64,000 nt of DNA. It comes from an uncultured Prevotellaceae bacterium. Its GTDB lineage: Bacteria > Bacteroidota > Bacteroidia > Bacteroidales > Muribaculaceae. The translations under genes were made by a program, and so were the position numbers. The stretch is taken from positions 62,001 to 126,000 of the forward strand of contig ONLH01000009.1 of the NCBI GenBank assembly GCA_900318645.1, in the 5' to 3' direction. This document shows, piece by piece, positions 1 to 64,000 of the stretch; within the stretch, counting starts at the first letter, position 1, and every line of letters starts with the position of its first letter. The notes beneath the pieces were generated by a model that saw only the letters and a list, made by a program, of their open reading frames with translations, had not been told where the DNA came from and made no database searches.

Positions 1-709
1 CAATCATACCAGCTAGCACCTCATTGCCGGGCTCGATGACTCGCGGCACGCTCTCTCCGGTCAATGCCGCGGTGTCAAATGCCGCTGCCTCGCCTGTCAA
101 TATTCCGTCAATGGGTACACGCTCACCAGGCTTCACCTCCACGATGTCGCCTACTTTGACTTCGGCTGGTTCGACTGTCTTGTGCAGGTCACCCTCGACA
201 ATTACGGCATGATCGGGCCTAAAGGCAATCAGGGACTTGATGTTGCCACGTGCACGGCTCACGGCACGATCTTGCAGCGCCTCGCCGATGCAATACAGGG
301 CCATCACTGCCACGGCCTCGGGATACTCACCGATGGCAAACGCGCCGATGCTGGCCACCGTCATCAGCAAGAACTCGCTGAAGAATTCTCCCTCACGGGC
401 TTCCTCGATGGCCTCACGCAGCACGTCCAGCCCCGTAGGTAGCCATGCGGCAAGATACCACAAGAGTCTGATCCATGTGCTCTGGAACCACTGCACATCC
501 ATTGCGCTCAAGGCCATTCCTATCGCCAGCAGCGTCAGCGACAATGCGGGTTTCCACCAGCTCATCTCTTCATCTTCACCATGCTCATGGCTATCATTGC
601 AGCAGGCACAACCGTGGCTTCTGCCTGTCTCCTCATGGGAGCAGCAATCGCCATGAAGTTCCTGCTCATGGCATTGGCAATGTGACTCGTGATTGTGGTC
701 GTGTGTCAT
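1..709 (-). CDS. Heavy-metal translocating P-type ATPase, N-terminal part (runs off the window)
   Basis: This is the first 236 codons of a P1B-type ATPase that would pump a soft or divalent metal ion out across the inner membrane. Reading from the ATG at 709, the first ~43 residues are rich in His and Cys (clusters such as CCSHEE and CACC), and no classical HMA domain with GMxCxxC is seen, so this tail probably replaces it as metal sensor or chelator. Hydrophobic segments follow (about residues 45-65, 70-90 and 108-145), then the actuator domain with PGERVPIDG and the phosphatase motif TGESVP near the window edge. The CPC membrane motif and DKTGT lie outside, so the metal cannot be named; Zn/Cd/Pb (ZntA-like) is a guess from the His-rich tail. 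The gene has its own promoter and a palindromic operator-like site upstream. Confidence 0.9.
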   Translation of the reverse strand, partial: MTHDHNHESHCQCHEQELHGDCCSHEETGRSHGCACCNDSHEHGEDEEMSWWKPALSLTLLAIGMALSAMDVQWFQSTWIRLLWYLAAWLPTGLDVLREAIEEAREGEFFSEFLLMTVASIGAFAIGEYPEAVAVMALYCIGEALQDRAVSRARGNIKSLIAFRPDHAVIVEGDLHKTVEPAEVKVGDIVEVKPGERVPIDGILTGEAAAFDTAALTGESVPRVIEPGNEVLAGMI

Positions 710-743
710 ATCTTTTGTCTCCGTTTTGTTGTTATTCTGGTGG

Positions 744-780
744 CAAAGGTACACACAATCCCGTGCAACCGGGTTGCAAA
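744..780 (-). promoter_or_regulatory. Promoter and palindromic operator of the metal ATPase
   Basis: On the minus strand a -7 box TACCTTTG lies at 751-744, about 35 nt upstream of the ATPase start. A perfect inverted repeat TGCAACC-G-GGTTGCA at 764-778 sits over the expected -33 region. Such placement is typical of a regulator that occludes or remodels the promoter, which fits a metal-responsive repressor or activator. The regulator gene is not in the window. Confidence 0.55.
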
Positions 781-787
781 GTAATCG

Positions 788-841
788 CTATAGTCCCCTA
801 TTCATCTATAGAGTCTATAGCAACTATAGCATCTATCCGTG
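788..841. repeat. Degenerate 9-bp tandem repeats (CTATAGnnn)
   Basis: CTATAG occurs at 788, 806, 815 and 824, and CTAT at 798 and 833. The units from 806 are spaced by exactly 9 bp. The array lies between the stop of the upstream glycosyltransferase and the ATPase promoter. It could be a cluster of regulator-binding sites or simple-sequence drift. Confidence 0.5.
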
Positions 842-844
842 ATT

Positions 845-1825
845 TCAGTAAAGCAGTCGTGCAATTCTCGCCGATCCCCGCTTACCTGTAGCAATGCGGG
901 TAAATAACCACTTCGTCATGGGACCGACAAACCACCTCCAGCGGCGGCTGTTGCCGTAGCTCTCCCGCAAGGCATGATAGGCTTGCCGGCATAGCGGCTT
1001 GGACAGCTCGCTGCACCCCTCGCGCTCATATTGGGCCGCGAGCACCATGCGGCGGTATTCCAGCAGTCGATGATAGCGGCGTTTATAGGCCGGCTTGAGT
1101 TGAGAGCACTGCACCTCGGTTTTCATGATATCGATGACGTGTTCCCACTGGCCCTGGCGGCTGTGGAACTCGGTTCCCGTGATGGAATCAGCGCCGTTAT
1201 GGTTGATGATGACCCGTGACTTGCCGCCCATGTAGGCCACATGTGGTTTGGCCAGTAGCAACCTCAATCCCAGTTCCCAATCGTTCCAGCCTGGCAGGTT
1301 GATGTTCCAACCGTCGGTCCCGGCAAAGAACTCACGCCTCACGGCGTAACGCTGTGTGGCAAGCTGCGCATGCAGGATGTGCTGGGCAAACAGGTCGCGC
1401 TTGTGATACGGTGCTGGGCGCTGGCTGCCGTCGGGGAAGACGAGTGTGGATTTGGCACTGATGAGGTCCAGCTGGCGACCGTGCTTCTGGGCCTTCTCGA
1501 TGACTTTGACATAGGATTCAACCAGTCCTTCTTCCATCAGGTCATCGCTGTCAAAGAACAGCACCCACTCGCCTGTGGCCTCTTCAAAGCCGCGGTTGCG
1601 AGCCGCTCCGGCAGTGTGGTGTGCTTCACGGGTGATGACTACGTTGAAGCCATCGCCTGGATGCTCTTTCTTGAAGGTTTCGAGCACTTCCAGCGTATTA
1701 TCGGTGCTGTCATTGTCAACCAGCACGACCTGCAAGGGACGATAGGTCTGTGCTACAACACTTTCCAGTGTTGCAGAGACCACGTTGGCGCGGTTATACA
1801 CGGGTATGACAATGGTAACTTCCAT
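845..1825 (-). CDS. Family 2 glycosyltransferase
   Basis: A 326-residue GT-A fold glycosyltransferase of family GT2, predicted to add a sugar from a nucleotide donor at the cytoplasmic face of the membrane. It starts with the classic strand-loop IVIPVYNRANVV, has LVDNDSTDNT at about 36-45 and the metal-binding FDSDD at 91-95. The frame is open further upstream, but the ATG at 1825 is chosen because it begins directly at the GT2 fold (MEVTIVIPVYN) and lies just after a good promoter. It is divergent from the glycosyltransferase that starts at 1896. Acceptor and sugar are unknown; it may serve the same surface glycan as the neighbouring glycosyltransferase. Confidence 0.88.
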   Translation of the reverse strand: MEVTIVIPVYNRANVVSATLESVVAQTYRPLQVVLVDNDSTDNTLEVLETFKKEHPGDGFNVVITREAHHTAGAARNRGFEEATGEWVLFFDSDDLMEEGLVESYVKVIEKAQKHGRQLDLISAKSTLVFPDGSQRPAPYHKRDLFAQHILHAQLATQRYAVRREFFAGTDGWNINLPGWNDWELGLRLLLAKPHVAYMGGKSRVIINHNGADSITGTEFHSRQGQWEHVIDIMKTEVQCSQLKPAYKRRYHRLLEYRRMVLAAQYEREGCSELSKPLCRQAYHALRESYGNSRRWRWFVGPMTKWLFTRIATGKRGSARIARLLY

Positions 1826-1839
1826 ATTCTTCTCGGGGG

Positions 1840-1871
1840 TAAAGGTACTGCTTTTTTTGATAAACTGCAAA
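1840..1871 (-). promoter_or_regulatory. Promoter of the minus-strand GT2 gene
   Basis: Reading the minus strand, TTTG at 1871-1868 and TACCTTTA at 1847-1840 are separated by 20 bp, matching the Bacteroidota -33/-7 consensus with one mismatch. Its -33 region interlocks with that of the divergent plus-strand promoter (1856-1887). Confidence 0.65.
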
Positions 1872-1887
1872 AAATATCCTACTTTTG
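1856..1887 (+). promoter_or_regulatory. Promoter of the plus-strand glycosyltransferase, near-leaderless
   Basis: TTTG at 1856-1859 and TACTTTTG at 1880-1887 are 20 bp apart. The start codon follows only 8 bases after the -7 box, at 1896, so the mRNA should carry almost no 5' leader. The promoter shares DNA with the oppositely directed one. Confidence 0.7.
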
Positions 1888-1895
1888 CACCCGCA

Positions 1896-3026
1896 ATGAA
1901 GATATTATTCGCTGGTGACGCCAGCAACCTGCATAACTGCCTTGCTCAGCAGCTGCGGCTTATGGGACATGAGGCAACGGTGGCATCCGACGGCTCTCGT
2001 TGGATGAACACCCATCGTGACATCAACTTGTTGAGAAAGCCGGGCAAACTGGGCGCCCTCAAGTATGTCATGGACATCAAGCGCGCTTTACCGCAAATGA
2101 CGGGCTATGACATCGTTGAGATAGCATCACCCATCTTTCTGCGCCTGAAACCTCATCGCATTGCCCGTATCTTTGATTACCTCAAGGCGAACAACACACG
2201 CATCGTGCTTTCGGCCTTGGCGACCGATGTTGTCTATTACGATGCCTGCCACGACGGACACACCTTCCGCTACAGTGATTACATGCTGGGTGATGAACCG
2301 TCTCCCTATGTTGGCTCTGCCGAGTATATCGCCAACCAGCAGGACAATTGGCATCAGCCGTTCATGCGCGAGCACAGCGACCACATCTTGGCTGGAATTG
2401 ACGGTGCTGTGGCATGCCTCTACGAGTATTATGCGGCCTATAAGCCTGTCTTGGGTGACCGTGTAGCTTATGGCGGCATCCCCATTGATACCAAATCGCT
2501 GGAGTTTCGTCCGCTGACCGAGGCTCCCGACAAGGTGCGCCTGTTCATCGGCATCCAGCGCGATCGCCATGTCATCAAGGGTACCGACCGCTTGCTTGCT
2601 GCGATGAAAAGGGTGCATGACCGATATCCTGGTATTACCGAACTTGAAGTTGTTGAGAACCTTCCCTACGATGAATATACTCGCCGCATGCGCGACTCCC
2701 ACGTCATTCTTGACCAGCTCTATAGTTACACACCGGGAACCAATGCCCTTATCGCCATGGCGCAGGGCTTGATAGCCGTGTCAGGAGCCGAACCCGAGTA
2801 CTATGAACTCATCGGGGAGAAAGCCAACATGCCCATCATCAATGTCTCACCGATCGTCGAGGGTGACATCGACCACAAGCTGTCATGGATTGTTGAGCAT
2901 CGCGACCAGCTGCCACAGATGGCCTGTGCCAGCCGTGCCTTTGTCGAGAAGCATAATGCTGCTCCTGTCGTCGCACAGCGTTATCTGGACTTCTGGAACT
3001 CCCTGTTCACAAAAGATTACGAGTAG
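1896..3026 (+). CDS. Glycosyltransferase, probably GT-B fold
   Basis: A 376-residue predicted cytoplasmic glycosyltransferase. The N-terminus MKILFAGDASNLH followed by a Leu-rich helix and a short GH turn is typical of the first Rossmann unit of GT4-like enzymes. The C-terminal half contains a donor-site-like stretch (about 255-330: FIGIQRDRHVIKGTD, then YTPGTNALIAMAQG and GAEPEYYE), where Glu residues usually contact the donor nucleotide. The ATG at 1896 is chosen over an in-frame upstream start at 1785, because the upstream part overlaps the promoters and the divergent gene and has no domain sense. Donor and acceptor are unknown. Confidence 0.8.
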   Translation: MKILFAGDASNLHNCLAQQLRLMGHEATVASDGSRWMNTHRDINLLRKPGKLGALKYVMDIKRALPQMTGYDIVEIASPIFLRLKPHRIARIFDYLKANNTRIVLSALATDVVYYDACHDGHTFRYSDYMLGDEPSPYVGSAEYIANQQDNWHQPFMREHSDHILAGIDGAVACLYEYYAAYKPVLGDRVAYGGIPIDTKSLEFRPLTEAPDKVRLFIGIQRDRHVIKGTDRLLAAMKRVHDRYPGITELEVVENLPYDEYTRRMRDSHVILDQLYSYTPGTNALIAMAQGLIAVSGAEPEYYELIGEKANMPIINVSPIVEGDIDHKLSWIVEHRDQLPQMACASRAFVEKHNAAPVVAQRYLDFWNSLFTKDYE

Positions 3027-3052
3027 ATAACAGAGATCAGATACTGGATAAA

Positions 3053-3087
3053 AATTGTCGAGAAAGCCTCAAGCCCTCTCGACAATT
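3053..3087. terminator. Bidirectional terminator between convergent genes
   Basis: Perfect 11-bp arms AATTGTCGAGA (3053-3063) and TCTCGACAATT (3077-3087) with a 13-nt loop, flanked by A-rich sequence on the left and ATTTTA on the right. It lies between the plus-strand glycosyltransferase stop (3026) and the minus-strand lipoprotein stop (3112). Confidence 0.85.
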
Positions 3088-3111
3088 ATTTTATAGTATT
3101 TATCGCTTCTA

Positions 3112-4188
3112 TCAGAAGTATTTTGCTACTGCAGCTTTCAGCATCGTCGCGTCTTCCACGCGTTCCACGATTTCGCCGCCACGGATGATGAACGTCGTTG
3201 GAATCCCCGTCACGTTATAGGTTCCCACGTTCTGTGAGTTGATGTTCATCGGGTCAAACACGGTAATCCATGGTAGGTTCTTAGCAGCTTCGCGCCAGGT
3301 TACATTGTTCTGGTCAAGGCCGATCTGGTAGATCTCCAAGCCTCGGCTATGGTAGCTCTGATAGATGTCATTGAGTAACTTGTTGAGTTGCGGTGACACT
3401 TCGGTGCCATAGGCCGTGAAGTCAAGCAGGACGACGCGGTTTTCGGCAGCAACTTTCGTCAGGCTGTACTCTTTGCCGTTGTAGTCCTGTAACTTGATGT
3501 CAATGATCGAGGCCACGTCAGCATAAACGGTGTCTGTTGCAGCAATCGCGTGGCGGCGACGCTGGCCTTCGAGCAGCAGCTTGACGAGGTAGTCGGTGCG
3601 AGGGTCGTTGGGACGGAACGAGTTGAACGAGTTGGCAACAGCGCCGATGATGCGCAGGTCGTTGTCGTTCATCGGGTCAAAGAGGGGTTTGCCGTTAATG
3701 TACTTGTTGATGGTGTAATAGGCAACGATACCGCTCGGGTCCGCAACAATCTGGCGAGCCAGTTGGTCCTTCCATGTCTGGAGTTCAGCATCTGTACCCT
3801 TGCCACCGGCAAAACGCATCGCTTCCTTGTCAATTTTCATCACTTGTTCGGCATGCTCACTGCCGGTGATGGTGTAATCGCTCGAGAAGTTAGGCAACTT
3901 GGAGACGACCTTCAGTTTGTCCAGGCTGTCGATCGGGAAGCAGATGGACTGATCACCCAGGCGCAGTTGGTAGATGCTGGGCACCTCGGGGGCTTCAGGA
4001 CTCACGCTGAAATTGCCCTTACCGTCAACCTTGACGCTGTCAATAATATACCACTCACCATTGCTTGATTTCTCAAGAACAAGTGTCGTGTCGCTGGCAC
4101 CTTCAATGTTGCCGTCGATATGGAATTTGTTGCCGTTGCATGCCGTCAGGGCAATGATGGCAATCATCATCATGAAATACTTCTTCAT
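3112..4188 (-). CDS. Lipoprotein with DUF4369-like and thioredoxin-fold domains, CXXC missing
   Basis: A 358-residue predicted lipoprotein: basic N-terminus, hydrophobic stretch and a lipobox ALTAC with Cys17. Residues ~20-110 resemble the DUF4369 domain found before TlpA/AhpC-type thioredoxin folds in Bacteroidota. The C-terminal ~130 residues follow a TlpA-like fold (VVLLDFTAYG..., then GIPTTFIIRGGEIVE with the cis-Pro). Where the family normally has WCxxC, this protein reads FTAYGTEVSPQ, so both redox cysteines are absent. It therefore cannot act as a normal disulfide reductase and may have a binding or structural role in the envelope. It has its own promoter and shares a bidirectional terminator with the preceding convergent gene. 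Confidence 0.85.
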   Translation of the reverse strand: MKKYFMMMIAIIALTACNGNKFHIDGNIEGASDTTLVLEKSSNGEWYIIDSVKVDGKGNFSVSPEAPEVPSIYQLRLGDQSICFPIDSLDKLKVVSKLPNFSSDYTITGSEHAEQVMKIDKEAMRFAGGKGTDAELQTWKDQLARQIVADPSGIVAYYTINKYINGKPLFDPMNDNDLRIIGAVANSFNSFRPNDPRTDYLVKLLLEGQRRRHAIAATDTVYADVASIIDIKLQDYNGKEYSLTKVAAENRVVLLDFTAYGTEVSPQLNKLLNDIYQSYHSRGLEIYQIGLDQNNVTWREAAKNLPWITVFDPMNINSQNVGTYNVTGIPTTFIIRGGEIVERVEDATMLKAAVAKYF

Positions 4189-4221
4189 TGGTCGTATATC
4201 TTATTTTTCAAAAAAACTGCG

Positions 4222-4253
4222 CGAAATTACACCATTTTTTCCAAATAGCCAAA
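4222..4253 (-). promoter_or_regulatory. Promoter of the thioredoxin-fold lipoprotein
   Basis: Minus strand: TTTG at 4253-4250, 20 bp, TAATTTCG at 4229-4222, then 33 bases to the start codon at 4188. One mismatch from TAnnTTTG. Confidence 0.55.
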
Positions 4254-4301
4254 TCCCCGTCAAAAAACAAGTCCATCCCCCCCGTTCTCCCCCGTTAAAT
4301 C

Positions 4302-4387
4302 CCTGCCGCCCGTGCCGTCCCCTCCCTGTGGTTCCTGCCGCCCGTGCCGTCCCCTCCCTGCAGTCCCTGCCGCCCGTGCCGTCCCCG
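4302..4387. repeat. Three tandem 32-bp cytosine-rich repeats
   Basis: The core CCTGCCGCCCGTGCCGTCCC starts at 4302, 4334 and 4366, exactly 32 bp apart. The third copy runs directly into the palindrome at 4390. The strand bias (almost no A on the plus strand) is striking against the surrounding AT-rich spacer. Confidence 0.85.
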
Positions 4388-4389
4388 TA

Positions 4390-4410
4390 TTGCGAGCTAC
4401 CAGCTCGCAA
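4390..4410. repeat. Perfect palindrome, dispersed repeat copy 1
   Basis: TTGCGAGCT-ACC-AGCTCGCAA: 9-bp arms, 3-nt loop. An identical 21-nt copy lies at 8048-8068 and a degenerate copy at 7989-8009, both preceded by GTA; looser relatives lie at 16165 and 55306. This behaves like a small REP-type interspersed repeat confined to intergenic DNA. Confidence 0.8.
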
Positions 4411-4455
4411 AATTCCCTCATTTCGCTTAACTGCATCCAGTTAAAAAAGAAAAAG

Positions 4456-4484
4456 AAAAGACTCGCCATCTCGGCGAGTCTTTT
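4456..4484 (-). terminator. Terminator of the amylase gene
   Basis: Arms AAAAGACTCGCC and GGCGAGTCTTTT (12 bp, perfect) around a 5-nt loop. On the minus strand the hairpin is followed by CTTTTTCTTTTTT, so it ends transcripts coming from the amylase gene, whose stop is at 4617. Confidence 0.85.
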
Positions 4485-4616
4485 CAACTTGTACTCTAAA
4501 TCTTTACCTTATGAAAAAAATTATTACCCAAAAATGCGGTGCAAAATTACAGCTATTTCTGATACTACAAAGAAAAAACTCCGTTAAAAAATTATAAAAA
4601 TTCAATTTTTTTCCTC

Positions 4617-7600
4617 TTACTTGCTCAGTATCAGGTTAATAAGATATGTTACATCTCCGATGCTGATTTCTCCGTCTTGATTGGTATCGGCGACAAAAAG
4701 TGTCGCGCTGGTGGTATTTCCTTCCAAGAGGATATTAATTAGTGCTGTAACATCGCCGATGTTGATCTCTCCATCCTCATTCACATCTCCTTGGAGGTGA
4801 CTGTACTGGTCGGTCACGTCGGCAACACTGTATTTGTTGGTCGTTGAGGTGATTTCCAGATAGATGTCCTTATTGATGCCAGTAATGTCAACGCTCTGGT
4901 GCTGGTTATCGCCTTGATTAAGTACGACATTGAACTGGTAGTCCTCGCTGTTGACCGTGAAGGTGCGATAGAAGAAATTCTGACCTTGAACGGTCTTGGT
5001 AGCAGAGACCTGCACACCGGGCCAGCTGTCGTTGATGATGTTGCTGCTGTCCCAGGCATAGATCCACACGTTGCTCCAGTTGTTAGGTGCCGTGGTCGGG
5101 TCTTTGACATAAACGGTGGCGGTGTAGGGCACAAAGCCGTGGAAGATATACTCACGCTGTACCACGTTGCGCACCTTGCCTTCATACAGGACTCCCGCAG
5201 TTAGCACGGTATTGTCGGTGAAGGTGAGCGTCACGTGGCCTGTGGCCTGTGTGCTGCTGGCTGTAGGTGTGCTGCCGTCGGTGGTATAGACGATGACGGC
5301 ACTGCTCTCGCTGGCCGTAATCGTGACATGCACGCTGCCCTCATACTGGCCGCTGGGCTTGTCGATGGTCAGGGTGGGGGCGGGAGAGGTGTAGTTGGTT
5401 ACCTCGTGGTGCCAGATGCCGTCGATGTAATAGCCGTGGTTGCGGAAGGTCAAGTCGCTGGTCTGCTGGCCGTCGGTGACAAAGATGATACCTGTCGGAG
5501 TGCCGGTGTTGGTACCGTTGTAGATCCATTTCCAGATTTTTCTCGAGCCGTCGCTAGTGGTGCCCATCAGGGTCATCGACTGGCCGGGCCAACTGCCGCC
5601 TGTGAAGTTACTGCTGCTGTTCCAAATCCAGGTCGTCACCTTGCTCACGCTGGTGCTGGTCTCGAGGAACACGCTCATATCATCCTCCTCGCAGCTTGGC
5701 TCATAGACCTCAACGGGAGTCACGGGCGAAGTGCCGTTGCCCTCGCCGTCGTTGCTTGATAACTCTTCCTCGGTGCCGTCATAGCTCAATGCTGTGCCTG
5801 CATTGGCGCTGCTGGTGTACAGGTAGGGTCCGTCGTTGCCGATCTTTCCTGGGGCAGGGGTGAGTGAAGTCGAGAGGACATAAATCCTCATGTTGCCCTT
5901 GCCACTGCACGACGTAGTGGTCAGCGTGCCGTTGGTCACGGTTTTGACATCGCCGGTGATGCAGTCGGTATAGGTGCCGTTGAGCACCCCGGTAAAGGTG
6001 GCGGGACCGTTGATGGTCACCAGCACATAACTGTCGGTTGTGTCGTCGGTGTAACGGCGCTTGAAGGCATAGCCGCCATTGGAAGTGCAACCGCTGGTAC
6101 TGTACTGGCCCTTGCGCAGGGCGGGCACTGCTTGGCGGATGCGGTTCAGGCGTTGCAGGTGCTTGACAAGGGGCTTACTCAGCGTGGCGGCAAGGTTGCC
6201 GGTGGCTCCGCTGACGACACCGAAGTCACTTGCTGTCACTTGGCCCTTGATGTAGCCGCCATAGTAGGCGCGTCCGCTGTCCTTGAGGGATCCGTTGCCG
6301 CCTGGGTCGATGGTCTTGCCTGCCTTGAACTCAATCTCGCTGCCATAATACAAGCAGGGAATGCCGCGGAACGTAAACATCAGCGACAGGTTCTCGGCCC
6401 ACTGTGCCGTGCCCTCGTTGAAACGCACGTTGTCGTTGGGACCGGGACTGTAGTCGTGGCTATCGACATAAACGACGTTGTAGGTGGCGTCGTTGTAGTA
6501 TTTGTCACCGTTGATGGCGAGATTCCACACGCTGCCGATATTATGAAACGAGTAGTGCACGGGGAAGTCAATGACGTTCAGTCCCGAGGCACGGCTCACG
6601 TCAGGTGTGTGGTAGCTGTTGCCGTCTAGCACGGCGTTGTTCGACGTCGGCATGGAACTGCTGGTCTCCGTGTTGTTGTCGTTGTACATCTGCTGGCAAG
6701 AACCGATGTTGGCCAGCGTATTCAGGTCGGTGCTTTCATAGATGGCCACGCCGTCCCAGTAGCTGGCATCGTTGTTCCAACTGTAGTTCTTGTTCTCAGC
6801 CCAAGTATAGAAATAGGGTGATAAGGCGGGCTGGTTGCGGTAGGTGACGCTACCCTGGAAACGGGCACATACCTCGGTATAGAGGAAGAAGTCGGCCTGA
6901 TTCAAGCGTTTGTTCTTGTACTGTTCGCCCAGGGCCTTAAATGCGGGGATGTAAATCTTGTTGAAGGTTAACCGCGAGATATGACCGCCTGTGTCAATGC
7001 GGAAACCATCCACGCCCATCTTTATAAACGTGCCGTAGCAGTCGATGAGGTAGTCGGCAACGGCGGGATTCTCAGTGTTGAGGTCCACACAATCACCGGC
7101 AATCTGAGCCCACCACCGCGTGTTGTCATCCCAGTTGAACTGGCCGAAGTGGTGCCAGTAGTTGTGGTTGTCGTGGTTCTGGTTGTCTGTATTCTTCATC
7201 TGTTTCAGGCGGTGGTCATATTGCTGACCTGAGGGCAGGTCGTTGTAGTTGGTCGGCAGACGACCGCCCACAGAATCGGTGGTGTAAGGCTTCATGCACT
7301 CGTCAATCTTGAACTGGTTGGCGTTCCAGTCACGGGTGAAGAGTTTGCACAGGTGCTCCTCGCCGAAATTTCCAGTATGGTTCAGCACGATGTCGAGGAT
7401 GACCTTCATTCCACGGGCATGGGCCTCGTCAATGAGCGTCTGGAAAGTGGTGTCACCGCTCTCGTAGCGGTGGTCAACACGTGAGAAGTCCCTCGCATGG
7501 TAGCCGTGGTAGTCCAGTCCCGAGGCATTCTCAACGATAGGCGTCACCCACACCGCTGTAAAACCGAGGGCCTTGATATAATCCAGCTTGTCGATCAAGC

Positions 7601-7826
7601 CTTTGAAGTCGCCGCGCCAGCACGGGTCCCCGTGGTTGGCATTGGCACCGTCCCAGCACTGAGCGTTATTACTCGGGTCGCCGTCATAAAACCGCGTTGT
7701 AATCACAAAGTAGATACTCTCGTCACGAAAGTCATCCCTCGGCCCCACAAAGGATGCCCATCCCTGCTGCCATCCAGTAACGGCCAGCAACAGCGTCACA
7801 ATCAACTTAAAATAGTTTCTCATCAT
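4617..7826 (-). CDS. Secreted alpha-amylase (GH13) with starch-binding modules and dockerin-like C-terminus
   Basis: A ~1069-residue exported glycoside hydrolase predicted to cleave alpha-1,4-glucans. A signal peptide (hydrophobic core LIVTLLLAVTGW) precedes the GH13 barrel: DIVLNHTGN near residue 147, GVDGFRIDTGG with the nucleophile Asp near 277, FLYTEV with the acid Glu near 315, and VDSHD near 456. After an all-beta C domain come two modules resembling CBM26 (each with W-x-SWPG, e.g. NDSWPGVQV) separated by a chitobiase C-terminal-like domain (TTDGSTPT). The last ~65 residues hold two calcium-loop repeats (GDVNEDGEINIGD and ADTNQDGEISIGD) typical of dockerins. Start chosen at 7826 (a second ATG follows immediately at 7823); the frame extends further upstream but without signal-peptide character. 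Likely starch utilisation at or outside the cell surface. Confidence 0.92.
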   Translation of the reverse strand: MMRNYFKLIVTLLLAVTGWQQGWASFVGPRDDFRDESIYFVITTRFYDGDPSNNAQCWDGANANHGDPCWRGDFKGLIDKLDYIKALGFTAVWVTPIVENASGLDYHGYHARDFSRVDHRYESGDTTFQTLIDEAHARGMKVILDIVLNHTGNFGEEHLCKLFTRDWNANQFKIDECMKPYTTDSVGGRLPTNYNDLPSGQQYDHRLKQMKNTDNQNHDNHNYWHHFGQFNWDDNTRWWAQIAGDCVDLNTENPAVADYLIDCYGTFIKMGVDGFRIDTGGHISRLTFNKIYIPAFKALGEQYKNKRLNQADFFLYTEVCARFQGSVTYRNQPALSPYFYTWAENKNYSWNNDASYWDGVAIYESTDLNTLANIGSCQQMYNDNNTETSSSMPTSNNAVLDGNSYHTPDVSRASGLNVIDFPVHYSFHNIGSVWNLAINGDKYYNDATYNVVYVDSHDYSPGPNDNVRFNEGTAQWAENLSLMFTFRGIPCLYYGSEIEFKAGKTIDPGGNGSLKDSGRAYYGGYIKGQVTASDFGVVSGATGNLAATLSKPLVKHLQRLNRIRQAVPALRKGQYSTSGCTSNGGYAFKRRYTDDTTDSYVLVTINGPATFTGVLNGTYTDCITGDVKTVTNGTLTTTSCSGKGNMRIYVLSTSLTPAPGKIGNDGPYLYTSSANAGTALSYDGTEEELSSNDGEGNGTSPVTPVEVYEPSCEEDDMSVFLETSTSVSKVTTWIWNSSSNFTGGSWPGQSMTLMGTTSDGSRKIWKWIYNGTNTGTPTGIIFVTDGQQTSDLTFRNHGYYIDGIWHHEVTNYTSPAPTLTIDKPSGQYEGSVHVTITASESSAVIVYTTDGSTPTASSTQATGHVTLTFTDNTVLTAGVLYEGKVRNVVQREYIFHGFVPYTATVYVKDPTTAPNNWSNVWIYAWDSSNIINDSWPGVQVSATKTVQGQNFFYRTFTVNSEDYQFNVVLNQGDNQHQSVDITGINKDIYLEITSTTNKYSVADVTDQYSHLQGDVNEDGEINIGDVTALINILLEGNTTSATLFVADTNQDGEISIGDVTYLINLILSK

Positions 7827-7988
7827 GTCAGTAATGATAATAGGCAATAATTTTGCTCCAAAAATAACCAAAATGCAACAAAATCACCTGCTTCCCCCAC
7901 AATTAACCACCCTCTGCCGCCGTGCAATCGTTTGCATTGCAACCCCCTCTCCCGTGTCACCCATTGATTGACCGTTCCGTCCCCCGTA

Positions 7989-8009
7989 TTGCAATCTCCT
8001 ATCTCGTAA
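7989..8009. repeat. Degenerate copy of the dispersed palindrome
   Basis: TTGCAATCTCCTATCTCGTAA aligns without gaps to the 21-nt palindrome at 4390 and 8048 and keeps the same CCCCGTA left flank as the 4390 copy. Substitutions have largely destroyed the dyad symmetry. Confidence 0.55.
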
Positions 8010-8047
8010 AAATCCCCACCCCCATTTCCCTCCGTGCAGTCAAAGTA

Positions 8048-8068
8048 TTGCGAGCTACCAGCTCGCAA
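8048..8068. repeat. Perfect palindrome, dispersed repeat copy 2
   Basis: Identical over 21 nt to the copy at 4390-4410 (TTGCGAGCT-ACC-AGCTCGCAA), again preceded by GTA and followed by A-rich sequence. Confidence 0.8.
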
Positions 8069-8109
8069 AAAAATTGTTCTTGTTGTATTGATTGTCTTCT
8101 TTGCAATTC

Positions 8110-8139
8110 TTGTTGTTGTCTGAAAAAGTAGTACCTTTG
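8110..8139 (+). promoter_or_regulatory. Promoter of the endonuclease gene
   Basis: TTG at 8110-8112, 19 bp, TACCTTTG at 8132-8139; the start codon is 37 bases further on. Full match to the Bacteroidota -7 consensus. Confidence 0.7.
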
Positions 8140-8175
8140 CGCTGAAAATCAATACTATTTAATAATTCAAGAGAT

Positions 8176-10467
8176 ATGAAGAAGAATCTACTTAACCTCA
8201 TGCTGTTGTTTGTTGCCATGATGAGCCTGCAGGCAACGGCTGCAATCCCCAGTGGCTACTACAACACGGCCCTGGGCAAAAGTGATCAGCAACTGATGCT
8301 CTCGCTGCACCAGAAAATTCACGGTCACTACATGATCTATTACAGCAAGCTATGGGAAAAATTCAAGACAACCGACTGCAACGGCACAACGATCATCGAC
8401 CGTTATGCCAATACCAGTTTCACTTATGGCACCAACCAGTGTAGTGGTGGCTATAGTGGAGTGGGTGATTGCTACAACCGTGAGCACTCGGTGCCTAACA
8501 GTTGGTGGGGTGCCGATCAGGACACGATGTATACCGATCTGTACCACATGTATCCCGTCGATGGATGGGTGAACGGCGAGCGTGGCAACTATCCTTTCGG
8601 CGACTGTGCAAACGGAACGCCCAAGGGAACCGGAAAATTGGGAACGTGTACCCATAGCGGCTATTCGGGAAAGGTGTTTGAGGTCGCTGATGAATACAAG
8701 GGTGACTTCGCGCGTACTTATTTCTATATGGTAGTGCGCTATATGGACCGCGTGGGTTCCTGGACTCAGAGTTACGGAAACGCCGTGTTTACAAATTCTT
8801 CCTACAAGCACCTGACACCTTGGGCTATTAGTCAGTTGCTTGAATGGCACCGTAACGACCCAGTGAGCACGCTCGAGTCTAACCGTAACGAGGCGGTCTA
8901 TGGTATCCAGCATAACCGCAATCCGTTCATCGACCATCCTGAATTGGCTGAGTACCTCTGGGGTAACAAAACAGGAAATGCTTGGACAGGAAGCGCTTCT
9001 ACCGATCCGGTCATTTCCACACCCTCCAACGGCTCTACCATCAACGTGGGAACAAACACAGGCAATGGCGTGAGCAAGGAGATTACCGTCATGGGTGTCT
9101 ATCTAACCAAGTCGCTTACCGTGTCGGTCACCGGAACTGGTTTCAGCGTGACACCGACAACCCTCACGGCTGCTGCCGTCAACGCTGGTACGACCATAAC
9201 AGTGACCTATAATGGCACGGCAACTAACGCTACCGGCCGCTTGACCATCAGCAGTACAGAGGTGAACACTAGCGTCACCTTGACAGCTACCTATAACGCT
9301 GGTGGTAGTGGTGGTGATACCGAAACGATTGAGACGTGGGAAGGCTGTACAGGTTACGGTGCCTACACGACGACTTTCATCCAGGGACATGCCTTCGCTT
9401 GGAACACCAATAACGTCGGCATCTGGTCGGGCGATGCTAACGCCAACGGCTCACTGAGCTGCCGCTTCGGCAAGAATGCTGATTCTTATATCGAGATGGC
9501 CGAGAATGTTACCGATGGAGCCAGCAAAATTACTTTCTATGCAGCTAAGTGGAGCTCAAGCGAGGCTACCCCCACGCTACAGGTGCTTTATAGTACTAAT
9601 AACGGTAGCACATGGACTGCAGTGGGCACTTGCCAACCCAATACCACTTGGCAGCAGTATATCTTTAATGTTGACGTGACGGGTAATGTGCGCTTCAAAA
9701 TTGCACAGACCGCAGGTGCGCGCCTCAACATCGATGATATAGCCATCACCAACAATCCAGGCACTCCTGTTATCATTCCCAGGATTGATATCAGTACGCT
9801 GGCTGCGATGGAGGCTGAACAGAATGGAGCTTCGTCGGTGGTGCGTGGCACCGTGAGCGGTGTGGATAACAATGAGGACATCATCTTGACTGTGGATGGT
9901 AACTTCGAGATCAGTTTGAACCGCATGACTTGGTCTCAGGCGCTCACGCTTGACCCGTCGGGTGAAGTATTCTATGTGCGCTTGGCCGACACTGGCACCG
10001 TGGGCGATTTCTATGGCACGCTTACTGCCAAGACATCGCGCGTGACTGCTCATGCCGACCTGGAGGGTACCGTGGTGGCCAAGCCTGTCACGCCGGGTGA
10101 CGTGAATATGGATAGCAAAGTCAGCATCAGCGACGTGACCACATTGATCAACTATCTGCTGAATGGTTCGACCGAAGGTGTGGATGTCATCGCCGCCGAT
10201 GTCAACACCGATGGAAAAGTCAATATCGCGGATGTGACGGCTTTGATCAATCTCCTGCTCTCTGGCTCCAGAGAGATGAGGGGCTGGGATGCCTATCCTG
10301 GTGATGGTAGTATCCAAGTGATTAACTTCACCAAAGAGAACCTTGAAGTGTATGACTTTGACGGAAAACTCCGTGCTGTGGTGGTTGGCAACGTTAACGT
10401 TAAGTTGCCCGCTGGTATCTATGTGGTAGCTAGCGATAACAAGTCACGCAAGGTCGTTGTGAAGTAA
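8176..10467 (+). CDS. Secreted endonuclease I family protein with dockerin-like repeats
   Basis: A 763-residue exported nuclease. The signal peptide (NLMLLFVAMMSLQATAA) is followed by an endonuclease I (EndA-like, beta-beta-alpha-metal) domain: NREHSVPNSWWG near residues 100-112 carries the catalytic His, followed by HMYPVDGWVNGERGNYPFG. Next are Ig/BACON-like beta domains rich in Thr and Ser (about 275-375), a lectin-like beta-sandwich domain (about 380-535), and a two-loop dockerin-like unit (DVNMDSKVSISD and DVNTDGKVNIAD, about 640-696). The C-terminus, with LPAGIYVVASDNKSRKVVVK, resembles a type IX secretion-type tail. The probable role is degrading extracellular DNA for nutrient or biofilm purposes. 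It converges on ugd. Confidence 0.9.
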   Translation: MKKNLLNLMLLFVAMMSLQATAAIPSGYYNTALGKSDQQLMLSLHQKIHGHYMIYYSKLWEKFKTTDCNGTTIIDRYANTSFTYGTNQCSGGYSGVGDCYNREHSVPNSWWGADQDTMYTDLYHMYPVDGWVNGERGNYPFGDCANGTPKGTGKLGTCTHSGYSGKVFEVADEYKGDFARTYFYMVVRYMDRVGSWTQSYGNAVFTNSSYKHLTPWAISQLLEWHRNDPVSTLESNRNEAVYGIQHNRNPFIDHPELAEYLWGNKTGNAWTGSASTDPVISTPSNGSTINVGTNTGNGVSKEITVMGVYLTKSLTVSVTGTGFSVTPTTLTAAAVNAGTTITVTYNGTATNATGRLTISSTEVNTSVTLTATYNAGGSGGDTETIETWEGCTGYGAYTTTFIQGHAFAWNTNNVGIWSGDANANGSLSCRFGKNADSYIEMAENVTDGASKITFYAAKWSSSEATPTLQVLYSTNNGSTWTAVGTCQPNTTWQQYIFNVDVTGNVRFKIAQTAGARLNIDDIAITNNPGTPVIIPRIDISTLAAMEAEQNGASSVVRGTVSGVDNNEDIILTVDGNFEISLNRMTWSQALTLDPSGEVFYVRLADTGTVGDFYGTLTAKTSRVTAHADLEGTVVAKPVTPGDVNMDSKVSISDVTTLINYLLNGSTEGVDVIAADVNTDGKVNIADVTALINLLLSGSREMRGWDAYPGDGSIQVINFTKENLEVYDFDGKLRAVVVGNVNVKLPAGIYVVASDNKSRKVVVK

Positions 10468-10487
10468 TCAATTTGTTAAGATACTAA

Positions 10488-10529
10488 TAATTAAGCGGTT
10501 GCATGAAACTTCATGCAACCGCTTAATTA
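10488..10529. terminator. Bidirectional terminator, 20-bp perfect arms
   Basis: TAATTAAGCGGTTGCATGAA (10488-10507) and its exact reverse complement (10510-10529) are separated by 2 nt. It lies between the convergent endonuclease and ugd genes and has A/T-rich flanks on both sides. Confidence 0.85.
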
Positions 10530-10549
10530 TTTATTACGTAGTTAATCAG

Positions 10550-11869
10550 TTACTTACCGATGCAGTGATATTCAAATCCTGCCAATCGCAATTCCTCTGC
10601 GTCAAGGATGTTGCGACCGTCGAGGATGAGTCGGCCGTGCATTTTTGCAAGCAACGTGTCGGTGTTGGGAATGCGGAATTCCTTCCATTCTGTCACGAGC
10701 ATCAAGACATCGGCTCCTTCAGCCGCATCATACATATTCTGGGAATAGATGACTTTGTCACCGATACGACGACGGCATTCGTCCATGGCTACAGGGTCGT
10801 AGACCTTAACAGCGACACCAGCCTTGAGCAGCAGGTCAATAAGAATCAGTGAAGGAGCCTCGCGCATGTCATCGGTCTCGGGCTTGAACGCCAATCCCCA
10901 CATGGCAACTGTCTTGCCACGAAGCAGACGTTCGTCGCCGTAGTGCTTCACAATCTTTTGGTATAAGACCAGTTTCTGGTCATTATTGACTTCCTCAACG
11001 GCTTTCAAAACCCGCAGGTCATAACCATTGTCAGCTGCCGTCTTAATGAGAGCCTTCACGTCCTTGGGGAAGCAAGAGCCTCCATAACCGCATCCGGCAT
11101 AAAGGAACTTCTTTCCGATACGTGTGTCGCTACCGATGCCCTTACGGACCATGTTGACGTCCGCTCCGACAAGTTCACACAGGTTAGCGATATCATTCAT
11201 GAAACTGATGCGGGTGGCCAACATCGAGTTAGCCGCATATTTGATCATCTCAGCCGAAGGAATATCGGTGAAAATGAGACGGTCACTCACGATCATGAAG
11301 GGCTTGTAAAGGCGTGCCATGAGTTTGCGTGCACGTTGGCTCTCAACACCGACGACCACTCGGTCAGGACTCATGAAATCTTTCACAGCATTGCCTTCCT
11401 TGAGGAATTCAGGATTGCTGGCAACATCAAACTCAATATTGACGCCACGAGCTTTCAACTCCTCTTCAATCACGGCCTTTATCTTGCTGGCTGTGCCAAC
11501 AGGTACAGTGCTCTTGGTCGCCACGACAACATAACGATTCAGGTGCTTGCCGATGGTATGTGCTACGTCGAGCACATATTTCAAGTCAGCACTGCCGTCC
11601 TCGTCGGGTGGGGTGCCGACGGCACTGAAGACGATCTCTACACTGTTGAGGACATCCTCAAGTCTGGTAGAGAAACGCAACCTGCCGGACTTCATGTTCT
11701 TGTGGACGAGGGTCTCAAGTCCAGGCTCATAGATGGGAATAATTCCCTTGTTGAGCGCTTCGATCTTGCGTTCATCCACGTCAATACATGTCACATGGAC
11801 ACCCATTTCACTGAAACAGGTGCCCGTGACTAGTCCGACATATCCGGTTCCAACAACTGCAATATTCAT
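10550..11869 (-). CDS. ugd: UDP-glucose 6-dehydrogenase
   Basis: A 439-residue NAD-dependent enzyme that oxidises UDP-glucose to UDP-glucuronate, a precursor for acidic surface polysaccharides. The N-terminal Rossmann motif VVGTGYVGLVTG is at residues 4-15. The catalytic Cys is in GYGGSCFPKDVKAL (near residue 260), and the C-terminal domain has KTVAMWGLAFKPETDDMREAPS. Length is normal for the family. It lies 15 bp downstream of the tyrosine autokinase gene on the same strand, so the two are almost certainly co-transcribed, which links it to exopolysaccharide production. BY-kinases are known to phosphorylate Ugd in other bacteria; that link is plausible here. Confidence 0.95.
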   Translation of the reverse strand: MNIAVVGTGYVGLVTGTCFSEMGVHVTCIDVDERKIEALNKGIIPIYEPGLETLVHKNMKSGRLRFSTRLEDVLNSVEIVFSAVGTPPDEDGSADLKYVLDVAHTIGKHLNRYVVVATKSTVPVGTASKIKAVIEEELKARGVNIEFDVASNPEFLKEGNAVKDFMSPDRVVVGVESQRARKLMARLYKPFMIVSDRLIFTDIPSAEMIKYAANSMLATRISFMNDIANLCELVGADVNMVRKGIGSDTRIGKKFLYAGCGYGGSCFPKDVKALIKTAADNGYDLRVLKAVEEVNNDQKLVLYQKIVKHYGDERLLRGKTVAMWGLAFKPETDDMREAPSLILIDLLLKAGVAVKVYDPVAMDECRRRIGDKVIYSQNMYDAAEGADVLMLVTEWKEFRIPNTDTLLAKMHGRLILDGRNILDAEELRLAGFEYHCIGK

Positions 11870-11884
11870 TGCCGATGAACGGAA

Positions 11885-14329
11885 TTAGACATTGTTCTTT
11901 TCAATCTCTTTGGGAGTGTCATCAACATAGTAGCCTCCGCTGTCACCGCCATAACCATAGCCGTAGCCATAGCCGTAGCCGTAACCATAACCCTTACCGT
12001 AACCGTAAGCGTAAGAGTAGTTGTAGCGGGTCTTGCTGACCTTGATGTCATTGACGAGGATGGTGAGATTCTTGATCTTGTTCTCCTCGGCCATACGCTC
12101 AAGCTCGTACATGTATTGCTGTTCAACCTTGCCGTCACGAACGACATAGATGGTAAGGTCGGCATAGCGATTCACAACAGCGGCGTCAGCAATCAGGTTG
12201 TAGGGCACAGTATCGAGGATGACATAATCATATTCCTTCTTAAGCTGCTCAACCATTTTCTCCATGTATTCACTCAGGAGCAATGCCGTGGGGTTGGGCG
12301 GAATGGCACCGACACTGATGATGTCAAATCCTTCATGCAACGGTCCGCGGTGGATGATTTTATTCAAGTCGGTCTCTTTACCTGACAGGTAGGAAGAAGC
12401 TCCCTTACCATCCTGTACACCGACATACTCTGAGAACTTACCTTTACGCAAGTCAAGGTCAACTACGATAACTCGCTTGTTGATGTAGGTGTAGGACAGA
12501 GCCAGGTTTACAGCTACGAAACTCTTACCTTCACCAGACATAGTAGAGGTGAACTGGATGACTGTGGCTTTACCATTGGCGCTGTTCTGGTTGGTGACGA
12601 AGTCCAAGTTGTTCCTGACTATTCGGAATGCCTCGTTCATGCGGTCATTGGAGGTTTCGTTAACCACAATCTCGCCAGTGACGTTGGACTTCTTAGCTGG
12701 CAACTCGCCGAGAATGGGGATGTCGCAGACTTCCTCGATTTCCCTTCGGGTATGGATGGTCTTGTCAAGTGAGAAGTACCAGAACACACCGTACAGAACG
12801 AATGCTGGCAACAGCAGACCTATGATCATACCCGTGAGCACAATACGTGTAATGGGCGCAGTGACAGGAGCGGGATTGGGGATGGCGGGCTCCATTACCT
12901 TAGCATTGGGCTCGGTGATAGCCATCTGGAGGGCATTCTCTTCACGTTTGTTGAGAAGATAAAGGTAGAGCTGCTCCTTAATCTTCTGCTGGCGGGTAAC
13001 CTCGGTGATGGCTTTTTCGTGTGATGGGTTAGCCAACATATTGCTCTGTGCTTGGCTCTGCAGTCTCTGTGCCTGATTCTGTCTGGTGCGGAGGGTAGAG
13101 ATGTAGTTGTCCAAACTGGCGATAATGGTCTTCTTCTGCGTCGCGAGTGCCGTATTGAGCTCTTTCATGACAGGGTTCTCAGCACTCGACGTTGCCGAAA
13201 TCTTCTGATAATCCTGCATGGCCTCATTGTACTTAGTAATCTGACTTGTGATACCAGAATTGTTCATGCCGGTATTGACGGGAATGAGCTCACCAGGACC
13301 CATACTTGAAATGAAATTGCGAATCTGGGAAGCCAGATTGATTTCAAGGTTGGTGTTCTCGGTCTCATCGAATCTGTTCATTGCATTATTTGCGTTGCCC
13401 AACATGATAGAATTGGCAGAATTGGCGGTGAGGATAGCGACCTCGTTGTCCACGTCTCCCAGGTCCTTAGAGAGTTCAGCTACACGTTCAACAATGAAAG
13501 CCTCGGTGCTGCGTGCTACCTGGTTCATGTCGTTGATGCCTTCTTGGTTGTAAGCAACGACGAGAGCATTCAGAATGTCGGCACACAATTGCGGATTTTG
13601 TCCACGGATGGCCAGGTTGAGGACATCACTGTGCTGGTCAGCGTTCTCAACAATGAGAGAACCAGCAAGTGACCTTGCTGTAGAGTTGGGGTTGCTGATG
13701 CTGATAATCAGGTTGAAATCCTCGGGATAATCGTTGAAGTGCTCAGTCTTAGCGAAAGCAACAGGGCCGAAATCGGTATTTACTTTACTGCCGAAGTGGG
13801 CTCTTTTCCATTGTCCACCATTGACTTGGAACTCAAATTCCTCTTCGCTCTTGGACACGAGGTTAATAGTAAAACCTCTTGTGACCTCCTTTAATGGTGT
13901 CGCGGTTACAGGAGTATCCTTGTAGATGTTCACGTCACGCAAAAACATGTGTGCAAAATACTGCACGTTCAGGCCGAGTGAATTGACAACAATCTCCATT
14001 ACGCGAGATGATTTAAGCTTGTAGGGCTCATTGGGGATGTAATTGACGGTGTTGAGTCCCAGATCGCTGAATGTCATTGATGGGGTTCCTTGTGCGCTGT
14101 CCTTGGATCTGATGAGGATAGAAGACTTAGCAACATAGAATTGAGGCATGGTTTTACCATAAAGGTATGCAATACAGCCACAAATCAAGATCGACAATAC
14201 GAACCAGTACCAGTTGTAGGCGCATGCCATGAACAGTCGGTCCCACTTCACGCCAGTACGCGCACGTTTTTTCTTTTTCTCTAATGCGGCCGCTTTAGCG
14301 ACCAAATCTTCTTGAACTATTTCTTGCAT
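11885..14329 (-). CDS. Polysaccharide co-polymerase / tyrosine autokinase (Wzc-like BY-kinase)
   Basis: An 814-residue inner-membrane protein that controls chain length and export of a Wzy-type polysaccharide. A Wzz-type domain is bracketed by two transmembrane helices (about 35-56 and 491-516), with predicted coiled coils in the periplasmic part. The cytoplasmic kinase domain has Walker A TMSGEGKSFVAVN (near 598), Walker A' VIVVDLDLRKG (near 622-632) and Walker B DYVILDTVPYN. The C-terminal tail is an extended Tyr-Gly repeat (alternating YG from about 770 to 800), the autophosphorylation cluster. The tail is encoded by a hexanucleotide repeat. It shares an operon with ugd. No Wza-type outer-membrane exporter is next to it, which is unusual. 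Confidence 0.95.
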   Translation of the reverse strand: MQEIVQEDLVAKAAALEKKKKRARTGVKWDRLFMACAYNWYWFVLSILICGCIAYLYGKTMPQFYVAKSSILIRSKDSAQGTPSMTFSDLGLNTVNYIPNEPYKLKSSRVMEIVVNSLGLNVQYFAHMFLRDVNIYKDTPVTATPLKEVTRGFTINLVSKSEEEFEFQVNGGQWKRAHFGSKVNTDFGPVAFAKTEHFNDYPEDFNLIISISNPNSTARSLAGSLIVENADQHSDVLNLAIRGQNPQLCADILNALVVAYNQEGINDMNQVARSTEAFIVERVAELSKDLGDVDNEVAILTANSANSIMLGNANNAMNRFDETENTNLEINLASQIRNFISSMGPGELIPVNTGMNNSGITSQITKYNEAMQDYQKISATSSAENPVMKELNTALATQKKTIIASLDNYISTLRTRQNQAQRLQSQAQSNMLANPSHEKAITEVTRQQKIKEQLYLYLLNKREENALQMAITEPNAKVMEPAIPNPAPVTAPITRIVLTGMIIGLLLPAFVLYGVFWYFSLDKTIHTRREIEEVCDIPILGELPAKKSNVTGEIVVNETSNDRMNEAFRIVRNNLDFVTNQNSANGKATVIQFTSTMSGEGKSFVAVNLALSYTYINKRVIVVDLDLRKGKFSEYVGVQDGKGASSYLSGKETDLNKIIHRGPLHEGFDIISVGAIPPNPTALLLSEYMEKMVEQLKKEYDYVILDTVPYNLIADAAVVNRYADLTIYVVRDGKVEQQYMYELERMAEENKIKNLTILVNDIKVSKTRYNYSYAYGYGKGYGYGYGYGYGYGYGGDSGGYYVDDTPKEIEKNNV
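11947..12024. repeat. Hexanucleotide repeat encoding the Tyr-Gly tail
   Basis: Near-perfect 6-bp units (TAYGGY on the coding strand, giving Tyr-Gly) are repeated about a dozen times inside the kinase gene, interrupted by one Lys codon. In-frame slippage would change the number of Tyr acceptors without breaking the frame. Confidence 0.75.
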
Positions 14330-14505
14330 GATTAGCTAATTTTGTACTGCTTTGTTCCAATAAATAATGGCCTGGTGCTTCAACAAGTGATGCCCCTTGC
14401 TCATAAAACGCTGCAAAATTAGTGCAAATCGCTTTAAATGGCAAAAGATACATCAATAAAAATTATTAATAATGATGTAGAACGTGTCTGTGACTGTAAA
14501 AAAGA
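14330..14505. other. Upstream region of the autokinase-ugd operon
   Basis: Contains the operon promoter (14414-14445, minus) and a leader of about 75 nt. Nothing else is recognised. Confidence 0.6.
14414..14445 (-). promoter_or_regulatory. Promoter of the autokinase-ugd operon
   Basis: Minus strand: TTTG at 14445-14442, 20 bp, TAATTTTG at 14421-14414. Full consensus match. Confidence 0.7.
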
Positions 14506-14536
14506 ACAGGGTGATCGCAAAAAGCAATCACCCTGT
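14506..14536 (-). terminator. Terminator of the inositol-phosphate synthase gene
   Basis: ACAGGGTGATCGC and GCAATCACCCTGT form a 13-bp stem with one mismatch and a 5-nt loop. On the minus strand it is followed by TCTTTTTT. It is 26 bp past the synthase stop codon. Confidence 0.9.
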
Positions 14537-14562
14537 GTGAAGTCAAAAAGCAAATGTGAAGG

Positions 14563-15870
14563 TTAGTCAATTGCTTCGTCGGCCTCGTAACCGCCCATCT
14601 CGCGGACAGCGTTCTTCAGCATAACATACTGCTGGAAGAGGTGGTTAACGGGAATCTCATCCTTGGTGTAGTCATGCATCGGGCTCTTGAGGAAGAAGCT
14701 CAGGAAGCGCTGAGTGCCCCAGCGACCAGCACGGCGTGCCAGGTCGATGAGCAGACACAGGTCGAGGCACAAGGGAGCTGCCAAGATGGAGTCACGGCAC
14801 AGGAAGTTGATCTTGATCTGCATGGGATAGCCCATCCAACCGAAGATGTCGATATTGTCCCAACCTTCCTTATTGTCGTTGCGGGGAGGATAGTAGTTGA
14901 TGCGTACCTTGTGGAAGTAGTCGCTATACAGGTCGGGCTGATCGTCAGCAACGAGAATTGACTCGAGGGTAGAAAGTTTGCTGACTTCCTTGGTGCGGAA
15001 GTTGGCGGGCTCATCGAGTACGAGACCATCACGGTTGCCCAGAATGTTGGTCGAGAACCAACCGCTCAGGCCCAGCATGCGGGTGCCGATGATGGGAGCG
15101 AAACCGCTCTTCACCAGGGTTTGGCCGGTCTTGAAGTCCTTACCAGCGATGGGCATTTTGGTTTTCTCTGCCATCTCCCACATAGCGGGGATGTCAACGG
15201 TAGTGTTGGGTGCGCCCATGATGAAGGGGCAGCCCTCTGCCAATGCTGCATAAGCATAGCACATCGAGGGAGCGACTTTGTCAACAACATTGTCTTTCAT
15301 GGCCTGCTCCAGAGCTGCCATGGTGCCATGATACTTCATGTCGGGCTCGACATAAATCTCGGTTGATGCGGCCCACAGCACAACAACGCGGTCAACTCCG
15401 GTCTCTTTCTTGAAGTTGCGGATATCTTCGCGAACCTGTTCGGTCATGTCCCAGCGATCCTTGCATTGCTTCACATTGTCGCCATCGAGACGCTTTGCAT
15501 AGTTCTTATCAAAGGCGGCCTTCATCGGCTTAATCTTCAACAACTCGTCCTTAACGGGCTCAATGTCCTTCTCCTTCAATACCTCAGCATTGATTGCGCT
15601 CTCATATGCGTTAGCGGGGAATACGTCCCAAGCTGCAAACACTAGGTCATCGAGGGTGGGCATGGAGACGATATCCTTATAGTGTAAATACTTTTTGTTT
15701 TCGCCTGTTCCTACGCGAATCTTGTCATACTGTGTCATGCTGCCGACGGGCTTTGCAAGACCCTTGCGAGCCATCATCACGCCAGTCATGAAGGTGGTGC
15801 TCACGGCACCGAGACCTACTACCATGATACCTAATTTGCCGGTAGCGGGCTTAGCGATTTCTTTTGCCAT
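14563..15870 (-). CDS. myo-Inositol-1-phosphate synthase
   Basis: A 435-residue enzyme converting glucose 6-phosphate to inositol 3-phosphate with NAD. The Rossmann motif VVGLGAVSTTF is at residues 17-27. Family motifs include LWAASTEIY, the stretch GAPNTTVDIPAMWE, and the Lys-rich active site GKDFKTGQTLVKSGFAP followed by IGTRMLGLSGWFSTNILGNRDG. In gut Bacteroidota this enzyme is the entry to inositol (sphingo)lipids, and here it lies next to a nucleotidyltransferase and a HAD phosphatase that could act on inositol phosphates. A 347-bp spacer and its own terminator suggest it is a separate transcription unit from the pdxA operon. No CDP-alcohol phosphatidyltransferase is seen in the window. 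Confidence 0.93.
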   Translation of the reverse strand: MAKEIAKPATGKLGIMVVGLGAVSTTFMTGVMMARKGLAKPVGSMTQYDKIRVGTGENKKYLHYKDIVSMPTLDDLVFAAWDVFPANAYESAINAEVLKEKDIEPVKDELLKIKPMKAAFDKNYAKRLDGDNVKQCKDRWDMTEQVREDIRNFKKETGVDRVVVLWAASTEIYVEPDMKYHGTMAALEQAMKDNVVDKVAPSMCYAYAALAEGCPFIMGAPNTTVDIPAMWEMAEKTKMPIAGKDFKTGQTLVKSGFAPIIGTRMLGLSGWFSTNILGNRDGLVLDEPANFRTKEVSKLSTLESILVADDQPDLYSDYFHKVRINYYPPRNDNKEGWDNIDIFGWMGYPMQIKINFLCRDSILAAPLCLDLCLLIDLARRAGRWGTQRFLSFFLKSPMHDYTKDEIPVNHLFQQYVMLKNAVREMGGYEADEAID

Positions 15871-16217
15871 AATACTATTAGTTAATGTTATAAGTTGATA
15901 TCTAAATTAATATACTGGAAGCCGCCTCATGGGCTTCAATGAGTTTATTAACGGTTTCTCTCGCGAAAAACGCCGCTAAATTACAGCCTTTTTTTGAATT
16001 GAAATCTAAAAGAATATGAAATTTCAGTTGCAATCCGTTAAAATTTCGCCATAATATATAAAAGATTGAAAAATCAGCATTTTTATTGCCATAAAGCGTT
16101 AAAAAAGTATAATGCTACCTTGGCTGAAAGTCCTCACTTTTTGCTGTTTTTTGTTGGCAATTTGGCGAGTTGCTGCTCGCGCAACATTTTTTTAGATTTC
16201 CATGGTTGTGAATGCAA
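15871..16217. other. 347-bp intergenic region upstream of the inositol-phosphate synthase
   Basis: AT-rich. A weak -7 box (TAATTTAG, 15983-15976, minus) could drive the synthase gene. At 16165-16180 there is GCGAG-TTGCTG-CTCGC, a relative of the dispersed palindrome, overlapping GTTGC-TGCTCGC-GCAAC and followed on the plus strand by ATTTTTTT. No gene is supported. Confidence 0.65.
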
Positions 16218-16916
16218 TCAGCTGTTCAAGAATGCTTCAGCGGTAGCAATGTCTCCAGCATGATCAACATCGACAATCTTATCAATGCTATAGGCTTTGA
16301 GTTTGTGCCCGTTCTCAACAAGTGCCCGCTGGAAGTTGCGCATTCGGCTGATGCCTTGTTCAATGCAGTTGTCAAGTACGGTGAAAGCATGATCGGTCAT
16401 GGCGTAGATGCCCCCCGAGACAAATTTGGCCCCATCCCAACGTTTGTCGCGAAATGCAGTGATGTTCATTTGCTGGTCTACGTCAACCCATAACGGTTTT
16501 TCGTCGTCAACAAAGGGCGTTACGGCCCACATGCCATCATGATCTGTGTCGTGGTCAAAGGCATCAATGTATCCCTTGAAATCATCTTCTCGGAAAATGG
16601 TGTCAACTGTTGTCAGGCAGAATTTCCCTTTGGGGATGACTTGACTCAAGTGCCAGAAACTGTGCATTGAGCTTGGGGTGGTCTTCACCACAAGATTAAA
16701 GGGGACGGGGAGAACGAGGCTCTCGAGATACTCGCGAACTTCGGTCATGTGCTCATTGACAATGATGCTGATGCTCTGAGCGTTGCAACGCAGCATGATG
16801 TTGATGAGGCGGCCTATCATGGGTTCTCCTTGCAGCTCGACAAGAGGTTTGGGCTTGGTGACCCCTTCTTGAGCGAGGCGTGAGCCTTCACCGGCAGCGA
16901 TAATAGCGTAGTTCAT
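16218..16916 (-). CDS. Sugar-phosphate-type nucleotidyltransferase
   Basis: A 232-residue protein of the NTP_transferase (GT-A-like) family. The nucleotide-binding signature AGEGSRLAQEGVTKPKPLVELQ (split: AGEGSR at 8-13, KPKP near 20) matches enzymes that activate a phosphorylated metabolite with CTP, UTP or dTTP. LTTVDTIF holds a metal-binding Asp. It is the last gene of the pdxA-HAD-nucleotidyltransferase operon and lies just upstream of the inositol-phosphate synthase. An inositol-phosphate cytidylyltransferase role is therefore attractive but unproven. It is a paralogue of the nucleotidyltransferase at 19740. Confidence 0.85.
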   Translation of the reverse strand: MNYAIIAAGEGSRLAQEGVTKPKPLVELQGEPMIGRLINIMLRCNAQSISIIVNEHMTEVREYLESLVLPVPFNLVVKTTPSSMHSFWHLSQVIPKGKFCLTTVDTIFREDDFKGYIDAFDHDTDHDGMWAVTPFVDDEKPLWVDVDQQMNITAFRDKRWDGAKFVSGGIYAMTDHAFTVLDNCIEQGISRMRNFQRALVENGHKLKAYSIDKIVDVDHAGDIATAEAFLNS

Positions 16917-16973
16917 TTATATAATGTGGTATATATTTATGTTTAATTGAATGATGAGAACACATGTGATTGA

Positions 16974-17675
16974 TTACGCATCAATATAATCAAGGACTTG
17001 TGTGATGCGCGTAATGGTGTTGGGGTGGGTCTGCTGGTCTTCCTCTTCGGTCCAGCCTTTTCCCTTCAACCACAGCGTTTGGCAACCAAGAGATTCTGCG
17101 GGCAGGATATCCTTGCGCAGGCTATCTCCCACGACGAGAACCTCGTTTGGGTTCATCTCTAAAGCGTCAACGCCTAGCTTGAACAGCGTTGGGTTTGGCT
17201 TGCGTACACCCACCACGGCACTCTCGATGATGCCTTTGAACAGATGGCGTATTTCGTAATCCCTCAAAACTTCATCAATATTGCCGTAGAAATTGCTCAC
17301 GAGCATCATCGGGTAGCGGTCATGCAGCTTTTCAAGCATGGGTAATGCTTCGTTGATGCAAGCTCGTGCGGCGTTATCGCAGTAGTCGGCAATCTGGTCA
17401 ACCCACTTGGTGGCTGTCGTGTCATCGGGCCTCTCAGGCAGATAACTGATCTCAAGTGCAATCTTCTTGCGCAGGAGGGTGTGGAAGTTGTCCTGGGGGA
17501 GGATGATTCTCTCACGAGCCAGAGCGCGTTCTCCTTCAACGTAGGCGTTGCGGAAGGTCTCTCGATCAATAGGAACGCAAGCTTGCTGGTAGCCTTCCCA
17601 TAAGACCTCACTCCAGTGCACACCACGGCTGTCAAGAGTGCCGCCGTAATCAAAGATGATGCCTTTTATCGTCAT
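16974..17675 (-). CDS. HAD-superfamily hydrolase
   Basis: A 233-residue HAD-IA-like phosphatase. Motif I reads FDYGGTLDSRG: the nucleophile Asp is present but the usual second Asp (the general acid) is Gly, a variant seen in part of the family. Motif II is MLVSNF, and motif IV is VVGDSLRKDILPA with KPNPTLFK before it. The gene follows pdxA by 10 bp and precedes the nucleotidyltransferase by 57 bp, so it belongs to that operon. The substrate may be a small phosphorylated metabolite such as inositol phosphate or a sugar phosphate. Confidence 0.85.
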   Translation of the reverse strand: MTIKGIIFDYGGTLDSRGVHWSEVLWEGYQQACVPIDRETFRNAYVEGERALARERIILPQDNFHTLLRKKIALEISYLPERPDDTTATKWVDQIADYCDNAARACINEALPMLEKLHDRYPMMLVSNFYGNIDEVLRDYEIRHLFKGIIESAVVGVRKPNPTLFKLGVDALEMNPNEVLVVGDSLRKDILPAESLGCQTLWLKGKGWTEEEDQQTHPNTITRITQVLDYIDA

Positions 17676-17685
17676 AATGCTTCAA

Positions 17686-18792
17686 CTAAGGTTGCTCGCC
17701 CTTGGTCAAGTCGAGTTTCACGTTATCCCGTCCTCTGTCTTGGAACAATTTCGGGAGCGGATTCTGGTGGGCTTCGTCGTAATGGAGTCGGTGACGACAC
17801 ACGTCGATCGCCATATAGATGGCATGTCGCATTGATGATTCATCAGCGAGACCTTGGCCTGCTATATCATAACCGGTGCCATGGTCGGGGCTCGTGCGTA
17901 CGATGGGGAGGCCAGCTGTAAAGTTCACACCCTCGTTCATTGCGATTGTTTTGAATGGTGCGAGTCCTTGATCATGGTACATGGCAAGTACGCCGTCAAA
18001 ACGGCGGTAGTGCCTTGCGCCGAAGAATCCGTCGGCTGCGTAAGGGCCAAAACATTGTACCTTGTCCTCATCAACTGTCTGTTGAATAGCGGGGATGATG
18101 ATGTCTCGTTCTTCATTACCGAGCATACCGTTTTCTCCACAATGAGGGTTCAAGGATAGAACGGCAATGCGTGGACAACTGATTTCAAAGTCGCGTTTTA
18201 ACGACGAGTCGAGCATGCGCAATTTTTCGCGTATGCCTTCAATAGAGAGTGCCGTAGGCACTTGAGAAAGAGGAAGATGGGTGGTAGCTAGTGCAATGCG
18301 CAGATTGGATGCACATAGAATCATCAACGCCTTGTTTCCATCGCCTGCTGCGCTTTCGAGATACTCGGTGTGTCCTGTAAACTGGAACTGCTCGCTCTGG
18401 ATGTTGTCCTTGCTGATGGGGGCAGTGACAAGCACGTCAATCAGGCCTGATTTGAGGTCGCGAACAGCAGCCTCGAGAGAGAGGAACGATGCTAGTCCTG
18501 CCTGTTTGCTGGGTTGACCCAATTCTATCTTGATGTCCTGGTCGAAGCATTCTACTAGATTGGGCATATTATCCTTGAGATTCTGGGCGCTCTTGGTGTG
18601 GTTGATTTGGAATCCAGGGAGATTGCAAGCGTTGCGATGATAGCTTACTACCTTGGTGGATCCATAAATTACTGGAATACAGAGGTCCATCATTTCGGGG
18701 ACCCCGATGGCTTTCATGACAACCTCAACTCCGATGCCGTTAGTGTCACCGATGGTAATACCAACTTTCAGTCGTTTATTATCTTCATTCAT
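17686..18792 (-). CDS. pdxA: 4-Hydroxythreonine-4-phosphate dehydrogenase
   Basis: A 368-residue enzyme of the DXP-dependent pyridoxal 5'-phosphate pathway. Features: KVGITIGDTNGIGVEV at the N-terminus, PISKDN, and the three metal-ligand regions FTGHTEYL, LNPHCGENG and AMYHDQGLAPFK, with FTAGLPIVRTSPDHGTGYDIAG at the substrate site. Slightly longer than the E. coli protein, as is usual in Bacteroidota. It is first in an operon with the HAD hydrolase and nucleotidyltransferase and is preceded by a good promoter. PLP made by this pathway is needed by the DegT-type aminotransferase of the polysaccharide locus, but that is a general need, not a specific link. Confidence 0.95.
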   Translation of the reverse strand: MNEDNKRLKVGITIGDTNGIGVEVVMKAIGVPEMMDLCIPVIYGSTKVVSYHRNACNLPGFQINHTKSAQNLKDNMPNLVECFDQDIKIELGQPSKQAGLASFLSLEAAVRDLKSGLIDVLVTAPISKDNIQSEQFQFTGHTEYLESAAGDGNKALMILCASNLRIALATTHLPLSQVPTALSIEGIREKLRMLDSSLKRDFEISCPRIAVLSLNPHCGENGMLGNEERDIIIPAIQQTVDEDKVQCFGPYAADGFFGARHYRRFDGVLAMYHDQGLAPFKTIAMNEGVNFTAGLPIVRTSPDHGTGYDIAGQGLADESSMRHAIYMAIDVCRHRLHYDEAHQNPLPKLFQDRGRDNVKLDLTKGEQP

Positions 18793-18826
18793 TATTCTAT
18801 GTCTCGTTTACTATGAAAATAAAACG

Positions 18827-18858
18827 CAAAATTACAATAAAAATTGTCTGGACTGCAA
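18827..18858 (-). promoter_or_regulatory. Promoter of the pdxA operon
   Basis: Minus strand: TTG at 18858-18856, 21 bp, TAATTTTG at 18834-18827, then 34 bases to the start codon. Confidence 0.7.
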
Positions 18859-19444
18859 TTTGTGAGAGAGTTTTTGCGTGTTTGTGTTTGGCTCTGGGGC
18901 GCGTTAGCTCAGATTGATGGTTGTGAAAAGTGATCACATCGTATTCCTTCACTTGGTAGTATCTTATTCGCAAATTGTGTTAATATAATATGGGGCATTT
19001 CGGAAATTATCATAGAATGGATGGTGCATATCGGCATTGCTTTGTCAATAAATATTAATAATAAAATATGGTTCTTTATAGCTGGTGCCTGATGCCTCCA
19101 TCTGGTAAGATCCTTGATTGTCTCTGATCGCGTTTTCCTGTGAATGTTGATTCATCAATTTCTGCTTGTTGTTTTTAAGTGATTGAACAATATGTGTTTA
19201 TGTATTAATGCTTTTCTTCTCAATGATGGCATTTTTTATAAGATGAATGATTGTCGTTTGGTCGTGGCTCTCTGAGAACTGGAAATTTTGATAGTTTGTT
19301 TTGTGTCAGGTCGATGGGTAATTTTATTTTTTAATTATGGATATTTATAATTATATTTTTGTGCAGAAGCATGGCTCTTTATGAACTCATTTTGTCGATG
19401 GCGTTTCTTTTTCCTGGGAGTTCCTTGTTTTTTGTGAGCCAAAC

Positions 19445-19475
19445 TTGCGTATCTCAAGGGAAAGCAGTACTTTTG
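19445..19475 (+). promoter_or_regulatory. Promoter of the polysaccharide locus
   Basis: TTG at 19445-19447, 20 bp, TACTTTTG at 19468-19475. The expected transcription start (about 19482) leaves a leader of about 260 nt before the first gene at 19740. Confidence 0.7.
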
Positions 19476-19483
19476 CAACTTAA

Positions 19484-19695
19484 ATGTTTACGCATAATGC
19501 GTGCGTGTGCGCGAAATTGAACATTGCGTTTGACAAGACATACAACAGGTAACTTGCTGTAAATGACTACTGTGATAGTGTCACCAGCTTTGCCCGCTCT
19601 CCATTGGTCCACCGTCTCCCCGAGACTCGGTGACCCTTGTTGTTGTCTCAGCTGTACCAGTGCTAAGATGATGGCTATTTTGGAGACGCATCATC
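19484..19695 (+). promoter_or_regulatory. Structured leader with mutually exclusive hairpins and a possible leader peptide
   Basis: An open frame of 22 codons (ATG 19484, stop TAA 19550-19552; Met-Phe-Thr-His... Tyr-Asn-Arg) begins within a few bases of the predicted transcription start. Downstream, hairpin 1 spans 19606-19635 (GTCTC-CCC-GAGAC inside GGTC...GACC) and hairpin 2 spans 19667-19695 (GATGATG / CATCATC). CGTCTCC at 19613-19619 is exactly complementary to GGAGACG at 19682-19688, so a long-range pairing would break hairpin 1; GTCACC at 19580 can also pair with GGTGAC at 19629. This is the architecture of an attenuator or antiterminator target, as in UpxY-controlled capsule leaders, but no UpxY/NusG-like gene is in the window. 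Confidence 0.45.
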
Positions 19696-19739
19696 GTTGA
19701 AGTCTTGTTGGTGTGTAAGATTTTAAACTCTAAAGAACG

Positions 19740-20483
19740 ATGAGACCGTTACATATCATTATGCCGATGGCTGGAGAAGGCTCAAGGTTCGCCAAAGCAG
19801 GTTGGACAACGCCTAAACCGCTCATTGAATTACAAGGAGTTCCGCTGTTTCAAAGGGCGATAGGAAGTGTCGCAATTGATGGTGTGGATATGAAATACAG
19901 TTTGATTGTGCGTCAAGAGCACATTGACAACCAGCATATTGATGTCCTTATCAAGGAATTGCTGCCTGAAGCACGAGTTTTCTCTGTTCTCAAGACTACT
20001 CGGGGCGCTGTTGAGACCTGTTTGGTTGCAGAGAAGGCCATTGAAGATGAGGATGCTATAGTGGTCATGGACTGTGATTTGGAGTTCCGTAGTTCCCGCT
20101 ACAATGAGCTGGTATCAGATGCTTTGTCTGTTTCTGCCGATCAGGCAGATGGTGGGGCTTTGGTCTCGTTTGAGTCAAATAATCCTCGCTACAGTTATGC
20201 GCAAATAGACGCAGACAGTCGAGTGTTACGTACTGCAGAGAAAGAGCCAATTTCAAATCATGCTCTTTGTGGTGCATATTTCTTTGGCAGTGGTAAAGAT
20301 TTCAAACGTATAGCGCACCAGTTGCTTGAAGATGGCACTCGAGGTAAGGATGAGTTTTATGTGTCTTTGTTGTACAACTACTTGTTGGCAGAGGGCCGTA
20401 CTGTGCGTCTGGCATCAATGGAAGAGTACTATTCTTACGGCACTCCTGAGGAACTATTGACTTATAGCAGAAAAAGAAAGTAA
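19740..20483 (+). CDS. Sugar-phosphate-type nucleotidyltransferase, first gene of the polysaccharide locus
   Basis: A 247-residue NTP_transferase-family protein. The signature PMAGEGSRFAKAG then TPKPLIEL at residues 9-30 binds the nucleotide; VVMDCDLEF (near 108) provides metal-binding Asp residues; the C-terminus has YYSYGTPEELLTY. It is expected to activate a phosphorylated small molecule or sugar with an NTP. It stands ahead of a HAD hydrolase (7 bp gap) and an APH-fold kinase, so the three probably act on one metabolite. It is clearly related to the gene at 16218. Confidence 0.87.
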   Translation: MRPLHIIMPMAGEGSRFAKAGWTTPKPLIELQGVPLFQRAIGSVAIDGVDMKYSLIVRQEHIDNQHIDVLIKELLPEARVFSVLKTTRGAVETCLVAEKAIEDEDAIVVMDCDLEFRSSRYNELVSDALSVSADQADGGALVSFESNNPRYSYAQIDADSRVLRTAEKEPISNHALCGAYFFGSGKDFKRIAHQLLEDGTRGKDEFYVSLLYNYLLAEGRTVRLASMEEYYSYGTPEELLTYSRKRK

Positions 20484-20490
20484 CGGAATT

Positions 20491-21045
20491 GTGGAAGTCA
20501 AATTGATTATTACCGATTTTGATGGTACATTGGTCAATACCTTTCAAGCCAACTACCATGCGTATAGTGAGGCTTTTAGACAGGTTGGACTGGCTTTAAG
20601 CGAGCAGCAATACCGCCAGTGCTATGGGTTGCGATTTGATGGTTTCATGGATGCAGTAGGCATAGATGATATTGATACACGCAAACGCATACGTACTATC
20701 AAGGGTGCTTGTTATCCTGGTTTCTTTGGCATGTTGCAAGTTAACCAACGTTTACTGGATTTCATCAGGCTCTTCAGGGCAAGTGGCGGTTTGACTGCTG
20801 TAGCGTCAACCGCTCGTGGCAAGAATTTGGCTAATGCCTTGAAATACATCGGTGCAACAGGGGATTTTGACATGATTCTTGCTGGTGAGGATGTCAAGGA
20901 AGGGAAACCATCACCAGAAATCTATAACACTGTGATGAATAGACTGGGCGTCACAGCGGAAGAAACTTTGATATTTGAGGATTCTACTGTTGGGCTTATG
21001 GCTGCTCAGGCTTCAGGAGCCCATTTCATTAAAATAACTGTCTAA
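20491..21045 (+). CDS. HAD-IA family hydrolase
   Basis: A 184-residue HAD phosphatase resembling beta-phosphoglucomutase or phosphoglycolate phosphatase types. Motif I ITDFDGTLVNTF includes both Asp residues; motif II is VASTARG; Lys is in KEGKPSPEIY; motif IV is LIFEDSTVGLMAA. The start is GTG at 20491, eight bases after the previous stop, with no in-frame ATG nearby. Position in the nucleotidyltransferase/kinase cassette suggests it removes a phosphate from an intermediate of an activated side group. Confidence 0.87.
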   Translation: MEVKLIITDFDGTLVNTFQANYHAYSEAFRQVGLALSEQQYRQCYGLRFDGFMDAVGIDDIDTRKRIRTIKGACYPGFFGMLQVNQRLLDFIRLFRASGGLTAVASTARGKNLANALKYIGATGDFDMILAGEDVKEGKPSPEIYNTVMNRLGVTAEETLIFEDSTVGLMAAQASGAHFIKITV

Positions 21046-21060
21046 TTTGTTATCTAAACT

Positions 21061-21945
21061 ATGAAACTAGACATACAAGGTCATTCAGGCTGTGAAATTG
21101 TCATTGTTCATGAGGATAACGACTTGTTTATCCACAAGAGTACGCATGATTCCGGCTATGTGCCTCGCTTGGTAAATCAAGCTAATAAGCAGATTGCGGC
21201 TTCCAAGATAGAGTATCAGAACATTCGTGTTCCTAAAGTTTTTGAGGTTGAACAAAATGACACTTCAGCTACCATCAAAATGGAATACATTTATTCCCGT
21301 AATTATGTTGAACATTTTGAACAAGCTGGCTTTGAGCAGATCAAGTATCTGATAGGCGCAATCAAGTACTTTATTGACTTGGAAATCAATAATTCTCGGA
21401 TGGAAACCGTGCCTTCTCATATCCTCACGGACAAGATGGCCGATGTTGCCCGCAAAGTGGAGAAAAACGTCCATCTCAAGGATGATGCCGAAGCTCAAGA
21501 ACTAGTGAGAAGGTCAAGCGCGGTGATGGACCAAGTGGGTAATATGGTTCTACCGGTTGGTATGTGCCATGGGGATTTGACGTTCAGCAATATACTTTTC
21601 AACGGAAATAATTATTACTTGATTGATTTCTTGGATTCATTTATTGAGTCACCCTTATTAGATATAGTGAAGATACGTCAAGATACATCCTATCTGTGGT
21701 CCACGTTGATGTATAACAAGCCTTTTGACAAGGTGCGTTTGAGTATTATCAGTGAGAAGATTGACGTGGCCATTGATGAGTATTTCTCCGGCAGATACCA
21801 GTGGTATCGTGATTATTACATGCCACTGCAACTAATGAATTTCCTCCGCATTCTTCAATATGGTCACGATGATAAAGTGATATCATATCTGAAGAAGGTG
21901 ATCTCAAGTCAACTTGATTTTATCAATAATACGAAAAACATCTGA
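21061..21945 (+). CDS. APH/choline-kinase-fold phosphotransferase
   Basis: A 294-residue kinase-like protein. MCHGDLTFSNILF at 168-180 (His170, Asp172, Asn177) and YLIDFLDSF with Asp189 are the catalytic and metal-binding loops of aminoglycoside-phosphotransferase and choline-kinase folds. It would phosphorylate a small alcohol or sugar in the cytoplasm. Located 15 bp after the HAD hydrolase. In other surface-glycan loci such kinases make phosphorylated head groups (LicA-like) that a nucleotidyltransferase then activates; the substrate here is not known. Confidence 0.82.
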   Translation: MKLDIQGHSGCEIVIVHEDNDLFIHKSTHDSGYVPRLVNQANKQIAASKIEYQNIRVPKVFEVEQNDTSATIKMEYIYSRNYVEHFEQAGFEQIKYLIGAIKYFIDLEINNSRMETVPSHILTDKMADVARKVEKNVHLKDDAEAQELVRRSSAVMDQVGNMVLPVGMCHGDLTFSNILFNGNNYYLIDFLDSFIESPLLDIVKIRQDTSYLWSTLMYNKPFDKVRLSIISEKIDVAIDEYFSGRYQWYRDYYMPLQLMNFLRILQYGHDDKVISYLKKVISSQLDFINNTKNI

Positions 21946-21949
21946 AATC

Positions 21950-22633
21950 ATGATGACACTGATAGTACCAATTGCTGCAAGTAATGCAGAATATGAGCAT
22001 AAGCTGCCTCAACCTTTCCGTTTGGATGACGAGGGTACGATGTTTTGTGTCAAGGCAATAGCAGGCCTGCCGTTGCAGGACATTGATGACATCTATTTTG
22101 TAATCTTGCGTGAGCATGACGAGCGCTACATGCTAAGTGAACAGCTCTCCCTGCAGTTCCGTCGAAAGAATCTTTCAAGGGCACATGTGACAATCCTTAA
22201 GCAGCCAACTAACAGTCAGGCTGAGACCGTTGCCCGTGCTATTGAAGAAAACAACATCACAGGGATGGTGCTCATCAAGGACGCCGATTGCTATTTCACA
22301 ACGGATGAGATATTGCCTCAGAATGGTGTCGCTATATATCCATTAGAGGATTTACCGATCGTGGACCCTCAGCACAAGAGCTATGTGGCTGTTGATGATA
22401 TGTTCTATGTGACAAACATCATTGAAAAGCGTGTTGTAAGTCATTTCTTCAGTGCAGGAGGCTATTGTTTTGAGGATGCGTTAGAATTTTGTCGCTACTA
22501 TGAACGCCTCAAAGAGTATTCACCGCTGTATCTGTCTCATATTATTTATGCGATGTTGCTTGATAAGAAAATATTCCGTCCTATCTTGATTGAAGACTAT
22601 CAAGATTGGGGTATGATGCATTTGAATAGTTAA
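21950..22633 (+). CDS. Putative GT-A-fold nucleotidyltransferase-like protein
   Basis: A 227-residue protein with start ATG at 21950 (a second ATG follows); the frame is open slightly upstream but overlaps the kinase gene. TLIVPIAASNAEYE at the start and VLIKDADCYF near residue 103 (Asp-Ala-Asp) suggest a GT-A-type fold as in NTP transferases or family 2 glycosyltransferases, but the glycine-rich NTP loop (GxGxR...KP) is absent. It sits directly after the nucleotidyltransferase-HAD-kinase cassette and may be its partner. I cannot assign a specific reaction. Confidence 0.65.
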   Translation: MMTLIVPIAASNAEYEHKLPQPFRLDDEGTMFCVKAIAGLPLQDIDDIYFVILREHDERYMLSEQLSLQFRRKNLSRAHVTILKQPTNSQAETVARAIEENNITGMVLIKDADCYFTTDEILPQNGVAIYPLEDLPIVDPQHKSYVAVDDMFYVTNIIEKRVVSHFFSAGGYCFEDALEFCRYYERLKEYSPLYLSHIIYAMLLDKKIFRPILIEDYQDWGMMHLNS

Positions 22634-22680
22634 AGGGGTGTGTTCTTAGAGCATTTAATAGAATAATCCAAATTGTCTCG

Positions 22681-23883
22681 ATGAGAATTGTATTTGTAAA
22701 TCTCCATGGTAACGAGTTTCTTGTAAAGCCGCTGAACAAGTTTATTTTCAAGAAATCGGTTGCGATTAAACATAAATATTTCCTTGACTATCTTCTCTCG
22801 CGAGAAGATGTCGAAGTCTGCTCGTTCATCAACAAGAGAGGACTGGCGCTTTCTTATAGAACGCGTAACAAATTCCTGCAATCGTTTCGGTTTTTGGAAC
22901 ACCGAATCACAATGAAGAAGAATGAGATACCCCTGAATAAAGTCAAGGTGTTGAAGAGCGAGGATGAGATACGGCATGATGATATCGTTGTTTTGTATCA
23001 GATTTCTGAACCGCAGCTTGATTTTGATAGACGTCCAGATGCTTTTATCGTTGTGAGCCAGCTACATTTTACCCTTGACACTTCGTCAAAGGTTGAGAAG
23101 CTTGATCCTGATATGATGTTCAATGAGAGCAATATGCAGAAACGCTTTATCGGGTTTGACGAGCACTTCGGCTGGTTCCACAAGGAATATATGGTGAATC
23201 CATTTGTTTTTGCCGACAGATTCAAGGTGGTAAAACCTTTCGCCGAGCGTCAGAATAAGGCTGTTTCAGTCGGTACAATTACCTATCCGGGTTTTGTCGG
23301 CAAGTACTATGGCAACAATTGCTTGCAACCTGCTCGAAAGCAGGTCTATGATCATGCAAAGGAGTTGACCCCTTGGGTGGATTGCTTCAATAGTGATTAT
23401 CTGGAAGAAGTTAAGGCTAGAGCTTCTGCTAGTGACCGAGGGTTGATGGGAGTGCTTAATCGCTTAAATGACAAATTCTTCTTGGGGCATCAGAAGAAGT
23501 ATTTCTCATTTGACATGGTGGAGAAATTTAACGACTACAAGATGTGTGTCGTTGGAGAGGAAATCGTCGGTTTGCCTGGTATCGGCTTTGTTGAAGGTAT
23601 GGCCTGCGGGTGCGCCTATTTGGGCCAAACCGTAGGGTATTATGAGGATTATGGCATGAAGGCTGGTGTGCATTATATTGGCTATGATGGCACGCTTGAT
23701 GACCTGAAAGCTAAAATCAGTTATTATCAGCAACCCGAACACCAGGAGGAACTTGAAACGATAGCTAGAACCGGCTGTGAGTTTGTGCGTTCACATTTCA
23801 ATGGCCCGGTGGCTGCTAAATCATTGTTGGAGAACCTGCTCGAAGCTCAACGTCGTTGGATGGAAGAGCATCCTAATAAATGA
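22681..23883 (+). CDS. Putative glycosyltransferase (GT-B type)
   Basis: A 400-residue soluble protein. The N-terminal MRIVFVNLHGNEF looks like the first strand of a GT-B fold. The region VVGEEIVGLPGIGFVEGMACGCAYLG (near 290-315, given here only in part: GFVEGMACG) matches the donor-binding E-x-MA-G pattern of GT4-like enzymes, and the C-terminus has the usual amphipathic helix. Expected to act in repeat-unit assembly. More divergent than the other glycosyltransferases here. Confidence 0.72.
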   Translation: MRIVFVNLHGNEFLVKPLNKFIFKKSVAIKHKYFLDYLLSREDVEVCSFINKRGLALSYRTRNKFLQSFRFLEHRITMKKNEIPLNKVKVLKSEDEIRHDDIVVLYQISEPQLDFDRRPDAFIVVSQLHFTLDTSSKVEKLDPDMMFNESNMQKRFIGFDEHFGWFHKEYMVNPFVFADRFKVVKPFAERQNKAVSVGTITYPGFVGKYYGNNCLQPARKQVYDHAKELTPWVDCFNSDYLEEVKARASASDRGLMGVLNRLNDKFFLGHQKKYFSFDMVEKFNDYKMCVVGEEIVGLPGIGFVEGMACGCAYLGQTVGYYEDYGMKAGVHYIGYDGTLDDLKAKISYYQQPEHQEELETIARTGCEFVRSHFNGPVAAKSLLENLLEAQRRWMEEHPNK

Positions 23884-23892
23884 TATTCTGAT

Positions 23893-24813
23893 ATGGTCTC
23901 AATACTTGTTCCTGTATATAACGCAGCTCCTTATTTGCAGGAGTGTGTGGGAAGCCTTACAGGCCAGACCTATACCGATTTGCAGATTGTTCTCATCAAT
24001 GATGGCTCAACCGATGATTCCTGGGAGGTCATGAAGACTTTGGCAAGCCAGGACAAACGCATTGAGATTTACAGTCAACCCAATTGTGGGGTAGCGGCAA
24101 CAAGGAATCGCTTGCTTGACAAAGTGCGTGGCGACTTTGTCCTGTTTGTGGACAGTGACGACTGGATAGAGTTGAATACGATTGAGCTACTGATGCGCGA
24201 ACAGGAAGAAGAAGATTATGACATAGTGGCATATCAGTTGTCTTCACCAATACCGTGCAATGAGTATTATGATAAGGAGCAGATTGTCAAGAAATTTCTT
24301 GAGCATAGCACCTTCCGTGGCTCGTTGTGTGATAAATTGGTTAAAGCAGATCTGTACAAGGGTTTGGGAATTGACCCAACTGTCAGCTATGGAGAGGATG
24401 CATTATTGATTTGGCAGGTGTTACAGCGTGTCCAAAAGGTATGTGTCCTTGGAAAAGTGCTTTACCATTATCGGGAAAATGAAGATAGCTTGTCGCGCCA
24501 GCATTTCAATGGTAAGAAATTTACTGCCTATACAACGTGGGACTATATATCACGTGATACTGAGGAATTATGGCCTCAGTATAAAGACTTGGCAAAGGCT
24601 CGTTTTGCATGTGAAATGGCCCAGATATTGCGATTTGGGGCTATGTCTGGATACAGATATGACAATAGTGTGAGACTGCTTCAAGAGGAAGTTCATCGTG
24701 ATGGACATTTAATCAGAAAAACAAGAATTTCCTCAATAAAAATGAGTCTTCTGGCTTGGTTGGTCTCACACAGTTATTGGCTTACTTGCCGTTTGTCAAG
24801 ATTTTTAAAGTAA
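23893..24813 (+). CDS. Family 2 glycosyltransferase
   Basis: A 306-residue GT2 enzyme: VSILVPVYNAAPYLQEC at the start, LINDGSTDDSWEV (35-47), NCGVAATRNRLLD, and the metal-binding VDSDDW near 90-95. No strong membrane helices apart from a hydrophobic C-terminal patch. It begins 9 bp after the preceding glycosyltransferase. The donor sugar cannot be read from the sequence. Confidence 0.9.
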   Translation: MVSILVPVYNAAPYLQECVGSLTGQTYTDLQIVLINDGSTDDSWEVMKTLASQDKRIEIYSQPNCGVAATRNRLLDKVRGDFVLFVDSDDWIELNTIELLMREQEEEDYDIVAYQLSSPIPCNEYYDKEQIVKKFLEHSTFRGSLCDKLVKADLYKGLGIDPTVSYGEDALLIWQVLQRVQKVCVLGKVLYHYRENEDSLSRQHFNGKKFTAYTTWDYISRDTEELWPQYKDLAKARFACEMAQILRFGAMSGYRYDNSVRLLQEEVHRDGHLIRKTRISSIKMSLLAWLVSHSYWLTCRLSRFLK

Positions 24814-24868
24814 TCACCTTTATTAATTTAGTTGCCTTAAAGTAAAATCCGAGTAAGAATTTGGGATT

Positions 24869-26029
24869 ATGCAACCAATTGAATTTATTGCTTATTACTA
24901 TTATAGTACAGCTTATTATTGCTTATTTTTGGTCATTTGTTGGTTGACCACAATCTACTATGTGGGCTCGAACACTCAAAAGATACTACATTCAGAAGGT
25001 AGCCCTTCGCAACTTTTAGCTGTCTTTTTAACTATTGTTGTGTCTTTTTTCCTTGGTTTAAGACAACTCGCGGGTGACTTTGGTGATACCATCGCATATG
25101 CTAACAATTATTATTTTATAAACCAATATGCCCCAGTTAGCTTGAAGTCAGAATGGCTCTTTCATAATCTTCAGTTTTTTTCCAAAACAGTTTTGGGACT
25201 GAATGTTCATGAGTTTTTTGTTTTGGATTGCTTGATATATTTTGGCTGTATGCTTATCTGCTCTGTCATCTTGTTACGTAAGAATCTATGGCTTGCAATG
25301 CTGTTCTTTTTTACTGCGTTCCAGACCTATTCATTTGCAACAAATGGTCTTCGTAATGGGTTAGCTTGTAGTATGGTCCTTTTGGCTATGGCTCTGTTGG
25401 CGACGCGTAAGAAGCATTTTATAGCAGTTGTCCTTATGTTGATGGCGTTTTTTATTCATCGTTCTTCTATGTTGCCCACAGCGATGGCGGTTGCATCGTT
25501 ATTCTTCATCAAAGACACAAAACTTGCGTTGCGCTTCTGGTATGCCTCCATTGTTCTTTCGCTGTTTTCTGGCCGTCTTTTTGAACAATTTTTCGCATCA
25601 TTGGGTTTTGATGATCGAATGTCTTCTTATACAGCGAATGAGACAGGTGATGTTCTATATAGCGGTTTCCGTTGGGATTTTCTCCTTTACAGTGCATTCC
25701 CAGTTTGGATGATTTGGTATGTAACGCAATATCGTAAGTTTAGAAGTCCTGAATATAGCATATTTGCAAATACCTATTTGTTGTGTAATGCTTTTTGGAT
25801 TTTGGTAATTAGGGCATCTTTTTCTAACCGTTTTGCATATCTATCGTGGTTTATATATCCTATTGTCATCGCCTATCCTTTAATGCGTATGAACTTGTGG
25901 AAAAGCCAGGATCGCAGAACAGCAATCATTTTTTTCTTTTATACTGGCTTTACATTCTTTATGTTTTTTGTTTACTATTTCGGGACAACAGGATTCAGGG
26001 GATTTGATCAGTATTGGTGGCGTAGATGA
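24869..26029 (+). CDS. EpsG-like polysaccharide polymerase (Wzy-type)
   Basis: A 386-residue polytopic membrane protein with about ten hydrophobic segments. It follows the EpsG pattern: FLGLRQLAGDFGDTIAY after the second or third helix (the R...DT...Y region common in these polymerases), then alternating aromatic-rich helices such as FSFATNGLRNGLAC and FIHRSSMLP. It probably joins lipid-linked repeat units on the periplasmic side. It is the only polymerase candidate in the window. The gene is markedly AT-rich, as polymerase genes in glycan loci often are. Confidence 0.82.
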   Translation: MQPIEFIAYYYYSTAYYCLFLVICWLTTIYYVGSNTQKILHSEGSPSQLLAVFLTIVVSFFLGLRQLAGDFGDTIAYANNYYFINQYAPVSLKSEWLFHNLQFFSKTVLGLNVHEFFVLDCLIYFGCMLICSVILLRKNLWLAMLFFFTAFQTYSFATNGLRNGLACSMVLLAMALLATRKKHFIAVVLMLMAFFIHRSSMLPTAMAVASLFFIKDTKLALRFWYASIVLSLFSGRLFEQFFASLGFDDRMSSYTANETGDVLYSGFRWDFLLYSAFPVWMIWYVTQYRKFRSPEYSIFANTYLLCNAFWILVIRASFSNRFAYLSWFIYPIVIAYPLMRMNLWKSQDRRTAIIFFFYTGFTFFMFFVYYFGTTGFRGFDQYWWRR

Positions 26030-26171
26030 TTTCTGTGGATTATATCTGCTTGATTTCGTCAAGTAATGATATTTATAACATAAGGCTTTTTGTGTGGACG
26101 CTATCAAATTTTCAATATCGTTTTTTTGAGCCTCCTTCTCAGCAATTCTTTCATGTAAAATTGAAATACTC

Positions 26172-27242
26172 ATGCGGATTCTTCATGTAATAACAACGTT
26201 GAATACTGGAGGAGCAGAACGCTTAATGGTGGATCTGTTGCCTTTACTTATAGGTAAAGGAAATCAAGTTGAGCTACTCTTGTTTAATGGTTTTATGACA
26301 CCATTCAAGTTGGAACTGGAAAAACGTGGTGTGATTATTCATGAACTATGCGTAAACGATAAAGGCAGTGATGTATATAATCCAATGCATTTATTCAGGT
26401 TACTTCGATATATGAAGGACTATGATATTATTCATACGCATAATACTGCTTGCCAGCTTTATGTTCCTATAGCAAAACTTTTGGCTCGATCACGTGTAAA
26501 ATTAGTCACAACTGAACATAATACGACCAGTCGTCGTCGGGATTTTTGGTGGTTCCGACCCATAGAGAAGTGGATGTATAGGCAGTATGCAAACATCGTT
26601 TGTATAGGGGATGTTTCACGTGAGAATCTTCAAAAGTACTTGAACAAAGAAAGCCGTGCATGTGTGATATATAATGGGATTGATACTCAACGGTTTATTC
26701 AACCTATCAAAAATATCTCTCATCAGGAGAATTTTATTATAACCATGGTTGCAGGCTTTAGACCACAGAAGGATCAAGATACTCTATTGCGCTCTTTTAC
26801 TCATTTGCCTTCTAATTATCAATTGAGATTAGTGGGAGCGGGAGAGCGTGAGTATGAATTAAGATCATTGTGCCAGCAATTAAATCTTACTGATAGGGTG
26901 GATTTTATGGGGATTAGGATGGATGTTCCTGAAATTTTGGAACAGAGTGATGTCGTAGTGCTGTCTTCACATTGGGAAGGTCTATCTCTCTCTAGCATAG
27001 AGGGGATGGCATCAGGACGGCCGTTTGTGGCAAGCGACGTTGATGGATTGCATGAAATTGTTTTGAATGCTGGCGTCTTGTTCCCTCATGGAGATGATTT
27101 GGCTCTAGCTCAATCAATTCAGAAATTGTGTGAGAATCCTGATTATTATCGTAAAGTTGCTGAAGCTTGTCAGAATCGGGCAAAAGAATATGATATCAGC
27201 GTAATGGCTGATGCTTATCACCGACTGTATCAAACATTATAA
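26172..27242 (+). CDS. Family 4 glycosyltransferase
   Basis: A 356-residue GT4 enzyme with the N-terminal LHVITTLNTGGAERLM, the acceptor-side IIHTHN (near 90) and C-terminal donor site VVLSSHWEGLSLSSIEGMASGRP (core EGLSLSSIEGMA) carrying the E-x7-E motif. Retaining mechanism expected. A 142-bp gap separates it from the polymerase gene; I see no separate gene in that gap. Predicted to add one sugar of the repeat unit. Confidence 0.92.
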   Translation: MRILHVITTLNTGGAERLMVDLLPLLIGKGNQVELLLFNGFMTPFKLELEKRGVIIHELCVNDKGSDVYNPMHLFRLLRYMKDYDIIHTHNTACQLYVPIAKLLARSRVKLVTTEHNTTSRRRDFWWFRPIEKWMYRQYANIVCIGDVSRENLQKYLNKESRACVIYNGIDTQRFIQPIKNISHQENFIITMVAGFRPQKDQDTLLRSFTHLPSNYQLRLVGAGEREYELRSLCQQLNLTDRVDFMGIRMDVPEILEQSDVVVLSSHWEGLSLSSIEGMASGRPFVASDVDGLHEIVLNAGVLFPHGDDLALAQSIQKLCENPDYYRKVAEACQNRAKEYDISVMADAYHRLYQTL

Positions 27243-27279
27243 ATGCATGGTACCTGATACTTGTATCAAGAAAGAATAA

Positions 27280-28182
27280 ATGGCTACATTAACTGTTTTT
27301 ACTCCTGCCTATAATAGGGCTCATACTATAGGGCGCACTTACGAGAGTTTGTGCCGTCAGACCTGTAAAGATTTTGAATGGCTGGTCGTGGATGACGGCA
27401 GTTCAGATAATACCCGCGAGTTGATTGAGGGGTGGATTGCTGAGGGCAAGATACCCATCCGCTATATCTACCAGCAAAACCAGGGAATGCATGGTGCCCA
27501 CAACACGGCTTATAGCAACATTAACACACCGCTGAACACCTGCATCGATAGTGATGACTACATGCCTGACGACGCGGTGGAGAAAATTTTGACTTGTTGG
27601 CGCGAGCATGGCAGTGAGAAGTTTGCTGGCCTTGTTGGGCTTGATGTTTTTGAGGACGGAAAAATCATTGGCACTAAGTTTCCTGATGATATGACGGCGA
27701 CTACCCTTCAAGGGTTTTATGCCGCTGGTGGCCGGGGTGATAAGAAATTGGTCTATCGTACTGATGTGATTAATCGTTATCCCGAATATCCATTATTTGA
27801 GGGTGAACGTTATGTGGGTTTGGCCTATAAGTACATGTTGATAGATCAAGATTATGAACTGATTACACTCAATGAGCCATTGGTTGTTGTTGAGTATCAA
27901 CAAGATGGATCCAGCTTTAATATGTATAGGCAATATTGGAACAACCCTAAAGGTGATGCATTCTATAGAAAGACCGAGATGTTGACTACCCGTAGCCTGA
28001 AGCGCAAACTGATAGTGTGCACTCATTATGTTTCCAGTAGTATAATTAGCAGGAATAAACATTTTGTGCAAGAAAGCCCAAAGAAGTTCTTGACTATCCT
28101 TTCAATTCCGTCTGGTATTGCGCTCTTTTTTTTGATTCGCTACAAGGTTCATAAAGGTTCAAAAATGAAAATCAATCATTAA
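27280..28182 (+). CDS. Family 2 glycosyltransferase
   Basis: A 300-residue GT2 enzyme: LTVFTPAYNRAHTIGRTYESL at the start (core FTPAYNRAH), VVDDGSSDNT (37-46), and CIDSDDYMP as the metal site near 90. A hydrophobic stretch near the C-terminus (ILSIPSGIALFFLIRY) may attach it to the membrane. Part of the continuous run of glycosyltransferase genes. Confidence 0.9.
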   Translation: MATLTVFTPAYNRAHTIGRTYESLCRQTCKDFEWLVVDDGSSDNTRELIEGWIAEGKIPIRYIYQQNQGMHGAHNTAYSNINTPLNTCIDSDDYMPDDAVEKILTCWREHGSEKFAGLVGLDVFEDGKIIGTKFPDDMTATTLQGFYAAGGRGDKKLVYRTDVINRYPEYPLFEGERYVGLAYKYMLIDQDYELITLNEPLVVVEYQQDGSSFNMYRQYWNNPKGDAFYRKTEMLTTRSLKRKLIVCTHYVSSSIISRNKHFVQESPKKFLTILSIPSGIALFFLIRYKVHKGSKMKINH

Positions 28183-28195
28183 TGGTTCTATTCTT

Positions 28196-29362
28196 ATGAT
28201 TAGAGTTTTAGAAATCATGCCTCTGAGCTATTCTGCAATGGCTTTCATTGGTGACCAGTTGTCTTTCTTTAAGAAGAATGGGTATGAGATGCATTTAATA
28301 TGTACACCAGACAAAGACACTTATGGGTTCGTTGAGAAAGAAGAGGCTATATATTTCCCTATGGATATTCCACGGGCAATAAAACCGTTGCGTGATATTA
28401 AGAATATGTGGAGAATATTTCGATATGTCCGTAAACACAAGATTGATGTTGTTATTGGACATCAATCCAAAGGGATTCTATATGGTATGTTGCCCAGTAA
28501 GTTGGGGGGCGCAAAGTTCCGTATCGTATTGGCTCATGGTGTTCTTGAAGACACCATGACTGGGTTGAAACAGAAAATTTTTGCCACCGAGAACAAACTG
28601 ATGTCTTCTTTTGCCACTCATGTGCTTTGTGTTAGCCCATCGGTGATGAGAAGAAGGGTGGAACTTGGAATTGACAAGCCTGAGAGGCAGCGTATTCTAG
28701 GAAGGGGCACCTGCAATGGTGTTGATGCATTAAAAAAGTTCAATCCGCAGATTATTTCACCCAAAATCGCTGAATTTATTCGTGGAAAATATGGCTTAAA
28801 AAAAGATGATTTTGTCGTTGGTTTCTGCGGCAGGCTTGTTCGCGACAAAGGTGTTACTGAATTAGTTGGAGCCATCAAGTTATTGAAAGAACAAACCCCC
28901 GAAAAGCAGGTGAAATTGTTTGTAGTAGGAATGCTTGAGAAAAGAGACGCACTGCCAGAAGATACGGTCAATTTTTTGAAAAATTCAGATGATGTGATCT
29001 TTACAGGCAGGGTTGATTATTCCGAGATTCAGAATTACTATACCGTAATGGATGCCTTTGTCCTGCCGTCTTATCGGGAAGGATTCCCGACTGTTGTGCT
29101 GGAGGCTTCAGCTATGGCTTTGCCGGTTATTGTATCGCGGTCTACAGGTTGCATTGATTCCATCATTGAAAATCAAACAGGCGTTTATTGTGATATCACC
29201 CCCGAATCCATTGCAGAAGCTATTTTGACATTCGAGGATAAAGAAAAGGCTCATCAATATGGCCAAGCTGCTCGTCAATTTGTGCTTGAGCATTTTGAAC
29301 ATACCAAGGTCAAGGCTTTAATGCTTGATTTGGTGAATCAGATCACTTCTAAACGAGATTGA
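28196..29362 (+). CDS. Family 4 glycosyltransferase
   Basis: A 388-residue GT4 enzyme. VIGHQSKGILYGMLPSKLGG near 95-115 is typical of the UDP-sugar transferases that act on lipid-linked acceptors. The linker GFCGRLVRDKGV marks the second Rossmann domain, and LPSYREGFPTVVLEA is the donor site with both Glu residues. One base separates its stop from the next start. Resembles capsule enzymes that add GalNAc-like or similar residues, but the sugar is not determined. Confidence 0.9.
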   Translation: MIRVLEIMPLSYSAMAFIGDQLSFFKKNGYEMHLICTPDKDTYGFVEKEEAIYFPMDIPRAIKPLRDIKNMWRIFRYVRKHKIDVVIGHQSKGILYGMLPSKLGGAKFRIVLAHGVLEDTMTGLKQKIFATENKLMSSFATHVLCVSPSVMRRRVELGIDKPERQRILGRGTCNGVDALKKFNPQIISPKIAEFIRGKYGLKKDDFVVGFCGRLVRDKGVTELVGAIKLLKEQTPEKQVKLFVVGMLEKRDALPEDTVNFLKNSDDVIFTGRVDYSEIQNYYTVMDAFVLPSYREGFPTVVLEASAMALPVIVSRSTGCIDSIIENQTGVYCDITPESIAEAILTFEDKEKAHQYGQAARQFVLEHFEHTKVKALMLDLVNQITSKRD

Positions 29363-29363
29363 G

Positions 29364-30344
29364 ATGTCTCAGACGATATCCATTAAACTTACGCACGAAA
29401 TAGACAAGGAGCAATGGCAGAAAATCGTCGATGGCTTCAATGAGTCATTTGAGGCGAACGTCACTGTGGAACATCTCCAAAATGGGTGGTACATATCCAA
29501 TCCCTGGGGCTATGCATATCATGCTCTGGTATTTAATCAGGACAATGAACTGATGGCATTCAATACGTTTGCTCCCATGCGTTATGATCATGGTATCAAT
29601 GTCGTTGTTAGCGGGAGCACGTTTGTTAGAAAGAAGTTCCGGAAGAATGTAATGATTATGGCCTCGATGTTTAACGCATTGAGGGAACGTGTCGCTCAGG
29701 ATGGTTTTGACATTCAGGTAGGCGTGCCTAATCATAACTCAGTGAAGTATGCACTCAAGATAAATAAGGAGAGGTTGATAGATGATCTGAGCTATTATGT
29801 CTTGCCGGTTTCTTTATCTAAAACCTTAGGCAAACCGCTACCTGGCTTTGTTGACTCATTGTGGCGCGGTGCACTCAAGGTGCACCTAATGCTAAATACT
29901 GCAATTTCCGCGGTTTTCAATTCTAAAGAACGTAGACGTCGTTTTTCATGTGACGTCAGCGAAGATAGTTTTGAGAAACGATTCCGTAATCAGACCTACA
30001 AAAGGGTGAACATTGGTGAAACCAGGTTTGCCTATAGGGTCTATCATGAAGAGGGCAAACAAGTCGCCTATCTGATGGATTGCCGCAAAAACGGAGAGAA
30101 GACCTATCAGTCCCTACTTCAGGCTTGCTGCTATATATGTGCCAAAGAGGCTGTAGATGCCATCCTATACGTTGGATTCATGCATCTGAAACAGTGTTTG
30201 CTCGTGAAGTTGCCCAAAAAGATGGTGCCCAAACGACTGCCTCTGGTCTATTATATCTTGAATGAAAAAGATAAAGAAAAGTTCAATGGCATAAATGTTG
30301 CAGATAATTGGTGTTTCTCACTCATGTCATTTGATGTGAGGTGA
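29364..30344 (+). CDS. GNAT-superfamily acyltransferase-like protein
   Basis: A 326-residue protein with an N-terminal GNAT-like fold: GWYISNPWGYAYHALV, then SGSTFVRKKFRKNVMIMASMFNAL, which resembles the acyl-CoA or acyl-carrier pantetheine-binding segment (R/K-x-x-G/K-x) and following helix, then VGVPNHNSVKYALKI. A second, less clear domain follows a basic region around 190-205. In glycan loci such proteins N- or O-acylate amino sugars. It sits immediately upstream of the first ACP gene, so it is a good candidate for transferring ACP-bound acyl groups. Catalytic residues are not certain. Confidence 0.62.
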   Translation: MSQTISIKLTHEIDKEQWQKIVDGFNESFEANVTVEHLQNGWYISNPWGYAYHALVFNQDNELMAFNTFAPMRYDHGINVVVSGSTFVRKKFRKNVMIMASMFNALRERVAQDGFDIQVGVPNHNSVKYALKINKERLIDDLSYYVLPVSLSKTLGKPLPGFVDSLWRGALKVHLMLNTAISAVFNSKERRRRFSCDVSEDSFEKRFRNQTYKRVNIGETRFAYRVYHEEGKQVAYLMDCRKNGEKTYQSLLQACCYICAKEAVDAILYVGFMHLKQCLLVKLPKKMVPKRLPLVYYILNEKDKEKFNGINVADNWCFSLMSFDVR

Positions 30345-30387
30345 AAAAATGATATAAATAACTAACAATTAAATATATTTTTGTAAG

Positions 30388-30618
30388 ATGGAACTTAGTG
30401 GTTTTGTGACCAAGTTTGCGAATTTATTTGAAGAAACAGATCCCACCACGATTACTCCCGATACCGTTTACACCCAACTGGAGGAATGGGATTCGGTGAT
30501 GGTACTCTTATTGGTCTCGATGGTAGACGAGGAGTATGGTGTGATTGTGGATGTTGAAGAAATGAGCGAAACTGAGACGGTTAAAGACTTGTTTGAGTAC
30601 GTGAAGTCTCTTCGTTAA
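30388..30618 (+). CDS. Acyl carrier protein, copy 1 (ACP1)
   Basis: A 76-residue acidic carrier protein. LEEWDSVMVLLLV places the phosphopantetheine-accepting Ser at residue 36 in a DSV version of the usual DSL motif, at the start of helix II. The N-terminal helix FANLFEETDP is unlike housekeeping AcpP but is shared with three other ACPs in this locus. It precedes the KAS III-like gene by 61 bp. Together they form a unit repeated in tandem 1340 bp downstream; ACP1 and ACP2 are identical at 68 of 76 residues. Confidence 0.9.
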   Translation: MELSGFVTKFANLFEETDPTTITPDTVYTQLEEWDSVMVLLLVSMVDEEYGVIVDVEEMSETETVKDLFEYVKSLR

Positions 30619-30679
30619 TAATATAGTCGATTGGTTTAATAGTATGAGCCAGTAGAACCGTATCAAGTATTTGTAAAAG

Positions 30680-31681
30680 ATGAAAAAAGCGTATATCAAA
30701 CATGTAGCATATTATTTGCCAGAGAGGATAGTCACTAACGAGGATATCGTTAAACTTTTCTCAGAAAAGGCTGTTGAGAAAATCTCAGAAAATGTGGGCA
30801 TTCAACAGCGTCATCTCACCGCTCCTGGCGAAACTGCATCGGATTTGGCTGTGAAAGCTGCTAATAATCTTTTTGAAGAGAGTGGCATTGATCGGGAGTC
30901 AATAGATTTCGTTGTACTGTGCACCCAGTGTGCAGACTATTTCATGCCGTCAACAGCTTGCGTTCTTCAGAATCGCTTAGGACTGAGAAAGGACATTGGT
31001 GCCTTCGATATTGATTTGGGGTGCTCAGGATATGTCTATGGTCTTGCTATTGCAAAAGGACTCATAATGGGCGGCCTGGCCACTAATGTGCTGTTACTGA
31101 CTGCAGACAACGTCACTCGTTATCTTCACCCGCAGGATAAGGGCAACCATATGCTCTTTGGCGATGCCGCTACAGCGACTGTCATTTCCACTGAAGGAAG
31201 TGCAGAGATTATGGACTTTGTGCTTGGAACAGATGGTTCAGGAGCAAATAATCTTATTGTTAAATCTGGAGCATCAAGGATGCCGGAGCGTCAGGATGAT
31301 CTGACTTTTGACAAGAACGGCAGCCCTGTATCATCAGACCATATGTACATGAATGGTGCCCAGATCTTCGTGTTCACTCAGCGAATCGTTCCCAAGCTGG
31401 TCAAAGACGTTTTGGCTAAGAACAATCTTAATCAAGAGGACATCAATCTGTTTGTCTTTCATCAGGCCAACCGCTTTATGCTTGATTTCTTGAGAAAGAA
31501 ACTGGGCGTTCCAGAAGATCGTTTCTGTATCTATTTGGAAAACGTTGGTAACACGGCTTCTAACACCATACCTATTAGCCTTGTAGAAGCTAAAAAGGAG
31601 AACAGGGTAAACGGTAAAGTCATGTTGTGTGGCTTTGGCGTCGGTTACTCATGGGCTGGGGTCGTTCTGAATGTGGAATGA
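30680..31681 (+). CDS. KAS III-like condensing enzyme, copy 1
   Basis: A 333-residue thiolase-fold enzyme of the 3-oxoacyl-ACP synthase III group. The catalytic triad is complete: Cys115 in LGCSGYVYG, His261 in FHQANRF and Asn in NVGNTASNT. C-terminal GFGVGYSWAGVVL is typical. It would condense an acyl-CoA or acyl-ACP primer with an extender held on ACP1, or transfer an acyl group. Its position after its own ACP, with no other fatty acid genes nearby, argues against a role in membrane lipids and for a dedicated short acyl group. Confidence 0.92.
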   Translation: MKKAYIKHVAYYLPERIVTNEDIVKLFSEKAVEKISENVGIQQRHLTAPGETASDLAVKAANNLFEESGIDRESIDFVVLCTQCADYFMPSTACVLQNRLGLRKDIGAFDIDLGCSGYVYGLAIAKGLIMGGLATNVLLLTADNVTRYLHPQDKGNHMLFGDAATATVISTEGSAEIMDFVLGTDGSGANNLIVKSGASRMPERQDDLTFDKNGSPVSSDHMYMNGAQIFVFTQRIVPKLVKDVLAKNNLNQEDINLFVFHQANRFMLDFLRKKLGVPEDRFCIYLENVGNTASNTIPISLVEAKKENRVNGKVMLCGFGVGYSWAGVVLNVE

Positions 31682-31727
31682 TACCGAGCTAGTAAAAAGT
31701 GTTTTGATTAAACAAAGATTATAAAGA

Positions 31728-31958
31728 ATGGAACTTAATGATTTTATAAGCAAGTTTGCTAATTTATTCGAAGAAACAGATCCCGCCACGATTACTGCAG
31801 ACACTGTTTATTCCCAGCTTGAGGAGTGGGATTCGGTGATGGTGCTGTTATTGGTTTCTATGGTTGACGAGGAGTATGGTGTCATTGTGGATGTTGAAGA
31901 AATGAGCGAAACTGAAACGGTGAACGACTTGTTTGAGTACGTGAAGTCTCTTCGCTGA
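31728..31958 (+). CDS. Acyl carrier protein, copy 2 (ACP2)
   Basis: A 76-residue carrier protein, Ser36 in EEWDSVMVL. It differs from ACP1 at eight positions, seven of them within the first 29 residues and one (Lys to Asn) at 66; the recognition helix II and the following region are identical. It therefore probably accepts the same phosphopantetheinyl transferase and may be interchangeable with ACP1, unless the N-terminal changes set the partner. Confidence 0.9.
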   Translation: MELNDFISKFANLFEETDPATITADTVYSQLEEWDSVMVLLLVSMVDEEYGVIVDVEEMSETETVNDLFEYVKSLR

Positions 31959-32019
31959 TATCATTGTAACGTGGGTAATATATACATCAGTATATAACTT
32001 GATATAGAGTTTGAAACAG

Positions 32020-33021
32020 ATGAAGAAAGCATATATCAAGCATGTGGCTTATTGCTTGCCCGAACAAGTTGTCACTAATGAGGCGATTGTCCAGGATTTT
32101 CCTGAGTGGTCTGTAGAGAAGATCACTGAGAAAGTGGGCGTCAAGCAACGTCATGTGGCCGCCGCCGATGAGACAGCAACAGATCTTGCCGAAAGAGCGG
32201 CGAATAAATTAATCGAGGAAAACGGCATTGACAGAGCCTCTATTGATTTTGTGATTCTGTGTACTCAGAGTCCCGATTATTTCCTTCCGACTTCTGCTTG
32301 CCTGTTACAGGAACGTCTAGGATTGAGAGAAGACATCGGAGCCTTTGACTTTAACCTGGGCTGCTCGGGATTCGTTTATGGCTTGGCAATCGCCAAGGGG
32401 TTGATAACCAGTGGAGTAGCTGAAAATGTATTGTTGTTGACCTCCGAGACGTACAACAAGTACCTGCATCCCAAGGATAAGGGAAACCGAACGATTTTCG
32501 GAGATGCAGCATCGGCCGCACTGATATCGATAGATGGCTTTGCCGAGGTATGTGATTTTGCATTGGGGACCAATGGCAAGGGCGCAAAAAACCTGATCGT
32601 CAAGTCGGGGGCCTCAAGACTCCGGGAGAAGCAGAACGATGTGTCGTTTGACAAGAACGGTAATCCAGTATCGTCAGATCACCTCTATATGAATGGTGCT
32701 CAGATTTATGTCTTCACCCAAAGGAACGTTCCCAAGGTTGTCAATGAAGTTCTTGAAAAGAATGGTCTGGGCAAAGAAGATATTGATCTGTTTGTCCTTC
32801 ATCAAGCCAACCAGTACATGCTTGACTTCTTGAGGAAGAAAATGGGCATTCCAGAGGAGCGCTTCTTTATGTTCATGGAGAATGTAGGAAATACTGTTTC
32901 CAGCAGTATCCCTATCTGTCTGGTAGAGGCTCACAAGGAGAACCGCCTGAAAGGTAATGTCCTCTTGTGTGGATTTGGCGTCGGTTATTCTTGGGGCGCC
33001 GTGGTATTAAAGATCAACTGA
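32020..33021 (+). CDS. KAS III-like condensing enzyme, copy 2
   Basis: A 333-residue paralogue of the enzyme at 30680. Start set at ATG 32020 rather than the in-frame TTG at 32011, by alignment with copy 1 (both begin MKKAYIKHVAY). Cys115 in LGCSGFVYG, His261 in LHQANQY and Asn in NVGNTVSSS are all present. Differences cluster in the N-terminal half (e.g. YCLPEQVVTNE, CTQSPDYFLPTS), which lines the substrate channel, so primer specificity may have changed after duplication. Confidence 0.92.
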   Translation: MKKAYIKHVAYCLPEQVVTNEAIVQDFPEWSVEKITEKVGVKQRHVAAADETATDLAERAANKLIEENGIDRASIDFVILCTQSPDYFLPTSACLLQERLGLREDIGAFDFNLGCSGFVYGLAIAKGLITSGVAENVLLLTSETYNKYLHPKDKGNRTIFGDAASAALISIDGFAEVCDFALGTNGKGAKNLIVKSGASRLREKQNDVSFDKNGNPVSSDHLYMNGAQIYVFTQRNVPKVVNEVLEKNGLGKEDIDLFVLHQANQYMLDFLRKKMGIPEERFFMFMENVGNTVSSSIPICLVEAHKENRLKGNVLLCGFGVGYSWGAVVLKIN

Positions 33022-33031
33022 TTCCAATTGC

Positions 33032-33907
33032 ATGAACATATTGTCCTTTGACATAGAGGAATGGTTCATTAAAAAGACCTATTTTGGTGGTCGCCCGGAG
33101 CGTTATGCTACGTTTGACCATTGTCTGGAGATGATTCTTGACCTTCTAGATGAACGTCAGTTTCAAGCAACGTTCTTTGTTGTAGGCATGATGGCTAAGG
33201 AGTTCCCCGAGGTTGTGAAACGTATTCAACAGCGAGGCCATGAGATAGGATGTCATTCCAATATCCATATGTGGATTAATAAGATGAGTTGTGATGAGAT
33301 GCTGGAGGATACGAGGGTGGCAATTGATAATCTGGAACAATGTATTGGCTATAAGGTGAAAAGCTATCGTGCACCTGCATTCTCAATCGGGAATAATAAC
33401 AAGTGGGCCTTTGACATTTTAGCTCAGTGTGGCATTGAGAACGACTCGTCAGTTTTTCCTGCCTCTATGGAATTAGGTGGTTTCCAGGGATTTGGGTATC
33501 AACAACCTACTTTGATTAAGACTCAGAGTGGCTCAATTAAAGAGTATCCTATAGCCTTGGCACATCTTTGGGGCAAAGAAATTGCGTTCTCGGGTGGCGG
33601 CTATTTCCGGCTTTTCCCGTTGTGGTTCGTGAAAAGGCAAATGAGCAAAAATGATTATAACATTTGTTATTTTCACATAGACGACTTGGTCCCGTCAAAC
33701 AAAAAAATGATGTCGCGCAAAGAATTTGAGAGCTATTACAAAGAATCAGCTACTGTGATTAATCGTTGCAAACGTCATTTTAAATCCAACATTGGTAAAG
33801 GTACAGCCTTTGACAGGATGTGCAGCCTTATTCGGTCCCATAATTTCTTGTCAATTGCACAAGCTCAAGAGCTGATAGATTGGGCAAATTGTCCTGTAAA
33901 GCAGTGA
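33032..33907 (+). CDS. Polysaccharide deacetylase (NodB domain)
   Basis: A 291-residue carbohydrate esterase 4-like protein. NILSFDIEEWF gives the first metal-binding Asp (Asp7), and HEIGCHSNIHMW gives the His75-x3-His79 pair; SYRAPAFSIG is motif 3. The size and order (with a C-terminal DUF3473-like part, GGGYFRLFPLWFVKR and YFHIDDLVP) match the deacetylases common in exosortase-type and capsule loci. No signal peptide, so it acts on cytoplasmic, lipid-linked sugars. It could expose an amino group for the acyl groups made by the KAS III/ACP set. Confidence 0.9.
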   Translation: MNILSFDIEEWFIKKTYFGGRPERYATFDHCLEMILDLLDERQFQATFFVVGMMAKEFPEVVKRIQQRGHEIGCHSNIHMWINKMSCDEMLEDTRVAIDNLEQCIGYKVKSYRAPAFSIGNNNKWAFDILAQCGIENDSSVFPASMELGGFQGFGYQQPTLIKTQSGSIKEYPIALAHLWGKEIAFSGGGYFRLFPLWFVKRQMSKNDYNICYFHIDDLVPSNKKMMSRKEFESYYKESATVINRCKRHFKSNIGKGTAFDRMCSLIRSHNFLSIAQAQELIDWANCPVKQ

Positions 33908-33949
33908 ACCTTAGATATAGAGTTGAAAACACGATTGAAATATTTTTAA

Positions 33950-34564
33950 ATGAATATATATAGGGATTATATCAAGCGGGCGTTGGGTTTTACGATATCT
34001 CTTGTTGCTCTGATGTGTTTATCTCCTCTATTGATTGTAGTAGCTGTTTGGCTGCATTTTGCAAATAGGGGAGCCGGAGTTTTCTTCCTTCAAGAACGCC
34101 CAGGCAAAGATGGTAAGATTTTCAAGATTATCAAATTCAAGACAATGACCGATGAACGAGATGATGAGGGTAACTTGCTGCCTGATGAGGACCGTCTCAC
34201 CCGTGTGGGCAAGTTTGTTCGTTCAACAAGTATAGACGAACTTCCCCAACTGGTTAATGTATTGAAGGGAGATATGGCCCTCATTGGGCCAAGGCCATTA
34301 TTGGTGAGGTATTTGCCATTATATAGTGAAGAACAGGCTCGTCGTCATGAGGTTCGTCCAGGAATCACTGGTTGGGCTCAGTGTCATGGTCGTAATACAA
34401 TAACATGGACTGAGAAATTTAAGCTTGATGTTTGGTATGTTGACCATTGCACCTTTTTCAATGATGTCAAGGTCATCTTCTCAACAATTAAGAAAGTGAT
34501 TGGCAGGGATGGAATTTCCCAAGCTGGTCAAGCAACAATGGAAATGTTTAACGGAAATAACTAA
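33950..34564 (+). CDS. Initiating phosphoglycosyl transferase (bacterial sugar transferase, PglC-like)
   Basis: A 204-residue small monotopic phosphoglycosyl transferase that would place the first sugar phosphate on undecaprenyl phosphate. One re-entrant hydrophobic helix (ALGFTISLVALMCLSPLL, ~11-35) is followed by FLQERPGKDGKIFKIIKFKTM in parts (QERPGKDG, FKIIKFKTM), the catalytic Asp-Glu pair in STSIDELPQL, then GPRPLL and RPGITGWAQ. It overlaps the next gene by one base (TAATG), so translation is probably coupled with the PglD-like acyltransferase, as in the pgl/bacillosamine pathways. Confidence 0.93.
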   Translation: MNIYRDYIKRALGFTISLVALMCLSPLLIVVAVWLHFANRGAGVFFLQERPGKDGKIFKIIKFKTMTDERDDEGNLLPDEDRLTRVGKFVRSTSIDELPQLVNVLKGDMALIGPRPLLVRYLPLYSEEQARRHEVRPGITGWAQCHGRNTITWTEKFKLDVWYVDHCTFFNDVKVIFSTIKKVIGRDGISQAGQATMEMFNGNN

Positions 34565-35844
34565 TGTATCTTTACGGAGCAAGCGGACACGCAAAAGTTA
34601 TTATTGACATACTGAGTGCAAAGGGTATCAAGGTAGATGCCCTCATTGACGATGATGTAACAATAGATGAGTTGATGTCTATTCCTGTTTTGCATCAATG
34701 GGAAGGTCAATCTCCTCTTGTGGTGAGCGTTGGTAATAATATATCACGTAAGCAAATTGTTGAAAGGCTAGGCTCAGAATGTGAGTATGTTACAGCAGTT
34801 CATCCCTCAGCAAATATTTCGTCCTATGCTAGAATAGGGGCAGGGACTGTTGTCATGCAGGGCAGCACCATTCAAAGTGGCGCACAAATAGGTAGGCATT
34901 GCATTATCAATACAAACTCTTCGATTGATCATGAGTGTATTATAGATGATTATGTTCACATTTCTCCTCAGGCAACATTGTGCGGTAATGTTCATGTAGG
35001 TATGGGCGCTTGGATCGGAGCTGCAACCGTTATTATACCAGGAGTAAGAATTGGCCGATGGAGTATAATTGGTGCAGGTAGTGTTGTTGTTAATGATATA
35101 CCGGATGGCGTTGTCGCATATGGAAACCCTTGCCAGATTAAATCACAGCGGATTGATATCGCTAGTTCGTCCTATGGTTCATCGGTTGTTAAGAGCAAAA
35201 AGATTGCTATTTATGGTGCTGGTGGATTGGGCCGAGAAGTAGCTGGAGGTATCAATCGTATCAACAAGGCTTGTAATGAGCATTGGCATTTGGTGGGTTT
35301 CTATGATGACAGTATTCCCGTTGGATCACTCGTGTCTCATTATGGTCAAGTGATTGGAAAAATGGATGATCTGAATGCCGTTGATGGTCCATTGGCCTTG
35401 GCGATTGCTGTCGGATCCCCCACTTCTCGCAAGCTTATCCATGAAAGGATTCTCAATCCGAACATTTATTTCCCCAATCTTATAGCGCCATCATTTAAAG
35501 TGCTTGATCCTGAAACATTCAAAATAGGTCAAGGAAACATTATCCAAAATAGTTGCAGTGTAACCTGTGATGTGACCATAGGAGATTTCAATGTCTTTAA
35601 TGGTTTTAACGTGATGGGTCACGATGATGTGATAGGTGATTTCAACGTGTTGATGCCTAATGTGCATCTTTCTGGATCGGTCACTATTGGTGACTGCAAC
35701 CTTCTCGGTGTCGGGAGCATTGTATTGCAGCAGATAAAGATTGGAGATAATATTACCTTGGGTGCTGGAAGTGTACTGATGACAAAGCCTAAGGATGGGT
35801 GTACTTATATCGGTGTGCCTGCCAAGAAGTTTGATTTTAAATAA
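34564..35844 (+). CDS. Fusion of two PglD/NeuD-like hexapeptide acyltransferases
   Basis: A 426-residue protein formed of two complete, different copies of the NeuD/PglD architecture. Residues 1-~200: nucleotide-binding-like YLYGASGHAKVI plus left-handed beta-helix with SSIDHECII (candidate catalytic His). Residues ~217-426: IAIYGAGGLGREVAG plus a second beta-helix with VMGHDDVIGD. The second half closely resembles the separate 213-residue protein at 42698 (both end in TYIGV-x-AKKFDF). Such enzymes N-acylate UDP-amino sugars; the two halves may use different acyl donors or acceptors. The coupled start and the DegT aminotransferase downstream support amino-sugar chemistry. Confidence 0.9.
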   Translation: MYLYGASGHAKVIIDILSAKGIKVDALIDDDVTIDELMSIPVLHQWEGQSPLVVSVGNNISRKQIVERLGSECEYVTAVHPSANISSYARIGAGTVVMQGSTIQSGAQIGRHCIINTNSSIDHECIIDDYVHISPQATLCGNVHVGMGAWIGAATVIIPGVRIGRWSIIGAGSVVVNDIPDGVVAYGNPCQIKSQRIDIASSSYGSSVVKSKKIAIYGAGGLGREVAGGINRINKACNEHWHLVGFYDDSIPVGSLVSHYGQVIGKMDDLNAVDGPLALAIAVGSPTSRKLIHERILNPNIYFPNLIAPSFKVLDPETFKIGQGNIIQNSCSVTCDVTIGDFNVFNGFNVMGHDDVIGDFNVLMPNVHLSGSVTIGDCNLLGVGSIVLQQIKIGDNITLGAGSVLMTKPKDGCTYIGVPAKKFDFK

Positions 35845-35860
35845 TAGTTCAACAAGATAA

Positions 35861-36622
35861 ATGGAAACAAACAGTTATAATCCTTTTTCCCTTGCTGGAA
35901 AAACCATATTGGTCACTGGTGCCTCGTCAGGCATTGGGAGGACTACTGCAATTAATTGTTCACGCATGGGCGCCCGTGTCGTTGTTACTGCTCGGGACCA
36001 GTCCCGACTTCAGGAGACTATCGATGAAATGGCTCCAGTAGAAGGCGGTCATTGTCAATGCCTTGCTGATTTGACGTGTCAGGAAGATGTTAAGCGCCTG
36101 TTGGGCGAGCTGCCTCCCCTGGATGGTGCCGTATTGTGCGCTGGTAATTCGGTAACGCTGCCTTTGCAGTTTGGTACCCGTGAAAAGTATGACAGCATGT
36201 TTGAGGTGAATTTCTTCTCTCCTGTAGAGTTGATGCGCCTCATGTATAAGAAAAAGATCCTCAACAAAGGTGCATCGGTGGTACTGATGGCATCTATTGG
36301 TGGAACCCACAGTTACATGCCGGGCAATGGTGTGTATGGCGCATCAAAGGCCGCATTAAACAGCGTGATGAAGTATGCTGCACGTGAATATGCCGCTCGC
36401 AAGGTGCGTGTTAACAGTGTCTGCCCTGGCATGGTGGATACCCCGTTGATCCACAGGGGTGTCATTACCGATGAGCAGCTTGCCGAGGATGCCAAGAAGT
36501 ATCCATTGGGCCGATATGGCCGTCCTGAAGATATCGCCAACGGCGTCATCTATCTGCTCAGCGATGCATCAAGTTGGCTCACAGGTCATGACTTGGTCAT
36601 TGATGGCGGCTTCTCAATCTAA
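35861..36622 (+). CDS. Short-chain dehydrogenase/reductase (FabG-like)
   Basis: A 253-residue classical SDR. TGASSGIGRT at 20-29 binds NAD(P), Tyr159-x3-Lys163 lies in YGASKAALN, and the C-terminus LTGHDLVIDGGFSI is typical of 3-oxoacyl-ACP reductases. Placed between KAS III/ACP genes, it most likely reduces a 3-oxoacyl-ACP to a 3-hydroxyacyl-ACP, but a sugar-nucleotide dehydrogenase role cannot be excluded. Confidence 0.88.
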   Translation: METNSYNPFSLAGKTILVTGASSGIGRTTAINCSRMGARVVVTARDQSRLQETIDEMAPVEGGHCQCLADLTCQEDVKRLLGELPPLDGAVLCAGNSVTLPLQFGTREKYDSMFEVNFFSPVELMRLMYKKKILNKGASVVLMASIGGTHSYMPGNGVYGASKAALNSVMKYAAREYAARKVRVNSVCPGMVDTPLIHRGVITDEQLAEDAKKYPLGRYGRPEDIANGVIYLLSDASSWLTGHDLVIDGGFSI

Positions 36623-36643
36623 TGTTAAAGAATAAGGACTTTT

Positions 36644-36675
36644 TTTGGCAGTTTATAAAAATATGTGTACTTTTG
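36644..36675 (+). promoter_or_regulatory. Internal promoter upstream of ACP3
   Basis: TTTG at 36644-36647, 20 bp, TACTTTTG at 36668-36675, 58 bases before the ACP3 start codon and after the SDR stop (36622). A full consensus match, so the second half of the locus can be expressed separately. Confidence 0.65.
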
Positions 36676-36733
36676 CCTTTCATTATTATTCATTTTGATG
36701 ATAAGGTACCTGATAAATTGAATTTATATAACT

Positions 36734-36967
36734 ATGAAAATAGAAGATTTTATTGAAAACTTTGCGGCTCAGTTTGATGAGACGGACCCCGAGGAATTCG
36801 TAGCCGACACTGTATTCAAGGAACTTGATGAGTGGTCGTCGCTGACAGCATTGTCTATTATTGCAATGGTTGATGACGAGTATGATGTCATCATCAAGGG
36901 TAATGATATTCTCAAATCAGAGACCATCCAGGACCTGTTTGAGATAGTACAAAAGAAACACAAATAG
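36734..36967 (+). CDS. Acyl carrier protein with WSSL motif (ACP3)
   Basis: A 77-residue acidic protein of the same subfamily as ACP1/2 and ACP5: FIENFAAQFDETDP in helix I. The predicted phosphopantetheine Ser is residue 36 in DEWSSLTAL, where the usual Asp before it is Ser. This Asp normally helps partner recognition, so a dedicated synthase or a distinct loading enzyme is possible. It has its own promoter and is followed after 16 bp by ACP4. Confidence 0.85.
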   Translation: MKIEDFIENFAAQFDETDPEEFVADTVFKELDEWSSLTALSIIAMVDDEYDVIIKGNDILKSETIQDLFEIVQKKHK

Positions 36968-36983
36968 CATCTCATTTCAATTG

Positions 36984-37214
36984 ATGGAATCACGGGTAAA
37001 AGAAATTATTGCCCGGGTCTTGAATGTGGACCTTTCCAAAATTACTGATACCCTATCTTCGGGTGATATTCCGGAATGGGATTCAGTAGGTAACCTGGCA
37101 ATTATCAGTACCATAGAGCAGGAACTTGATGTTGAGTTCCCGCTTGAGGACCTTTTTGACTTGACTTCTGTCGAGTCGATTGTCCAAGAAGTAACCAAAC
37201 TCCTACATGCTTAA
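36984..37214 (+). CDS. Acyl carrier protein (ACP4), coupled to the acyl ligase
   Basis: A 76-residue carrier protein; start at ATG 36984 rather than the TTG three bases before. Ser34 lies in PEWDSVGNL, and it begins MESRVKEIIARVLNV, like conventional ACPs and unlike ACP1-3 and 5. Its last eight bases overlap the start of the AMP-ligase gene, the classic arrangement of a ligase with the carrier it loads. Confidence 0.88.
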   Translation: MESRVKEIIARVLNVDLSKITDTLSSGDIPEWDSVGNLAIISTIEQELDVEFPLEDLFDLTSVESIVQEVTKLLHA

Positions 37215-38673
37215 AGCGCTCCACAGCACACTGCTGTGTGACATTGCCAATCATGCGACGGCCACCCCCGACAAGATAGCGCTTGTTGAGGGTGACAATC
37301 GGATTACATACGCTCAGTTGGTCTCTAGGATAGAGGCGTGTGCGTTGTTCATGCAATCACTTGGCTTGCAGGTGGGTGACCGTGTCCTGTTGTCGGCCCA
37401 GAAAGAGAAGGAATTCATCTATGTCTATTTTGCCGCCCATCTGTTAGGGGTGGTCAATGTGGTGGTGGATTCTGCGGCTCCCCGTGAACGGTTGGACTAT
37501 ATCGTGAACATCGTCAAGCCTGCTGCTTGTTTCGGCGAAACTGGCGTTGTTGCCGGATGCCATATTATCCCGTTCGCTGAAATTCCGTTGGATGATTGTT
37601 GCGAAGCTCATTTGAAATCTCCTCGACTACAGGCAACTGATGTAGCCGACGTGATGTTTACCACAGGAACTACAGGTGCGCCCAAGGGTGTCTGCCTTTC
37701 TCATGACAATATCTCAGGCTCAGCAAGCAATACCAATGGCTTTATTGGTACAAAAACTGATGATATAGAGGCTCTTGCCTTACCGTTGAGTCATTCTTTC
37801 GGCTTGGGCCGACTGCGCTGTGTCCTCTCTGTGGGCGCAACGCTTGTATTGGTCAGCAATTTCGCTAACCTCAAGTCGTTTTTCACTGTGCTTGAGAAAG
37901 AGCAAGTGACAGGATTCGGCATGGTTCCCGCTGCATGGCAATACATCAAGCGTTTTAGTGGCAGGCGTATCGCCAAGTTTGCCGATCAGTTGCGTTATAT
38001 TGAAATCGGTAGTGCTGCAATGCCTGTTGAGGATAAGCGGTTGCTTATGGAGCTCTTCCCCAAGACACGCCTGTGTATGCACTATGGCCTCACCGAGGCA
38101 TCAAGAGCGTTATTCAGTGAATTCCATGCCAATGCCGCCAACCTTGAAAGCATTGGACGTCCGGCATCGTCTTTAGTCGATGTGCAGATTTGCGGTGAGG
38201 ATGGTCAACGTTTGAACAATGATGTTGACGGAGAATTATGTGTGCGAGGCAATATGGTGTGTCGTTCCTATTATCTGGACAAGGATAATGAAGAGGCTTT
38301 TTACGGAGACTGGTTCCGAACCGGAGACTGGGGCCATCGTGACGAGAACGGTAATTTCTATCTGACAGGCCGCAAAAAGGAACTCATCAACGTTGGAGGA
38401 GAAAAAGTCAGTCCTGCAGCCATTGAGGAGGCTATCATGTCGCTTGGCGTGAAAGATTGTGCCTGTGTTGCAGTGAATGACCCCAATGGCGTGCTAGGCG
38501 AGGTCCCCAAGGCCTATCTTGTGAAGGGTGAGACCCCAATAGAGATAAACGAAGTCAAGAGTCGTCTGGCTCAACTGTTGCCACCGCATGAGATACCTGT
38601 GGAATGGGAATGGATCGAGTGTATCCCGCGCACTTCGTCGGGTAAAATCCAGCGATTGAAACTTAAGCAATAA
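37207..38673 (+). CDS. AMP-forming acyl/amino-acyl ligase
   Basis: A 488-residue ANL-superfamily enzyme that activates a carboxylic acid as its adenylate and passes it to a carrier thiol. TTGTTGAPKG at 152-161 is the P-loop-like A3 motif, HYGLTEASR the A5 motif, FRTGDWG and YLTGRKKELINVGGEK the hinge region, and TSSGKIQR with Lys480 the catalytic A10 lysine. Overlap with ACP4 indicates that ACP4 is the acceptor. The acid is unknown; the active-site pocket does not show the Asp (A4 motif) needed for an alpha-amino acid as far as I can judge by eye. Confidence 0.9.
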   Translation: MLKALHSTLLCDIANHATATPDKIALVEGDNRITYAQLVSRIEACALFMQSLGLQVGDRVLLSAQKEKEFIYVYFAAHLLGVVNVVVDSAAPRERLDYIVNIVKPAACFGETGVVAGCHIIPFAEIPLDDCCEAHLKSPRLQATDVADVMFTTGTTGAPKGVCLSHDNISGSASNTNGFIGTKTDDIEALALPLSHSFGLGRLRCVLSVGATLVLVSNFANLKSFFTVLEKEQVTGFGMVPAAWQYIKRFSGRRIAKFADQLRYIEIGSAAMPVEDKRLLMELFPKTRLCMHYGLTEASRALFSEFHANAANLESIGRPASSLVDVQICGEDGQRLNNDVDGELCVRGNMVCRSYYLDKDNEEAFYGDWFRTGDWGHRDENGNFYLTGRKKELINVGGEKVSPAAIEEAIMSLGVKDCACVAVNDPNGVLGEVPKAYLVKGETPIEINEVKSRLAQLLPPHEIPVEWEWIECIPRTSSGKIQRLKLKQ

Positions 38674-38699
38674 AGTCCGATAAATAATTTATACATATT

Positions 38700-39764
38700 A
38701 TGTCACAGCTGACCATCAATAACGTCCGCATAGCAGGCATGAGTGCCTGTGTGCCGGCAACGGTTGAGGAAAACATCAGCCTGCCCATTTATAAAGATGA
38801 GAACGAGGCATTGAAAGTGATCGCCTCGACAGGTATTGAACGGCATCGCAAGGTGGAGCAGGGCACTACCGCCTCGGACTTGACAGTCAAGGCCGTGGAG
38901 AAGTTGCTCTCAGATATGGGATGGGAGCCACAGGACGTGGATTGCTTTGCCTATGTCTGCACCTCCAGGGACTATATCGCACCTCAGACGGCGTGCGTCT
39001 TGCAGGACCGTCTCAAGTTGCGTAGCGACTGCTGTGTGTTTGACTTGCCGTTTGGCTGCTCAGGGTGGGTCTATGGCATGAGTATCGTCTCATCGTTGAT
39101 GTCACATGGAACATTCAAACGTGCCGTCCTTGTGGCCGCTGAGACCAATACACAAAACCGTAATCCACGAGATACAGCCGTTCGCCCCTTGTTTGGAGAT
39201 GCTGCAACAGCTACGGCACTGGAATATGATCCTGAGAGGAGCCGTCCCATGAATTTTATGTACGGCGTTGACGGTAGCGGCTTTGACGCCGTGTGGGCAC
39301 CTTACGGCGGTATGCGCAATCCTGTGACCGTTGACTCTCTTGAGGAGAAAGAAGTGTCGCCCGGCGTTTTCAGGCGTGGTGTTGACATGATTGTGAATGG
39401 CATGGACGTGTTTGGTTTCGCCATCAAGCAGCCACCCCGTTCATTAAAGGAATTGATAGCAACCTTCAATATCGATGTTGAAACCGTTGACCTGCTGTTG
39501 CTGCATCAGGCCAACAAGTTTATTGATGAGAAGATACGTAAGGCTGTCAAGATTCCAGCCGAGAAAACCCCCTATTGTCTTGAAGACTTTGGCAATGTCA
39601 CGAGTGCCTCTATCCCCTTGACCATGGTGTCGCGGTGTCGTGAGAAATTGTCTGGTGGGACTGAGAACCACTGTGTGGCATGCGGATTCGGCGTGGGACT
39701 CGCATGGGCTAGCATGGAGTTTTATGCCAGTGATGTTAAAGTGAGTGACATGGTTATTTATTAA
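38700..39764 (+). CDS. KAS III-like condensing enzyme, copy 3
   Basis: A 354-residue thiolase-fold enzyme. Cys120 in FGCSGWVYG, His269 in LLHQANKF and Asn in FGNVTSASIP are present. It is longer than copies 1 and 2 and carries an insertion around 200-230 (DSLEEKEVSPGVFRRG) that is also present in copy 4 (PESLIEREQEDGNIRND), so copies 3 and 4 form a separate branch. It follows the ACP3-ACP4-ligase group and may accept the acyl group loaded on ACP4. Confidence 0.9.
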   Translation: MSQLTINNVRIAGMSACVPATVEENISLPIYKDENEALKVIASTGIERHRKVEQGTTASDLTVKAVEKLLSDMGWEPQDVDCFAYVCTSRDYIAPQTACVLQDRLKLRSDCCVFDLPFGCSGWVYGMSIVSSLMSHGTFKRAVLVAAETNTQNRNPRDTAVRPLFGDAATATALEYDPERSRPMNFMYGVDGSGFDAVWAPYGGMRNPVTVDSLEEKEVSPGVFRRGVDMIVNGMDVFGFAIKQPPRSLKELIATFNIDVETVDLLLLHQANKFIDEKIRKAVKIPAEKTPYCLEDFGNVTSASIPLTMVSRCREKLSGGTENHCVACGFGVGLAWASMEFYASDVKVSDMVIY

Positions 39765-39784
39765 TTTGACAACTGACTGTGATT

Positions 39785-40885
39785 ATGGATAAATTTATCA
39801 ATAACAACAAGGAGTATTATTGGGGAGACTGGTACTTCAAAGATCATGTGATGGCGCCAGACTTCAACTATAAAGCGCATAAAAAAGAGCTGTCACCCTA
39901 TTACCAACAACATGGTTTTAAGGTGTCGATGATGTTTGACGACTATTTTTCGCGGTTGAACGGTGTACACAGTGACAAGTATTTGTCCATGGACGTGTAT
40001 TACTTTTATGTCATCCCTGCCCTTAATCGTCATGACTTTATTACGCCTTATCTGGATAAGAATATATACAGTGAATTGTTTCCTGATGTCAGGCAACCTG
40101 TATCGGTAATCAAGAATATTCATGGCCACTATTATCATGATGGCCAAGAAGTCACGATAGATGATGCTATTACTATTGTTGCTGGATATGATGCCGAGAT
40201 GATCATCAAGCCTACAGTTGAAACCTGTAATGGCGATGGTGTAGAGGGGATAAAGAATAAAGATGTTGAAAACATCAGAGCATTATTTAACCGTTACTCA
40301 TTCAACTTTATCGTACAGGAGAAGGCTGTTCAGCATCCTGATATTCAGCGTGTAAACCCATCATCGTTAAACACGATGCGCCTATATACTTATCGTCGTC
40401 CTGACGGTAGTTACTCGTTCTTGTACCCGTTCGCATCATTGCGTTTTGGAGATAAAGGAGAGATAAAGGATAATATTTCCAAGGGAGGCGGTTGCTGTCT
40501 GATCGATGCCAATGGCGTTGTTGATGACCGTGTGTGCCGATATAAAAGCTTGGAAGTCGCCTCTCTCAAGCAAATCACGGGCATAGAGAATCTCGTTATT
40601 CCCAACTATCAGGTTGTGGTTGAAACGTTGCTGAAAATGCACCGTCGTTTACCCTATTTTGATTATGTCGGTTGGGACATCACCGTCCTCCCTGATGGAG
40701 AACCGTTACTCATTGAATATAATTTAGCGCCGGCGATTGAGATTCCACAGATGTTGACAGGTCCAATGTTTGGAGAGTATCTTGACGAGGTCATTGAGCG
40801 TGCTAAGCGTGTAGAATGCTCAAGAGTCCAGACCTATAAGAAGGTCTTTGACCATGATGCACAGTTTTATCTCCACATGCAGTAA
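39785..40885 (+). CDS. Sugar-transfer-associated ATP-grasp protein
   Basis: A 366-residue ATP-grasp fold protein of the type found in polysaccharide loci (ATPgrasp_ST). VIKNIHGHYYHDG and MIIKPTVETCNGDGVEGI form the ATP-binding lobe, NTMRLYTYRRPDG is the central motif, and VGWDITVLPDGEPLLIEYNLAPA provides the Mg-binding Asp, Glu and Asn (split: VGWDITVL, LLIEYNLAP). Start set at ATG 39785, not the GTG at 39779. ATP-grasp enzymes join a carboxylate, via acyl phosphate, to an amine or hydroxyl, so it could attach an acid or amino acid to a sugar or sugar-bound group. Confidence 0.82.
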   Translation: MDKFINNNKEYYWGDWYFKDHVMAPDFNYKAHKKELSPYYQQHGFKVSMMFDDYFSRLNGVHSDKYLSMDVYYFYVIPALNRHDFITPYLDKNIYSELFPDVRQPVSVIKNIHGHYYHDGQEVTIDDAITIVAGYDAEMIIKPTVETCNGDGVEGIKNKDVENIRALFNRYSFNFIVQEKAVQHPDIQRVNPSSLNTMRLYTYRRPDGSYSFLYPFASLRFGDKGEIKDNISKGGGCCLIDANGVVDDRVCRYKSLEVASLKQITGIENLVIPNYQVVVETLLKMHRRLPYFDYVGWDITVLPDGEPLLIEYNLAPAIEIPQMLTGPMFGEYLDEVIERAKRVECSRVQTYKKVFDHDAQFYLHMQ

Positions 40886-40923
40886 TTGGAGAAATACCGA
40901 TGTAAGAGAAAACGATTACTATT

Positions 40924-41496
40924 GTGGAAATCCGTAAGGTAGTCAATACATTATATAGGTCATGCAGTTATGTGATCACCCATGAGGGCGAATCCTGGTT
41001 GTTGGATTGCGGCGATGTGGAACCATTGCTCCATCTCATTGGTGACGGTACCTTGCGTGGCGTCATGCTGACCCATGGTCATTATGACCACATCTACGGA
41101 CTGAATATACTGTTGACGATGTTTCCCTCAATGGTCATTTACACTAACGAAGCCGGTAAGGAGGAACTGCTGAGCGATAAAAGGAATTTTTCCAAATACA
41201 TCAATGACCCCTTCATTCTGCAAAAGCCAGAAAATGTTATCTTGGTTGAAGATGGACAGGGAATAGACTTGTTTGACGGCATTCAGGCCGTTCCCGTCTT
41301 CACACCAGGCCACAGCCCATCGTGTGTGACATGGGTTATTGGGGATGCGGTTTTCACAGGCGACAGTTACATCCCTGGCGTAAAGACAGTGACCAATTTC
41401 CCTCTCTCGAACCGCGCACAATCAGCTGCCAGTGAGCTTATCATCAAAGACTTGATATCACATCGTGATGTGTATCCGGGTCACGCACCAGAATAG
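40924..41496 (+). CDS. Metallo-beta-lactamase-fold hydrolase
   Basis: A 190-residue MBL-fold hydrolase with the complete metal site: THGHYDH (His51, His53, Asp55, His56), TPGHSPS, FTGDS and YPGHAPE. Glyoxalase II-like in size. It starts with GTG at 40924. Between an ATP-grasp enzyme and the aminotransferase of an ACP-rich locus, a thioesterase acting on acyl-ACP or a lactonase is the likely role; MBL-fold thioesterases are known from polyketide pathways. Confidence 0.85.
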   Translation: MEIRKVVNTLYRSCSYVITHEGESWLLDCGDVEPLLHLIGDGTLRGVMLTHGHYDHIYGLNILLTMFPSMVIYTNEAGKEELLSDKRNFSKYINDPFILQKPENVILVEDGQGIDLFDGIQAVPVFTPGHSPSCVTWVIGDAVFTGDSYIPGVKTVTNFPLSNRAQSAASELIIKDLISHRDVYPGHAPE

Positions 41497-41525
41497 TAAA
41501 ATCACAACAAAATTCAATTTATATT

Positions 41526-42668
41526 ATGGCAAATAGTAAGATTTTGCTCTGTCTTGCCCACATGAGCGGACAGGAGATGAAGTATATTCAAGAGGCGTTT
41601 GACACTAACTGGGTTGTGCCTCTTGGTCCGAATGTGAATGCCTTTGAGAAGGATTTGGAGGCATTGTGCGAGCAAGGTAAACATGTTGTTGTCCTGAGTT
41701 CAGGCACTGCTGCAATCCATCTGGCGCTGGTCAATTTGGGCGTCAGTCGTGGTGACGAGGTCATTTGTCAATCAATGACCTTCTCAGCTAGTGCCAATCC
41801 TATAGTCTATCAGGGAGCTACGCCAGTGTTCGTCGATAGTGAGGCTGATTCCTGGAACATGGATCCCAATCTGCTGGAAGAGGCCATCAAAGACCGTATT
41901 GCCAAGACAGGTCGTAAACCTAAGGCGATTATCCCGGTTTATCTGTACGGAATGCCGGGTATGATTGATGAAATCATGGAGATTGCCAACCGCTATGAGA
42001 TCCCTGTCATTGAGGATTCGGCCGAGGCGTTCGGTTCCCGTTATAGGAACCAGCTGTGTGGCACATTCGGTGATTACGGCATCATGAGTTTCAACGGTAA
42101 CAAGATGATTACCACAAGCGGAGGTGGTGCCCTAATCTGTCCAGATGAGGCGACCAAAAGGAAGATCATGTTCTATGCCACCCAGTCCCGTGAGCCCATG
42201 CCTTACTATCTGCACAAGGAGATCGGCTATAATTACCGCATGAGCAACATCTGCGCTGGTATCGGTCGTGGACAGATGACCGTGCTTGATGAACATCTGG
42301 CCCACCACAGGCACCTGTGTGACCGATATGTCGAATTGTTTGCTGATGTTGACGGTATTACTGTCCATCTCAATCCCGATGAGCGCTATGACAGTAATTA
42401 CTGGCTTAATACCATCCTGATCGATCCCGCTAAGACAGGTGTTGATTATGAGACTGTACGTCAGCACCTTGAATCTTGTGATATTGAGTCTCGCCCGCTG
42501 TGGAAACCCATGCACACTCAGCCTGTTTTTGCTGGTGCCCCAGCTTATGTCAACGGTGTGAGCGAGCATCTGTTTACGATGGGATTGTGCCTTCCCAGCG
42601 GTCCATGCGTGAGCGATAGTGATGTGGAGCGTGTCGCTCATGAGATTATCTCTTGCTGCAAGCGCTAA
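41526..42668 (+). CDS. DegT/DnrJ/EryC1/StrS aminotransferase
   Basis: A 380-residue PLP enzyme that converts a keto sugar nucleotide into an amino sugar. SSGTAAIHLAL binds the cofactor phosphate, EDSAEAFGSRY contains the Asp that contacts the pyridine N, and SFNGNKMITTSGGGA contains the Schiff-base Lys193. The closest pattern is to aminotransferases making UDP-4-amino-4,6-dideoxy-GlcNAc (PglE-type). It stands 29 bp before a PglD-like acyltransferase, matching the PglE-PglD order. A PglF-type 4,6-dehydratase is not present in the window and must come from elsewhere. Confidence 0.93.
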   Translation: MANSKILLCLAHMSGQEMKYIQEAFDTNWVVPLGPNVNAFEKDLEALCEQGKHVVVLSSGTAAIHLALVNLGVSRGDEVICQSMTFSASANPIVYQGATPVFVDSEADSWNMDPNLLEEAIKDRIAKTGRKPKAIIPVYLYGMPGMIDEIMEIANRYEIPVIEDSAEAFGSRYRNQLCGTFGDYGIMSFNGNKMITTSGGGALICPDEATKRKIMFYATQSREPMPYYLHKEIGYNYRMSNICAGIGRGQMTVLDEHLAHHRHLCDRYVELFADVDGITVHLNPDERYDSNYWLNTILIDPAKTGVDYETVRQHLESCDIESRPLWKPMHTQPVFAGAPAYVNGVSEHLFTMGLCLPSGPCVSDSDVERVAHEIISCCKR

Positions 42669-42697
42669 TTATTTAAAAGCCTAAAGGATAGTACTAT

Positions 42698-43339
42698 ATG
42701 AAAATAGTTATTTACGGTGCCGGTGGGTTCGGAAAGGAAGTTGCCTGCTTGATTAGGAGAATTAATGCCAATGGAGGCGACTGGCAGCTGATAGGATTCT
42801 TGGATGACACCAAACCAGCTGGCACTGCTGTTTCCCATTATGGCACGGTGCTTGGAGGCATGGATATGCTTCTCCAAGTCGATGAACCTATGGCTGTTGC
42901 CTTTGCCATCAATGAGAATAAGACTGTTCGCCGCATCCGTGAGAAGATTACCAATGAACACATCTCTTTTCCAAACCTTATTGACCCGTCAACCTTCTAC
43001 GTGGACAAGGAGACGGTGACTATAGGTGAAGGAAATATCATCCAAAACGGTTGTATGATCTCTTGTGACGTGGAAATCGGGAACTTTAATCTCATTAATG
43101 ACCACGTTGTCATCGGGCACGATAATATCATCGGAGACTTTAACGGTCTGATGCCTGGTGCTCATCTCTCAGGAGGCATTACCATCGGTAATGGTAATCT
43201 GCTGGGCGTGGCCAGCGTGGTGCTGCAAGGCCTGACCATCGGCAATGGCGTGACTTTGGGCGCAAACAGCGTCCTCATGACTCAGGCTCGTGACAACAGC
43301 ACCTATATTGGGGTGCAGGCCAAGAAATTTGATTTCTGA
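42698..43339 (+). CDS. PglD/NeuD-like hexapeptide acyltransferase
   Basis: A 213-residue acyltransferase: KIVIYGAGGFGKEVACL forms the N-terminal nucleotide-sugar-binding part, and the rest is a left-handed beta-helix with VVIGHDNIIGD (candidate catalytic His) and the C-terminal YIGVQAKKFDF. It closely resembles the second half of the fusion protein at 34564. With the preceding aminotransferase it should N-acylate the new amino group of a UDP-amino sugar; the donor could be acetyl-CoA or one of the acyl-ACPs. Confidence 0.9.
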   Translation: MKIVIYGAGGFGKEVACLIRRINANGGDWQLIGFLDDTKPAGTAVSHYGTVLGGMDMLLQVDEPMAVAFAINENKTVRRIREKITNEHISFPNLIDPSTFYVDKETVTIGEGNIIQNGCMISCDVEIGNFNLINDHVVIGHDNIIGDFNGLMPGAHLSGGITIGNGNLLGVASVVLQGLTIGNGVTLGANSVLMTQARDNSTYIGVQAKKFDF

Positions 43340-43391
43340 TTTCTATCTATAGATTATACGGTAATAACCCCCTTAAATTATAGAAAGTAGA

Positions 43392-44375
43392 ATGGGTGTT
43401 CTTCAAGTAGCTTATCGATATTTTAAAAGGATTTATAGGGAGGTGACGAAGTTGTCTGCCATTAGTGGCTACAGCAGGTATTATCATTTGTTGGATTATG
43501 CATCTGCCTATTTTTTCCATGGCGTACACATCGACCAGTACACCGTGGGAAACCTGTGGCGTTGCAGTAATCCGGAACGAAGTAAACGTATTACCTTGAA
43601 TCGTCTGTCCCGCCTGTTTCGCAAGTATAACGATTCCAGCTATTTTCATCTGTTCAGGAATAAGGAGGAGTTTAATGTCTATTTTAAGGATTTTGTGCAT
43701 CGCGGATGGTTGTATATAAAAGACGCACAATTTGATGACTTTAAGTCATTTGTCCAAAAGTACCCATCTGTGATCATAAAGCCCAAAGACGGGATACAAG
43801 GTAAAGGCATACGTCGCTTTGTTTATTCCGGAGAGGACGACGTACAACTGCACAGTCTTTTTGATGAATGTGTAGCCGAGGATGCACTTATTGAGGAGAC
43901 CATTGTCCAACATCATGGCATGAGCTTTGGCAATGCCTCGGTGAACACAATCAGGGTGTTGACAGTGTGCCGTCCAGATGGGAAAGCCAAAGTCATGAAG
44001 GCCATCCTCCGTGCAGGCGTCGGTGACTCGATTGTTGATAACACAGCCCTTGGTGGTTACTACTATGAAGTGGATCTTCCGACGGGTGTTGTGGTTTCAA
44101 AAGGAATCAATAAAGAAGGTGACCTGTGTGTCATTCATCCGTCTAGCGGAATTGTGATGCTCGGTTTTAAGGTGCCGCATTGGGACAAGGTGATGCAAGC
44201 CAGTCTGGATGCTGCCCGCAAAATACCGCAAGTGGCCTTAGTGGGGTGGGATGTCGCGATTACCGAAGAAGGCGTAGAAATCATCGAAGGCAATGACAAT
44301 GCCGATTATTTGGCCTATGAATTTATAGGAACATCGGGCTTTTATGAGAAAATCACGTTGTTCTTGCAAGAGTAA
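43392..44375 (+). CDS. Sugar-transfer-associated ATP-grasp protein, second copy
   Basis: A 327-residue ATP-grasp protein. VIIKPKDGIQGKGIRRF is the ATP lobe, SVNTIRVLTVCRPDGK the central motif, and LVGWDVAITEEGVEIIEGN ends with the Mg-binding residues (Glu-Gly-Asn). The same family as the gene at 39785 but from a different branch, with an N-terminal extension rich in aromatic residues (SGYSRYYHLLDYASAYFF). Two such enzymes suggest two ligation steps, for instance linking an ACP-derived acid or an amino acid to an amino sugar. Confidence 0.82.
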   Translation: MGVLQVAYRYFKRIYREVTKLSAISGYSRYYHLLDYASAYFFHGVHIDQYTVGNLWRCSNPERSKRITLNRLSRLFRKYNDSSYFHLFRNKEEFNVYFKDFVHRGWLYIKDAQFDDFKSFVQKYPSVIIKPKDGIQGKGIRRFVYSGEDDVQLHSLFDECVAEDALIEETIVQHHGMSFGNASVNTIRVLTVCRPDGKAKVMKAILRAGVGDSIVDNTALGGYYYEVDLPTGVVVSKGINKEGDLCVIHPSSGIVMLGFKVPHWDKVMQASLDAARKIPQVALVGWDVAITEEGVEIIEGNDNADYLAYEFIGTSGFYEKITLFLQE

Positions 44376-44430
44376 ACTCAGATTTCAGAACAAAAGTGAA
44401 TTTTTTTGTTATTTAATTCATGTGTTGTTA

Positions 44431-44458
44431 TTGAATTAAGTTTTTTTATATAATTTTG
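44431..44458 (+). promoter_or_regulatory. Probable internal promoter upstream of ACP5
   Basis: TAATTTTG at 44451-44458 with TTG at 44431-44433 (17 bp, shorter than usual) or 44425-44427 (23 bp). It lies in a 125-bp very AT-rich gap and about 42 bases before the ACP5 start. Confidence 0.5.
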
Positions 44459-44500
44459 CTGCCCGTAAAATAATTGAGCTCTTTTTACGTTATAAGAGTG

Positions 44501-44740
44501 ATGAACCTTGATCAATTCATAGAGAACTTCGCTGATCTGTTTGATGAAACAGATCCAGATACTATACAGGCCAACACTCAATTCAAGAATTTAGAGGAAT
44601 GGTCTTCGCTTGTCGCATTGTCGGTTATCGCAATGATTGACGAGGAATATGACGTCGAATTCCGTGGCGACGATATCCGTGGCAGCAGCACTGTCAAGGA
44701 CCTTTATGACATCGTCGAGACTAGAGTGGAAGAAGAGTGA
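44501..44740 (+). CDS. Acyl carrier protein with WSSL motif (ACP5)
   Basis: A 79-residue carrier protein; ATG 44501 is preferred to the upstream TTG at 44474 by alignment with ACP3 (both begin with a Met and 'DQFIENFA' or 'EDFIENFA'). Ser36 in LEEWSSLVAL has Ser instead of Asp before it, as in ACP3. Helix I FADLFDETDP is the locus-specific signature. It is 106 bp upstream of the fourth KAS III-like gene and has its own probable promoter. Confidence 0.87.
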   Translation: MNLDQFIENFADLFDETDPDTIQANTQFKNLEEWSSLVALSVIAMIDEEYDVEFRGDDIRGSSTVKDLYDIVETRVEEE

Positions 44741-44846
44741 TGGTGACCATCTGCTAAACGACTTGCTGCCCAGAGTATTCTGAAGGCAGGGTGTTTTTGC
44801 ATTTTTTCTTGTTTTCTAATCCTTACATCATTAATAGCCTGTTACT

Positions 44847-45896
44847 ATGGCAAAACTTACTTTTCATGGAGTGGGAATCAAGGCGATGAGTGCCTGTGTG
44901 CCCCCTGATGTCGTCTATAATAAGGATTTGGGATATCTTATCCCTGAGGAAGAAATAGAGAAGACTATCAACAGCATCGGTGTTGCCGAGAGACGTATCG
45001 CTGCCGATGATGTGATGGCGAGTGACTTGTGTTATAAGGCTGCGCTCCAGCTTATGGCCGACAATGACATTGATGCCGCAAGCATTGATGTGTTGTTGTT
45101 CATGAGCCAGACACCTGATTACAGGATTCCTGCCACCTCGTGCTTGTTGCAGCATCGTCTGGGCTTGCCTCGTGAGACGATGTGCTTGGATATATCCTTA
45201 GGTTGTTCCGGTTACCTGTATGCGTTGAGTACTGCGTTCGCCTACGCCTCTATGGAGGGAGTGAACAGGGTCCTTTTGCTGGATGGCGAGACATTCTCCA
45301 AGATTGTCAACCGCCGCGACAAGGTGGACTGGCCGCTCTATGGTGACGCTGGAACGGCAACTCTTGTTGAGAAGGGTGACTATGGCGATTCGACTTTCAT
45401 GCTCTATACCGACGGCAGCGGAGAAGATAAGCTCAAAATCCATGCCGGAATGCGTAATCCGATTACCCCAGAGTCCCTCATTGAACGGGAACAGGAAGAC
45501 GGCAACATCCGTAACGACCTTGAAGTGTTTATGGATGGTATGGACGTGTTCAATTTTGCCATCAGCAAGGTACCGAAAAGCATCAAGCAACTGCTCAAGG
45601 AGACCGGCAAGACCATTGATGATGTGGATTATCTGGTCTTCCATCAGGCAAACCTTTTCATGATGGACTTCTTTGTCAAGAAACTGAAGGTTGATTCCTC
45701 ACGTGTTCCTTACTGTATCAAGAAGTATGGCAATACCAGCAGCACGTCGGTGCCTCTCACGGTATCCAGTGAGTTGGCTGGCAAACTTGAAGGAGAGCAC
45801 ACGGTGATTATGAGCGCTTTCGGAGCCGGCCTGAGTTGGGGTAGTGCTGTCATGCAGATGCGTGATTGCAAGGTATCGCCCGTCATTGAGTATTGA
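44847..45896 (+). CDS. KAS III-like condensing enzyme, copy 4
   Basis: A 349-residue thiolase-fold enzyme: Cys120 in LGCSGYLYA, His266 in FHQANLF and Asn in YGNTSSTSVP. It shares the start KAMSACVPP and the ~200-230 insertion with copy 3. The C-terminal extension after the fold (MQMRDCKVSPVIEY) also matches copy 3 in character. It pairs with ACP5 and is followed five bases later by the VOC gene, which may act on its product. Confidence 0.9.
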   Translation: MAKLTFHGVGIKAMSACVPPDVVYNKDLGYLIPEEEIEKTINSIGVAERRIAADDVMASDLCYKAALQLMADNDIDAASIDVLLFMSQTPDYRIPATSCLLQHRLGLPRETMCLDISLGCSGYLYALSTAFAYASMEGVNRVLLLDGETFSKIVNRRDKVDWPLYGDAGTATLVEKGDYGDSTFMLYTDGSGEDKLKIHAGMRNPITPESLIEREQEDGNIRNDLEVFMDGMDVFNFAISKVPKSIKQLLKETGKTIDDVDYLVFHQANLFMMDFFVKKLKVDSSRVPYCIKKYGNTSSTSVPLTVSSELAGKLEGEHTVIMSAFGAGLSWGSAVMQMRDCKVSPVIEY

Positions 45897-45901
45897 CGAC
45901 A

Positions 45902-46309
45902 ATGGAGTCACTTCTCGCTTTTCATCATATCGGCATCGCTTGCCACGATATCTCAAAAAGCTCACAGTTCTTTACACTGATGGGCTATGAGGCAAGCCCT
46001 GTTACCGATGACCCCATCCAACATGTGCGTATCTGTTTCCTGGAAAAGGAAGGTGCGCCACGTTTGGAATTGTTAGAGCCCCTTGATGAGCAGAGTCCTG
46101 TGGCACGCACGCTTGCAACGTCTGGCGTGACTCCCTATCACATCTGTTATGAAGTGACTGACATCACTGCAGCCATTGCAGCGTTGCGCAGTCAGCGTTT
46201 CCTGCTGGTGAGCGGCCCCGTTCCCGCGTGTGCGATGGGTAACAAGCAGGTAGCCTTCATGTTCCAAAAGAATACAGGTCTCATAGAGTTGGTTGAAGTT
46301 CCCAGGTGA
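45902..46309 (+). CDS. VOC-fold protein (methylmalonyl-CoA epimerase-like)
   Basis: A 135-residue protein of the vicinal-oxygen-chelate superfamily, start at ATG 45902. Candidate metal ligands are His9 (FHHIGIAC), Glu56 (RLELLEP), His80 (PYHICYE) and Glu129 (GLIELVE), the pattern of methylmalonyl-CoA epimerase and related isomerases. In this place it may epimerise or isomerise a 2-substituted acyl-ACP intermediate. Its stop overlaps the start of the next gene by one base (TGATG). Confidence 0.85.
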   Translation: MESLLAFHHIGIACHDISKSSQFFTLMGYEASPVTDDPIQHVRICFLEKEGAPRLELLEPLDEQSPVARTLATSGVTPYHICYEVTDITAAIAALRSQRFLLVSGPVPACAMGNKQVAFMFQKNTGLIELVEVPR

Positions 46310-47343
46310 TGAGCGAATTGCTGCTGACATACATCGTTCCTGTTTACAACACTGAGCGTTACTTGTCAAGGTGCCTCTCATCAATTATCAGTCAAGGACT
46401 TGGTGATGGTGAGTATGAGGTGCTGGTAGTGGATGATGGCTCTACCGACGGCAGTGTCGCTGCAGCCGAAGCCTTTGCGTCCACCCATGCTCAGGTGCAT
46501 ATCATCCGTCAGCAGAACCAAGGCGTGAGTGCCGCTCGCAACCGTGCGCTAGACATGGCACGTGGCCACTATATCCAATTTGTTGACAGTGATGACTACC
46601 TAGAGGCCGGGGTCATGGCTCCCCTGTTGTATCGAGCCCTTGATGAACGGATTGACGTGCTCCTGTTCAATTACAAGAGCGTGGATGTTGAGGGAACTCC
46701 AATCCCCTCGTCAAAGCGTAATGATCAATATCCATCGACTGCGGTGATGAGCGGCGTGGACTATTTGTCCGGACACTCGATGACGCCTTACATCTGGCGT
46801 TTTCTCATTTCCCGCAGTTTCTTTGAAAAGGGGTGTGCCTATTTAGGGGATGAAAAGGGATGGCGTTTTGACACGTCTCTCATCGTCTGTGAAGATGGGT
46901 CGTTGATTGCACGTTTCCTCCTTGCCGCCGAACGTGTGGCTCACGACGGTACAGCAGCCTATTACTACGTGAACCGCAGCGATAGTGCTATGCATAGTTC
47001 TGATATAAACCATATCCGTCGTCGTCTTTTCAGCCAAGTCAATGCTGCTGCAGCAATTAATGATGCCATTCAGCGCCATGAACTGCATTATGGTAAATCA
47101 GCACCCGGGAGTGTTGCTGGCTTGAGGAATGTTTACCTGTTTTTTGCCATGACCAAGGCGTTGACGAGCGGCTGTGTTGATGAGGTGTTGCAGCGCATTC
47201 GTCAAGCAGGGCTGTTTCCTTTCCCCTGTGTGGGACCTGAGGCCAACTACTATGGCAAGAAATGGAAAGTCATCCACACTCTGATGATGCGTCCGCGCCT
47301 ATGGGCATTCTTGAGCAAAGTATATCGCTTGATAAAGAAATAG
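46309..47343 (+). CDS. Family 2 glycosyltransferase
   Basis: A 344-residue GT2 enzyme, start ATG 46309 (overlapping the VOC stop). LTYIVPVYNTERYLSRCL, VVDDGSTDGSVA and the metal site FVDSDDY are present; the ~100 C-terminal residues are basic and partly hydrophobic. It is embedded among acyl-group genes rather than with the other glycosyltransferases, so it may transfer the acylated sugar. Confidence 0.9.
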   Translation: MSELLLTYIVPVYNTERYLSRCLSSIISQGLGDGEYEVLVVDDGSTDGSVAAAEAFASTHAQVHIIRQQNQGVSAARNRALDMARGHYIQFVDSDDYLEAGVMAPLLYRALDERIDVLLFNYKSVDVEGTPIPSSKRNDQYPSTAVMSGVDYLSGHSMTPYIWRFLISRSFFEKGCAYLGDEKGWRFDTSLIVCEDGSLIARFLLAAERVAHDGTAAYYYVNRSDSAMHSSDINHIRRRLFSQVNAAAAINDAIQRHELHYGKSAPGSVAGLRNVYLFFAMTKALTSGCVDEVLQRIRQAGLFPFPCVGPEANYYGKKWKVIHTLMMRPRLWAFLSKVYRLIKK

Positions 47344-47349
47344 TGAGCT

Positions 47350-48942
47350 ATGAAGACATTTGTCTTTCGTAATCAGACGGTTGAACCTTTTCTGGGCAGT
47401 GACGGCATGACCTATTCAGGTTATGACGACATCAGTCATGTACCTGAAGACGTGGATCGTTATATCTGGTTCTATCAGGTTCCAGTCAATGCCGACAGCA
47501 TTCAGTTGTCCGAAGAAGTTGCATCCTTTATTGACAAGCTGGACCTGGTGCTGAACCGTGTTGATGTCACCAAGCCGTTCATCATCTTTTCTCTAGAGAA
47601 CCTGTTCCAGTTGAGGCTCACGGGAAACGAGACTGCTGTAGCCGAGTCGGTTACTGCTTTCAACCGTCACGCCATGCAGCTGTCGATTGAACGAAACAAT
47701 GTCAAGTGGGTGGACTTCGGCGAATTCACGTCCCGCTATGACGCCTCGACGCTCATGAACTGGAAGTACTATCTCATGTCGCAGATGATGCTGAATCCCA
47801 AACTGGCGGATGATTTCCAGCGGTGGTTCCAGCGTCTTGATGAGGAGATGGCGCTCAAACGCAAGAAATGTCTGGTTCTGGACTTGGACAACACCTTGTG
47901 GGGTGGGGTGCTCGGCGAGGACGGCATCGACGGCATCAAGTTGGGCGGAGACTATCCAGGTAAGGCCTATTCTTACTGGCAGCAGTCACTGTTGCAGTTG
48001 TCCCGCAACGGTGTGATTTTGACGGTGTGCAGCAAGAATAACGAGGCTGATGTGGTCGAAGCGTGGGAGAAAAATCCGCACATGGTATTGAAGCGAGAGC
48101 ACTTCAGTGCCCTGCGCATCAACTGGCGTGACAAGGCGACCAACCTGCGCGAATTGGCTGATGAACTGAACATTGGTCTTGACAGTATGGTCTTTCTTGA
48201 TGACAACCCGACAGAGCGTGAACTGGTCAAGCAGATGTTGCCCGAGGTCACTGTCCCTGATTTCCCCGACAAGCCCTATCAATTGATGGTCTTCTTTAAG
48301 CAACTGGTAGAGCGTTATTTCCGCATCTATCGAGTGACAGAAGAGGATCGTGCCAAAACGCAGCAGTACCATGCCAACGCTATGCGCAAGGCCGAGATGG
48401 GACGATTTGCCGATATGGAGAGTTATCTCTACAGCCTTGACTTGCAGTTGGAAATCATCCCCGCCGATGAGCATAACCTGCCGCGTATCGCACAGATGAC
48501 CCAGAAGACAAACCAGTTCAACCTCACCACCCAACGCTATTCCGAAGCCGATGTCAAGCAGCGTCTTGACAACGGATGGCACATTTATGGTATGAGCGTG
48601 AGTGACCGCTTCGGCGACAATGGCATTACAGGTACCATATTTCTGGAGCCGGTCGATGAAACTACAGTCAATATTGACACGTTGTTGCTGAGTTGCCGCA
48701 TTCTGGGTAAGGGTATCGAGGACGCTTTTGTTAAGACGGTACTCAATGTGCTGCGCTTGGATGGTTATCGCCATGTGACAGCCGCATACTTGCCTACAGC
48801 AAAGAATGGTCAGACGGCCGATTTCTATGATCGCATGGGAATGGCCTGCTCTGCTACCGAAGCTGACGGCACCAAGCGTTATGATTTGGCTTTGGACCAT
48901 GTCTATGAGATACAGAACTATTATAATATCAAAGTATTATGA
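47350..48942 (+). CDS. FkbH-like HAD-IIIC enzyme (glyceryl-ACP or related acyl-ACP synthase)
   Basis: A 530-residue protein. Residues ~1-165 are an N-terminal domain without a clear match; ~172-310 form the HAD-IIIC phosphatase domain with LVLDLDNTLWGGVLGEDG (Asp178 and Asp180) and VFLDDNPTERE; the C-terminal ~200 residues have a GNAT-like character (SDRFGDNGITGTIFLEP, LLLSCRILGKGIEDAFV). FkbH enzymes are known to dephosphorylate 1,3-bisphosphoglycerate and load the glyceryl group on an ACP. Its last four bases overlap the ACP6 start (ATGA), strong evidence for this partnership. The product would be a glyceryl-S-ACP for the polysaccharide. Confidence 0.9.
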   Translation: MKTFVFRNQTVEPFLGSDGMTYSGYDDISHVPEDVDRYIWFYQVPVNADSIQLSEEVASFIDKLDLVLNRVDVTKPFIIFSLENLFQLRLTGNETAVAESVTAFNRHAMQLSIERNNVKWVDFGEFTSRYDASTLMNWKYYLMSQMMLNPKLADDFQRWFQRLDEEMALKRKKCLVLDLDNTLWGGVLGEDGIDGIKLGGDYPGKAYSYWQQSLLQLSRNGVILTVCSKNNEADVVEAWEKNPHMVLKREHFSALRINWRDKATNLRELADELNIGLDSMVFLDDNPTERELVKQMLPEVTVPDFPDKPYQLMVFFKQLVERYFRIYRVTEEDRAKTQQYHANAMRKAEMGRFADMESYLYSLDLQLEIIPADEHNLPRIAQMTQKTNQFNLTTQRYSEADVKQRLDNGWHIYGMSVSDRFGDNGITGTIFLEPVDETTVNIDTLLLSCRILGKGIEDAFVKTVLNVLRLDGYRHVTAAYLPTAKNGQTADFYDRMGMACSATEADGTKRYDLALDHVYEIQNYYNIKVL

Positions 48943-49163
48943 ATCTGGAAGAGAAAGTATTAGAGATCATGCGTGAGGTCTTTGATCTTGAAGATATCAC
49001 TATTGACGTATCCCAAAAGAACTGCGCCAAATGGGACTCGTTGCATCACTTGACGTTATCGTCGGAATTGGAAGACGCGTTTGACCTCGACCTGGAACCC
49101 GAGGAAATCGCCGAGATGACCGATTTTTCACGTGTCATTGCAATGCTCAAGTCCAAATTGTAA
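48939..49163 (+). CDS. Acyl carrier protein, FkbH partner (ACP6)
   Basis: A 74-residue carrier protein with a conventional motif KWDSLHHL, Ser34. It begins MNLEEKVLEIMREVF, closer to FkbJ-type ACPs than to ACP1-3 and 5. Translationally coupled to the FkbH-like gene and 27 bp ahead of the acyltransferase-3 gene, so it probably carries the glyceryl unit. Confidence 0.9.
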   Translation: MNLEEKVLEIMREVFDLEDITIDVSQKNCAKWDSLHHLTLSSELEDAFDLDLEPEEIAEMTDFSRVIAMLKSKL

Positions 49164-49190
49164 TCATCCCCGTGGTCAATTGGATGGCAA

Positions 49191-50210
49191 GTGGAGAAGC
49201 AGCGCATTGCTTATATCGACTTCATGAAGTGCCTGTGCATCATGCTCATCGTGATGTACCACATTGACCATGAGTTTTTCAACTATCTGGCTCCTCATCT
49301 GAACGATGCCTTGCAGGCTTTCCGTCTGCCGATGTATTATTTCATTTCGGGCATCTTCTTCAAGCTTTATAGCGGTTATGCCGATTTCACGCGGCGCAAG
49401 GTGAACAATATCCTTGTGCCGTTTGTTTTTTTCGTGGTGTTTGCATTTGCCGTACGTCTGTTGGAGTATGGCTTCCGCCTGATTGTGGGCGCTGAGCCTA
49501 TTGAGGTCAGACTCTCGCAGCTTGTAGAGCCCTTTTATCTGCGATACTGGGAAAACACCACGCCGTTGTGGTTCCTGCTGAGCCTGTTTTGGGTTAATGT
49601 CATCTTCTATGCCATGCAACGGTGGATCAAGCCGTTGTGGGGCATCTTGCTGGCGACAGTAGCGTTGTCGGTCGTCGGCTATGAGCTAGGGGGCAACAAG
49701 ATTGAGCTGCCGCTCATGCTGGATACCTCGTTGGTGGCGTTGCCCTATTTTGTGCTGGGGTGGGGCATTAAACGCATTGGAGCAATAGCTCCGACGAAGT
49801 GGGACCGTTGGGGTATCCTGGCCTTGATCGCCGTGGCGATGCCCATCTACTGGTTGAGCGACTTCATGAACCTGCATTTTCAGGTTTTGCCCTCCTACTG
49901 GAAGTTGTATGTTTTGCCTTTTGTGGCCATATTGGCGTTGTTCTGGGCGTGCAAGCCGCTGCCTCACATTCCGTTGTTCTGCTATTACGGGCGTTACTCG
50001 CTCATCATTTTAGGAACACATCCCTTGATACTGCAGCCCGTCCGCTTCCTGCTCCTGCGTCAGGGCATGGAGAGCGGCGTGGAACTGACGTTGTTTGTTT
50101 TTGTCGTGACCATGCTGGTCGAGTTGCCGCTGATTTGGCTACTCAAGACCTGGGCGCCCAGATTTACAGCCCAGGAACCATTCTTTAAACCCGGTTGGAA
50201 ATTACGTTAA
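49191..50210 (+). CDS. Acyltransferase family 3 membrane protein
   Basis: A 339-residue polytopic membrane protein with about ten helices. IAYIDFMKCLCIMLIVMYHIDHEFFN at the N-terminus contains the conserved His of the family (core VMYHIDH). R-rich and FYFISGIFF elements follow. Start GTG at 49191; the nearby ATG at 49184 is out of frame. These enzymes O-acylate sugars of surface polysaccharides. It directly follows ACP6, so transfer of a glyceryl or other acyl group from the locus is possible, although acetyl is the commonest group for the family. Confidence 0.88.
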   Translation: MEKQRIAYIDFMKCLCIMLIVMYHIDHEFFNYLAPHLNDALQAFRLPMYYFISGIFFKLYSGYADFTRRKVNNILVPFVFFVVFAFAVRLLEYGFRLIVGAEPIEVRLSQLVEPFYLRYWENTTPLWFLLSLFWVNVIFYAMQRWIKPLWGILLATVALSVVGYELGGNKIELPLMLDTSLVALPYFVLGWGIKRIGAIAPTKWDRWGILALIAVAMPIYWLSDFMNLHFQVLPSYWKLYVLPFVAILALFWACKPLPHIPLFCYYGRYSLIILGTHPLILQPVRFLLLRQGMESGVELTLFVFVVTMLVELPLIWLLKTWAPRFTAQEPFFKPGWKLR

Positions 50211-50220
50211 TCGCCTTCTC

Positions 50221-51273
50221 ATGAAGCACATCATCCATCTGTTGGCCATCGTGTTGGCCTTTGTTCTGCTGTTGTCGGTCTATGGCGGTCGAGTGGATCC
50301 CGTCGTGTGGACCTTGCCGTCGATGCTGACTTTGGCGTTCCCTATCGTGTTGCTACTTGTCATCGTGGTGATGGTCTTGCTTGCAATCTTCAAGCAGTGG
50401 CGCGCTGCCGTCATCCTGCTAGGAGCACTACTGCTGTCATGGCCTACAATCAGGCTGATTTCTCCTTTTAATCTTGGTGAGCCCAAGGCTGATCCTGAGA
50501 AGACGCAGTTAAAGGTCTTGACGATGAATGTGACTGAGTTTAACTGGCAAAAGGGAAACGAGCCCAGCGAGAACATGCGCTATATCCTTGACCAGGATGC
50601 CGATATTGTAGTCATTCAGGAAGGACTGGTCTATTTCTCGTTTGAAAACCTGAGCACTGTCAAGCCGATGCTCAAGGAATTATATAAAAAATACCCCTAC
50701 CGCAAAAAGGAATATTATGACGTGGGCATTATTTCCAAATATCCTTTTACCGAGGTGAAGTCAGAGGTGTTGTCACAAGATACACTGAATTATTTTATCA
50801 AGGCGTGGGATGTGGAGGCGCCTGGCGGAGACCTGCGGGTGGTGAATATGCACCTGAGTTCGTTGCGGTTCACCGCCAACGACAGTCAGGTCATTGAATC
50901 AATGAATGTGCCATCAGACCGTAAGAGGCGCATCAAGTCGGTGGCCCAGAAGTTGGGTAATGGTTTTATTTCCCATTCCCGTCAGGCCAAGGCTGTGCGA
51001 CAACTGCTGGATGAGACCAGTGGCGATGTGCTGGTGATGGGTGACATGAATGACACACCAGGCTCTTTTGCCTATCGCACGGTTTGTGGAGATGACTTGC
51101 ACGATGCCTGGGCCGACACGGGTTTTGGTCCCATTTACACATTTCATGCCCATCATTTATATGTCAAGATTGACCACATCTTTTATCGAGGAGACATGAA
51201 GGTGTTGTCTTGCCGCCGTGACAAGGAAGGCGAGAGTGACCACTATCCCTTGGTAGCGGTATTTGAGCGATAA
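50221..51273 (+). CDS. Membrane-anchored endonuclease/exonuclease/phosphatase-family protein
   Basis: A 350-residue protein with two or three N-terminal hydrophobic helices (about 5-25, 32-60, 62-78) and an EEP domain: LTMNVTEFN, VVIQEGL (Glu), VNMHLSSLRF (His), MGDMNDTPGS (Asp-x-Asn), KIDHIFYRG and ESDHYPLV. All catalytic residues are visible. Substrates of this group include nucleic acids, phosphoinositides and sphingomyelin-like lipids. In Bacteroidota this form with N-terminal helices is common and of unknown role. It lies 10 bp after the acyltransferase gene, at the end of the polysaccharide locus. Confidence 0.88.
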   Translation: MKHIIHLLAIVLAFVLLLSVYGGRVDPVVWTLPSMLTLAFPIVLLLVIVVMVLLAIFKQWRAAVILLGALLLSWPTIRLISPFNLGEPKADPEKTQLKVLTMNVTEFNWQKGNEPSENMRYILDQDADIVVIQEGLVYFSFENLSTVKPMLKELYKKYPYRKKEYYDVGIISKYPFTEVKSEVLSQDTLNYFIKAWDVEAPGGDLRVVNMHLSSLRFTANDSQVIESMNVPSDRKRRIKSVAQKLGNGFISHSRQAKAVRQLLDETSGDVLVMGDMNDTPGSFAYRTVCGDDLHDAWADTGFGPIYTFHAHHLYVKIDHIFYRGDMKVLSCRRDKEGESDHYPLVAVFER

Positions 51274-51333
51274 CACACTAAAAGACCCGCTTTCACGTTC
51301 TTTTATTATAGGATTAAAAAATATCAATTCAGA

Positions 51334-52773
51334 ATGACGAAAGCAAGATTTATATTACTGATGACAGGTGCCTTGTTGGCGCTTGCATCGTTGTTCTCAT
51401 CGTGCATTGAGGATGGATTCACCACTTCGTCAAGCGACATACTGGCATTTGATAAAGACACCGTTGCGTTTGACACTGTCATCACCTTGCAGGGCACGGC
51501 TACCAAGCAGATGGTGGTCTATAACCACAGCAAGAAACAGGTGAACATCTCTTCCATTAAGGTGGCGGGAGAAGCATCCAAGGGGCACTTCCATCTCAAT
51601 GTTGACGGCATCCGTGGCGATGAGTTCCAGAATGTGGAGATTCGTGGCAACGATTCCATCTACATCTTTATCGAGGCCTACCTTGACGAGATGGACGATG
51701 ATGAGCCGACTCTGCTTGAGGATCATTTGGAGTTTGTGACCAATGGCGTGACGCAGAAGGTGTTGCTTAGTGCCTGGGGACAGGACGTTATCCGTATCAA
51801 CGGTGATACCATCTCGAGCGATATGCGTTTCACGGCAAATAAACCGTATCTGATTTATGACACGATGTTTGTGGCACCGGGTGTGACGTTGACGCTCGAT
51901 GCAGGAACGACCCTGCTGTTCCATGATAAGGGAGCCTTGCGCTGTGCCGGCCGCATGCTGGCTAATGGCACTGTCGAGGAACCGATTACCTTCCGAGGCG
52001 ACCGTCTCGATCGCATCGTCGGTGAGAACAGCTTTGACATCATGTCTGGCCAGTGGGGTGGTGTGATTTTCACGCCGCCTACTATGGGCAATGTGTTGAA
52101 ACATGTCATCATGAAGGGCAGCAGCATCGGCATGCACTGTAGTGCCTATGGCGACACCGTCAATTGTGCGCTCAAGCTCGTGAACTGTGTCTTGACCAAT
52201 TCAGCCTCGACTTGCCTGGCGACGGCGACCTGCTTTGTTGAAGCCATAGGCACCGAGTTCAGTGATGCTGCCGAGGAGGTAACCTACTTTGCCGGTGGTA
52301 AGGTATTGGCAAGCCAGTGTACATTTGCCAACTACTATCTGTTTGGCGTGCCCACGATGCCTCTTGTTAATGTCTTTGACGTTGAGTATTCCAATGGCAC
52401 CATAGGCAAAATCAAGGCCTACTTTGATAATTGTATCCTTTACGGTCTGGGTGATCTCCCCGAGATCAACGAGGGTGACTTGAAAGACTTCAACGTCTAT
52501 ATGCGCTATTGCCTGTTCAAGAGCCCGGGCAGCAATGACGCACACTTCATCAATTGCATTTGGGAAGGCGAACCGCACTTCCTGACTGTGCGCGACGACT
52601 ACTTGTTTGATTACCGCTTGGATAACGAGAGCGATGCCATCGGCAAGGGAAATCCTGACCTGTGTCCCGATGAGGCCCGTTATGACCGCTATGGCAACGA
52701 CCGTTGGGATAAGGGCGCGCTGGACTTGGGCGCCTATGTCTGGGTTTATGTTCCTGATGAAGAAGAGGAATGA
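51334..52773 (+). CDS. Beta-helix-type surface lipoprotein of unknown function
   Basis: A 479-residue lipoprotein: lipobox SLFSSC with Cys24. The N-terminal ~120 residues form a beta domain; the middle and C-terminal parts have the periodic pattern of a right-handed beta-helix (LTLDAGTTLLFHDKGALRCAGR, then repeated N-C-x-hydrophobic turns such as LVNCVLTNSAST). It ends with YGNDRWDKGALDLGAYV, a motif often seen at the end of right-handed parallel beta-helix proteins. Probably exposed on the cell surface. No enzymatic residues are evident. Confidence 0.8.
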   Translation: MTKARFILLMTGALLALASLFSSCIEDGFTTSSSDILAFDKDTVAFDTVITLQGTATKQMVVYNHSKKQVNISSIKVAGEASKGHFHLNVDGIRGDEFQNVEIRGNDSIYIFIEAYLDEMDDDEPTLLEDHLEFVTNGVTQKVLLSAWGQDVIRINGDTISSDMRFTANKPYLIYDTMFVAPGVTLTLDAGTTLLFHDKGALRCAGRMLANGTVEEPITFRGDRLDRIVGENSFDIMSGQWGGVIFTPPTMGNVLKHVIMKGSSIGMHCSAYGDTVNCALKLVNCVLTNSASTCLATATCFVEAIGTEFSDAAEEVTYFAGGKVLASQCTFANYYLFGVPTMPLVNVFDVEYSNGTIGKIKAYFDNCILYGLGDLPEINEGDLKDFNVYMRYCLFKSPGSNDAHFINCIWEGEPHFLTVRDDYLFDYRLDNESDAIGKGNPDLCPDEARYDRYGNDRWDKGALDLGAYVWVYVPDEEEE

Positions 52774-52863
52774 GTTTTATAGTGATTAACTTTTTACCTT
52801 TAGCCATTAGCTGACAGCTAGTGGCTATTAGGTTTTTATATGATAACTGAAAAGATGGTATAT

Positions 52864-54375
52864 ATGAAAAGGATGTTATTTCTTGTGATGCTGGTCATGG
52901 GACTGGCTAGTTGTGTTACAGCTCAGGATGATGCAGCTTCGCGTCTGCCGAAGCATGAGTTCCGCGGTGCGTGGATGCACATCATCGGGCAGAAACAGTA
53001 TGCCCAGATGTCACCTGAGCAGACCCGTCAGTACCTCGTTGAGCAGCTGGACTTGCTGCAGCGTGCTAACTGCAACGCCGTCATTTGGCAAATCCGTCCG
53101 CAGGCCGATGCAGCCTACAAGAGTGACTTGGAGCCTTGGACCCGCTGGCTGACGGGTGAGCCCGGCAAAGCGCCCAATCCCGTGTGGGACCCGCTTCAAT
53201 TCATGATTGATGAGTCTCACAAGCGTGGTATGGAACTCCATGCCTGGATTAACCCCTATCGTGTGACTAGCAGTGAGGAAGACAAGCCCGCGCCGGGTCA
53301 CATCTATTATGAGCACCCCGAGTGGTTCCTCAAGTATGCCGACGGCAAGCTGTATTTTGACCCGGGCCTGCCCGAGAGCCGTGATTTTATTGATACAGTA
53401 GTCAGGGATATCCTCGCGCGTTATGACATTGATGCCCTGCACATGGATGACTATTTCTATCCCTATCCTGTCACGGGTGCAGAGTTCCCCGACACGACGT
53501 CCTACAACGAGTATGGCATCGGTTGGGACAAGAACGATTGGCGCCGCCATAATGTCGATTTGCTCATCGAGCAGTTGCACAACACGATCCAGGAGGTAAA
53601 GCCCTGGGTGCGCTTCGGCATCAGCCCCTTCGGCATCTGGCGCAACAAGGCCAACGACCCTGATGGCAGCGAGACCAATGGTCTGCAATGCTATGACGCG
53701 CTCTATGCTGACTGTCCCAAGTGGACTGCCGAGGGCTGGGTGGACTATATGGCGCCCCAACTCTACTGGGAACTGGAACATAAGGCAGCCAGTGATCTCG
53801 TGTTGATGCACTGGTGGAACAACCATGCCAACGGCCGCCACATGTACTATGGCCAGTCAGTTAATAACGTGATGTCCCATCAGGATATCGCCGATGAGGG
53901 TGGTGACCCTACCAACCCCACGCAGCTTGACCACAAGATGCGCCTGCAACGTTCCATGGACGATGTGCATGGCGTGACCTGGTGGCCTGGCTATAGCATC
54001 ACAAGCAATTTCAAGGGCGTGCTCGACTCGCTGGAGAGTAAACAGACCAGCCATCCTGCCCTCATCCCGGCTTATACCTGGCTGGATAACGAGAAGCCTC
54101 ACCGTGTGCAGGACCTTAACATCAAGAAGGTGAAAGGCAAAAAGTGCCTCGTGTGGCGCGTCCACAGCACCGATGACCCGATGCAGCAGGCAGTGCGCTA
54201 CGTCATCTACCGCTTCCCCAAGGGCAAGAAAGGCAGTCTCGACAACGCCGATAACATTCTCGCCATCACTGGCGAGACAACCTTCGTGCTGCCTGACGGT
54301 GGCAAGGGCAACTGGCAATTTGCTGTCACCGCCCTTGACTGCTGCTGGAACGAGAGCGACCCCGCCTGGAAATAA
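52864..54375 (+). CDS. GHL10/DUF187-type glycoside hydrolase-like lipoprotein
   Basis: A ~503-residue exported protein; start ATG 52864 gives MKRMLFLVMLVMGLASC with a lipobox Cys17 (an in-frame ATG at 52840 is also possible). FRGAWMHIIGQKQY begins a (beta/alpha)8 barrel of the family-10-like hydrolase group: VIWQIRPQADAAY, MELHAWINPYRV, ALHMDDYFYPY with candidate acids, FGISPFGIWRNKAND and YMAPQLYWE. The C-terminal ~100 residues form a fibronectin-like domain. It may cut peptidoglycan-derived or other glycan chains in the envelope. A long hairpin terminator follows. Confidence 0.9.
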   Translation: MKRMLFLVMLVMGLASCVTAQDDAASRLPKHEFRGAWMHIIGQKQYAQMSPEQTRQYLVEQLDLLQRANCNAVIWQIRPQADAAYKSDLEPWTRWLTGEPGKAPNPVWDPLQFMIDESHKRGMELHAWINPYRVTSSEEDKPAPGHIYYEHPEWFLKYADGKLYFDPGLPESRDFIDTVVRDILARYDIDALHMDDYFYPYPVTGAEFPDTTSYNEYGIGWDKNDWRRHNVDLLIEQLHNTIQEVKPWVRFGISPFGIWRNKANDPDGSETNGLQCYDALYADCPKWTAEGWVDYMAPQLYWELEHKAASDLVLMHWWNNHANGRHMYYGQSVNNVMSHQDIADEGGDPTNPTQLDHKMRLQRSMDDVHGVTWWPGYSITSNFKGVLDSLESKQTSHPALIPAYTWLDNEKPHRVQDLNIKKVKGKKCLVWRVHSTDDPMQQAVRYVIYRFPKGKKGSLDNADNILAITGETTFVLPDGGKGNWQFAVTALDCCWNESDPAWK

Positions 54376-54402
54376 CCAACACCCAGGACATAACGAGAGA
54401 AG

Positions 54403-54473
54403 GAAAACAATAAGTACAATAAATACAATGTTCTGGAAATGAACAATTTGTATTTATTGTACTTATTGTTTTC
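54403..54473. terminator. Bidirectional terminator with perfect 26-bp arms
   Basis: Arms at 54403-54428 and 54448-54473 are exact reverse complements (AT-rich, core AATAAGTACAATAAATAC) around a 19-nt loop. TTTTTAT follows on the plus strand. It separates the convergent glycoside hydrolase and MarC genes. The stem is much longer than a normal terminator needs. Confidence 0.85.
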
Positions 54474-54500
54474 TTTTTATCTTGTGACGTCGTTGTTGCT

Positions 54501-55079
54501 TTAGAAAAGGTGAGCGATGTTTTCTGTCATCATCTTTACGCTCATGGCCAGCAGGATGATGCCGAAGAACTTGCGGGAGAACATCATGCCGCCCTCGCCC
54601 AAGAGTTTCTGGATCTTGCCGGTGCTCTTGATGACAAGGAACACCCATACCATGTTGATGGCCAGCCCAATGAAGATGTTAACGTCGTCATACATCGCCT
54701 TGAGCGAGATGAGCGTCGTCAGCACACCGGCGCCCGCAATCAGCGGGAACACCATCGGCACCATCGTCGCTCCCTTGTTGGGTGTGTTGTTCTTGAAGAT
54801 TTCCACGTCAAGGATCATCTCCAGCGCCATCAGGAACATCAGGAAACCGCCAGCCGTGGCAAACGAGTGAATATCGCAGTTGAAGATCCTGAGCAACCAG
54901 TGGCCGCCATAGTAGAAGCCCACCATCAGCAGGGTAGAGTAGAGGGTGGCTTTAACGGCATCCACGTGTCGCCCCTTATCTCTCAACTGCAGGATAATGG
55001 GTATCGAGCCCACGATGTCAATGATACTCAGCAATACCAGTGTTGCACTCAGAATCTGCGTGAAGTTGATTGTTCCCAT
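54501..55079 (-). CDS. MarC-family integral membrane protein
   Basis: A 192-residue membrane protein with six hydrophobic segments. The family signature is visible: LLSIIDIVGSIPIILQL near the N-terminus and VPMVFPLIAGAGVLTTLI in the fourth helix region (core PLIAGAG). MarC proteins (UPF0056) are of unknown function; the old link to multiple antibiotic resistance was not confirmed. It is monocistronic with its own promoter and converges on the glycoside hydrolase gene. Confidence 0.92.
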   Translation of the reverse strand: MGTINFTQILSATLVLLSIIDIVGSIPIILQLRDKGRHVDAVKATLYSTLLMVGFYYGGHWLLRIFNCDIHSFATAGGFLMFLMALEMILDVEIFKNNTPNKGATMVPMVFPLIAGAGVLTTLISLKAMYDDVNIFIGLAINMVWVFLVIKSTGKIQKLLGEGGMMFSRKFFGIILLAMSVKMMTENIAHLF

Positions 55080-55104
55080 AATCGAAGGTTTTGTAATTAC
55101 ACTG

Positions 55105-55134
55105 CAAAGGTACTAAATAGATGTCAGTTTTCAA
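55105..55134 (-). promoter_or_regulatory. Promoter of the MarC gene
   Basis: Minus strand: TTG at 55134-55132, 19 bp, TACCTTTG at 55112-55105, 25 bases before the start codon. Confidence 0.7.
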
Positions 55135-55305
55135 TAGAAATTTTGCCAATGAGAGAAATCTTATTTTCAACCGTAAAAATAACCATTCCAGCATCACTTC
55201 AACATCACAAGCGGCTGATTTCTCCCTCGGGCAATTCAGCCGTTTTTCATTAACGTTCTCTCCATGCGGGTTGTCAAGACGTTGTCAATGTGATGTCGTT
55301 GTAGT

Positions 55306-55322
55306 GCGAGCCACTGGCTCGT
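55306..55322. repeat. Relative of the dispersed GCGAGC palindrome
   Basis: GCGAGCC-ACT-GGCTCGT: 7-bp arms with one mismatch around a 3-nt loop, the same layout as the copies at 4390 and 8048. Confidence 0.5.
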
Positions 55323-55645
55323 ACGCCCATTCATCGCTTTTTGTCGTTAACAAACGAGCGCAGGTACCTTACATTTGCCTGGATTTTAAAATCCGTACAA
55401 CCGATAAAATATCAATGACATGATGACACCGATCAACAACCAAAATCCTGCACAGTGTTGTGTTTTAATCAAAATCACAACACATTGTAAATCAGTTTAT
55501 TGTAAAATAATTAACAGTATTTTAACATTCCCCCCGAATAAATCTTCTCTACTTCGACCTCATTCAAGAAGAGCATAGTCCTCACGAAATGGACCATCAA
55601 GTTTTGTCGTTTTATGGTCTCTGCCTTGAGAATTGTATCAAAAAC

Positions 55646-55677
55646 TTTGCTGTTTTCGGTAAAATGCTGTATATTTG
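55646..55677 (+). promoter_or_regulatory. Promoter of the secreted-protein operon at 55725
   Basis: TTTG at 55646-55649, 20 bp, TATATTTG at 55670-55677, 47 bases before the start codon. It probably drives the three genes up to the terminator at 62475. Confidence 0.7.
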
Positions 55678-55724
55678 CAGCATAGAATACTTTCATACTT
55701 TTATTAACATTAAACTTTTACATT

Positions 55725-56780
55725 ATGAAGAAGATTTCTTTGGTTTTGGCAGTTGTTATTATGACTGCTCTGGCTGCTAGTGCCGAACTAAGTCAATCAG
55801 TTGTAGCTACCCTGACACATGGTAGCACGATTACTACTTTTGCTGGTGGTAATGCTTTGCGAGACGCACACGAAGCTGCTGTTGATGGTGATGCTATCGT
55901 ACTCTCGCCTGGAACATTTAATGCTGTGAATATCACTAAGGCAATCACCCTTCGTGGTGCGGGTGCTGCAGCTATCTCGCTTCCCAACTTGCCTGTAGAA
56001 GCTGCTGGCTCGACCTATATCACAGGTGACATGAGTATCAATATCGAGTCAACTACCCATACTTTTACAATTGAGGGTTGCCAGTTTAACAACAAGGTTT
56101 CTTTTATCAAAGCTCCTGCAACAAGTGTGTTCAAGACTCGAATTGCAGAGGTCCCTGTGTTGAGTAATGATGTGGCTTCAATCAATTTCACTCATTGCAT
56201 GGTGTTCTTTAAAGATTCTCAGAATAGACTTAACGAACATACCAGCATGTTGAATACTGCTGCTTTCTACGGCTATTACTTCAACCCATTTGTCAACGCT
56301 ACAAACTGCATGATTACAGGCGATAGGTTGGATTCTTTTTCCGCGAATGGTTCTGTCGCTGGAGGTGGTCAATTAATGAATTGTATCATCCTTTTCCCGT
56401 ATTTTGCGAGTAACTATGGATTTGATCCTCTGTCTGCAAACTGTGTAGCTTATTATTGTATAGCTTGTTGTAAAAATGCTGGTTCATCTGTAGGCTTGAG
56501 AAATTTCTTTATTAATAGTTATAATGGCACAAACAAAGCAATCAATGACCTGACAATGTTTAACTCGGAGAATGCTGTTCCCTCTTATCCCTTCTATATG
56601 ACTGAAGAAGCTCAAACCCAATATTTGGGCAACGACGGTACTCAGGTTGGTATTCATGGCGGTCCTCTGCCTATGGACCCGATTCCCGATAATCTCTTGG
56701 TGACCTCTTGCAATATTGCTTCCAAGACCACCGCTGACGGTAAGCTTTCTGTTGAAATCAAGGTTTCTACCGCTAAGTAA
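55725..56780 (+). CDS. Secreted beta-helix-like protein of unknown function
   Basis: A 351-residue exported protein with a signal peptide cleaved near ALAASA. DAIVLSPGTFNAVNITKAITLRGAGAAAI is the typical first turn of a right-handed beta-helix (pectate-lyase-like repeat; core LSPGTFN, ITLRGAG), followed by short strand repeats with Asn and Cys. No catalytic site is evident. Its C-terminus is short and Lys-ending, without an obvious secretion tail. Twelve or so bases separate it from the large repeat protein, so they are likely co-expressed. Confidence 0.78.
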   Translation: MKKISLVLAVVIMTALAASAELSQSVVATLTHGSTITTFAGGNALRDAHEAAVDGDAIVLSPGTFNAVNITKAITLRGAGAAAISLPNLPVEAAGSTYITGDMSINIESTTHTFTIEGCQFNNKVSFIKAPATSVFKTRIAEVPVLSNDVASINFTHCMVFFKDSQNRLNEHTSMLNTAAFYGYYFNPFVNATNCMITGDRLDSFSANGSVAGGGQLMNCIILFPYFASNYGFDPLSANCVAYYCIACCKNAGSSVGLRNFFINSYNGTNKAINDLTMFNSENAVPSYPFYMTEEAQTQYLGNDGTQVGIHGGPLPMDPIPDNLLVTSCNIASKTTADGKLSVEIKVSTAK

Positions 56781-56795
56781 TCGAGCGTGTTACCC

Positions 56796-59700
56796 ATGAG
56801 AAAACTGTTTATATTATTACTGACTCTGCTGTGCGTGACTGGCGTGGCGCGCGGTCAAGATGAGACGGTCACAGGCTATGACTGTGAATGTCTCATCGAC
56901 GGCGTTAGCGTCAAGCATGCTACAATGCCGCCCGACGGTGGACAGGCAAGGTGGCAGATTGATGCCGCCGCCATACCGTTGGGACTGCACCAGGTGCAGA
57001 CGCGCATTGTCCAGCACCTGTCATCAGGCATCACAGCAATGGCAGTCTATGACGCCCTGTGCTTTCGTGTGGCAGACGGCAACAGCCATCAGGTGACAGC
57101 GACTTGTCAGGTTGATGGCCATGTTGTTAAGACCTCGACGCTGCCCGCTAACGGAACTGCACAGGCTTGGATGCTGGATTTGTCAGATCTGCCCGAAGGT
57201 CTGCACCGCGTCAATGTAAGCATCACCGACAAGGATCGTGATGGCATTGTCACTACCACATCCTATGATGCAATGTGCTATCGTGCAAGCACAGGTAGTC
57301 ATCATGAAGTGACGGCCAAAATCTATGTTGATGATCAACTCAAAAAGACCTCTACGCTCCCAACAGATGGCTCTTTGCAAACGTTTGTTCTTGATTTGTC
57401 TGACTTGCCTGAAGGTCTTCACCAAGTCAGAGTTAACATTGCTGACAAGAACAAGAAAGGTGTTGTTGCCACGGCGGTGTATGATGCGATGTGCTACCGC
57501 ATGAGCACAGGCAGCCACCACGAGGTGACTGCAACTTGCTATGTCGATGGTGAGTTGATGAAGAAATCATCAGTTCAAGCTAATGGGGCTACTCTTGCTT
57601 GGGTGCTCGATTTATCTGAACTTCCTGAGGGAATTCATCAGGTACGAGTTGATATAGCAGACAAGAACAAAGAGGGCTTTGTGGCTACGGCAATCTATGA
57701 AGCTACATGCTACCGCATGGCCCATGGTGAGGGACACGATGTCACGGCTACCTGCTATGTCGATGACAAACAAATACTAACCCAAGAGCTTGTTGCTGAT
57801 GGCGTTGCCAGAACCTGGACGCTTGATATGGCAGACCTTCCCGTAGGATTGCATCGTCTTAAGGTGAGCATTGCCGACAAGAATAAAGAGGGTGTTGTTA
57901 GCATAGCCAATTATGATGCAATGTTCTATCGCATCAGCACAGGCGAGACCCATGATGTGACAGCCGTCTGCTATGTCGATGAACAATTGGTAAGCACAAC
58001 GACCATGCAGACTAACGGTACAGCAAAAACATGGACCCTTGATTTGGCCACTTTGCCTAAGGGAATTCACCACGTCCGTGTAAGTGTTACCGATAAGGAC
58101 AGTGAGGGTATAGCTACCACAGCAATGTATGATGCCATGTGCTATCGCAGTGTGGGGCGTGTCATTGACTATGAGTACTGGGTCAATGATGATGATTCCA
58201 GTCACACCAAGGCAGAACTTGCCGAGCCACAGGCAGAATACACTCTGATCTCGCTTCTGCCCGTGCCCAAACAGGAAATCCGCAGCAAGAAGTTCCACTT
58301 TGAGGTCAATGATGGTGAGCCAATGCTGTATGCCCGCAATGACATCCTAGTTCGCTTTAATACCGAGGATGGATCATTCGCTGACGTCAACGGTGAATAT
58401 GTGGACTATAGTGTTTCAAGATCAATTGATGCCGAATATCTTGAGTCGGGAGATCACAAGAGTATCAACCGACCGAATGAAAATGAGATCAAGTGGTTCA
58501 AACTTGATGCAACAAGAGGTGACAGTTTGCGTTTCAATGTTGATAAGGCCTGCTCGCTTCAATTGTTTGCTCCTGACAATCAGGAAGTATTGGCTGTTGA
58601 TGGTTCAAATACAGTCAAGTGGAATGGTGTTACTGTTTGGAATGCTGGCACTTATTATTTGGCCCTACATGACATGACTGCCACTAACGGCGATATCATC
58701 AACCTAGACTATGAACTCATTGACCATTATGCTATTTTGCGTCAAGATGTTAAGGTGGTTGGTAATGGTGGGGCAAGTAATATCAAGTTTGACGGCAATG
58801 GTTTTGATTATCTTGATTCATTAAGCCTGGTCAAAGGTGATGAAGTGATTTGGGATTATTACACCAGCCACATTTCCAATTCTCAGATTGATGTCATGTT
58901 TGACTTCACTAACTGTGAATTGGGTAAATATGACTTGATTGGTTATTTTGATGGTGATACACGAACGATACCCAATGCCATTGAGGTCGTTGCTGCGGAT
59001 TCCATCAAGTTGGATTTTAATTTGTCTTGTCCCTCACAGTTCCTTAGAGGCACGTCAACTACCTATACGTTCAAGATAACGAATAACGGTAATTCGACGG
59101 CTTATCAAGTGCCACTTGAAATTCAGATTTGCAGCTCAAGGTCAGATGCCATCACTTACGCAAAATTCAGTGATAATATACCTCCTGTCACTGCTGAGTG
59201 GCTTGAAGATTTTGAATATACAGAGGAAGACAAAAGGCTTCTTGAACAATTTCAAGCAGAAAAAGGAGACTTGTTGCATTTCATTACTGGATATGACTCT
59301 ATAAGTAATCAGTTCATTAAAGATGGTTTCTTTATTTTAAATATACCATCTAAATCAACAATTTGTATTACGTTAACACTAAAATCTGATGAGACTATAG
59401 AATTATTAGCACAGATGCCATCTAAATGGAACTTCTATATTCCAAATGAAGCAGTTCCTTCATTCAAAAAATCAAATAGAGATTCCCAAAATGATGCATG
59501 TTGTTATCGTGATAAAGTTGAGTGCTTTCTGTCTGTAATTGGTGACATCGCTGACTTTGCTTCGATTGCACCACCTGCTGCAATTGCAGCTTGCATTGCA
59601 TCTTTGGGCACAACAACATTAACTTATGCTTATCAAGTATGGTGTGGAGAACAACAGGGCGGCAAGAATCCTCGTCAAGCAGCTGAAGGGTTATTAGGTA

Positions 59701-61856
59701 AGGCACTTAATGGTCTTATTGGCTGTATTGCGGGGAAAATTGGAAAAGTTTTTCAAACCGCTTATTGGTTATGGACAAACGGATTCAATATTGCCTCCTT
59801 TAAAATAAACGATGAATGTCATACATCATCTTCTGAGAGTATTCCTAATTGCCCTCCTGATCCACCACGTAGAGGTAAATCTTCTCCTGTTGCACCTGCA
59901 GATCCGAATGAAATGTTAGGTTATCTGGCTCCATCTGGAAGCAAGTATATCGGTAAGGATGTTACGGATGTCTATTACACCATCTGCTTTGAGAACGATA
60001 CAATGGCGATGGCTCCAGCCAATGTGATTGTGTTGAGTGACACGCTTGATAGTCGAGTTCACGACTTGAATACGTTTGTTCCCAAGCAAATCAGAATCGG
60101 CAATAGAATGGAGATGCTTGACGGAACGCCCAATTTTGTCAAGACTATCGACATGCGACCCGAGATCAACTGTATTGCTCAAGTAGAATGTAATTATGAC
60201 AGCAATAAGGGTATCGCTACTTGGACATTGTCTTCGCTTGACCCGATGACTTTGGAGCCTGTTACAGACTACAACCAGGGTCTCTTGCCCGTTAACTTTA
60301 ATGGAAATGGTCAAGGTGAAGTGTCCTACGACATCAGCCTAAAGCAGGGTCTTGCCGAGGGTACTCAAATCACAAATCATGCAGCTATCACGTTTGATAG
60401 CAATGATCCAATCATGACTCCTGATTGGGTGAACATCATCGACGGTGTGAAACCATCCAGTCGTGCGATTGATTGTGAGTTGTTGAATGACAGCGTGGCT
60501 GCCGTTAGCATCCGAGGTGAGGATGATCGCAGTGGTCCCTGGCAGTATGACATCTATGCGCAGTATGGAGGTGGTGAATGGGTGAAGGCCGCTAGCGAGG
60601 TGCCTATTGACCGTGCTGCTCAGGTACGTGTCTATGAGGGCATCGAGCATCACTTTTACGCTGTGCTGACTGACTCGGCAGGCAATGTTGAGGTGAAAGA
60701 GCCCGTGCGCGAACTGACGTTCGATTACTTCTCGTCAGATACCGAAACCAACCTAACGCTTAATCTGGCTAAGGGTTGGAACTGGATTTCTCACAACCTG
60801 AACTCGCCGCTCTCGGTAGATGTGCTTAAGCCCAATGCCTACCGCATCATGAGTCATAATGGCGAGACCATCAATGACCCGCGCTATGGCTACACGGGCT
60901 CTGTGAACCAGATGTCGCCCACCGAACTCTACAAGGTAGAGATGAGCACTGCCGATAACATTCAGTTGTCGGGCAAGCTGTTCAACTCAGCGTTAAAGCC
61001 TGTTCCTCTTGTGGCAGGCTGGAATTGGATTGGATACCCGATGCCTGGTGTCATGAGTGTAAACGAGGCTCTTGTATTGCTTGAAGCTGATGAGGATGAC
61101 TGCATCGTGGGTCAGGACGGTAGTGCTGTCTATAATGATGGCCTGTGGCGCGGTACGCTTACCACGCTTGAGCCCGGTAAGGGTTACCTTTTGAAGGTGA
61201 ACAGTGACAGACCGCTCCGCTTCAACACGTCCCGCTCCAGTGTGCGTTTGCATGCGCCTGCTGTGGCAGGACAAAACATGGAGTTGCCGTGGACGGTGGA
61301 TATCTACCGCTATCCCAACGTGACACCTGTCATCGCTGACTTGTGGGATGGCTACACGTTGACCAGCAACGTGGGCTACGCTTTGGCGGCCTTCGTCGGT
61401 GACGAGTGCCGTGGCATTGCTACCGAGGTCAATGGCCGATGGATGATGAATGTCTATGGCATAGGTGGCGAGAAGGTGACCTTCAAGGCGCTGGATCGCA
61501 GCACTGGACTTGTCCATGATGTGACCGAGATAGAGGCCTTCACAGCTGATCTGCTCGGTACGATGGCACTGCCCGTGCAGTTGCACATAGCAAATGGCTC
61601 AGGCTTGAACAATGTCATGTTTGATGATGTTGATGTGGAGCCTACTCTGACCACTGGTCCAGTGACCGTCACTGCGAGTGCTGCGATTGATGAAGTTATG
61701 GTTATTAATATGGCAGGAATGACCGTGATGGGATATAGCAATATCCCGAGCGGCTTTACCCTTGACTTGGGCAGTGAGCCTGATGGCGTTTATCTGATTC
61801 AGGTTCACACTGGTAGCCATATCTCGACCGCTAAAGTCATGAAACGTTCACGCTAA
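56796..61856 (+). CDS. Large secreted repeat protein with type IX-like C-terminal tail
   Basis: A ~1686-residue exported protein. Start ATG 56796 is preferred to GTG 56787, since it gives a clean signal peptide ending at VARGQ. Residues 28-459 are six repeats of exactly 72 residues (hallmarks V-D near the start, W-x-LDL..LPEG-HQV, DKNKEG, YDAMCYR). Then come all-beta domains, a segment of small hydrophobic residues near 930-990 (AAIAACIASLG and KALNGLIGCIAGKIGK), a DUF11-like domain from about 1040 (DPNEMLGYLAPSG, then SYDISLKQGL), two similar modules with GWNWI, a domain with YALAAFVGDECRGIA, and a tail ending DGVYLIQVHTGSHISTAKVMKR, as in type IX substrates. Probably a surface adhesin or scaffold; no enzyme site seen. 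Confidence 0.85.
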   Translation: MRKLFILLLTLLCVTGVARGQDETVTGYDCECLIDGVSVKHATMPPDGGQARWQIDAAAIPLGLHQVQTRIVQHLSSGITAMAVYDALCFRVADGNSHQVTATCQVDGHVVKTSTLPANGTAQAWMLDLSDLPEGLHRVNVSITDKDRDGIVTTTSYDAMCYRASTGSHHEVTAKIYVDDQLKKTSTLPTDGSLQTFVLDLSDLPEGLHQVRVNIADKNKKGVVATAVYDAMCYRMSTGSHHEVTATCYVDGELMKKSSVQANGATLAWVLDLSELPEGIHQVRVDIADKNKEGFVATAIYEATCYRMAHGEGHDVTATCYVDDKQILTQELVADGVARTWTLDMADLPVGLHRLKVSIADKNKEGVVSIANYDAMFYRISTGETHDVTAVCYVDEQLVSTTTMQTNGTAKTWTLDLATLPKGIHHVRVSVTDKDSEGIATTAMYDAMCYRSVGRVIDYEYWVNDDDSSHTKAELAEPQAEYTLISLLPVPKQEIRSKKFHFEVNDGEPMLYARNDILVRFNTEDGSFADVNGEYVDYSVSRSIDAEYLESGDHKSINRPNENEIKWFKLDATRGDSLRFNVDKACSLQLFAPDNQEVLAVDGSNTVKWNGVTVWNAGTYYLALHDMTATNGDIINLDYELIDHYAILRQDVKVVGNGGASNIKFDGNGFDYLDSLSLVKGDEVIWDYYTSHISNSQIDVMFDFTNCELGKYDLIGYFDGDTRTIPNAIEVVAADSIKLDFNLSCPSQFLRGTSTTYTFKITNNGNSTAYQVPLEIQICSSRSDAITYAKFSDNIPPVTAEWLEDFEYTEEDKRLLEQFQAEKGDLLHFITGYDSISNQFIKDGFFILNIPSKSTICITLTLKSDETIELLAQMPSKWNFYIPNEAVPSFKKSNRDSQNDACCYRDKVECFLSVIGDIADFASIAPPAAIAACIASLGTTTLTYAYQVWCGEQQGGKNPRQAAEGLLGKALNGLIGCIAGKIGKVFQTAYWLWTNGFNIASFKINDECHTSSSESIPNCPPDPPRRGKSSPVAPADPNEMLGYLAPSGSKYIGKDVTDVYYTICFENDTMAMAPANVIVLSDTLDSRVHDLNTFVPKQIRIGNRMEMLDGTPNFVKTIDMRPEINCIAQVECNYDSNKGIATWTLSSLDPMTLEPVTDYNQGLLPVNFNGNGQGEVSYDISLKQGLAEGTQITNHAAITFDSNDPIMTPDWVNIIDGVKPSSRAIDCELLNDSVAAVSIRGEDDRSGPWQYDIYAQYGGGEWVKAASEVPIDRAAQVRVYEGIEHHFYAVLTDSAGNVEVKEPVRELTFDYFSSDTETNLTLNLAKGWNWISHNLNSPLSVDVLKPNAYRIMSHNGETINDPRYGYTGSVNQMSPTELYKVEMSTADNIQLSGKLFNSALKPVPLVAGWNWIGYPMPGVMSVNEALVLLEADEDDCIVGQDGSAVYNDGLWRGTLTTLEPGKGYLLKVNSDRPLRFNTSRSSVRLHAPAVAGQNMELPWTVDIYRYPNVTPVIADLWDGYTLTSNVGYALAAFVGDECRGIATEVNGRWMMNVYGIGGEKVTFKALDRSTGLVHDVTEIEAFTADLLGTMALPVQLHIANGSGLNNVMFDDVDVEPTLTTGPVTVTASAAIDEVMVINMAGMTVMGYSNIPSGFTLDLGSEPDGVYLIQVHTGSHISTAKVMKRSR
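56877..58172 (+). repeat. Six in-frame repeats of exactly 216 bp
   Basis: Repeat boundaries fall at 56877, 57093, 57309, 57525, 57741 and 57957, each 216 bp apart (72 codons). The first copy is the most divergent. The copies differ at the DNA level throughout, so the strict length is kept by selection on the fold rather than by recent duplication. Confidence 0.88.
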
Positions 61857-61870
61857 TAATCAGTTGTGAT

Positions 61871-62452
61871 ATGAAAAAGAATTATCAATATTTCATAGCC
61901 ATCGTTGCTGTGATGCTGATGGCAATCTCGGCAAAGGCCGGAAGTCATTGGACGTGTGACAGCTATGCGTTCCGGTATGACATGACGGCATACGTGCAAC
62001 TGACTGATGGCGGATTCCCGTTACAGGATTATAGTGACTATGAAATCGCTGCCTTTGTTGGCGACGAATGCCGTGGTATTGCCCAAATCGTGGAAGCAAC
62101 CAAGCCCTACGGTTTGATTCGAATCCGCAGCAATGAAGTCAATGGAGATCATGTGTATTTCAAGGTCTACCGGTTCTCAACCTATGAGGAGATTACCATC
62201 TATGATGTAGGTATCGAGTTCGTTTCCCAAGGTATAGAGGGCTTACCTAGTGCCCCTTTATTTCTGGAATTGACTCATCAATTCCTTGTTGGAGATACCA
62301 ATGGTGACGGTGAGGTGAACATTGCAGACCTGAATGCTTTGATTGATGCCGTTCTGGGCAATGATTACGGTAGGGTGTTTGATGTTAATGGTGATGGTGA
62401 GGTGAACATCGCTGACGTCAATGCTCTGATCGACATTATCTTGGCTAAATAG
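61871..62452 (+). CDS. Secreted dockerin-like protein with a module shared with the large repeat protein
   Basis: A 193-residue exported protein. After the signal peptide (IVAVMLMAISAKA) comes a ~110-residue beta domain with YEIAAFVGDECRGIAQ, nearly the same as a module near the end of the preceding 1686-residue protein. Two calcium-loop repeats follow (GDTNGDGEVNIADLNALID and DVNGDGEVNIADVNALID), forming a dockerin-like unit at the very C-terminus. Fourteen bp separate the two genes. It may bind a surface partner together with the large protein. No cohesin gene is in the window. Confidence 0.85.
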   Translation: MKKNYQYFIAIVAVMLMAISAKAGSHWTCDSYAFRYDMTAYVQLTDGGFPLQDYSDYEIAAFVGDECRGIAQIVEATKPYGLIRIRSNEVNGDHVYFKVYRFSTYEEITIYDVGIEFVSQGIEGLPSAPLFLELTHQFLVGDTNGDGEVNIADLNALIDAVLGNDYGRVFDVNGDGEVNIADVNALIDIILAK

Positions 62453-62474
62453 CGTCAAGGAAGCGTAATAGATG

Positions 62475-62520
62475 AAAATCGGGTGGGGAAGTGAAGTTTC
62501 TCCACCCGATTTTGGTTTTT
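62475..62520 (+). terminator. Terminator of the secreted-protein operon
   Basis: AAAATCGGGTGG (62475-62486) and CCACCCGATTTT (62502-62513) form a 12-bp stem, followed by GGTTTTT. Confidence 0.9.
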
Positions 62521-62765
62521 AATATATGTCTTTGCTTTTTGTGCTTGGGAGATGAGGTGTCATGATCTATTTTTGTGGCGAAGGAGTTGAAATTGCATTT
62601 TAGCCTTTGTTAACAATCCCGCACCACCCTTTGCGAATATGGAGTGTTTTGCTATATTCTGAAAATCAGTTGATTGTGGGGATTTGCTTCATGATGGGTG
62701 ATTTGCTTTTTGACGTCTGCTGAAATCTGATGCAAAGGCCTGAAGTCTAAAAACTGCATGGCGGT

Positions 62766-62796
62766 TTTGTCGTTTAGCGGTTTTTTAGTACCTTTG
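62766..62796 (+). promoter_or_regulatory. Promoter of valS
   Basis: TTTG at 62766-62769, 19 bp, TACCTTTG at 62789-62796, 43 bases before the start codon. Confidence 0.7.
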
Positions 62797-62839
62797 CCAT
62801 TTAAATGAGATTGAAACTATAATAATATAACCAAAAACA

Positions 62840-64000
62840 ATGAGCGAGAAAGAGAATACACTGGCTACGAAATACGACCCTAAAGAGGTCGAGGACAAGT
62901 GGTATAAGTATTGGGAATCGCACGACCTGTTCAAGAGCGTGCCCGATGAGCGTGAACCCTATTGCATCGTTATCCCGCCCCCCAATGTGACGGGTGTGCT
63001 GCACATGGGCCACATGCTGAATAACACCATCCAGGACATCCTCATCCGCCGCGCGCGCATGGAGGGTAAGAACGCCCTGTGGGTGCCTGGAACGGACCAT
63101 GCTTCGATCGCTACCGAGGCCAAGGTGGTGAAGCGCCTGGCCGAGCAGGGCATCCGCAAGCGTGACCTCACGCGCGACGAGTTCCTCAAGCATGCTTGGG
63201 ACTGGACGCACGAGCACGGCGGCATCATCCTGCAGCAGCTAAGAAAGCTGGGTGCTTCCTGTGACTGGAGCCGCACTGCCTTTACGATGGACGAGACCCG
63301 CAGCAAGAGCGTGTTGAAGGTCTTTGTGGACCTCTATGACAAGGGTTACATCTACCGTGGCCTGCGCATGGTGAACTGGGATCCCAAGGCCCAGACCGCA
63401 CTGAGCAACGAGGAGGTGATCTACCACGAGGAGAAGAGCCACCTGTATTACCTCAAGTACTATGTGGACGGCCTGGAAACGCTTGAGAACGAGGAGCAGC
63501 TGCGTGCCGAGGGCAACATCATCCACAAGGATGAGAAGGGCTACTATGCCGTCGTTGCCACCACGCGCCCCGAGACCATCATGGGCGATACCGCCATGTG
63601 CATCAACCCCAAGGACCCCAAGAACCAGTGGCTCAAGGGCCGCAAGGTGATTGTGCCCCTCGTTGGCCGTGTGATCAACGTCATCGAGGACCGCTATGTG
63701 GAAATCGAGTTCGGTACTGGTTGCTTGAAGGTGACTCCCGCCCATGATCCCAACGACTACGTCCTGGGTAAGACTCACAACCTGGAGACCATCGACATCT
63801 TCAATGCTGATGCTACCATTAGCGAGCAGTCGCCGCTGTACGTCGGCATGGACCGCATGGAGTGCCGCAAGCAGATCGTCATTGACCTGCAGGCCGCCGG
63901 GTTGGTCGAGAAGATTGAGGACTATGACAACAAGGTGGGCTATAGTGAGCGCAACAGCGACACCGCCGTTGAGCCGCGCCTGTGTATGCAGTGGTTCTTG
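62840..64000 (+). CDS. valS: Valine--tRNA ligase, N-terminal part (runs off the window)
   Basis: The first 387 codons of a class I aminoacyl-tRNA synthetase that charges tRNA-Val. Start ATG 62840. [15 protein letters not shown] contains the HIGH-type signature (HMGH), [13 protein letters not shown] follows, and [12 protein letters not shown] and [13 protein letters not shown] are typical of ValS. The editing (CP1) domain begins near residue 200 with the [15 protein letters not shown] threonine-rich motif. KMSKS and the anticodon-binding parts lie beyond the edge. Confidence 0.97.

What the first reader, a model, noticed from the sequence alone, without database searches (positions are those of the whole stretch)
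30388..50210. Dispersed ACP/KAS III acyl-building system inside an exopolysaccharide locus
In 20 kb there are six free-standing ACPs, four KAS III-like enzymes with complete Cys-His-Asn sites, an ACP-coupled AMP ligase, an SDR, an FkbH-ACP pair, an MBL-fold hydrolase and a VOC protein, mixed with a phosphoglycosyl transferase, a DegT aminotransferase, PglD-like acyltransferases and ATP-grasp enzymes. Each KAS III lies downstream of one or more ACPs. Small ACP/KAS III/SDR sets that make a 3-hydroxybutyryl group for an amino sugar are known from flagellin-glycan (viosamine) islands. Four KAS III enzymes with distinct ACP classes and an FkbH route go well beyond that and suggest a multi-step, discrete-enzyme, polyketide-like pathway for a complex acyl decoration on a polysaccharide.
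Basis: partly seen in the sequence, partly recalled or inferred. Interest (0 to 1): 0.88.

Follow-up and report, generated by a model that had tools for sequence, protein, structure and literature searches.

The report
Modular polyketide-style acylation of a polysaccharide
An uncultured bacterium appears to build unusual small acid groups on carrier proteins, in the way polyketide antibiotics are built, and to attach them to amino sugars of its surface polysaccharide, using starter modules that recur as units in related and in some distant bacteria.

Summary
In detail: six ACPs, four KAS III enzymes with intact Cys-His-Asn, ligase, SDR, FkbH, MBL, VOC, PGT, DegT and PglD genes, in one co-directional run. 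Comparison refines the interpretation: not one long pathway but separable modules: (1) GNAT-ACP-KAS-ACP-KAS-NodB; (2) ACP-ACP-ligase-KAS-ATP-grasp, absent as a block from 3 of 16 genus loci; (3) ACP-KAS-VOC-FkbH-ACP. Module 3 recurs, often with PGT, PglD, SDR and a PglE-type aminotransferase, in other Bacteroidota. In a tree of 111 KAS IIIs the 41 FkbH-linked ones form one clade (SH-aLRT 99; one remote outlier dropped) and 18 ligase-linked ones another (100): the KAS type follows the starter-loading enzyme. Best reading: glyceryl-ACP (FkbH) or an activated acid (ligase) primes a KAS III, the SDR reduces, and a PglD amidates the 4-amino initiating sugar. Closest known is the Flavobacterium psychrophilum O-polysaccharide, where two KAS, one ACP, a reductase and a PglD are predicted to make 3,5-dihydroxyhexanoyl-Qui2NAc4N. 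I found no paper with the FkbH or ligase starter modules in such loci. No product was measured.

The parts
29364..30344 (+). GNAT-type protein, module 1 (candidate acyl-ACP N-acyltransferase)
   Evidence: No Pfam hit itself; relatives L220, L222 and L227 (26-28% id) hit Acetyltransf_9, only L227 above the cut-off; low-confidence model (pLDDT 54) matches GNATs in PDB; of the 8 mapped loci with a relative (window included) 8 have an ACP and 7 a NodB within 6 genes, while 10 other loci have NodB without it
30388..30618 (+). ACP1
   Evidence: PF00550 27.0 bits over cut-off 20.8; 89% identical to ACP2
30680..31681 (+). KS1, KAS III
   Evidence: PF08541/PF08545; NF006829 284 bits over 249, below fabH TIGR00747; Cys-His-Asn
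31728..31958 (+). ACP2
   Evidence: PF00550 26.9 bits
32020..33021 (+). KS2, KAS III, tandem paralogue of KS1
   Evidence: Pfam; 69% identical to KS1, 86% to the G222 copy
33032..33907 (+). NodB-type polysaccharide deacetylase with DUF3473
   Evidence: PF01522, PF11959
33950..34564 (+). PGT, monotopic phosphoglycosyl transferase (initiating enzyme)
   Evidence: PF02397 204.6 bits; present in 16 of 16 full genus loci
34564..35844 (+). Double PglD fusion (domains PglDa and PglDb)
   Evidence: two PglD_N stretches, PF17836; the PglDa half is kept in 11 of 16 genus loci, in 5 PglDb is fused to another N-terminal part
35861..36622 (+). SDR, candidate 3-ketoacyl-ACP reductase
   Evidence: PF13561 183.8 bits; FabG-type NCBIfam hits below cut-off; an SDR (35-54% id) near FkbH/KAS in 20 of 20 divergent cassettes
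36734..36967 (+). ACP3
   Evidence: PF00550 23.4 bits
36984..37214 (+). ACP4
   Evidence: PF00550 36.1 bits; overlaps LIG by 8 bases
37207..38673 (+). LIG, AMP-forming acyl ligase
   Evidence: PF00501 220 bits; best PDB relatives gramicidin synthetase A domain and FadD13
38700..39764 (+). KS3, KAS III of the ligase-linked clade
   Evidence: Pfam; 18 of 18 KAS III linked to a ligase of 40% identity or more in one clade, SH-aLRT 100
39788..40885 (+). AGa, sugar-transfer-associated ATP-grasp
   Evidence: PF14397 103 bits; model pLDDT 61 matches RimK, Ddl, PsnB
40924..41496 (+). MBL-fold hydrolase (candidate editing thioesterase)
   Evidence: PF00753 59 bits; weak glyoxalase II-like PDB hits
41526..42668 (+). 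LegC/PglE-type aminotransferase
   Evidence: PF01041; TIGR04181 358 bits, below cut-off 420; best PDB chains 1o61 and 4ztc, 300 and 296 bits (that these are PglE is recalled)
42698..43339 (+). PglDs, stand-alone PglD/VioB-type N-acyltransferase
   Evidence: PF17836; best PDB VioB 7txp; 58% identical to PglDb
43392..44375 (+). AGb, second ATP-grasp_ST
   Evidence: PF14397 171 bits; not in the other 16 genus loci; G017 has a 30% hit
44501..44740 (+). ACP5
   Evidence: PF00550 23.7 bits
44847..45896 (+). KS4, KAS III of the FkbH-linked clade
   Evidence: Pfam; clade of 41 FkbH-linked KAS III, SH-aLRT 99
45905..46309 (+). VOC, methylmalonyl-CoA-epimerase-like
   Evidence: PF13669 78.4 bits; TIGR03081 70.6 bits, below cut-off 115
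46309..47343 (+). GT2 glycosyltransferase inside module 3
   Evidence: PF00535 110 bits
47350..48942 (+). FkbH-type protein, candidate glyceryl-ACP synthase
   Evidence: TIGR01686 292 bits over 147; D178, D180 and C449 invariant in 9 aligned copies
48939..49163 (+). ACP6, partner of FkbH
   Evidence: overlaps FkbH by 4 bases; an ACP6-labelled ORF lies by FkbH in 41 of 41 distinct KAS-bearing loci
49191..50210 (+). Acyl_transf_3 membrane acyltransferase
   Evidence: PF01757 99 bits; found in 15 of 16 genus loci, not in G180

Best explanation
The locus makes a Wzy-type exopolysaccharide whose amino sugars carry short acyl groups built on dedicated ACPs by free-standing KAS III enzymes. Module 3: FkbH makes glyceryl-ACP6 from 1,3-bisphosphoglycerate; VOC may epimerise it; KS4 takes the glyceryl group as primer and condenses it with a malonyl group on ACP5; the SDR reduces the ketone (predicted product 3,4,5-trihydroxypentanoyl-ACP). 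A PglD-type enzyme then amidates the 4-amino group of the UDP-sugar made by the LegC/PglE-type aminotransferase (4,6-dehydratase elsewhere in the genome), and the PGT loads this sugar on the lipid carrier as first sugar of the repeat. Module 2 does the same with an acid activated by the ligase on ACP4 and KS3. Module 1 (two ACP-KAS III pairs, GNAT, NodB) deacetylates another N-acetyl sugar and re-acylates it. Shown: gene content, order, co-inheritance and KAS clade structure. Inferred: substrates, products, order of steps.
For: Order kept from PGT to ACP6 in 16 same-genus loci. FkbH with a KAS III in 41 distinct loci; of the 20 divergent ones 20 have an ACP6-labelled ACP and an SDR, 13 VOC, 9 PGT (61-76% id) and 10 LegC (nine at 57-76%, one at 28%); 12 have a PglDb/PglDs-type PglD at 46-55%, 2 a full-length one at 28-31%. 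KAS III clade follows the starter enzyme: 41 FkbH-linked and 18 ligase-linked, 2 changes, the least possible, shuffled mean 47. In the 393 genomes of the order, searched by FkbH and again by KS4, the FkbH genes at 47% or more (own, G645, G418) lie in the same genomes as KS4 at 52% or more. FkbH and KAS distances correlate (Mantel r 0.89, 0 of 5000, 41 loci; 21 loci r 0.46, 3 of 5000). PDB matches of LegC and PglDs; a PglF-like protein at own C20 whose relatives stand next to or one gene from LegC in four loci. F. psychrophilum precedent.
Against: No product is known. One SDR serves up to four KAS III. LegC is below its NCBIfam cut-off. Of the 20 divergent cassettes 4 have only a hexapeptide-repeat match in place of PglD and 2 none. 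Close FkbH can stand without KAS (L219, 49% identical). Genomes without the ligase block keep the PglD fusion, so no PglD can be assigned to a module. FkbH as a source of KAS primers has weak precedent: in the oocydin paper the FkbH loading module is suggested to be non-functional (PMC4552970), and in tetronate clusters FkbH and a FabH-like enzyme close a ring instead (PMC7489565).
Confidence: 0.53

Rival explanations
1. FkbH-ACP6 only supplies a glyceryl group, transferred as such to the polysaccharide (by Acyl_transf_3 or a PglD), and KS4 separately makes 3-hydroxybutyryl from acetyl-CoA.
For: FkbH without a KS4-type KAS is common: 61 of 80 named loci. Acyl_transf_3 follows ACP6 in the window and in 15 of 16 genus loci. 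GNAT-linked FkbH-ACP pairs exist (L220, L222, L227).
Against: Several cassettes hold FkbH-ACP6 beside KS4 with no Acyl_transf_3 hit in the mapped stretch (G140, G056, G192, G109, L223); the FkbH-linked KAS III are one clade.
Confidence: 0.23
2. Tetronate-type chemistry: KS4 joins glyceryl-ACP6 to a beta-ketoacyl-ACP made by another KAS III and closes a tetronate ring, giving a free or sugar-linked tetronate.
For: [quoted passage not shown]
Against: No counterpart of that operon's acyltransferase/dehydratase pair among the Pfam hits of the 26 genes at 28196-50210 (the membrane Acyl_transf_3 is another family). An SDR that would remove the needed ketone is in 20 of 20 divergent cassettes. Some mapped stretches hold only one KAS III (G140, G056, L223), though G140 has another elsewhere. 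Ring closure with chain release leaves no thioester for PglD.
Confidence: 0.12
3. The KAS III proteins are not condensing enzymes but acyltransferases of the CerJ type, moving ACP-bound acyl groups to sugar hydroxyls.
For: KAS III relatives with acyltransfer roles are known (recalled).
Against: The Asn of the condensing triad is kept in all 12 aligned KAS III and in 41 of 41 FkbH-linked ones; CerJ-type enzymes have Asp there (recalled). PglD and GNAT acyltransferases are already present.
Confidence: 0.06
4. Ordinary 3-hydroxybutyryl supply, duplicated by chance; the extra genes are passengers.
For: Simple ACP-KAS-SDR sets with PglD are widespread. KS1/KS2 and ACP1/ACP2 look like a tandem duplication.
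Against: Modules are kept at 51-89% identity over the genus and the FkbH-KAS pair recurs well outside it; passengers should decay.
Confidence: 0.06

Closest known systems
Flavobacterium psychrophilum O-polysaccharide R1-group genes wfpB-wfpG with pglE/pglF (Cisar, Bush, Wiens 2019, PMC6519341)
   Same: PglC-type PGT for the initiating sugar, PglE, PglD homologue, dedicated ACP, 3-ketoacyl-ACP synthases and reductase; the paper predicts a type II fatty-acid-like route to an N-4 acyl group of Qui2NAc4N, with R-group genes that differ between strains
   Different: There two KAS and one ACP; FkbH does not occur in the text; product 3,5-dihydroxyhexanoyl. Here four KAS III, six ACPs, FkbH and ligase starter modules, VOC, ATP-grasp, MBL and a GNAT/NodB module. 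Its gene sequences were not compared here
Tetronate glycerate-utilisation operon (for example mad7, mad8, mad16; PMC7489565)
   Same: FkbH-like, stand-alone ACP and FabH-like KAS III together
   Different: No PKS and no counterpart of mad17/mad18 here; linked to PGT/PglD/aminotransferase and to an SDR
N-(3-hydroxybutyryl) amino sugars, for example bacillosamine in Pseudoalteromonas polysaccharides (PMC3210612 passages), and viosamine flagellin glycans with ACP/KAS III/SDR genes (recalled; the search listed one unrelated paper)
   Same: Short 3-hydroxyacyl amide on a 4-amino or 2,4-diamino sugar; for viosamine ACP, KAS III, SDR and acyltransferase genes
   Different: One simple acyl group; no starter-loading enzymes known to me
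Neisseria PglB2, glyceramide on a 2,4-diamino sugar with an ATP-grasp domain (recalled; listing only)
   Same: Glyceryl-type amide on an initiating diamino sugar; an ATP-grasp is involved
   Different: There the ATP-grasp is fused to the PGT; here separate, and glyceryl would come from FkbH-ACP

Membership tests
F. psychrophilum-type N-acyl R-group pathway | PglC-like PGT and PglD homologue in the same cluster | tested here: met
F. psychrophilum-type N-acyl R-group pathway | dedicated ACP, 3-ketoacyl-ACP synthase and ketoreductase | tested here: met
   that the SDR is a ketoreductase is inferred (FabG models below cut-off)
F. psychrophilum-type N-acyl R-group pathway | PglE and PglF for UDP-Qui2NAc4N | tested here: inconclusive
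   LegC best PDB match 1o61/4ztc but below TIGR04181 cut-off; PglF-like 667 aa protein lies on another contig
F. psychrophilum-type N-acyl R-group pathway | hydroxyacyl amide on N-4 of the initiating sugar | not testable with these tools
   no glycan structure is at hand
Tetronate glycerate-utilisation operon | FkbH-like + ACP + FabH-like | tested here: met
Tetronate glycerate-utilisation operon | Agg4-type acyltransferase and Agg5-type dehydratase | tested here: not met
   Pfam scan of the 26 genes at 28196-50210 shows no counterpart; reference sequences were not compared directly
Housekeeping FabH | passes fabH model TIGR00747 | tested here: not met
   KS1 258, KS3 148, KS4 212 bits against 292 (KS2 not given to that call)
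KAS III condensing enzymes | Cys-His-Asn | tested here: met
   12 of 12; 41 of 41 distinct FkbH-linked
CerJ-type KAS III acyltransferases | Asp in place of Asn (recalled) | tested here: not met
FkbH glyceryl-ACP synthases | HAD-IIIC/FkbH domain with DxD motif and conserved Cys | tested here: met
   TIGR01686; D178, D180, C449 invariant in 9 of 9; role of the Cys recalled; substrate not tested
Methylmalonyl-CoA epimerase | passes TIGR03081 | tested here: not met
   70.6 against 115 bits
Neisseria PglB2 | PGT fused to ATP-grasp | tested here: not met
   PGT is a 204 aa single-domain protein; ATP-grasps are separate

The most novel reading that the evidence does not exclude
Surface polysaccharide loci of Bacteroidota use a combinatorial mini-polyketide system: interchangeable starter cassettes (FkbH-ACP with its own KAS III clade, ligase-ACP with another) feed a reductase and PglD acyltransferases, so that a polyhydroxy, sugar-like acyl chain derived from glycolytic 1,3-bisphosphoglycerate is amidated to the initiating sugar; swapping cassettes changes the antigen.
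Probability: 0.4. Interest if true: 0.78.

Novelty: new variant of a known kind. Interest (0 to 1): 0.62.

Why it matters
If right, polysaccharide diversity in Bacteroidota includes polyketide-style acyl groups whose identity can be read from the starter gene beside each KAS III. It turns a set of genes easily annotated as fatty acid synthesis into a testable acyl code, gives a mechanism for serotype-like variation, and points to a natural FkbH-primed short-chain ketide route that could be reconstituted in vitro. The nine-gene set PGT-PglD-ACP-KAS-VOC-FkbH-ACP-SDR-LegC in the named strain Chryseobacterium jejuense CC143 (L223) makes the question testable without the uncultured source organism.

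Tried and rejected
Single long pathway through all four KAS III: judged unlikely because blocks come and go separately. Glyceryl ester by Acyl_transf_3 alone: weakened because several cassettes have no hit for it. CerJ-type acyltransfer: judged unlikely on the conserved Asn. Housekeeping FabH: rejected by model scores. PglD-to-module assignment: tried by typing the PglD halves; failed, since PglDb and PglDs are one subfamily and their losses (G217, G187) do not track the module losses. Starter-pocket residues: 27 columns separate the FkbH-linked clade from 5 unlinked sister KAS; no structural test was done. Structure models were weak: GNAT pLDDT 54, ATP-grasp 61; their fold matches are taken as class assignments only.

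Papers: the searches gave, in the rows listed (for example 20 of 60, 15 of 43), no paper that I could see linking FkbH or a ligase starter to polysaccharide N-acyl groups. The library lacks most subscription journals. Of the papers I opened PMC6519341 (abstract, passages, discussion), PMC3210612, PMC7489565 and PMC4552970 (passages); of all others I saw the listing and the start of the abstract.

Corrections made on the way: the first Mantel run paired L213 with the wrong one of two FkbH ORFs and is superseded. The first tree (68 rows) held one very distant KAS-like protein (G040) and took weaker ligases (23-28% identical) as partners; there the ligase label needed 2 changes. The final tree (111 rows) counts ligases of 40% identity or more and drops two remote rows, G040 and L250; L250 stood beside an FkbH, and with it the FkbH label needs two changes. 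G146 has such a ligase without a KAS III within four genes. For G550 the best KAS match lay just outside the stretch that I fetched.
Full report
What is there. The window is a stretch of contig C35 of a 3.6 Mb genome. One co-directional run of genes spans 19740-54375 with gaps of at most 142 bases. It begins with sugar-nucleotide and glycosyltransferase genes and an EpsG-type polymerase, continues with the acyl genes at 29364-50210, and ends with an Exo_endo_phos-family protein, a protein without Pfam hit and a GHL10 protein. A Wzc-like protein (AAA_31 over the cut-off, GNVR and Wzz below), a UDP-glucose dehydrogenase and an inositol-phosphate synthase lie on the other strand upstream. G+C is 39-44% at 18-36 kb, 48-55% upstream of that and 41-53% downstream.

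Related loci. A KS4 search of 297 genomes of the family finds 21 of 40 same-genus genomes (own included) with a match at E of 1.1e-126 or better. Maps show FkbH beside it in each of these and in three genomes of other genera of the family (G140, G056, G192). Of the 20 other genus genomes, 16 have the order PGT, PglD, SDR, [ACP3, ACP4, LIG, KS3, AGa], MBL, LegC, PglDs, ACP5, KS4, VOC, GT2, FkbH, ACP6, AT3; G276 is cut by its contig; G135, G227 and G109 have other arrangements. Among the 16, four have extra genes between PGT and PglD (G237, G222, G217, G264), and in five PglDb is fused to something other than PglDa. The bracketed block is present in 13 of 16 (G193 without ACP4 in my map) and missing as a unit in G283, G187 and G247, which are one clade in the KAS tree. 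Not found in my maps: MBL in G212, PglDs in G217 and G187, AT3 in G180. The ACP-KAS-NodB module occurs in 2 of 16 (G237, G222) and, with ACP and KAS duplicated, in the window. AGb has no counterpart in the 16 (G017 has a 30% hit). The upstream glycosyltransferase part varies.

Organism. 

Wider distribution. FkbH was searched in 393 genomes of the order: 28 have a match at E of 1e-30 or better, 3 of them at 47% identity or more (own, G645, G418). I mapped the neighbourhoods of 26 of the other 27 (not G378): G645 and G418 have KAS III beside FkbH; the maps of the others, some cut short, show none. KS4 searched in 393 genomes of the order gives 73 with a match at E of 1e-60 or better; only own, G418 and G645 exceed 50% identity. 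I mapped 20 of the 73: ACP within two genes of the best KAS in 18 of 20, SDR in 14 of 20, a PglD-labelled gene (some hexapeptide-only) within eight genes in 8 of 20. The 19 include Chryseobacterium jejuense CC143 (L223), Bergeyella (L225), a Verrucomicrobia MAG (L224, without PGT or LegC in the stretch), an unclassified MAG (L221) and a contig labelled as an archaeon (L214), the last probably misbinned.

The KAS III clade follows the starter enzyme. In a tree of 111 distinct KAS III proteins from the mapped loci, the 41 FkbH-linked ones are one side of one branch (SH-aLRT 99) and the 18 linked to a ligase of at least 40% identity another (100); the labels need 2 changes, the least possible, against 47 in shuffles. 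Two remote rows were dropped; with L250 the FkbH label needs 2 changes. Shuffles do not allow for near copies: 21 of the 41 are from the core genus type; the rest span several families and, if the MAG labels hold, two phyla. FkbH and KAS distances correlate (r 0.89 over 41 loci; r 0.46, 3 of 5000 permutations, over 21 loci with a single core member). I read this as KAS primer specificity matched to the starter loaded by FkbH or by the ligase. This is inference; no activity was measured.

VOC goes with FkbH rather than with KAS: it lies within six genes of FkbH in 8 of the 61 named FkbH loci without a KS4-type KAS (L219, L229, L233, L237, L240, L242, L243, L268) and in 13 of 20 divergent KAS-bearing cassettes. 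An epimerase-like role on the glyceryl thioester is a guess from its nearest family, whose cut-off it does not reach.

Where the acyl group goes. Of the 20 divergent cassettes, 12 have a PglDb/PglDs-type PglD (46-55% identical) near FkbH, 2 a full-length one at 28-31% (G109, G645), 4 only a hexapeptide-repeat match (L213, L215, L216, L218) and 2 none (G418, L221). LegC is near in 10 (one at 28%) and PGT in 9; many stretches are cut by contig ends. LegC is closest in the PDB to 1o61 and 4ztc, which I recall as C. jejuni PglE; PglDs is closest to VioB and a pilin glycosylation protein. A PglF-like dehydratase is at own C20, and relatives 41-44% identical stand next to or one gene from LegC in G228, G131, G298 and L212. 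So the simplest target is the 4-amino group of the initiating diamino sugar. Against certainty: LegC misses its NCBIfam cut-off, and L213, L215 and L216 may use another acyltransferase.

Module 1. The 29364 gene has no Pfam hit at the default threshold, but relatives beside FkbH-ACP in L220, L222 and L227 hit a GNAT family (only L227 over the cut-off), and its weak model matches GNATs. Of the 8 mapped loci with a relative, 8 have an ACP and 7 a NodB within six genes; NodB occurs without it in 10 others. I infer deacetylation followed by re-acylation from ACP.

Known relatives. In F. psychrophilum the initiating sugar Qui2NAc4N carries 3,5-dihydroxyhexanoyl, and the authors predict its synthesis by wfpC and wfpE (3-ketoacyl-ACP synthases), wfpD (ACP), wfpF (reductase) and transfer by wfpG (PglD) (PMC6519341: abstract, passages and discussion read). 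That makes the general idea known. What I did not find in print (searches, listings only for most papers) is the FkbH or ligase starter module in such loci. The tetronate operon shares FkbH, ACP and FabH-like (PMC7489565, passages) but not the rest. The oocydin paper (PMC4552970, passages) speaks against treating FkbH loading as an established starter route.

Judgement. A conserved, modular acyl-building system tied to the initiating amino sugar is well supported by comparison (about 0.7, my estimate). The glyceryl-primed product is the best guess (about 0.5). The ligase's acid, the ATP-grasp role (ligase-type fold from a weak model) and the MBL role remain open.

Noticed in passing
L214 (JAAZKM010000078, whole 11.9 kb contig): The cassette PGT-PglD-ACP-SDR-KAS-FkbH-ACP-LegC stands on a contig labelled as a Methanofastidiosia archaeon; probably a misbinned Bacteroidota contig.
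   Followed up: no
L092 (G146, same genus), about 8-18 kb: ACP4-ligase stands beside two transketolase-like halves (272 and 332 aa) and an 826 aa protein that looks like an acyl-protein synthetase/reductase: possibly a third starter route. Functions read by eye.
   Followed up: partly
L197, L198, L199, L200, L201, L202, L203: A second context of ACP-KAS III-SDR-GT2 with a protein of about 224-246 aa and no PglD or PGT hit recurs in the order (one gene lies between SDR and GT2 in L200 and the KAS order varies); probably another pathway.
   Followed up: no
L132, L133, L135, L151: Distant FkbH genes (35-37% identical) of the order stand with a VOC protein and, in L132, L135 and L151, an ACP-labelled ORF, without KAS III; some have proteins of about 300 and 480 aa nearby that may be O-acyltransferase parts.
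   Followed up: no
window 8176-10467 and 61871-62452: Secreted-looking proteins carry repeated D-x-N-x-D-G-type motifs near the C-terminus that look like dockerin-type repeats (by eye).
   Followed up: no
window 50221-54375: Exo_endo_phos-family, unassigned and GHL10 genes follow the acyl operon in all 16 full genus loci at 66-91% identity.
   Followed up: partly
window 36623-36733, 44376-44500, 44741-44846: The largest gaps within the acyl genes (106-125 bases) lie before ACP3, ACP5 and KS4; possible internal promoters, not scanned.
   Followed up: no
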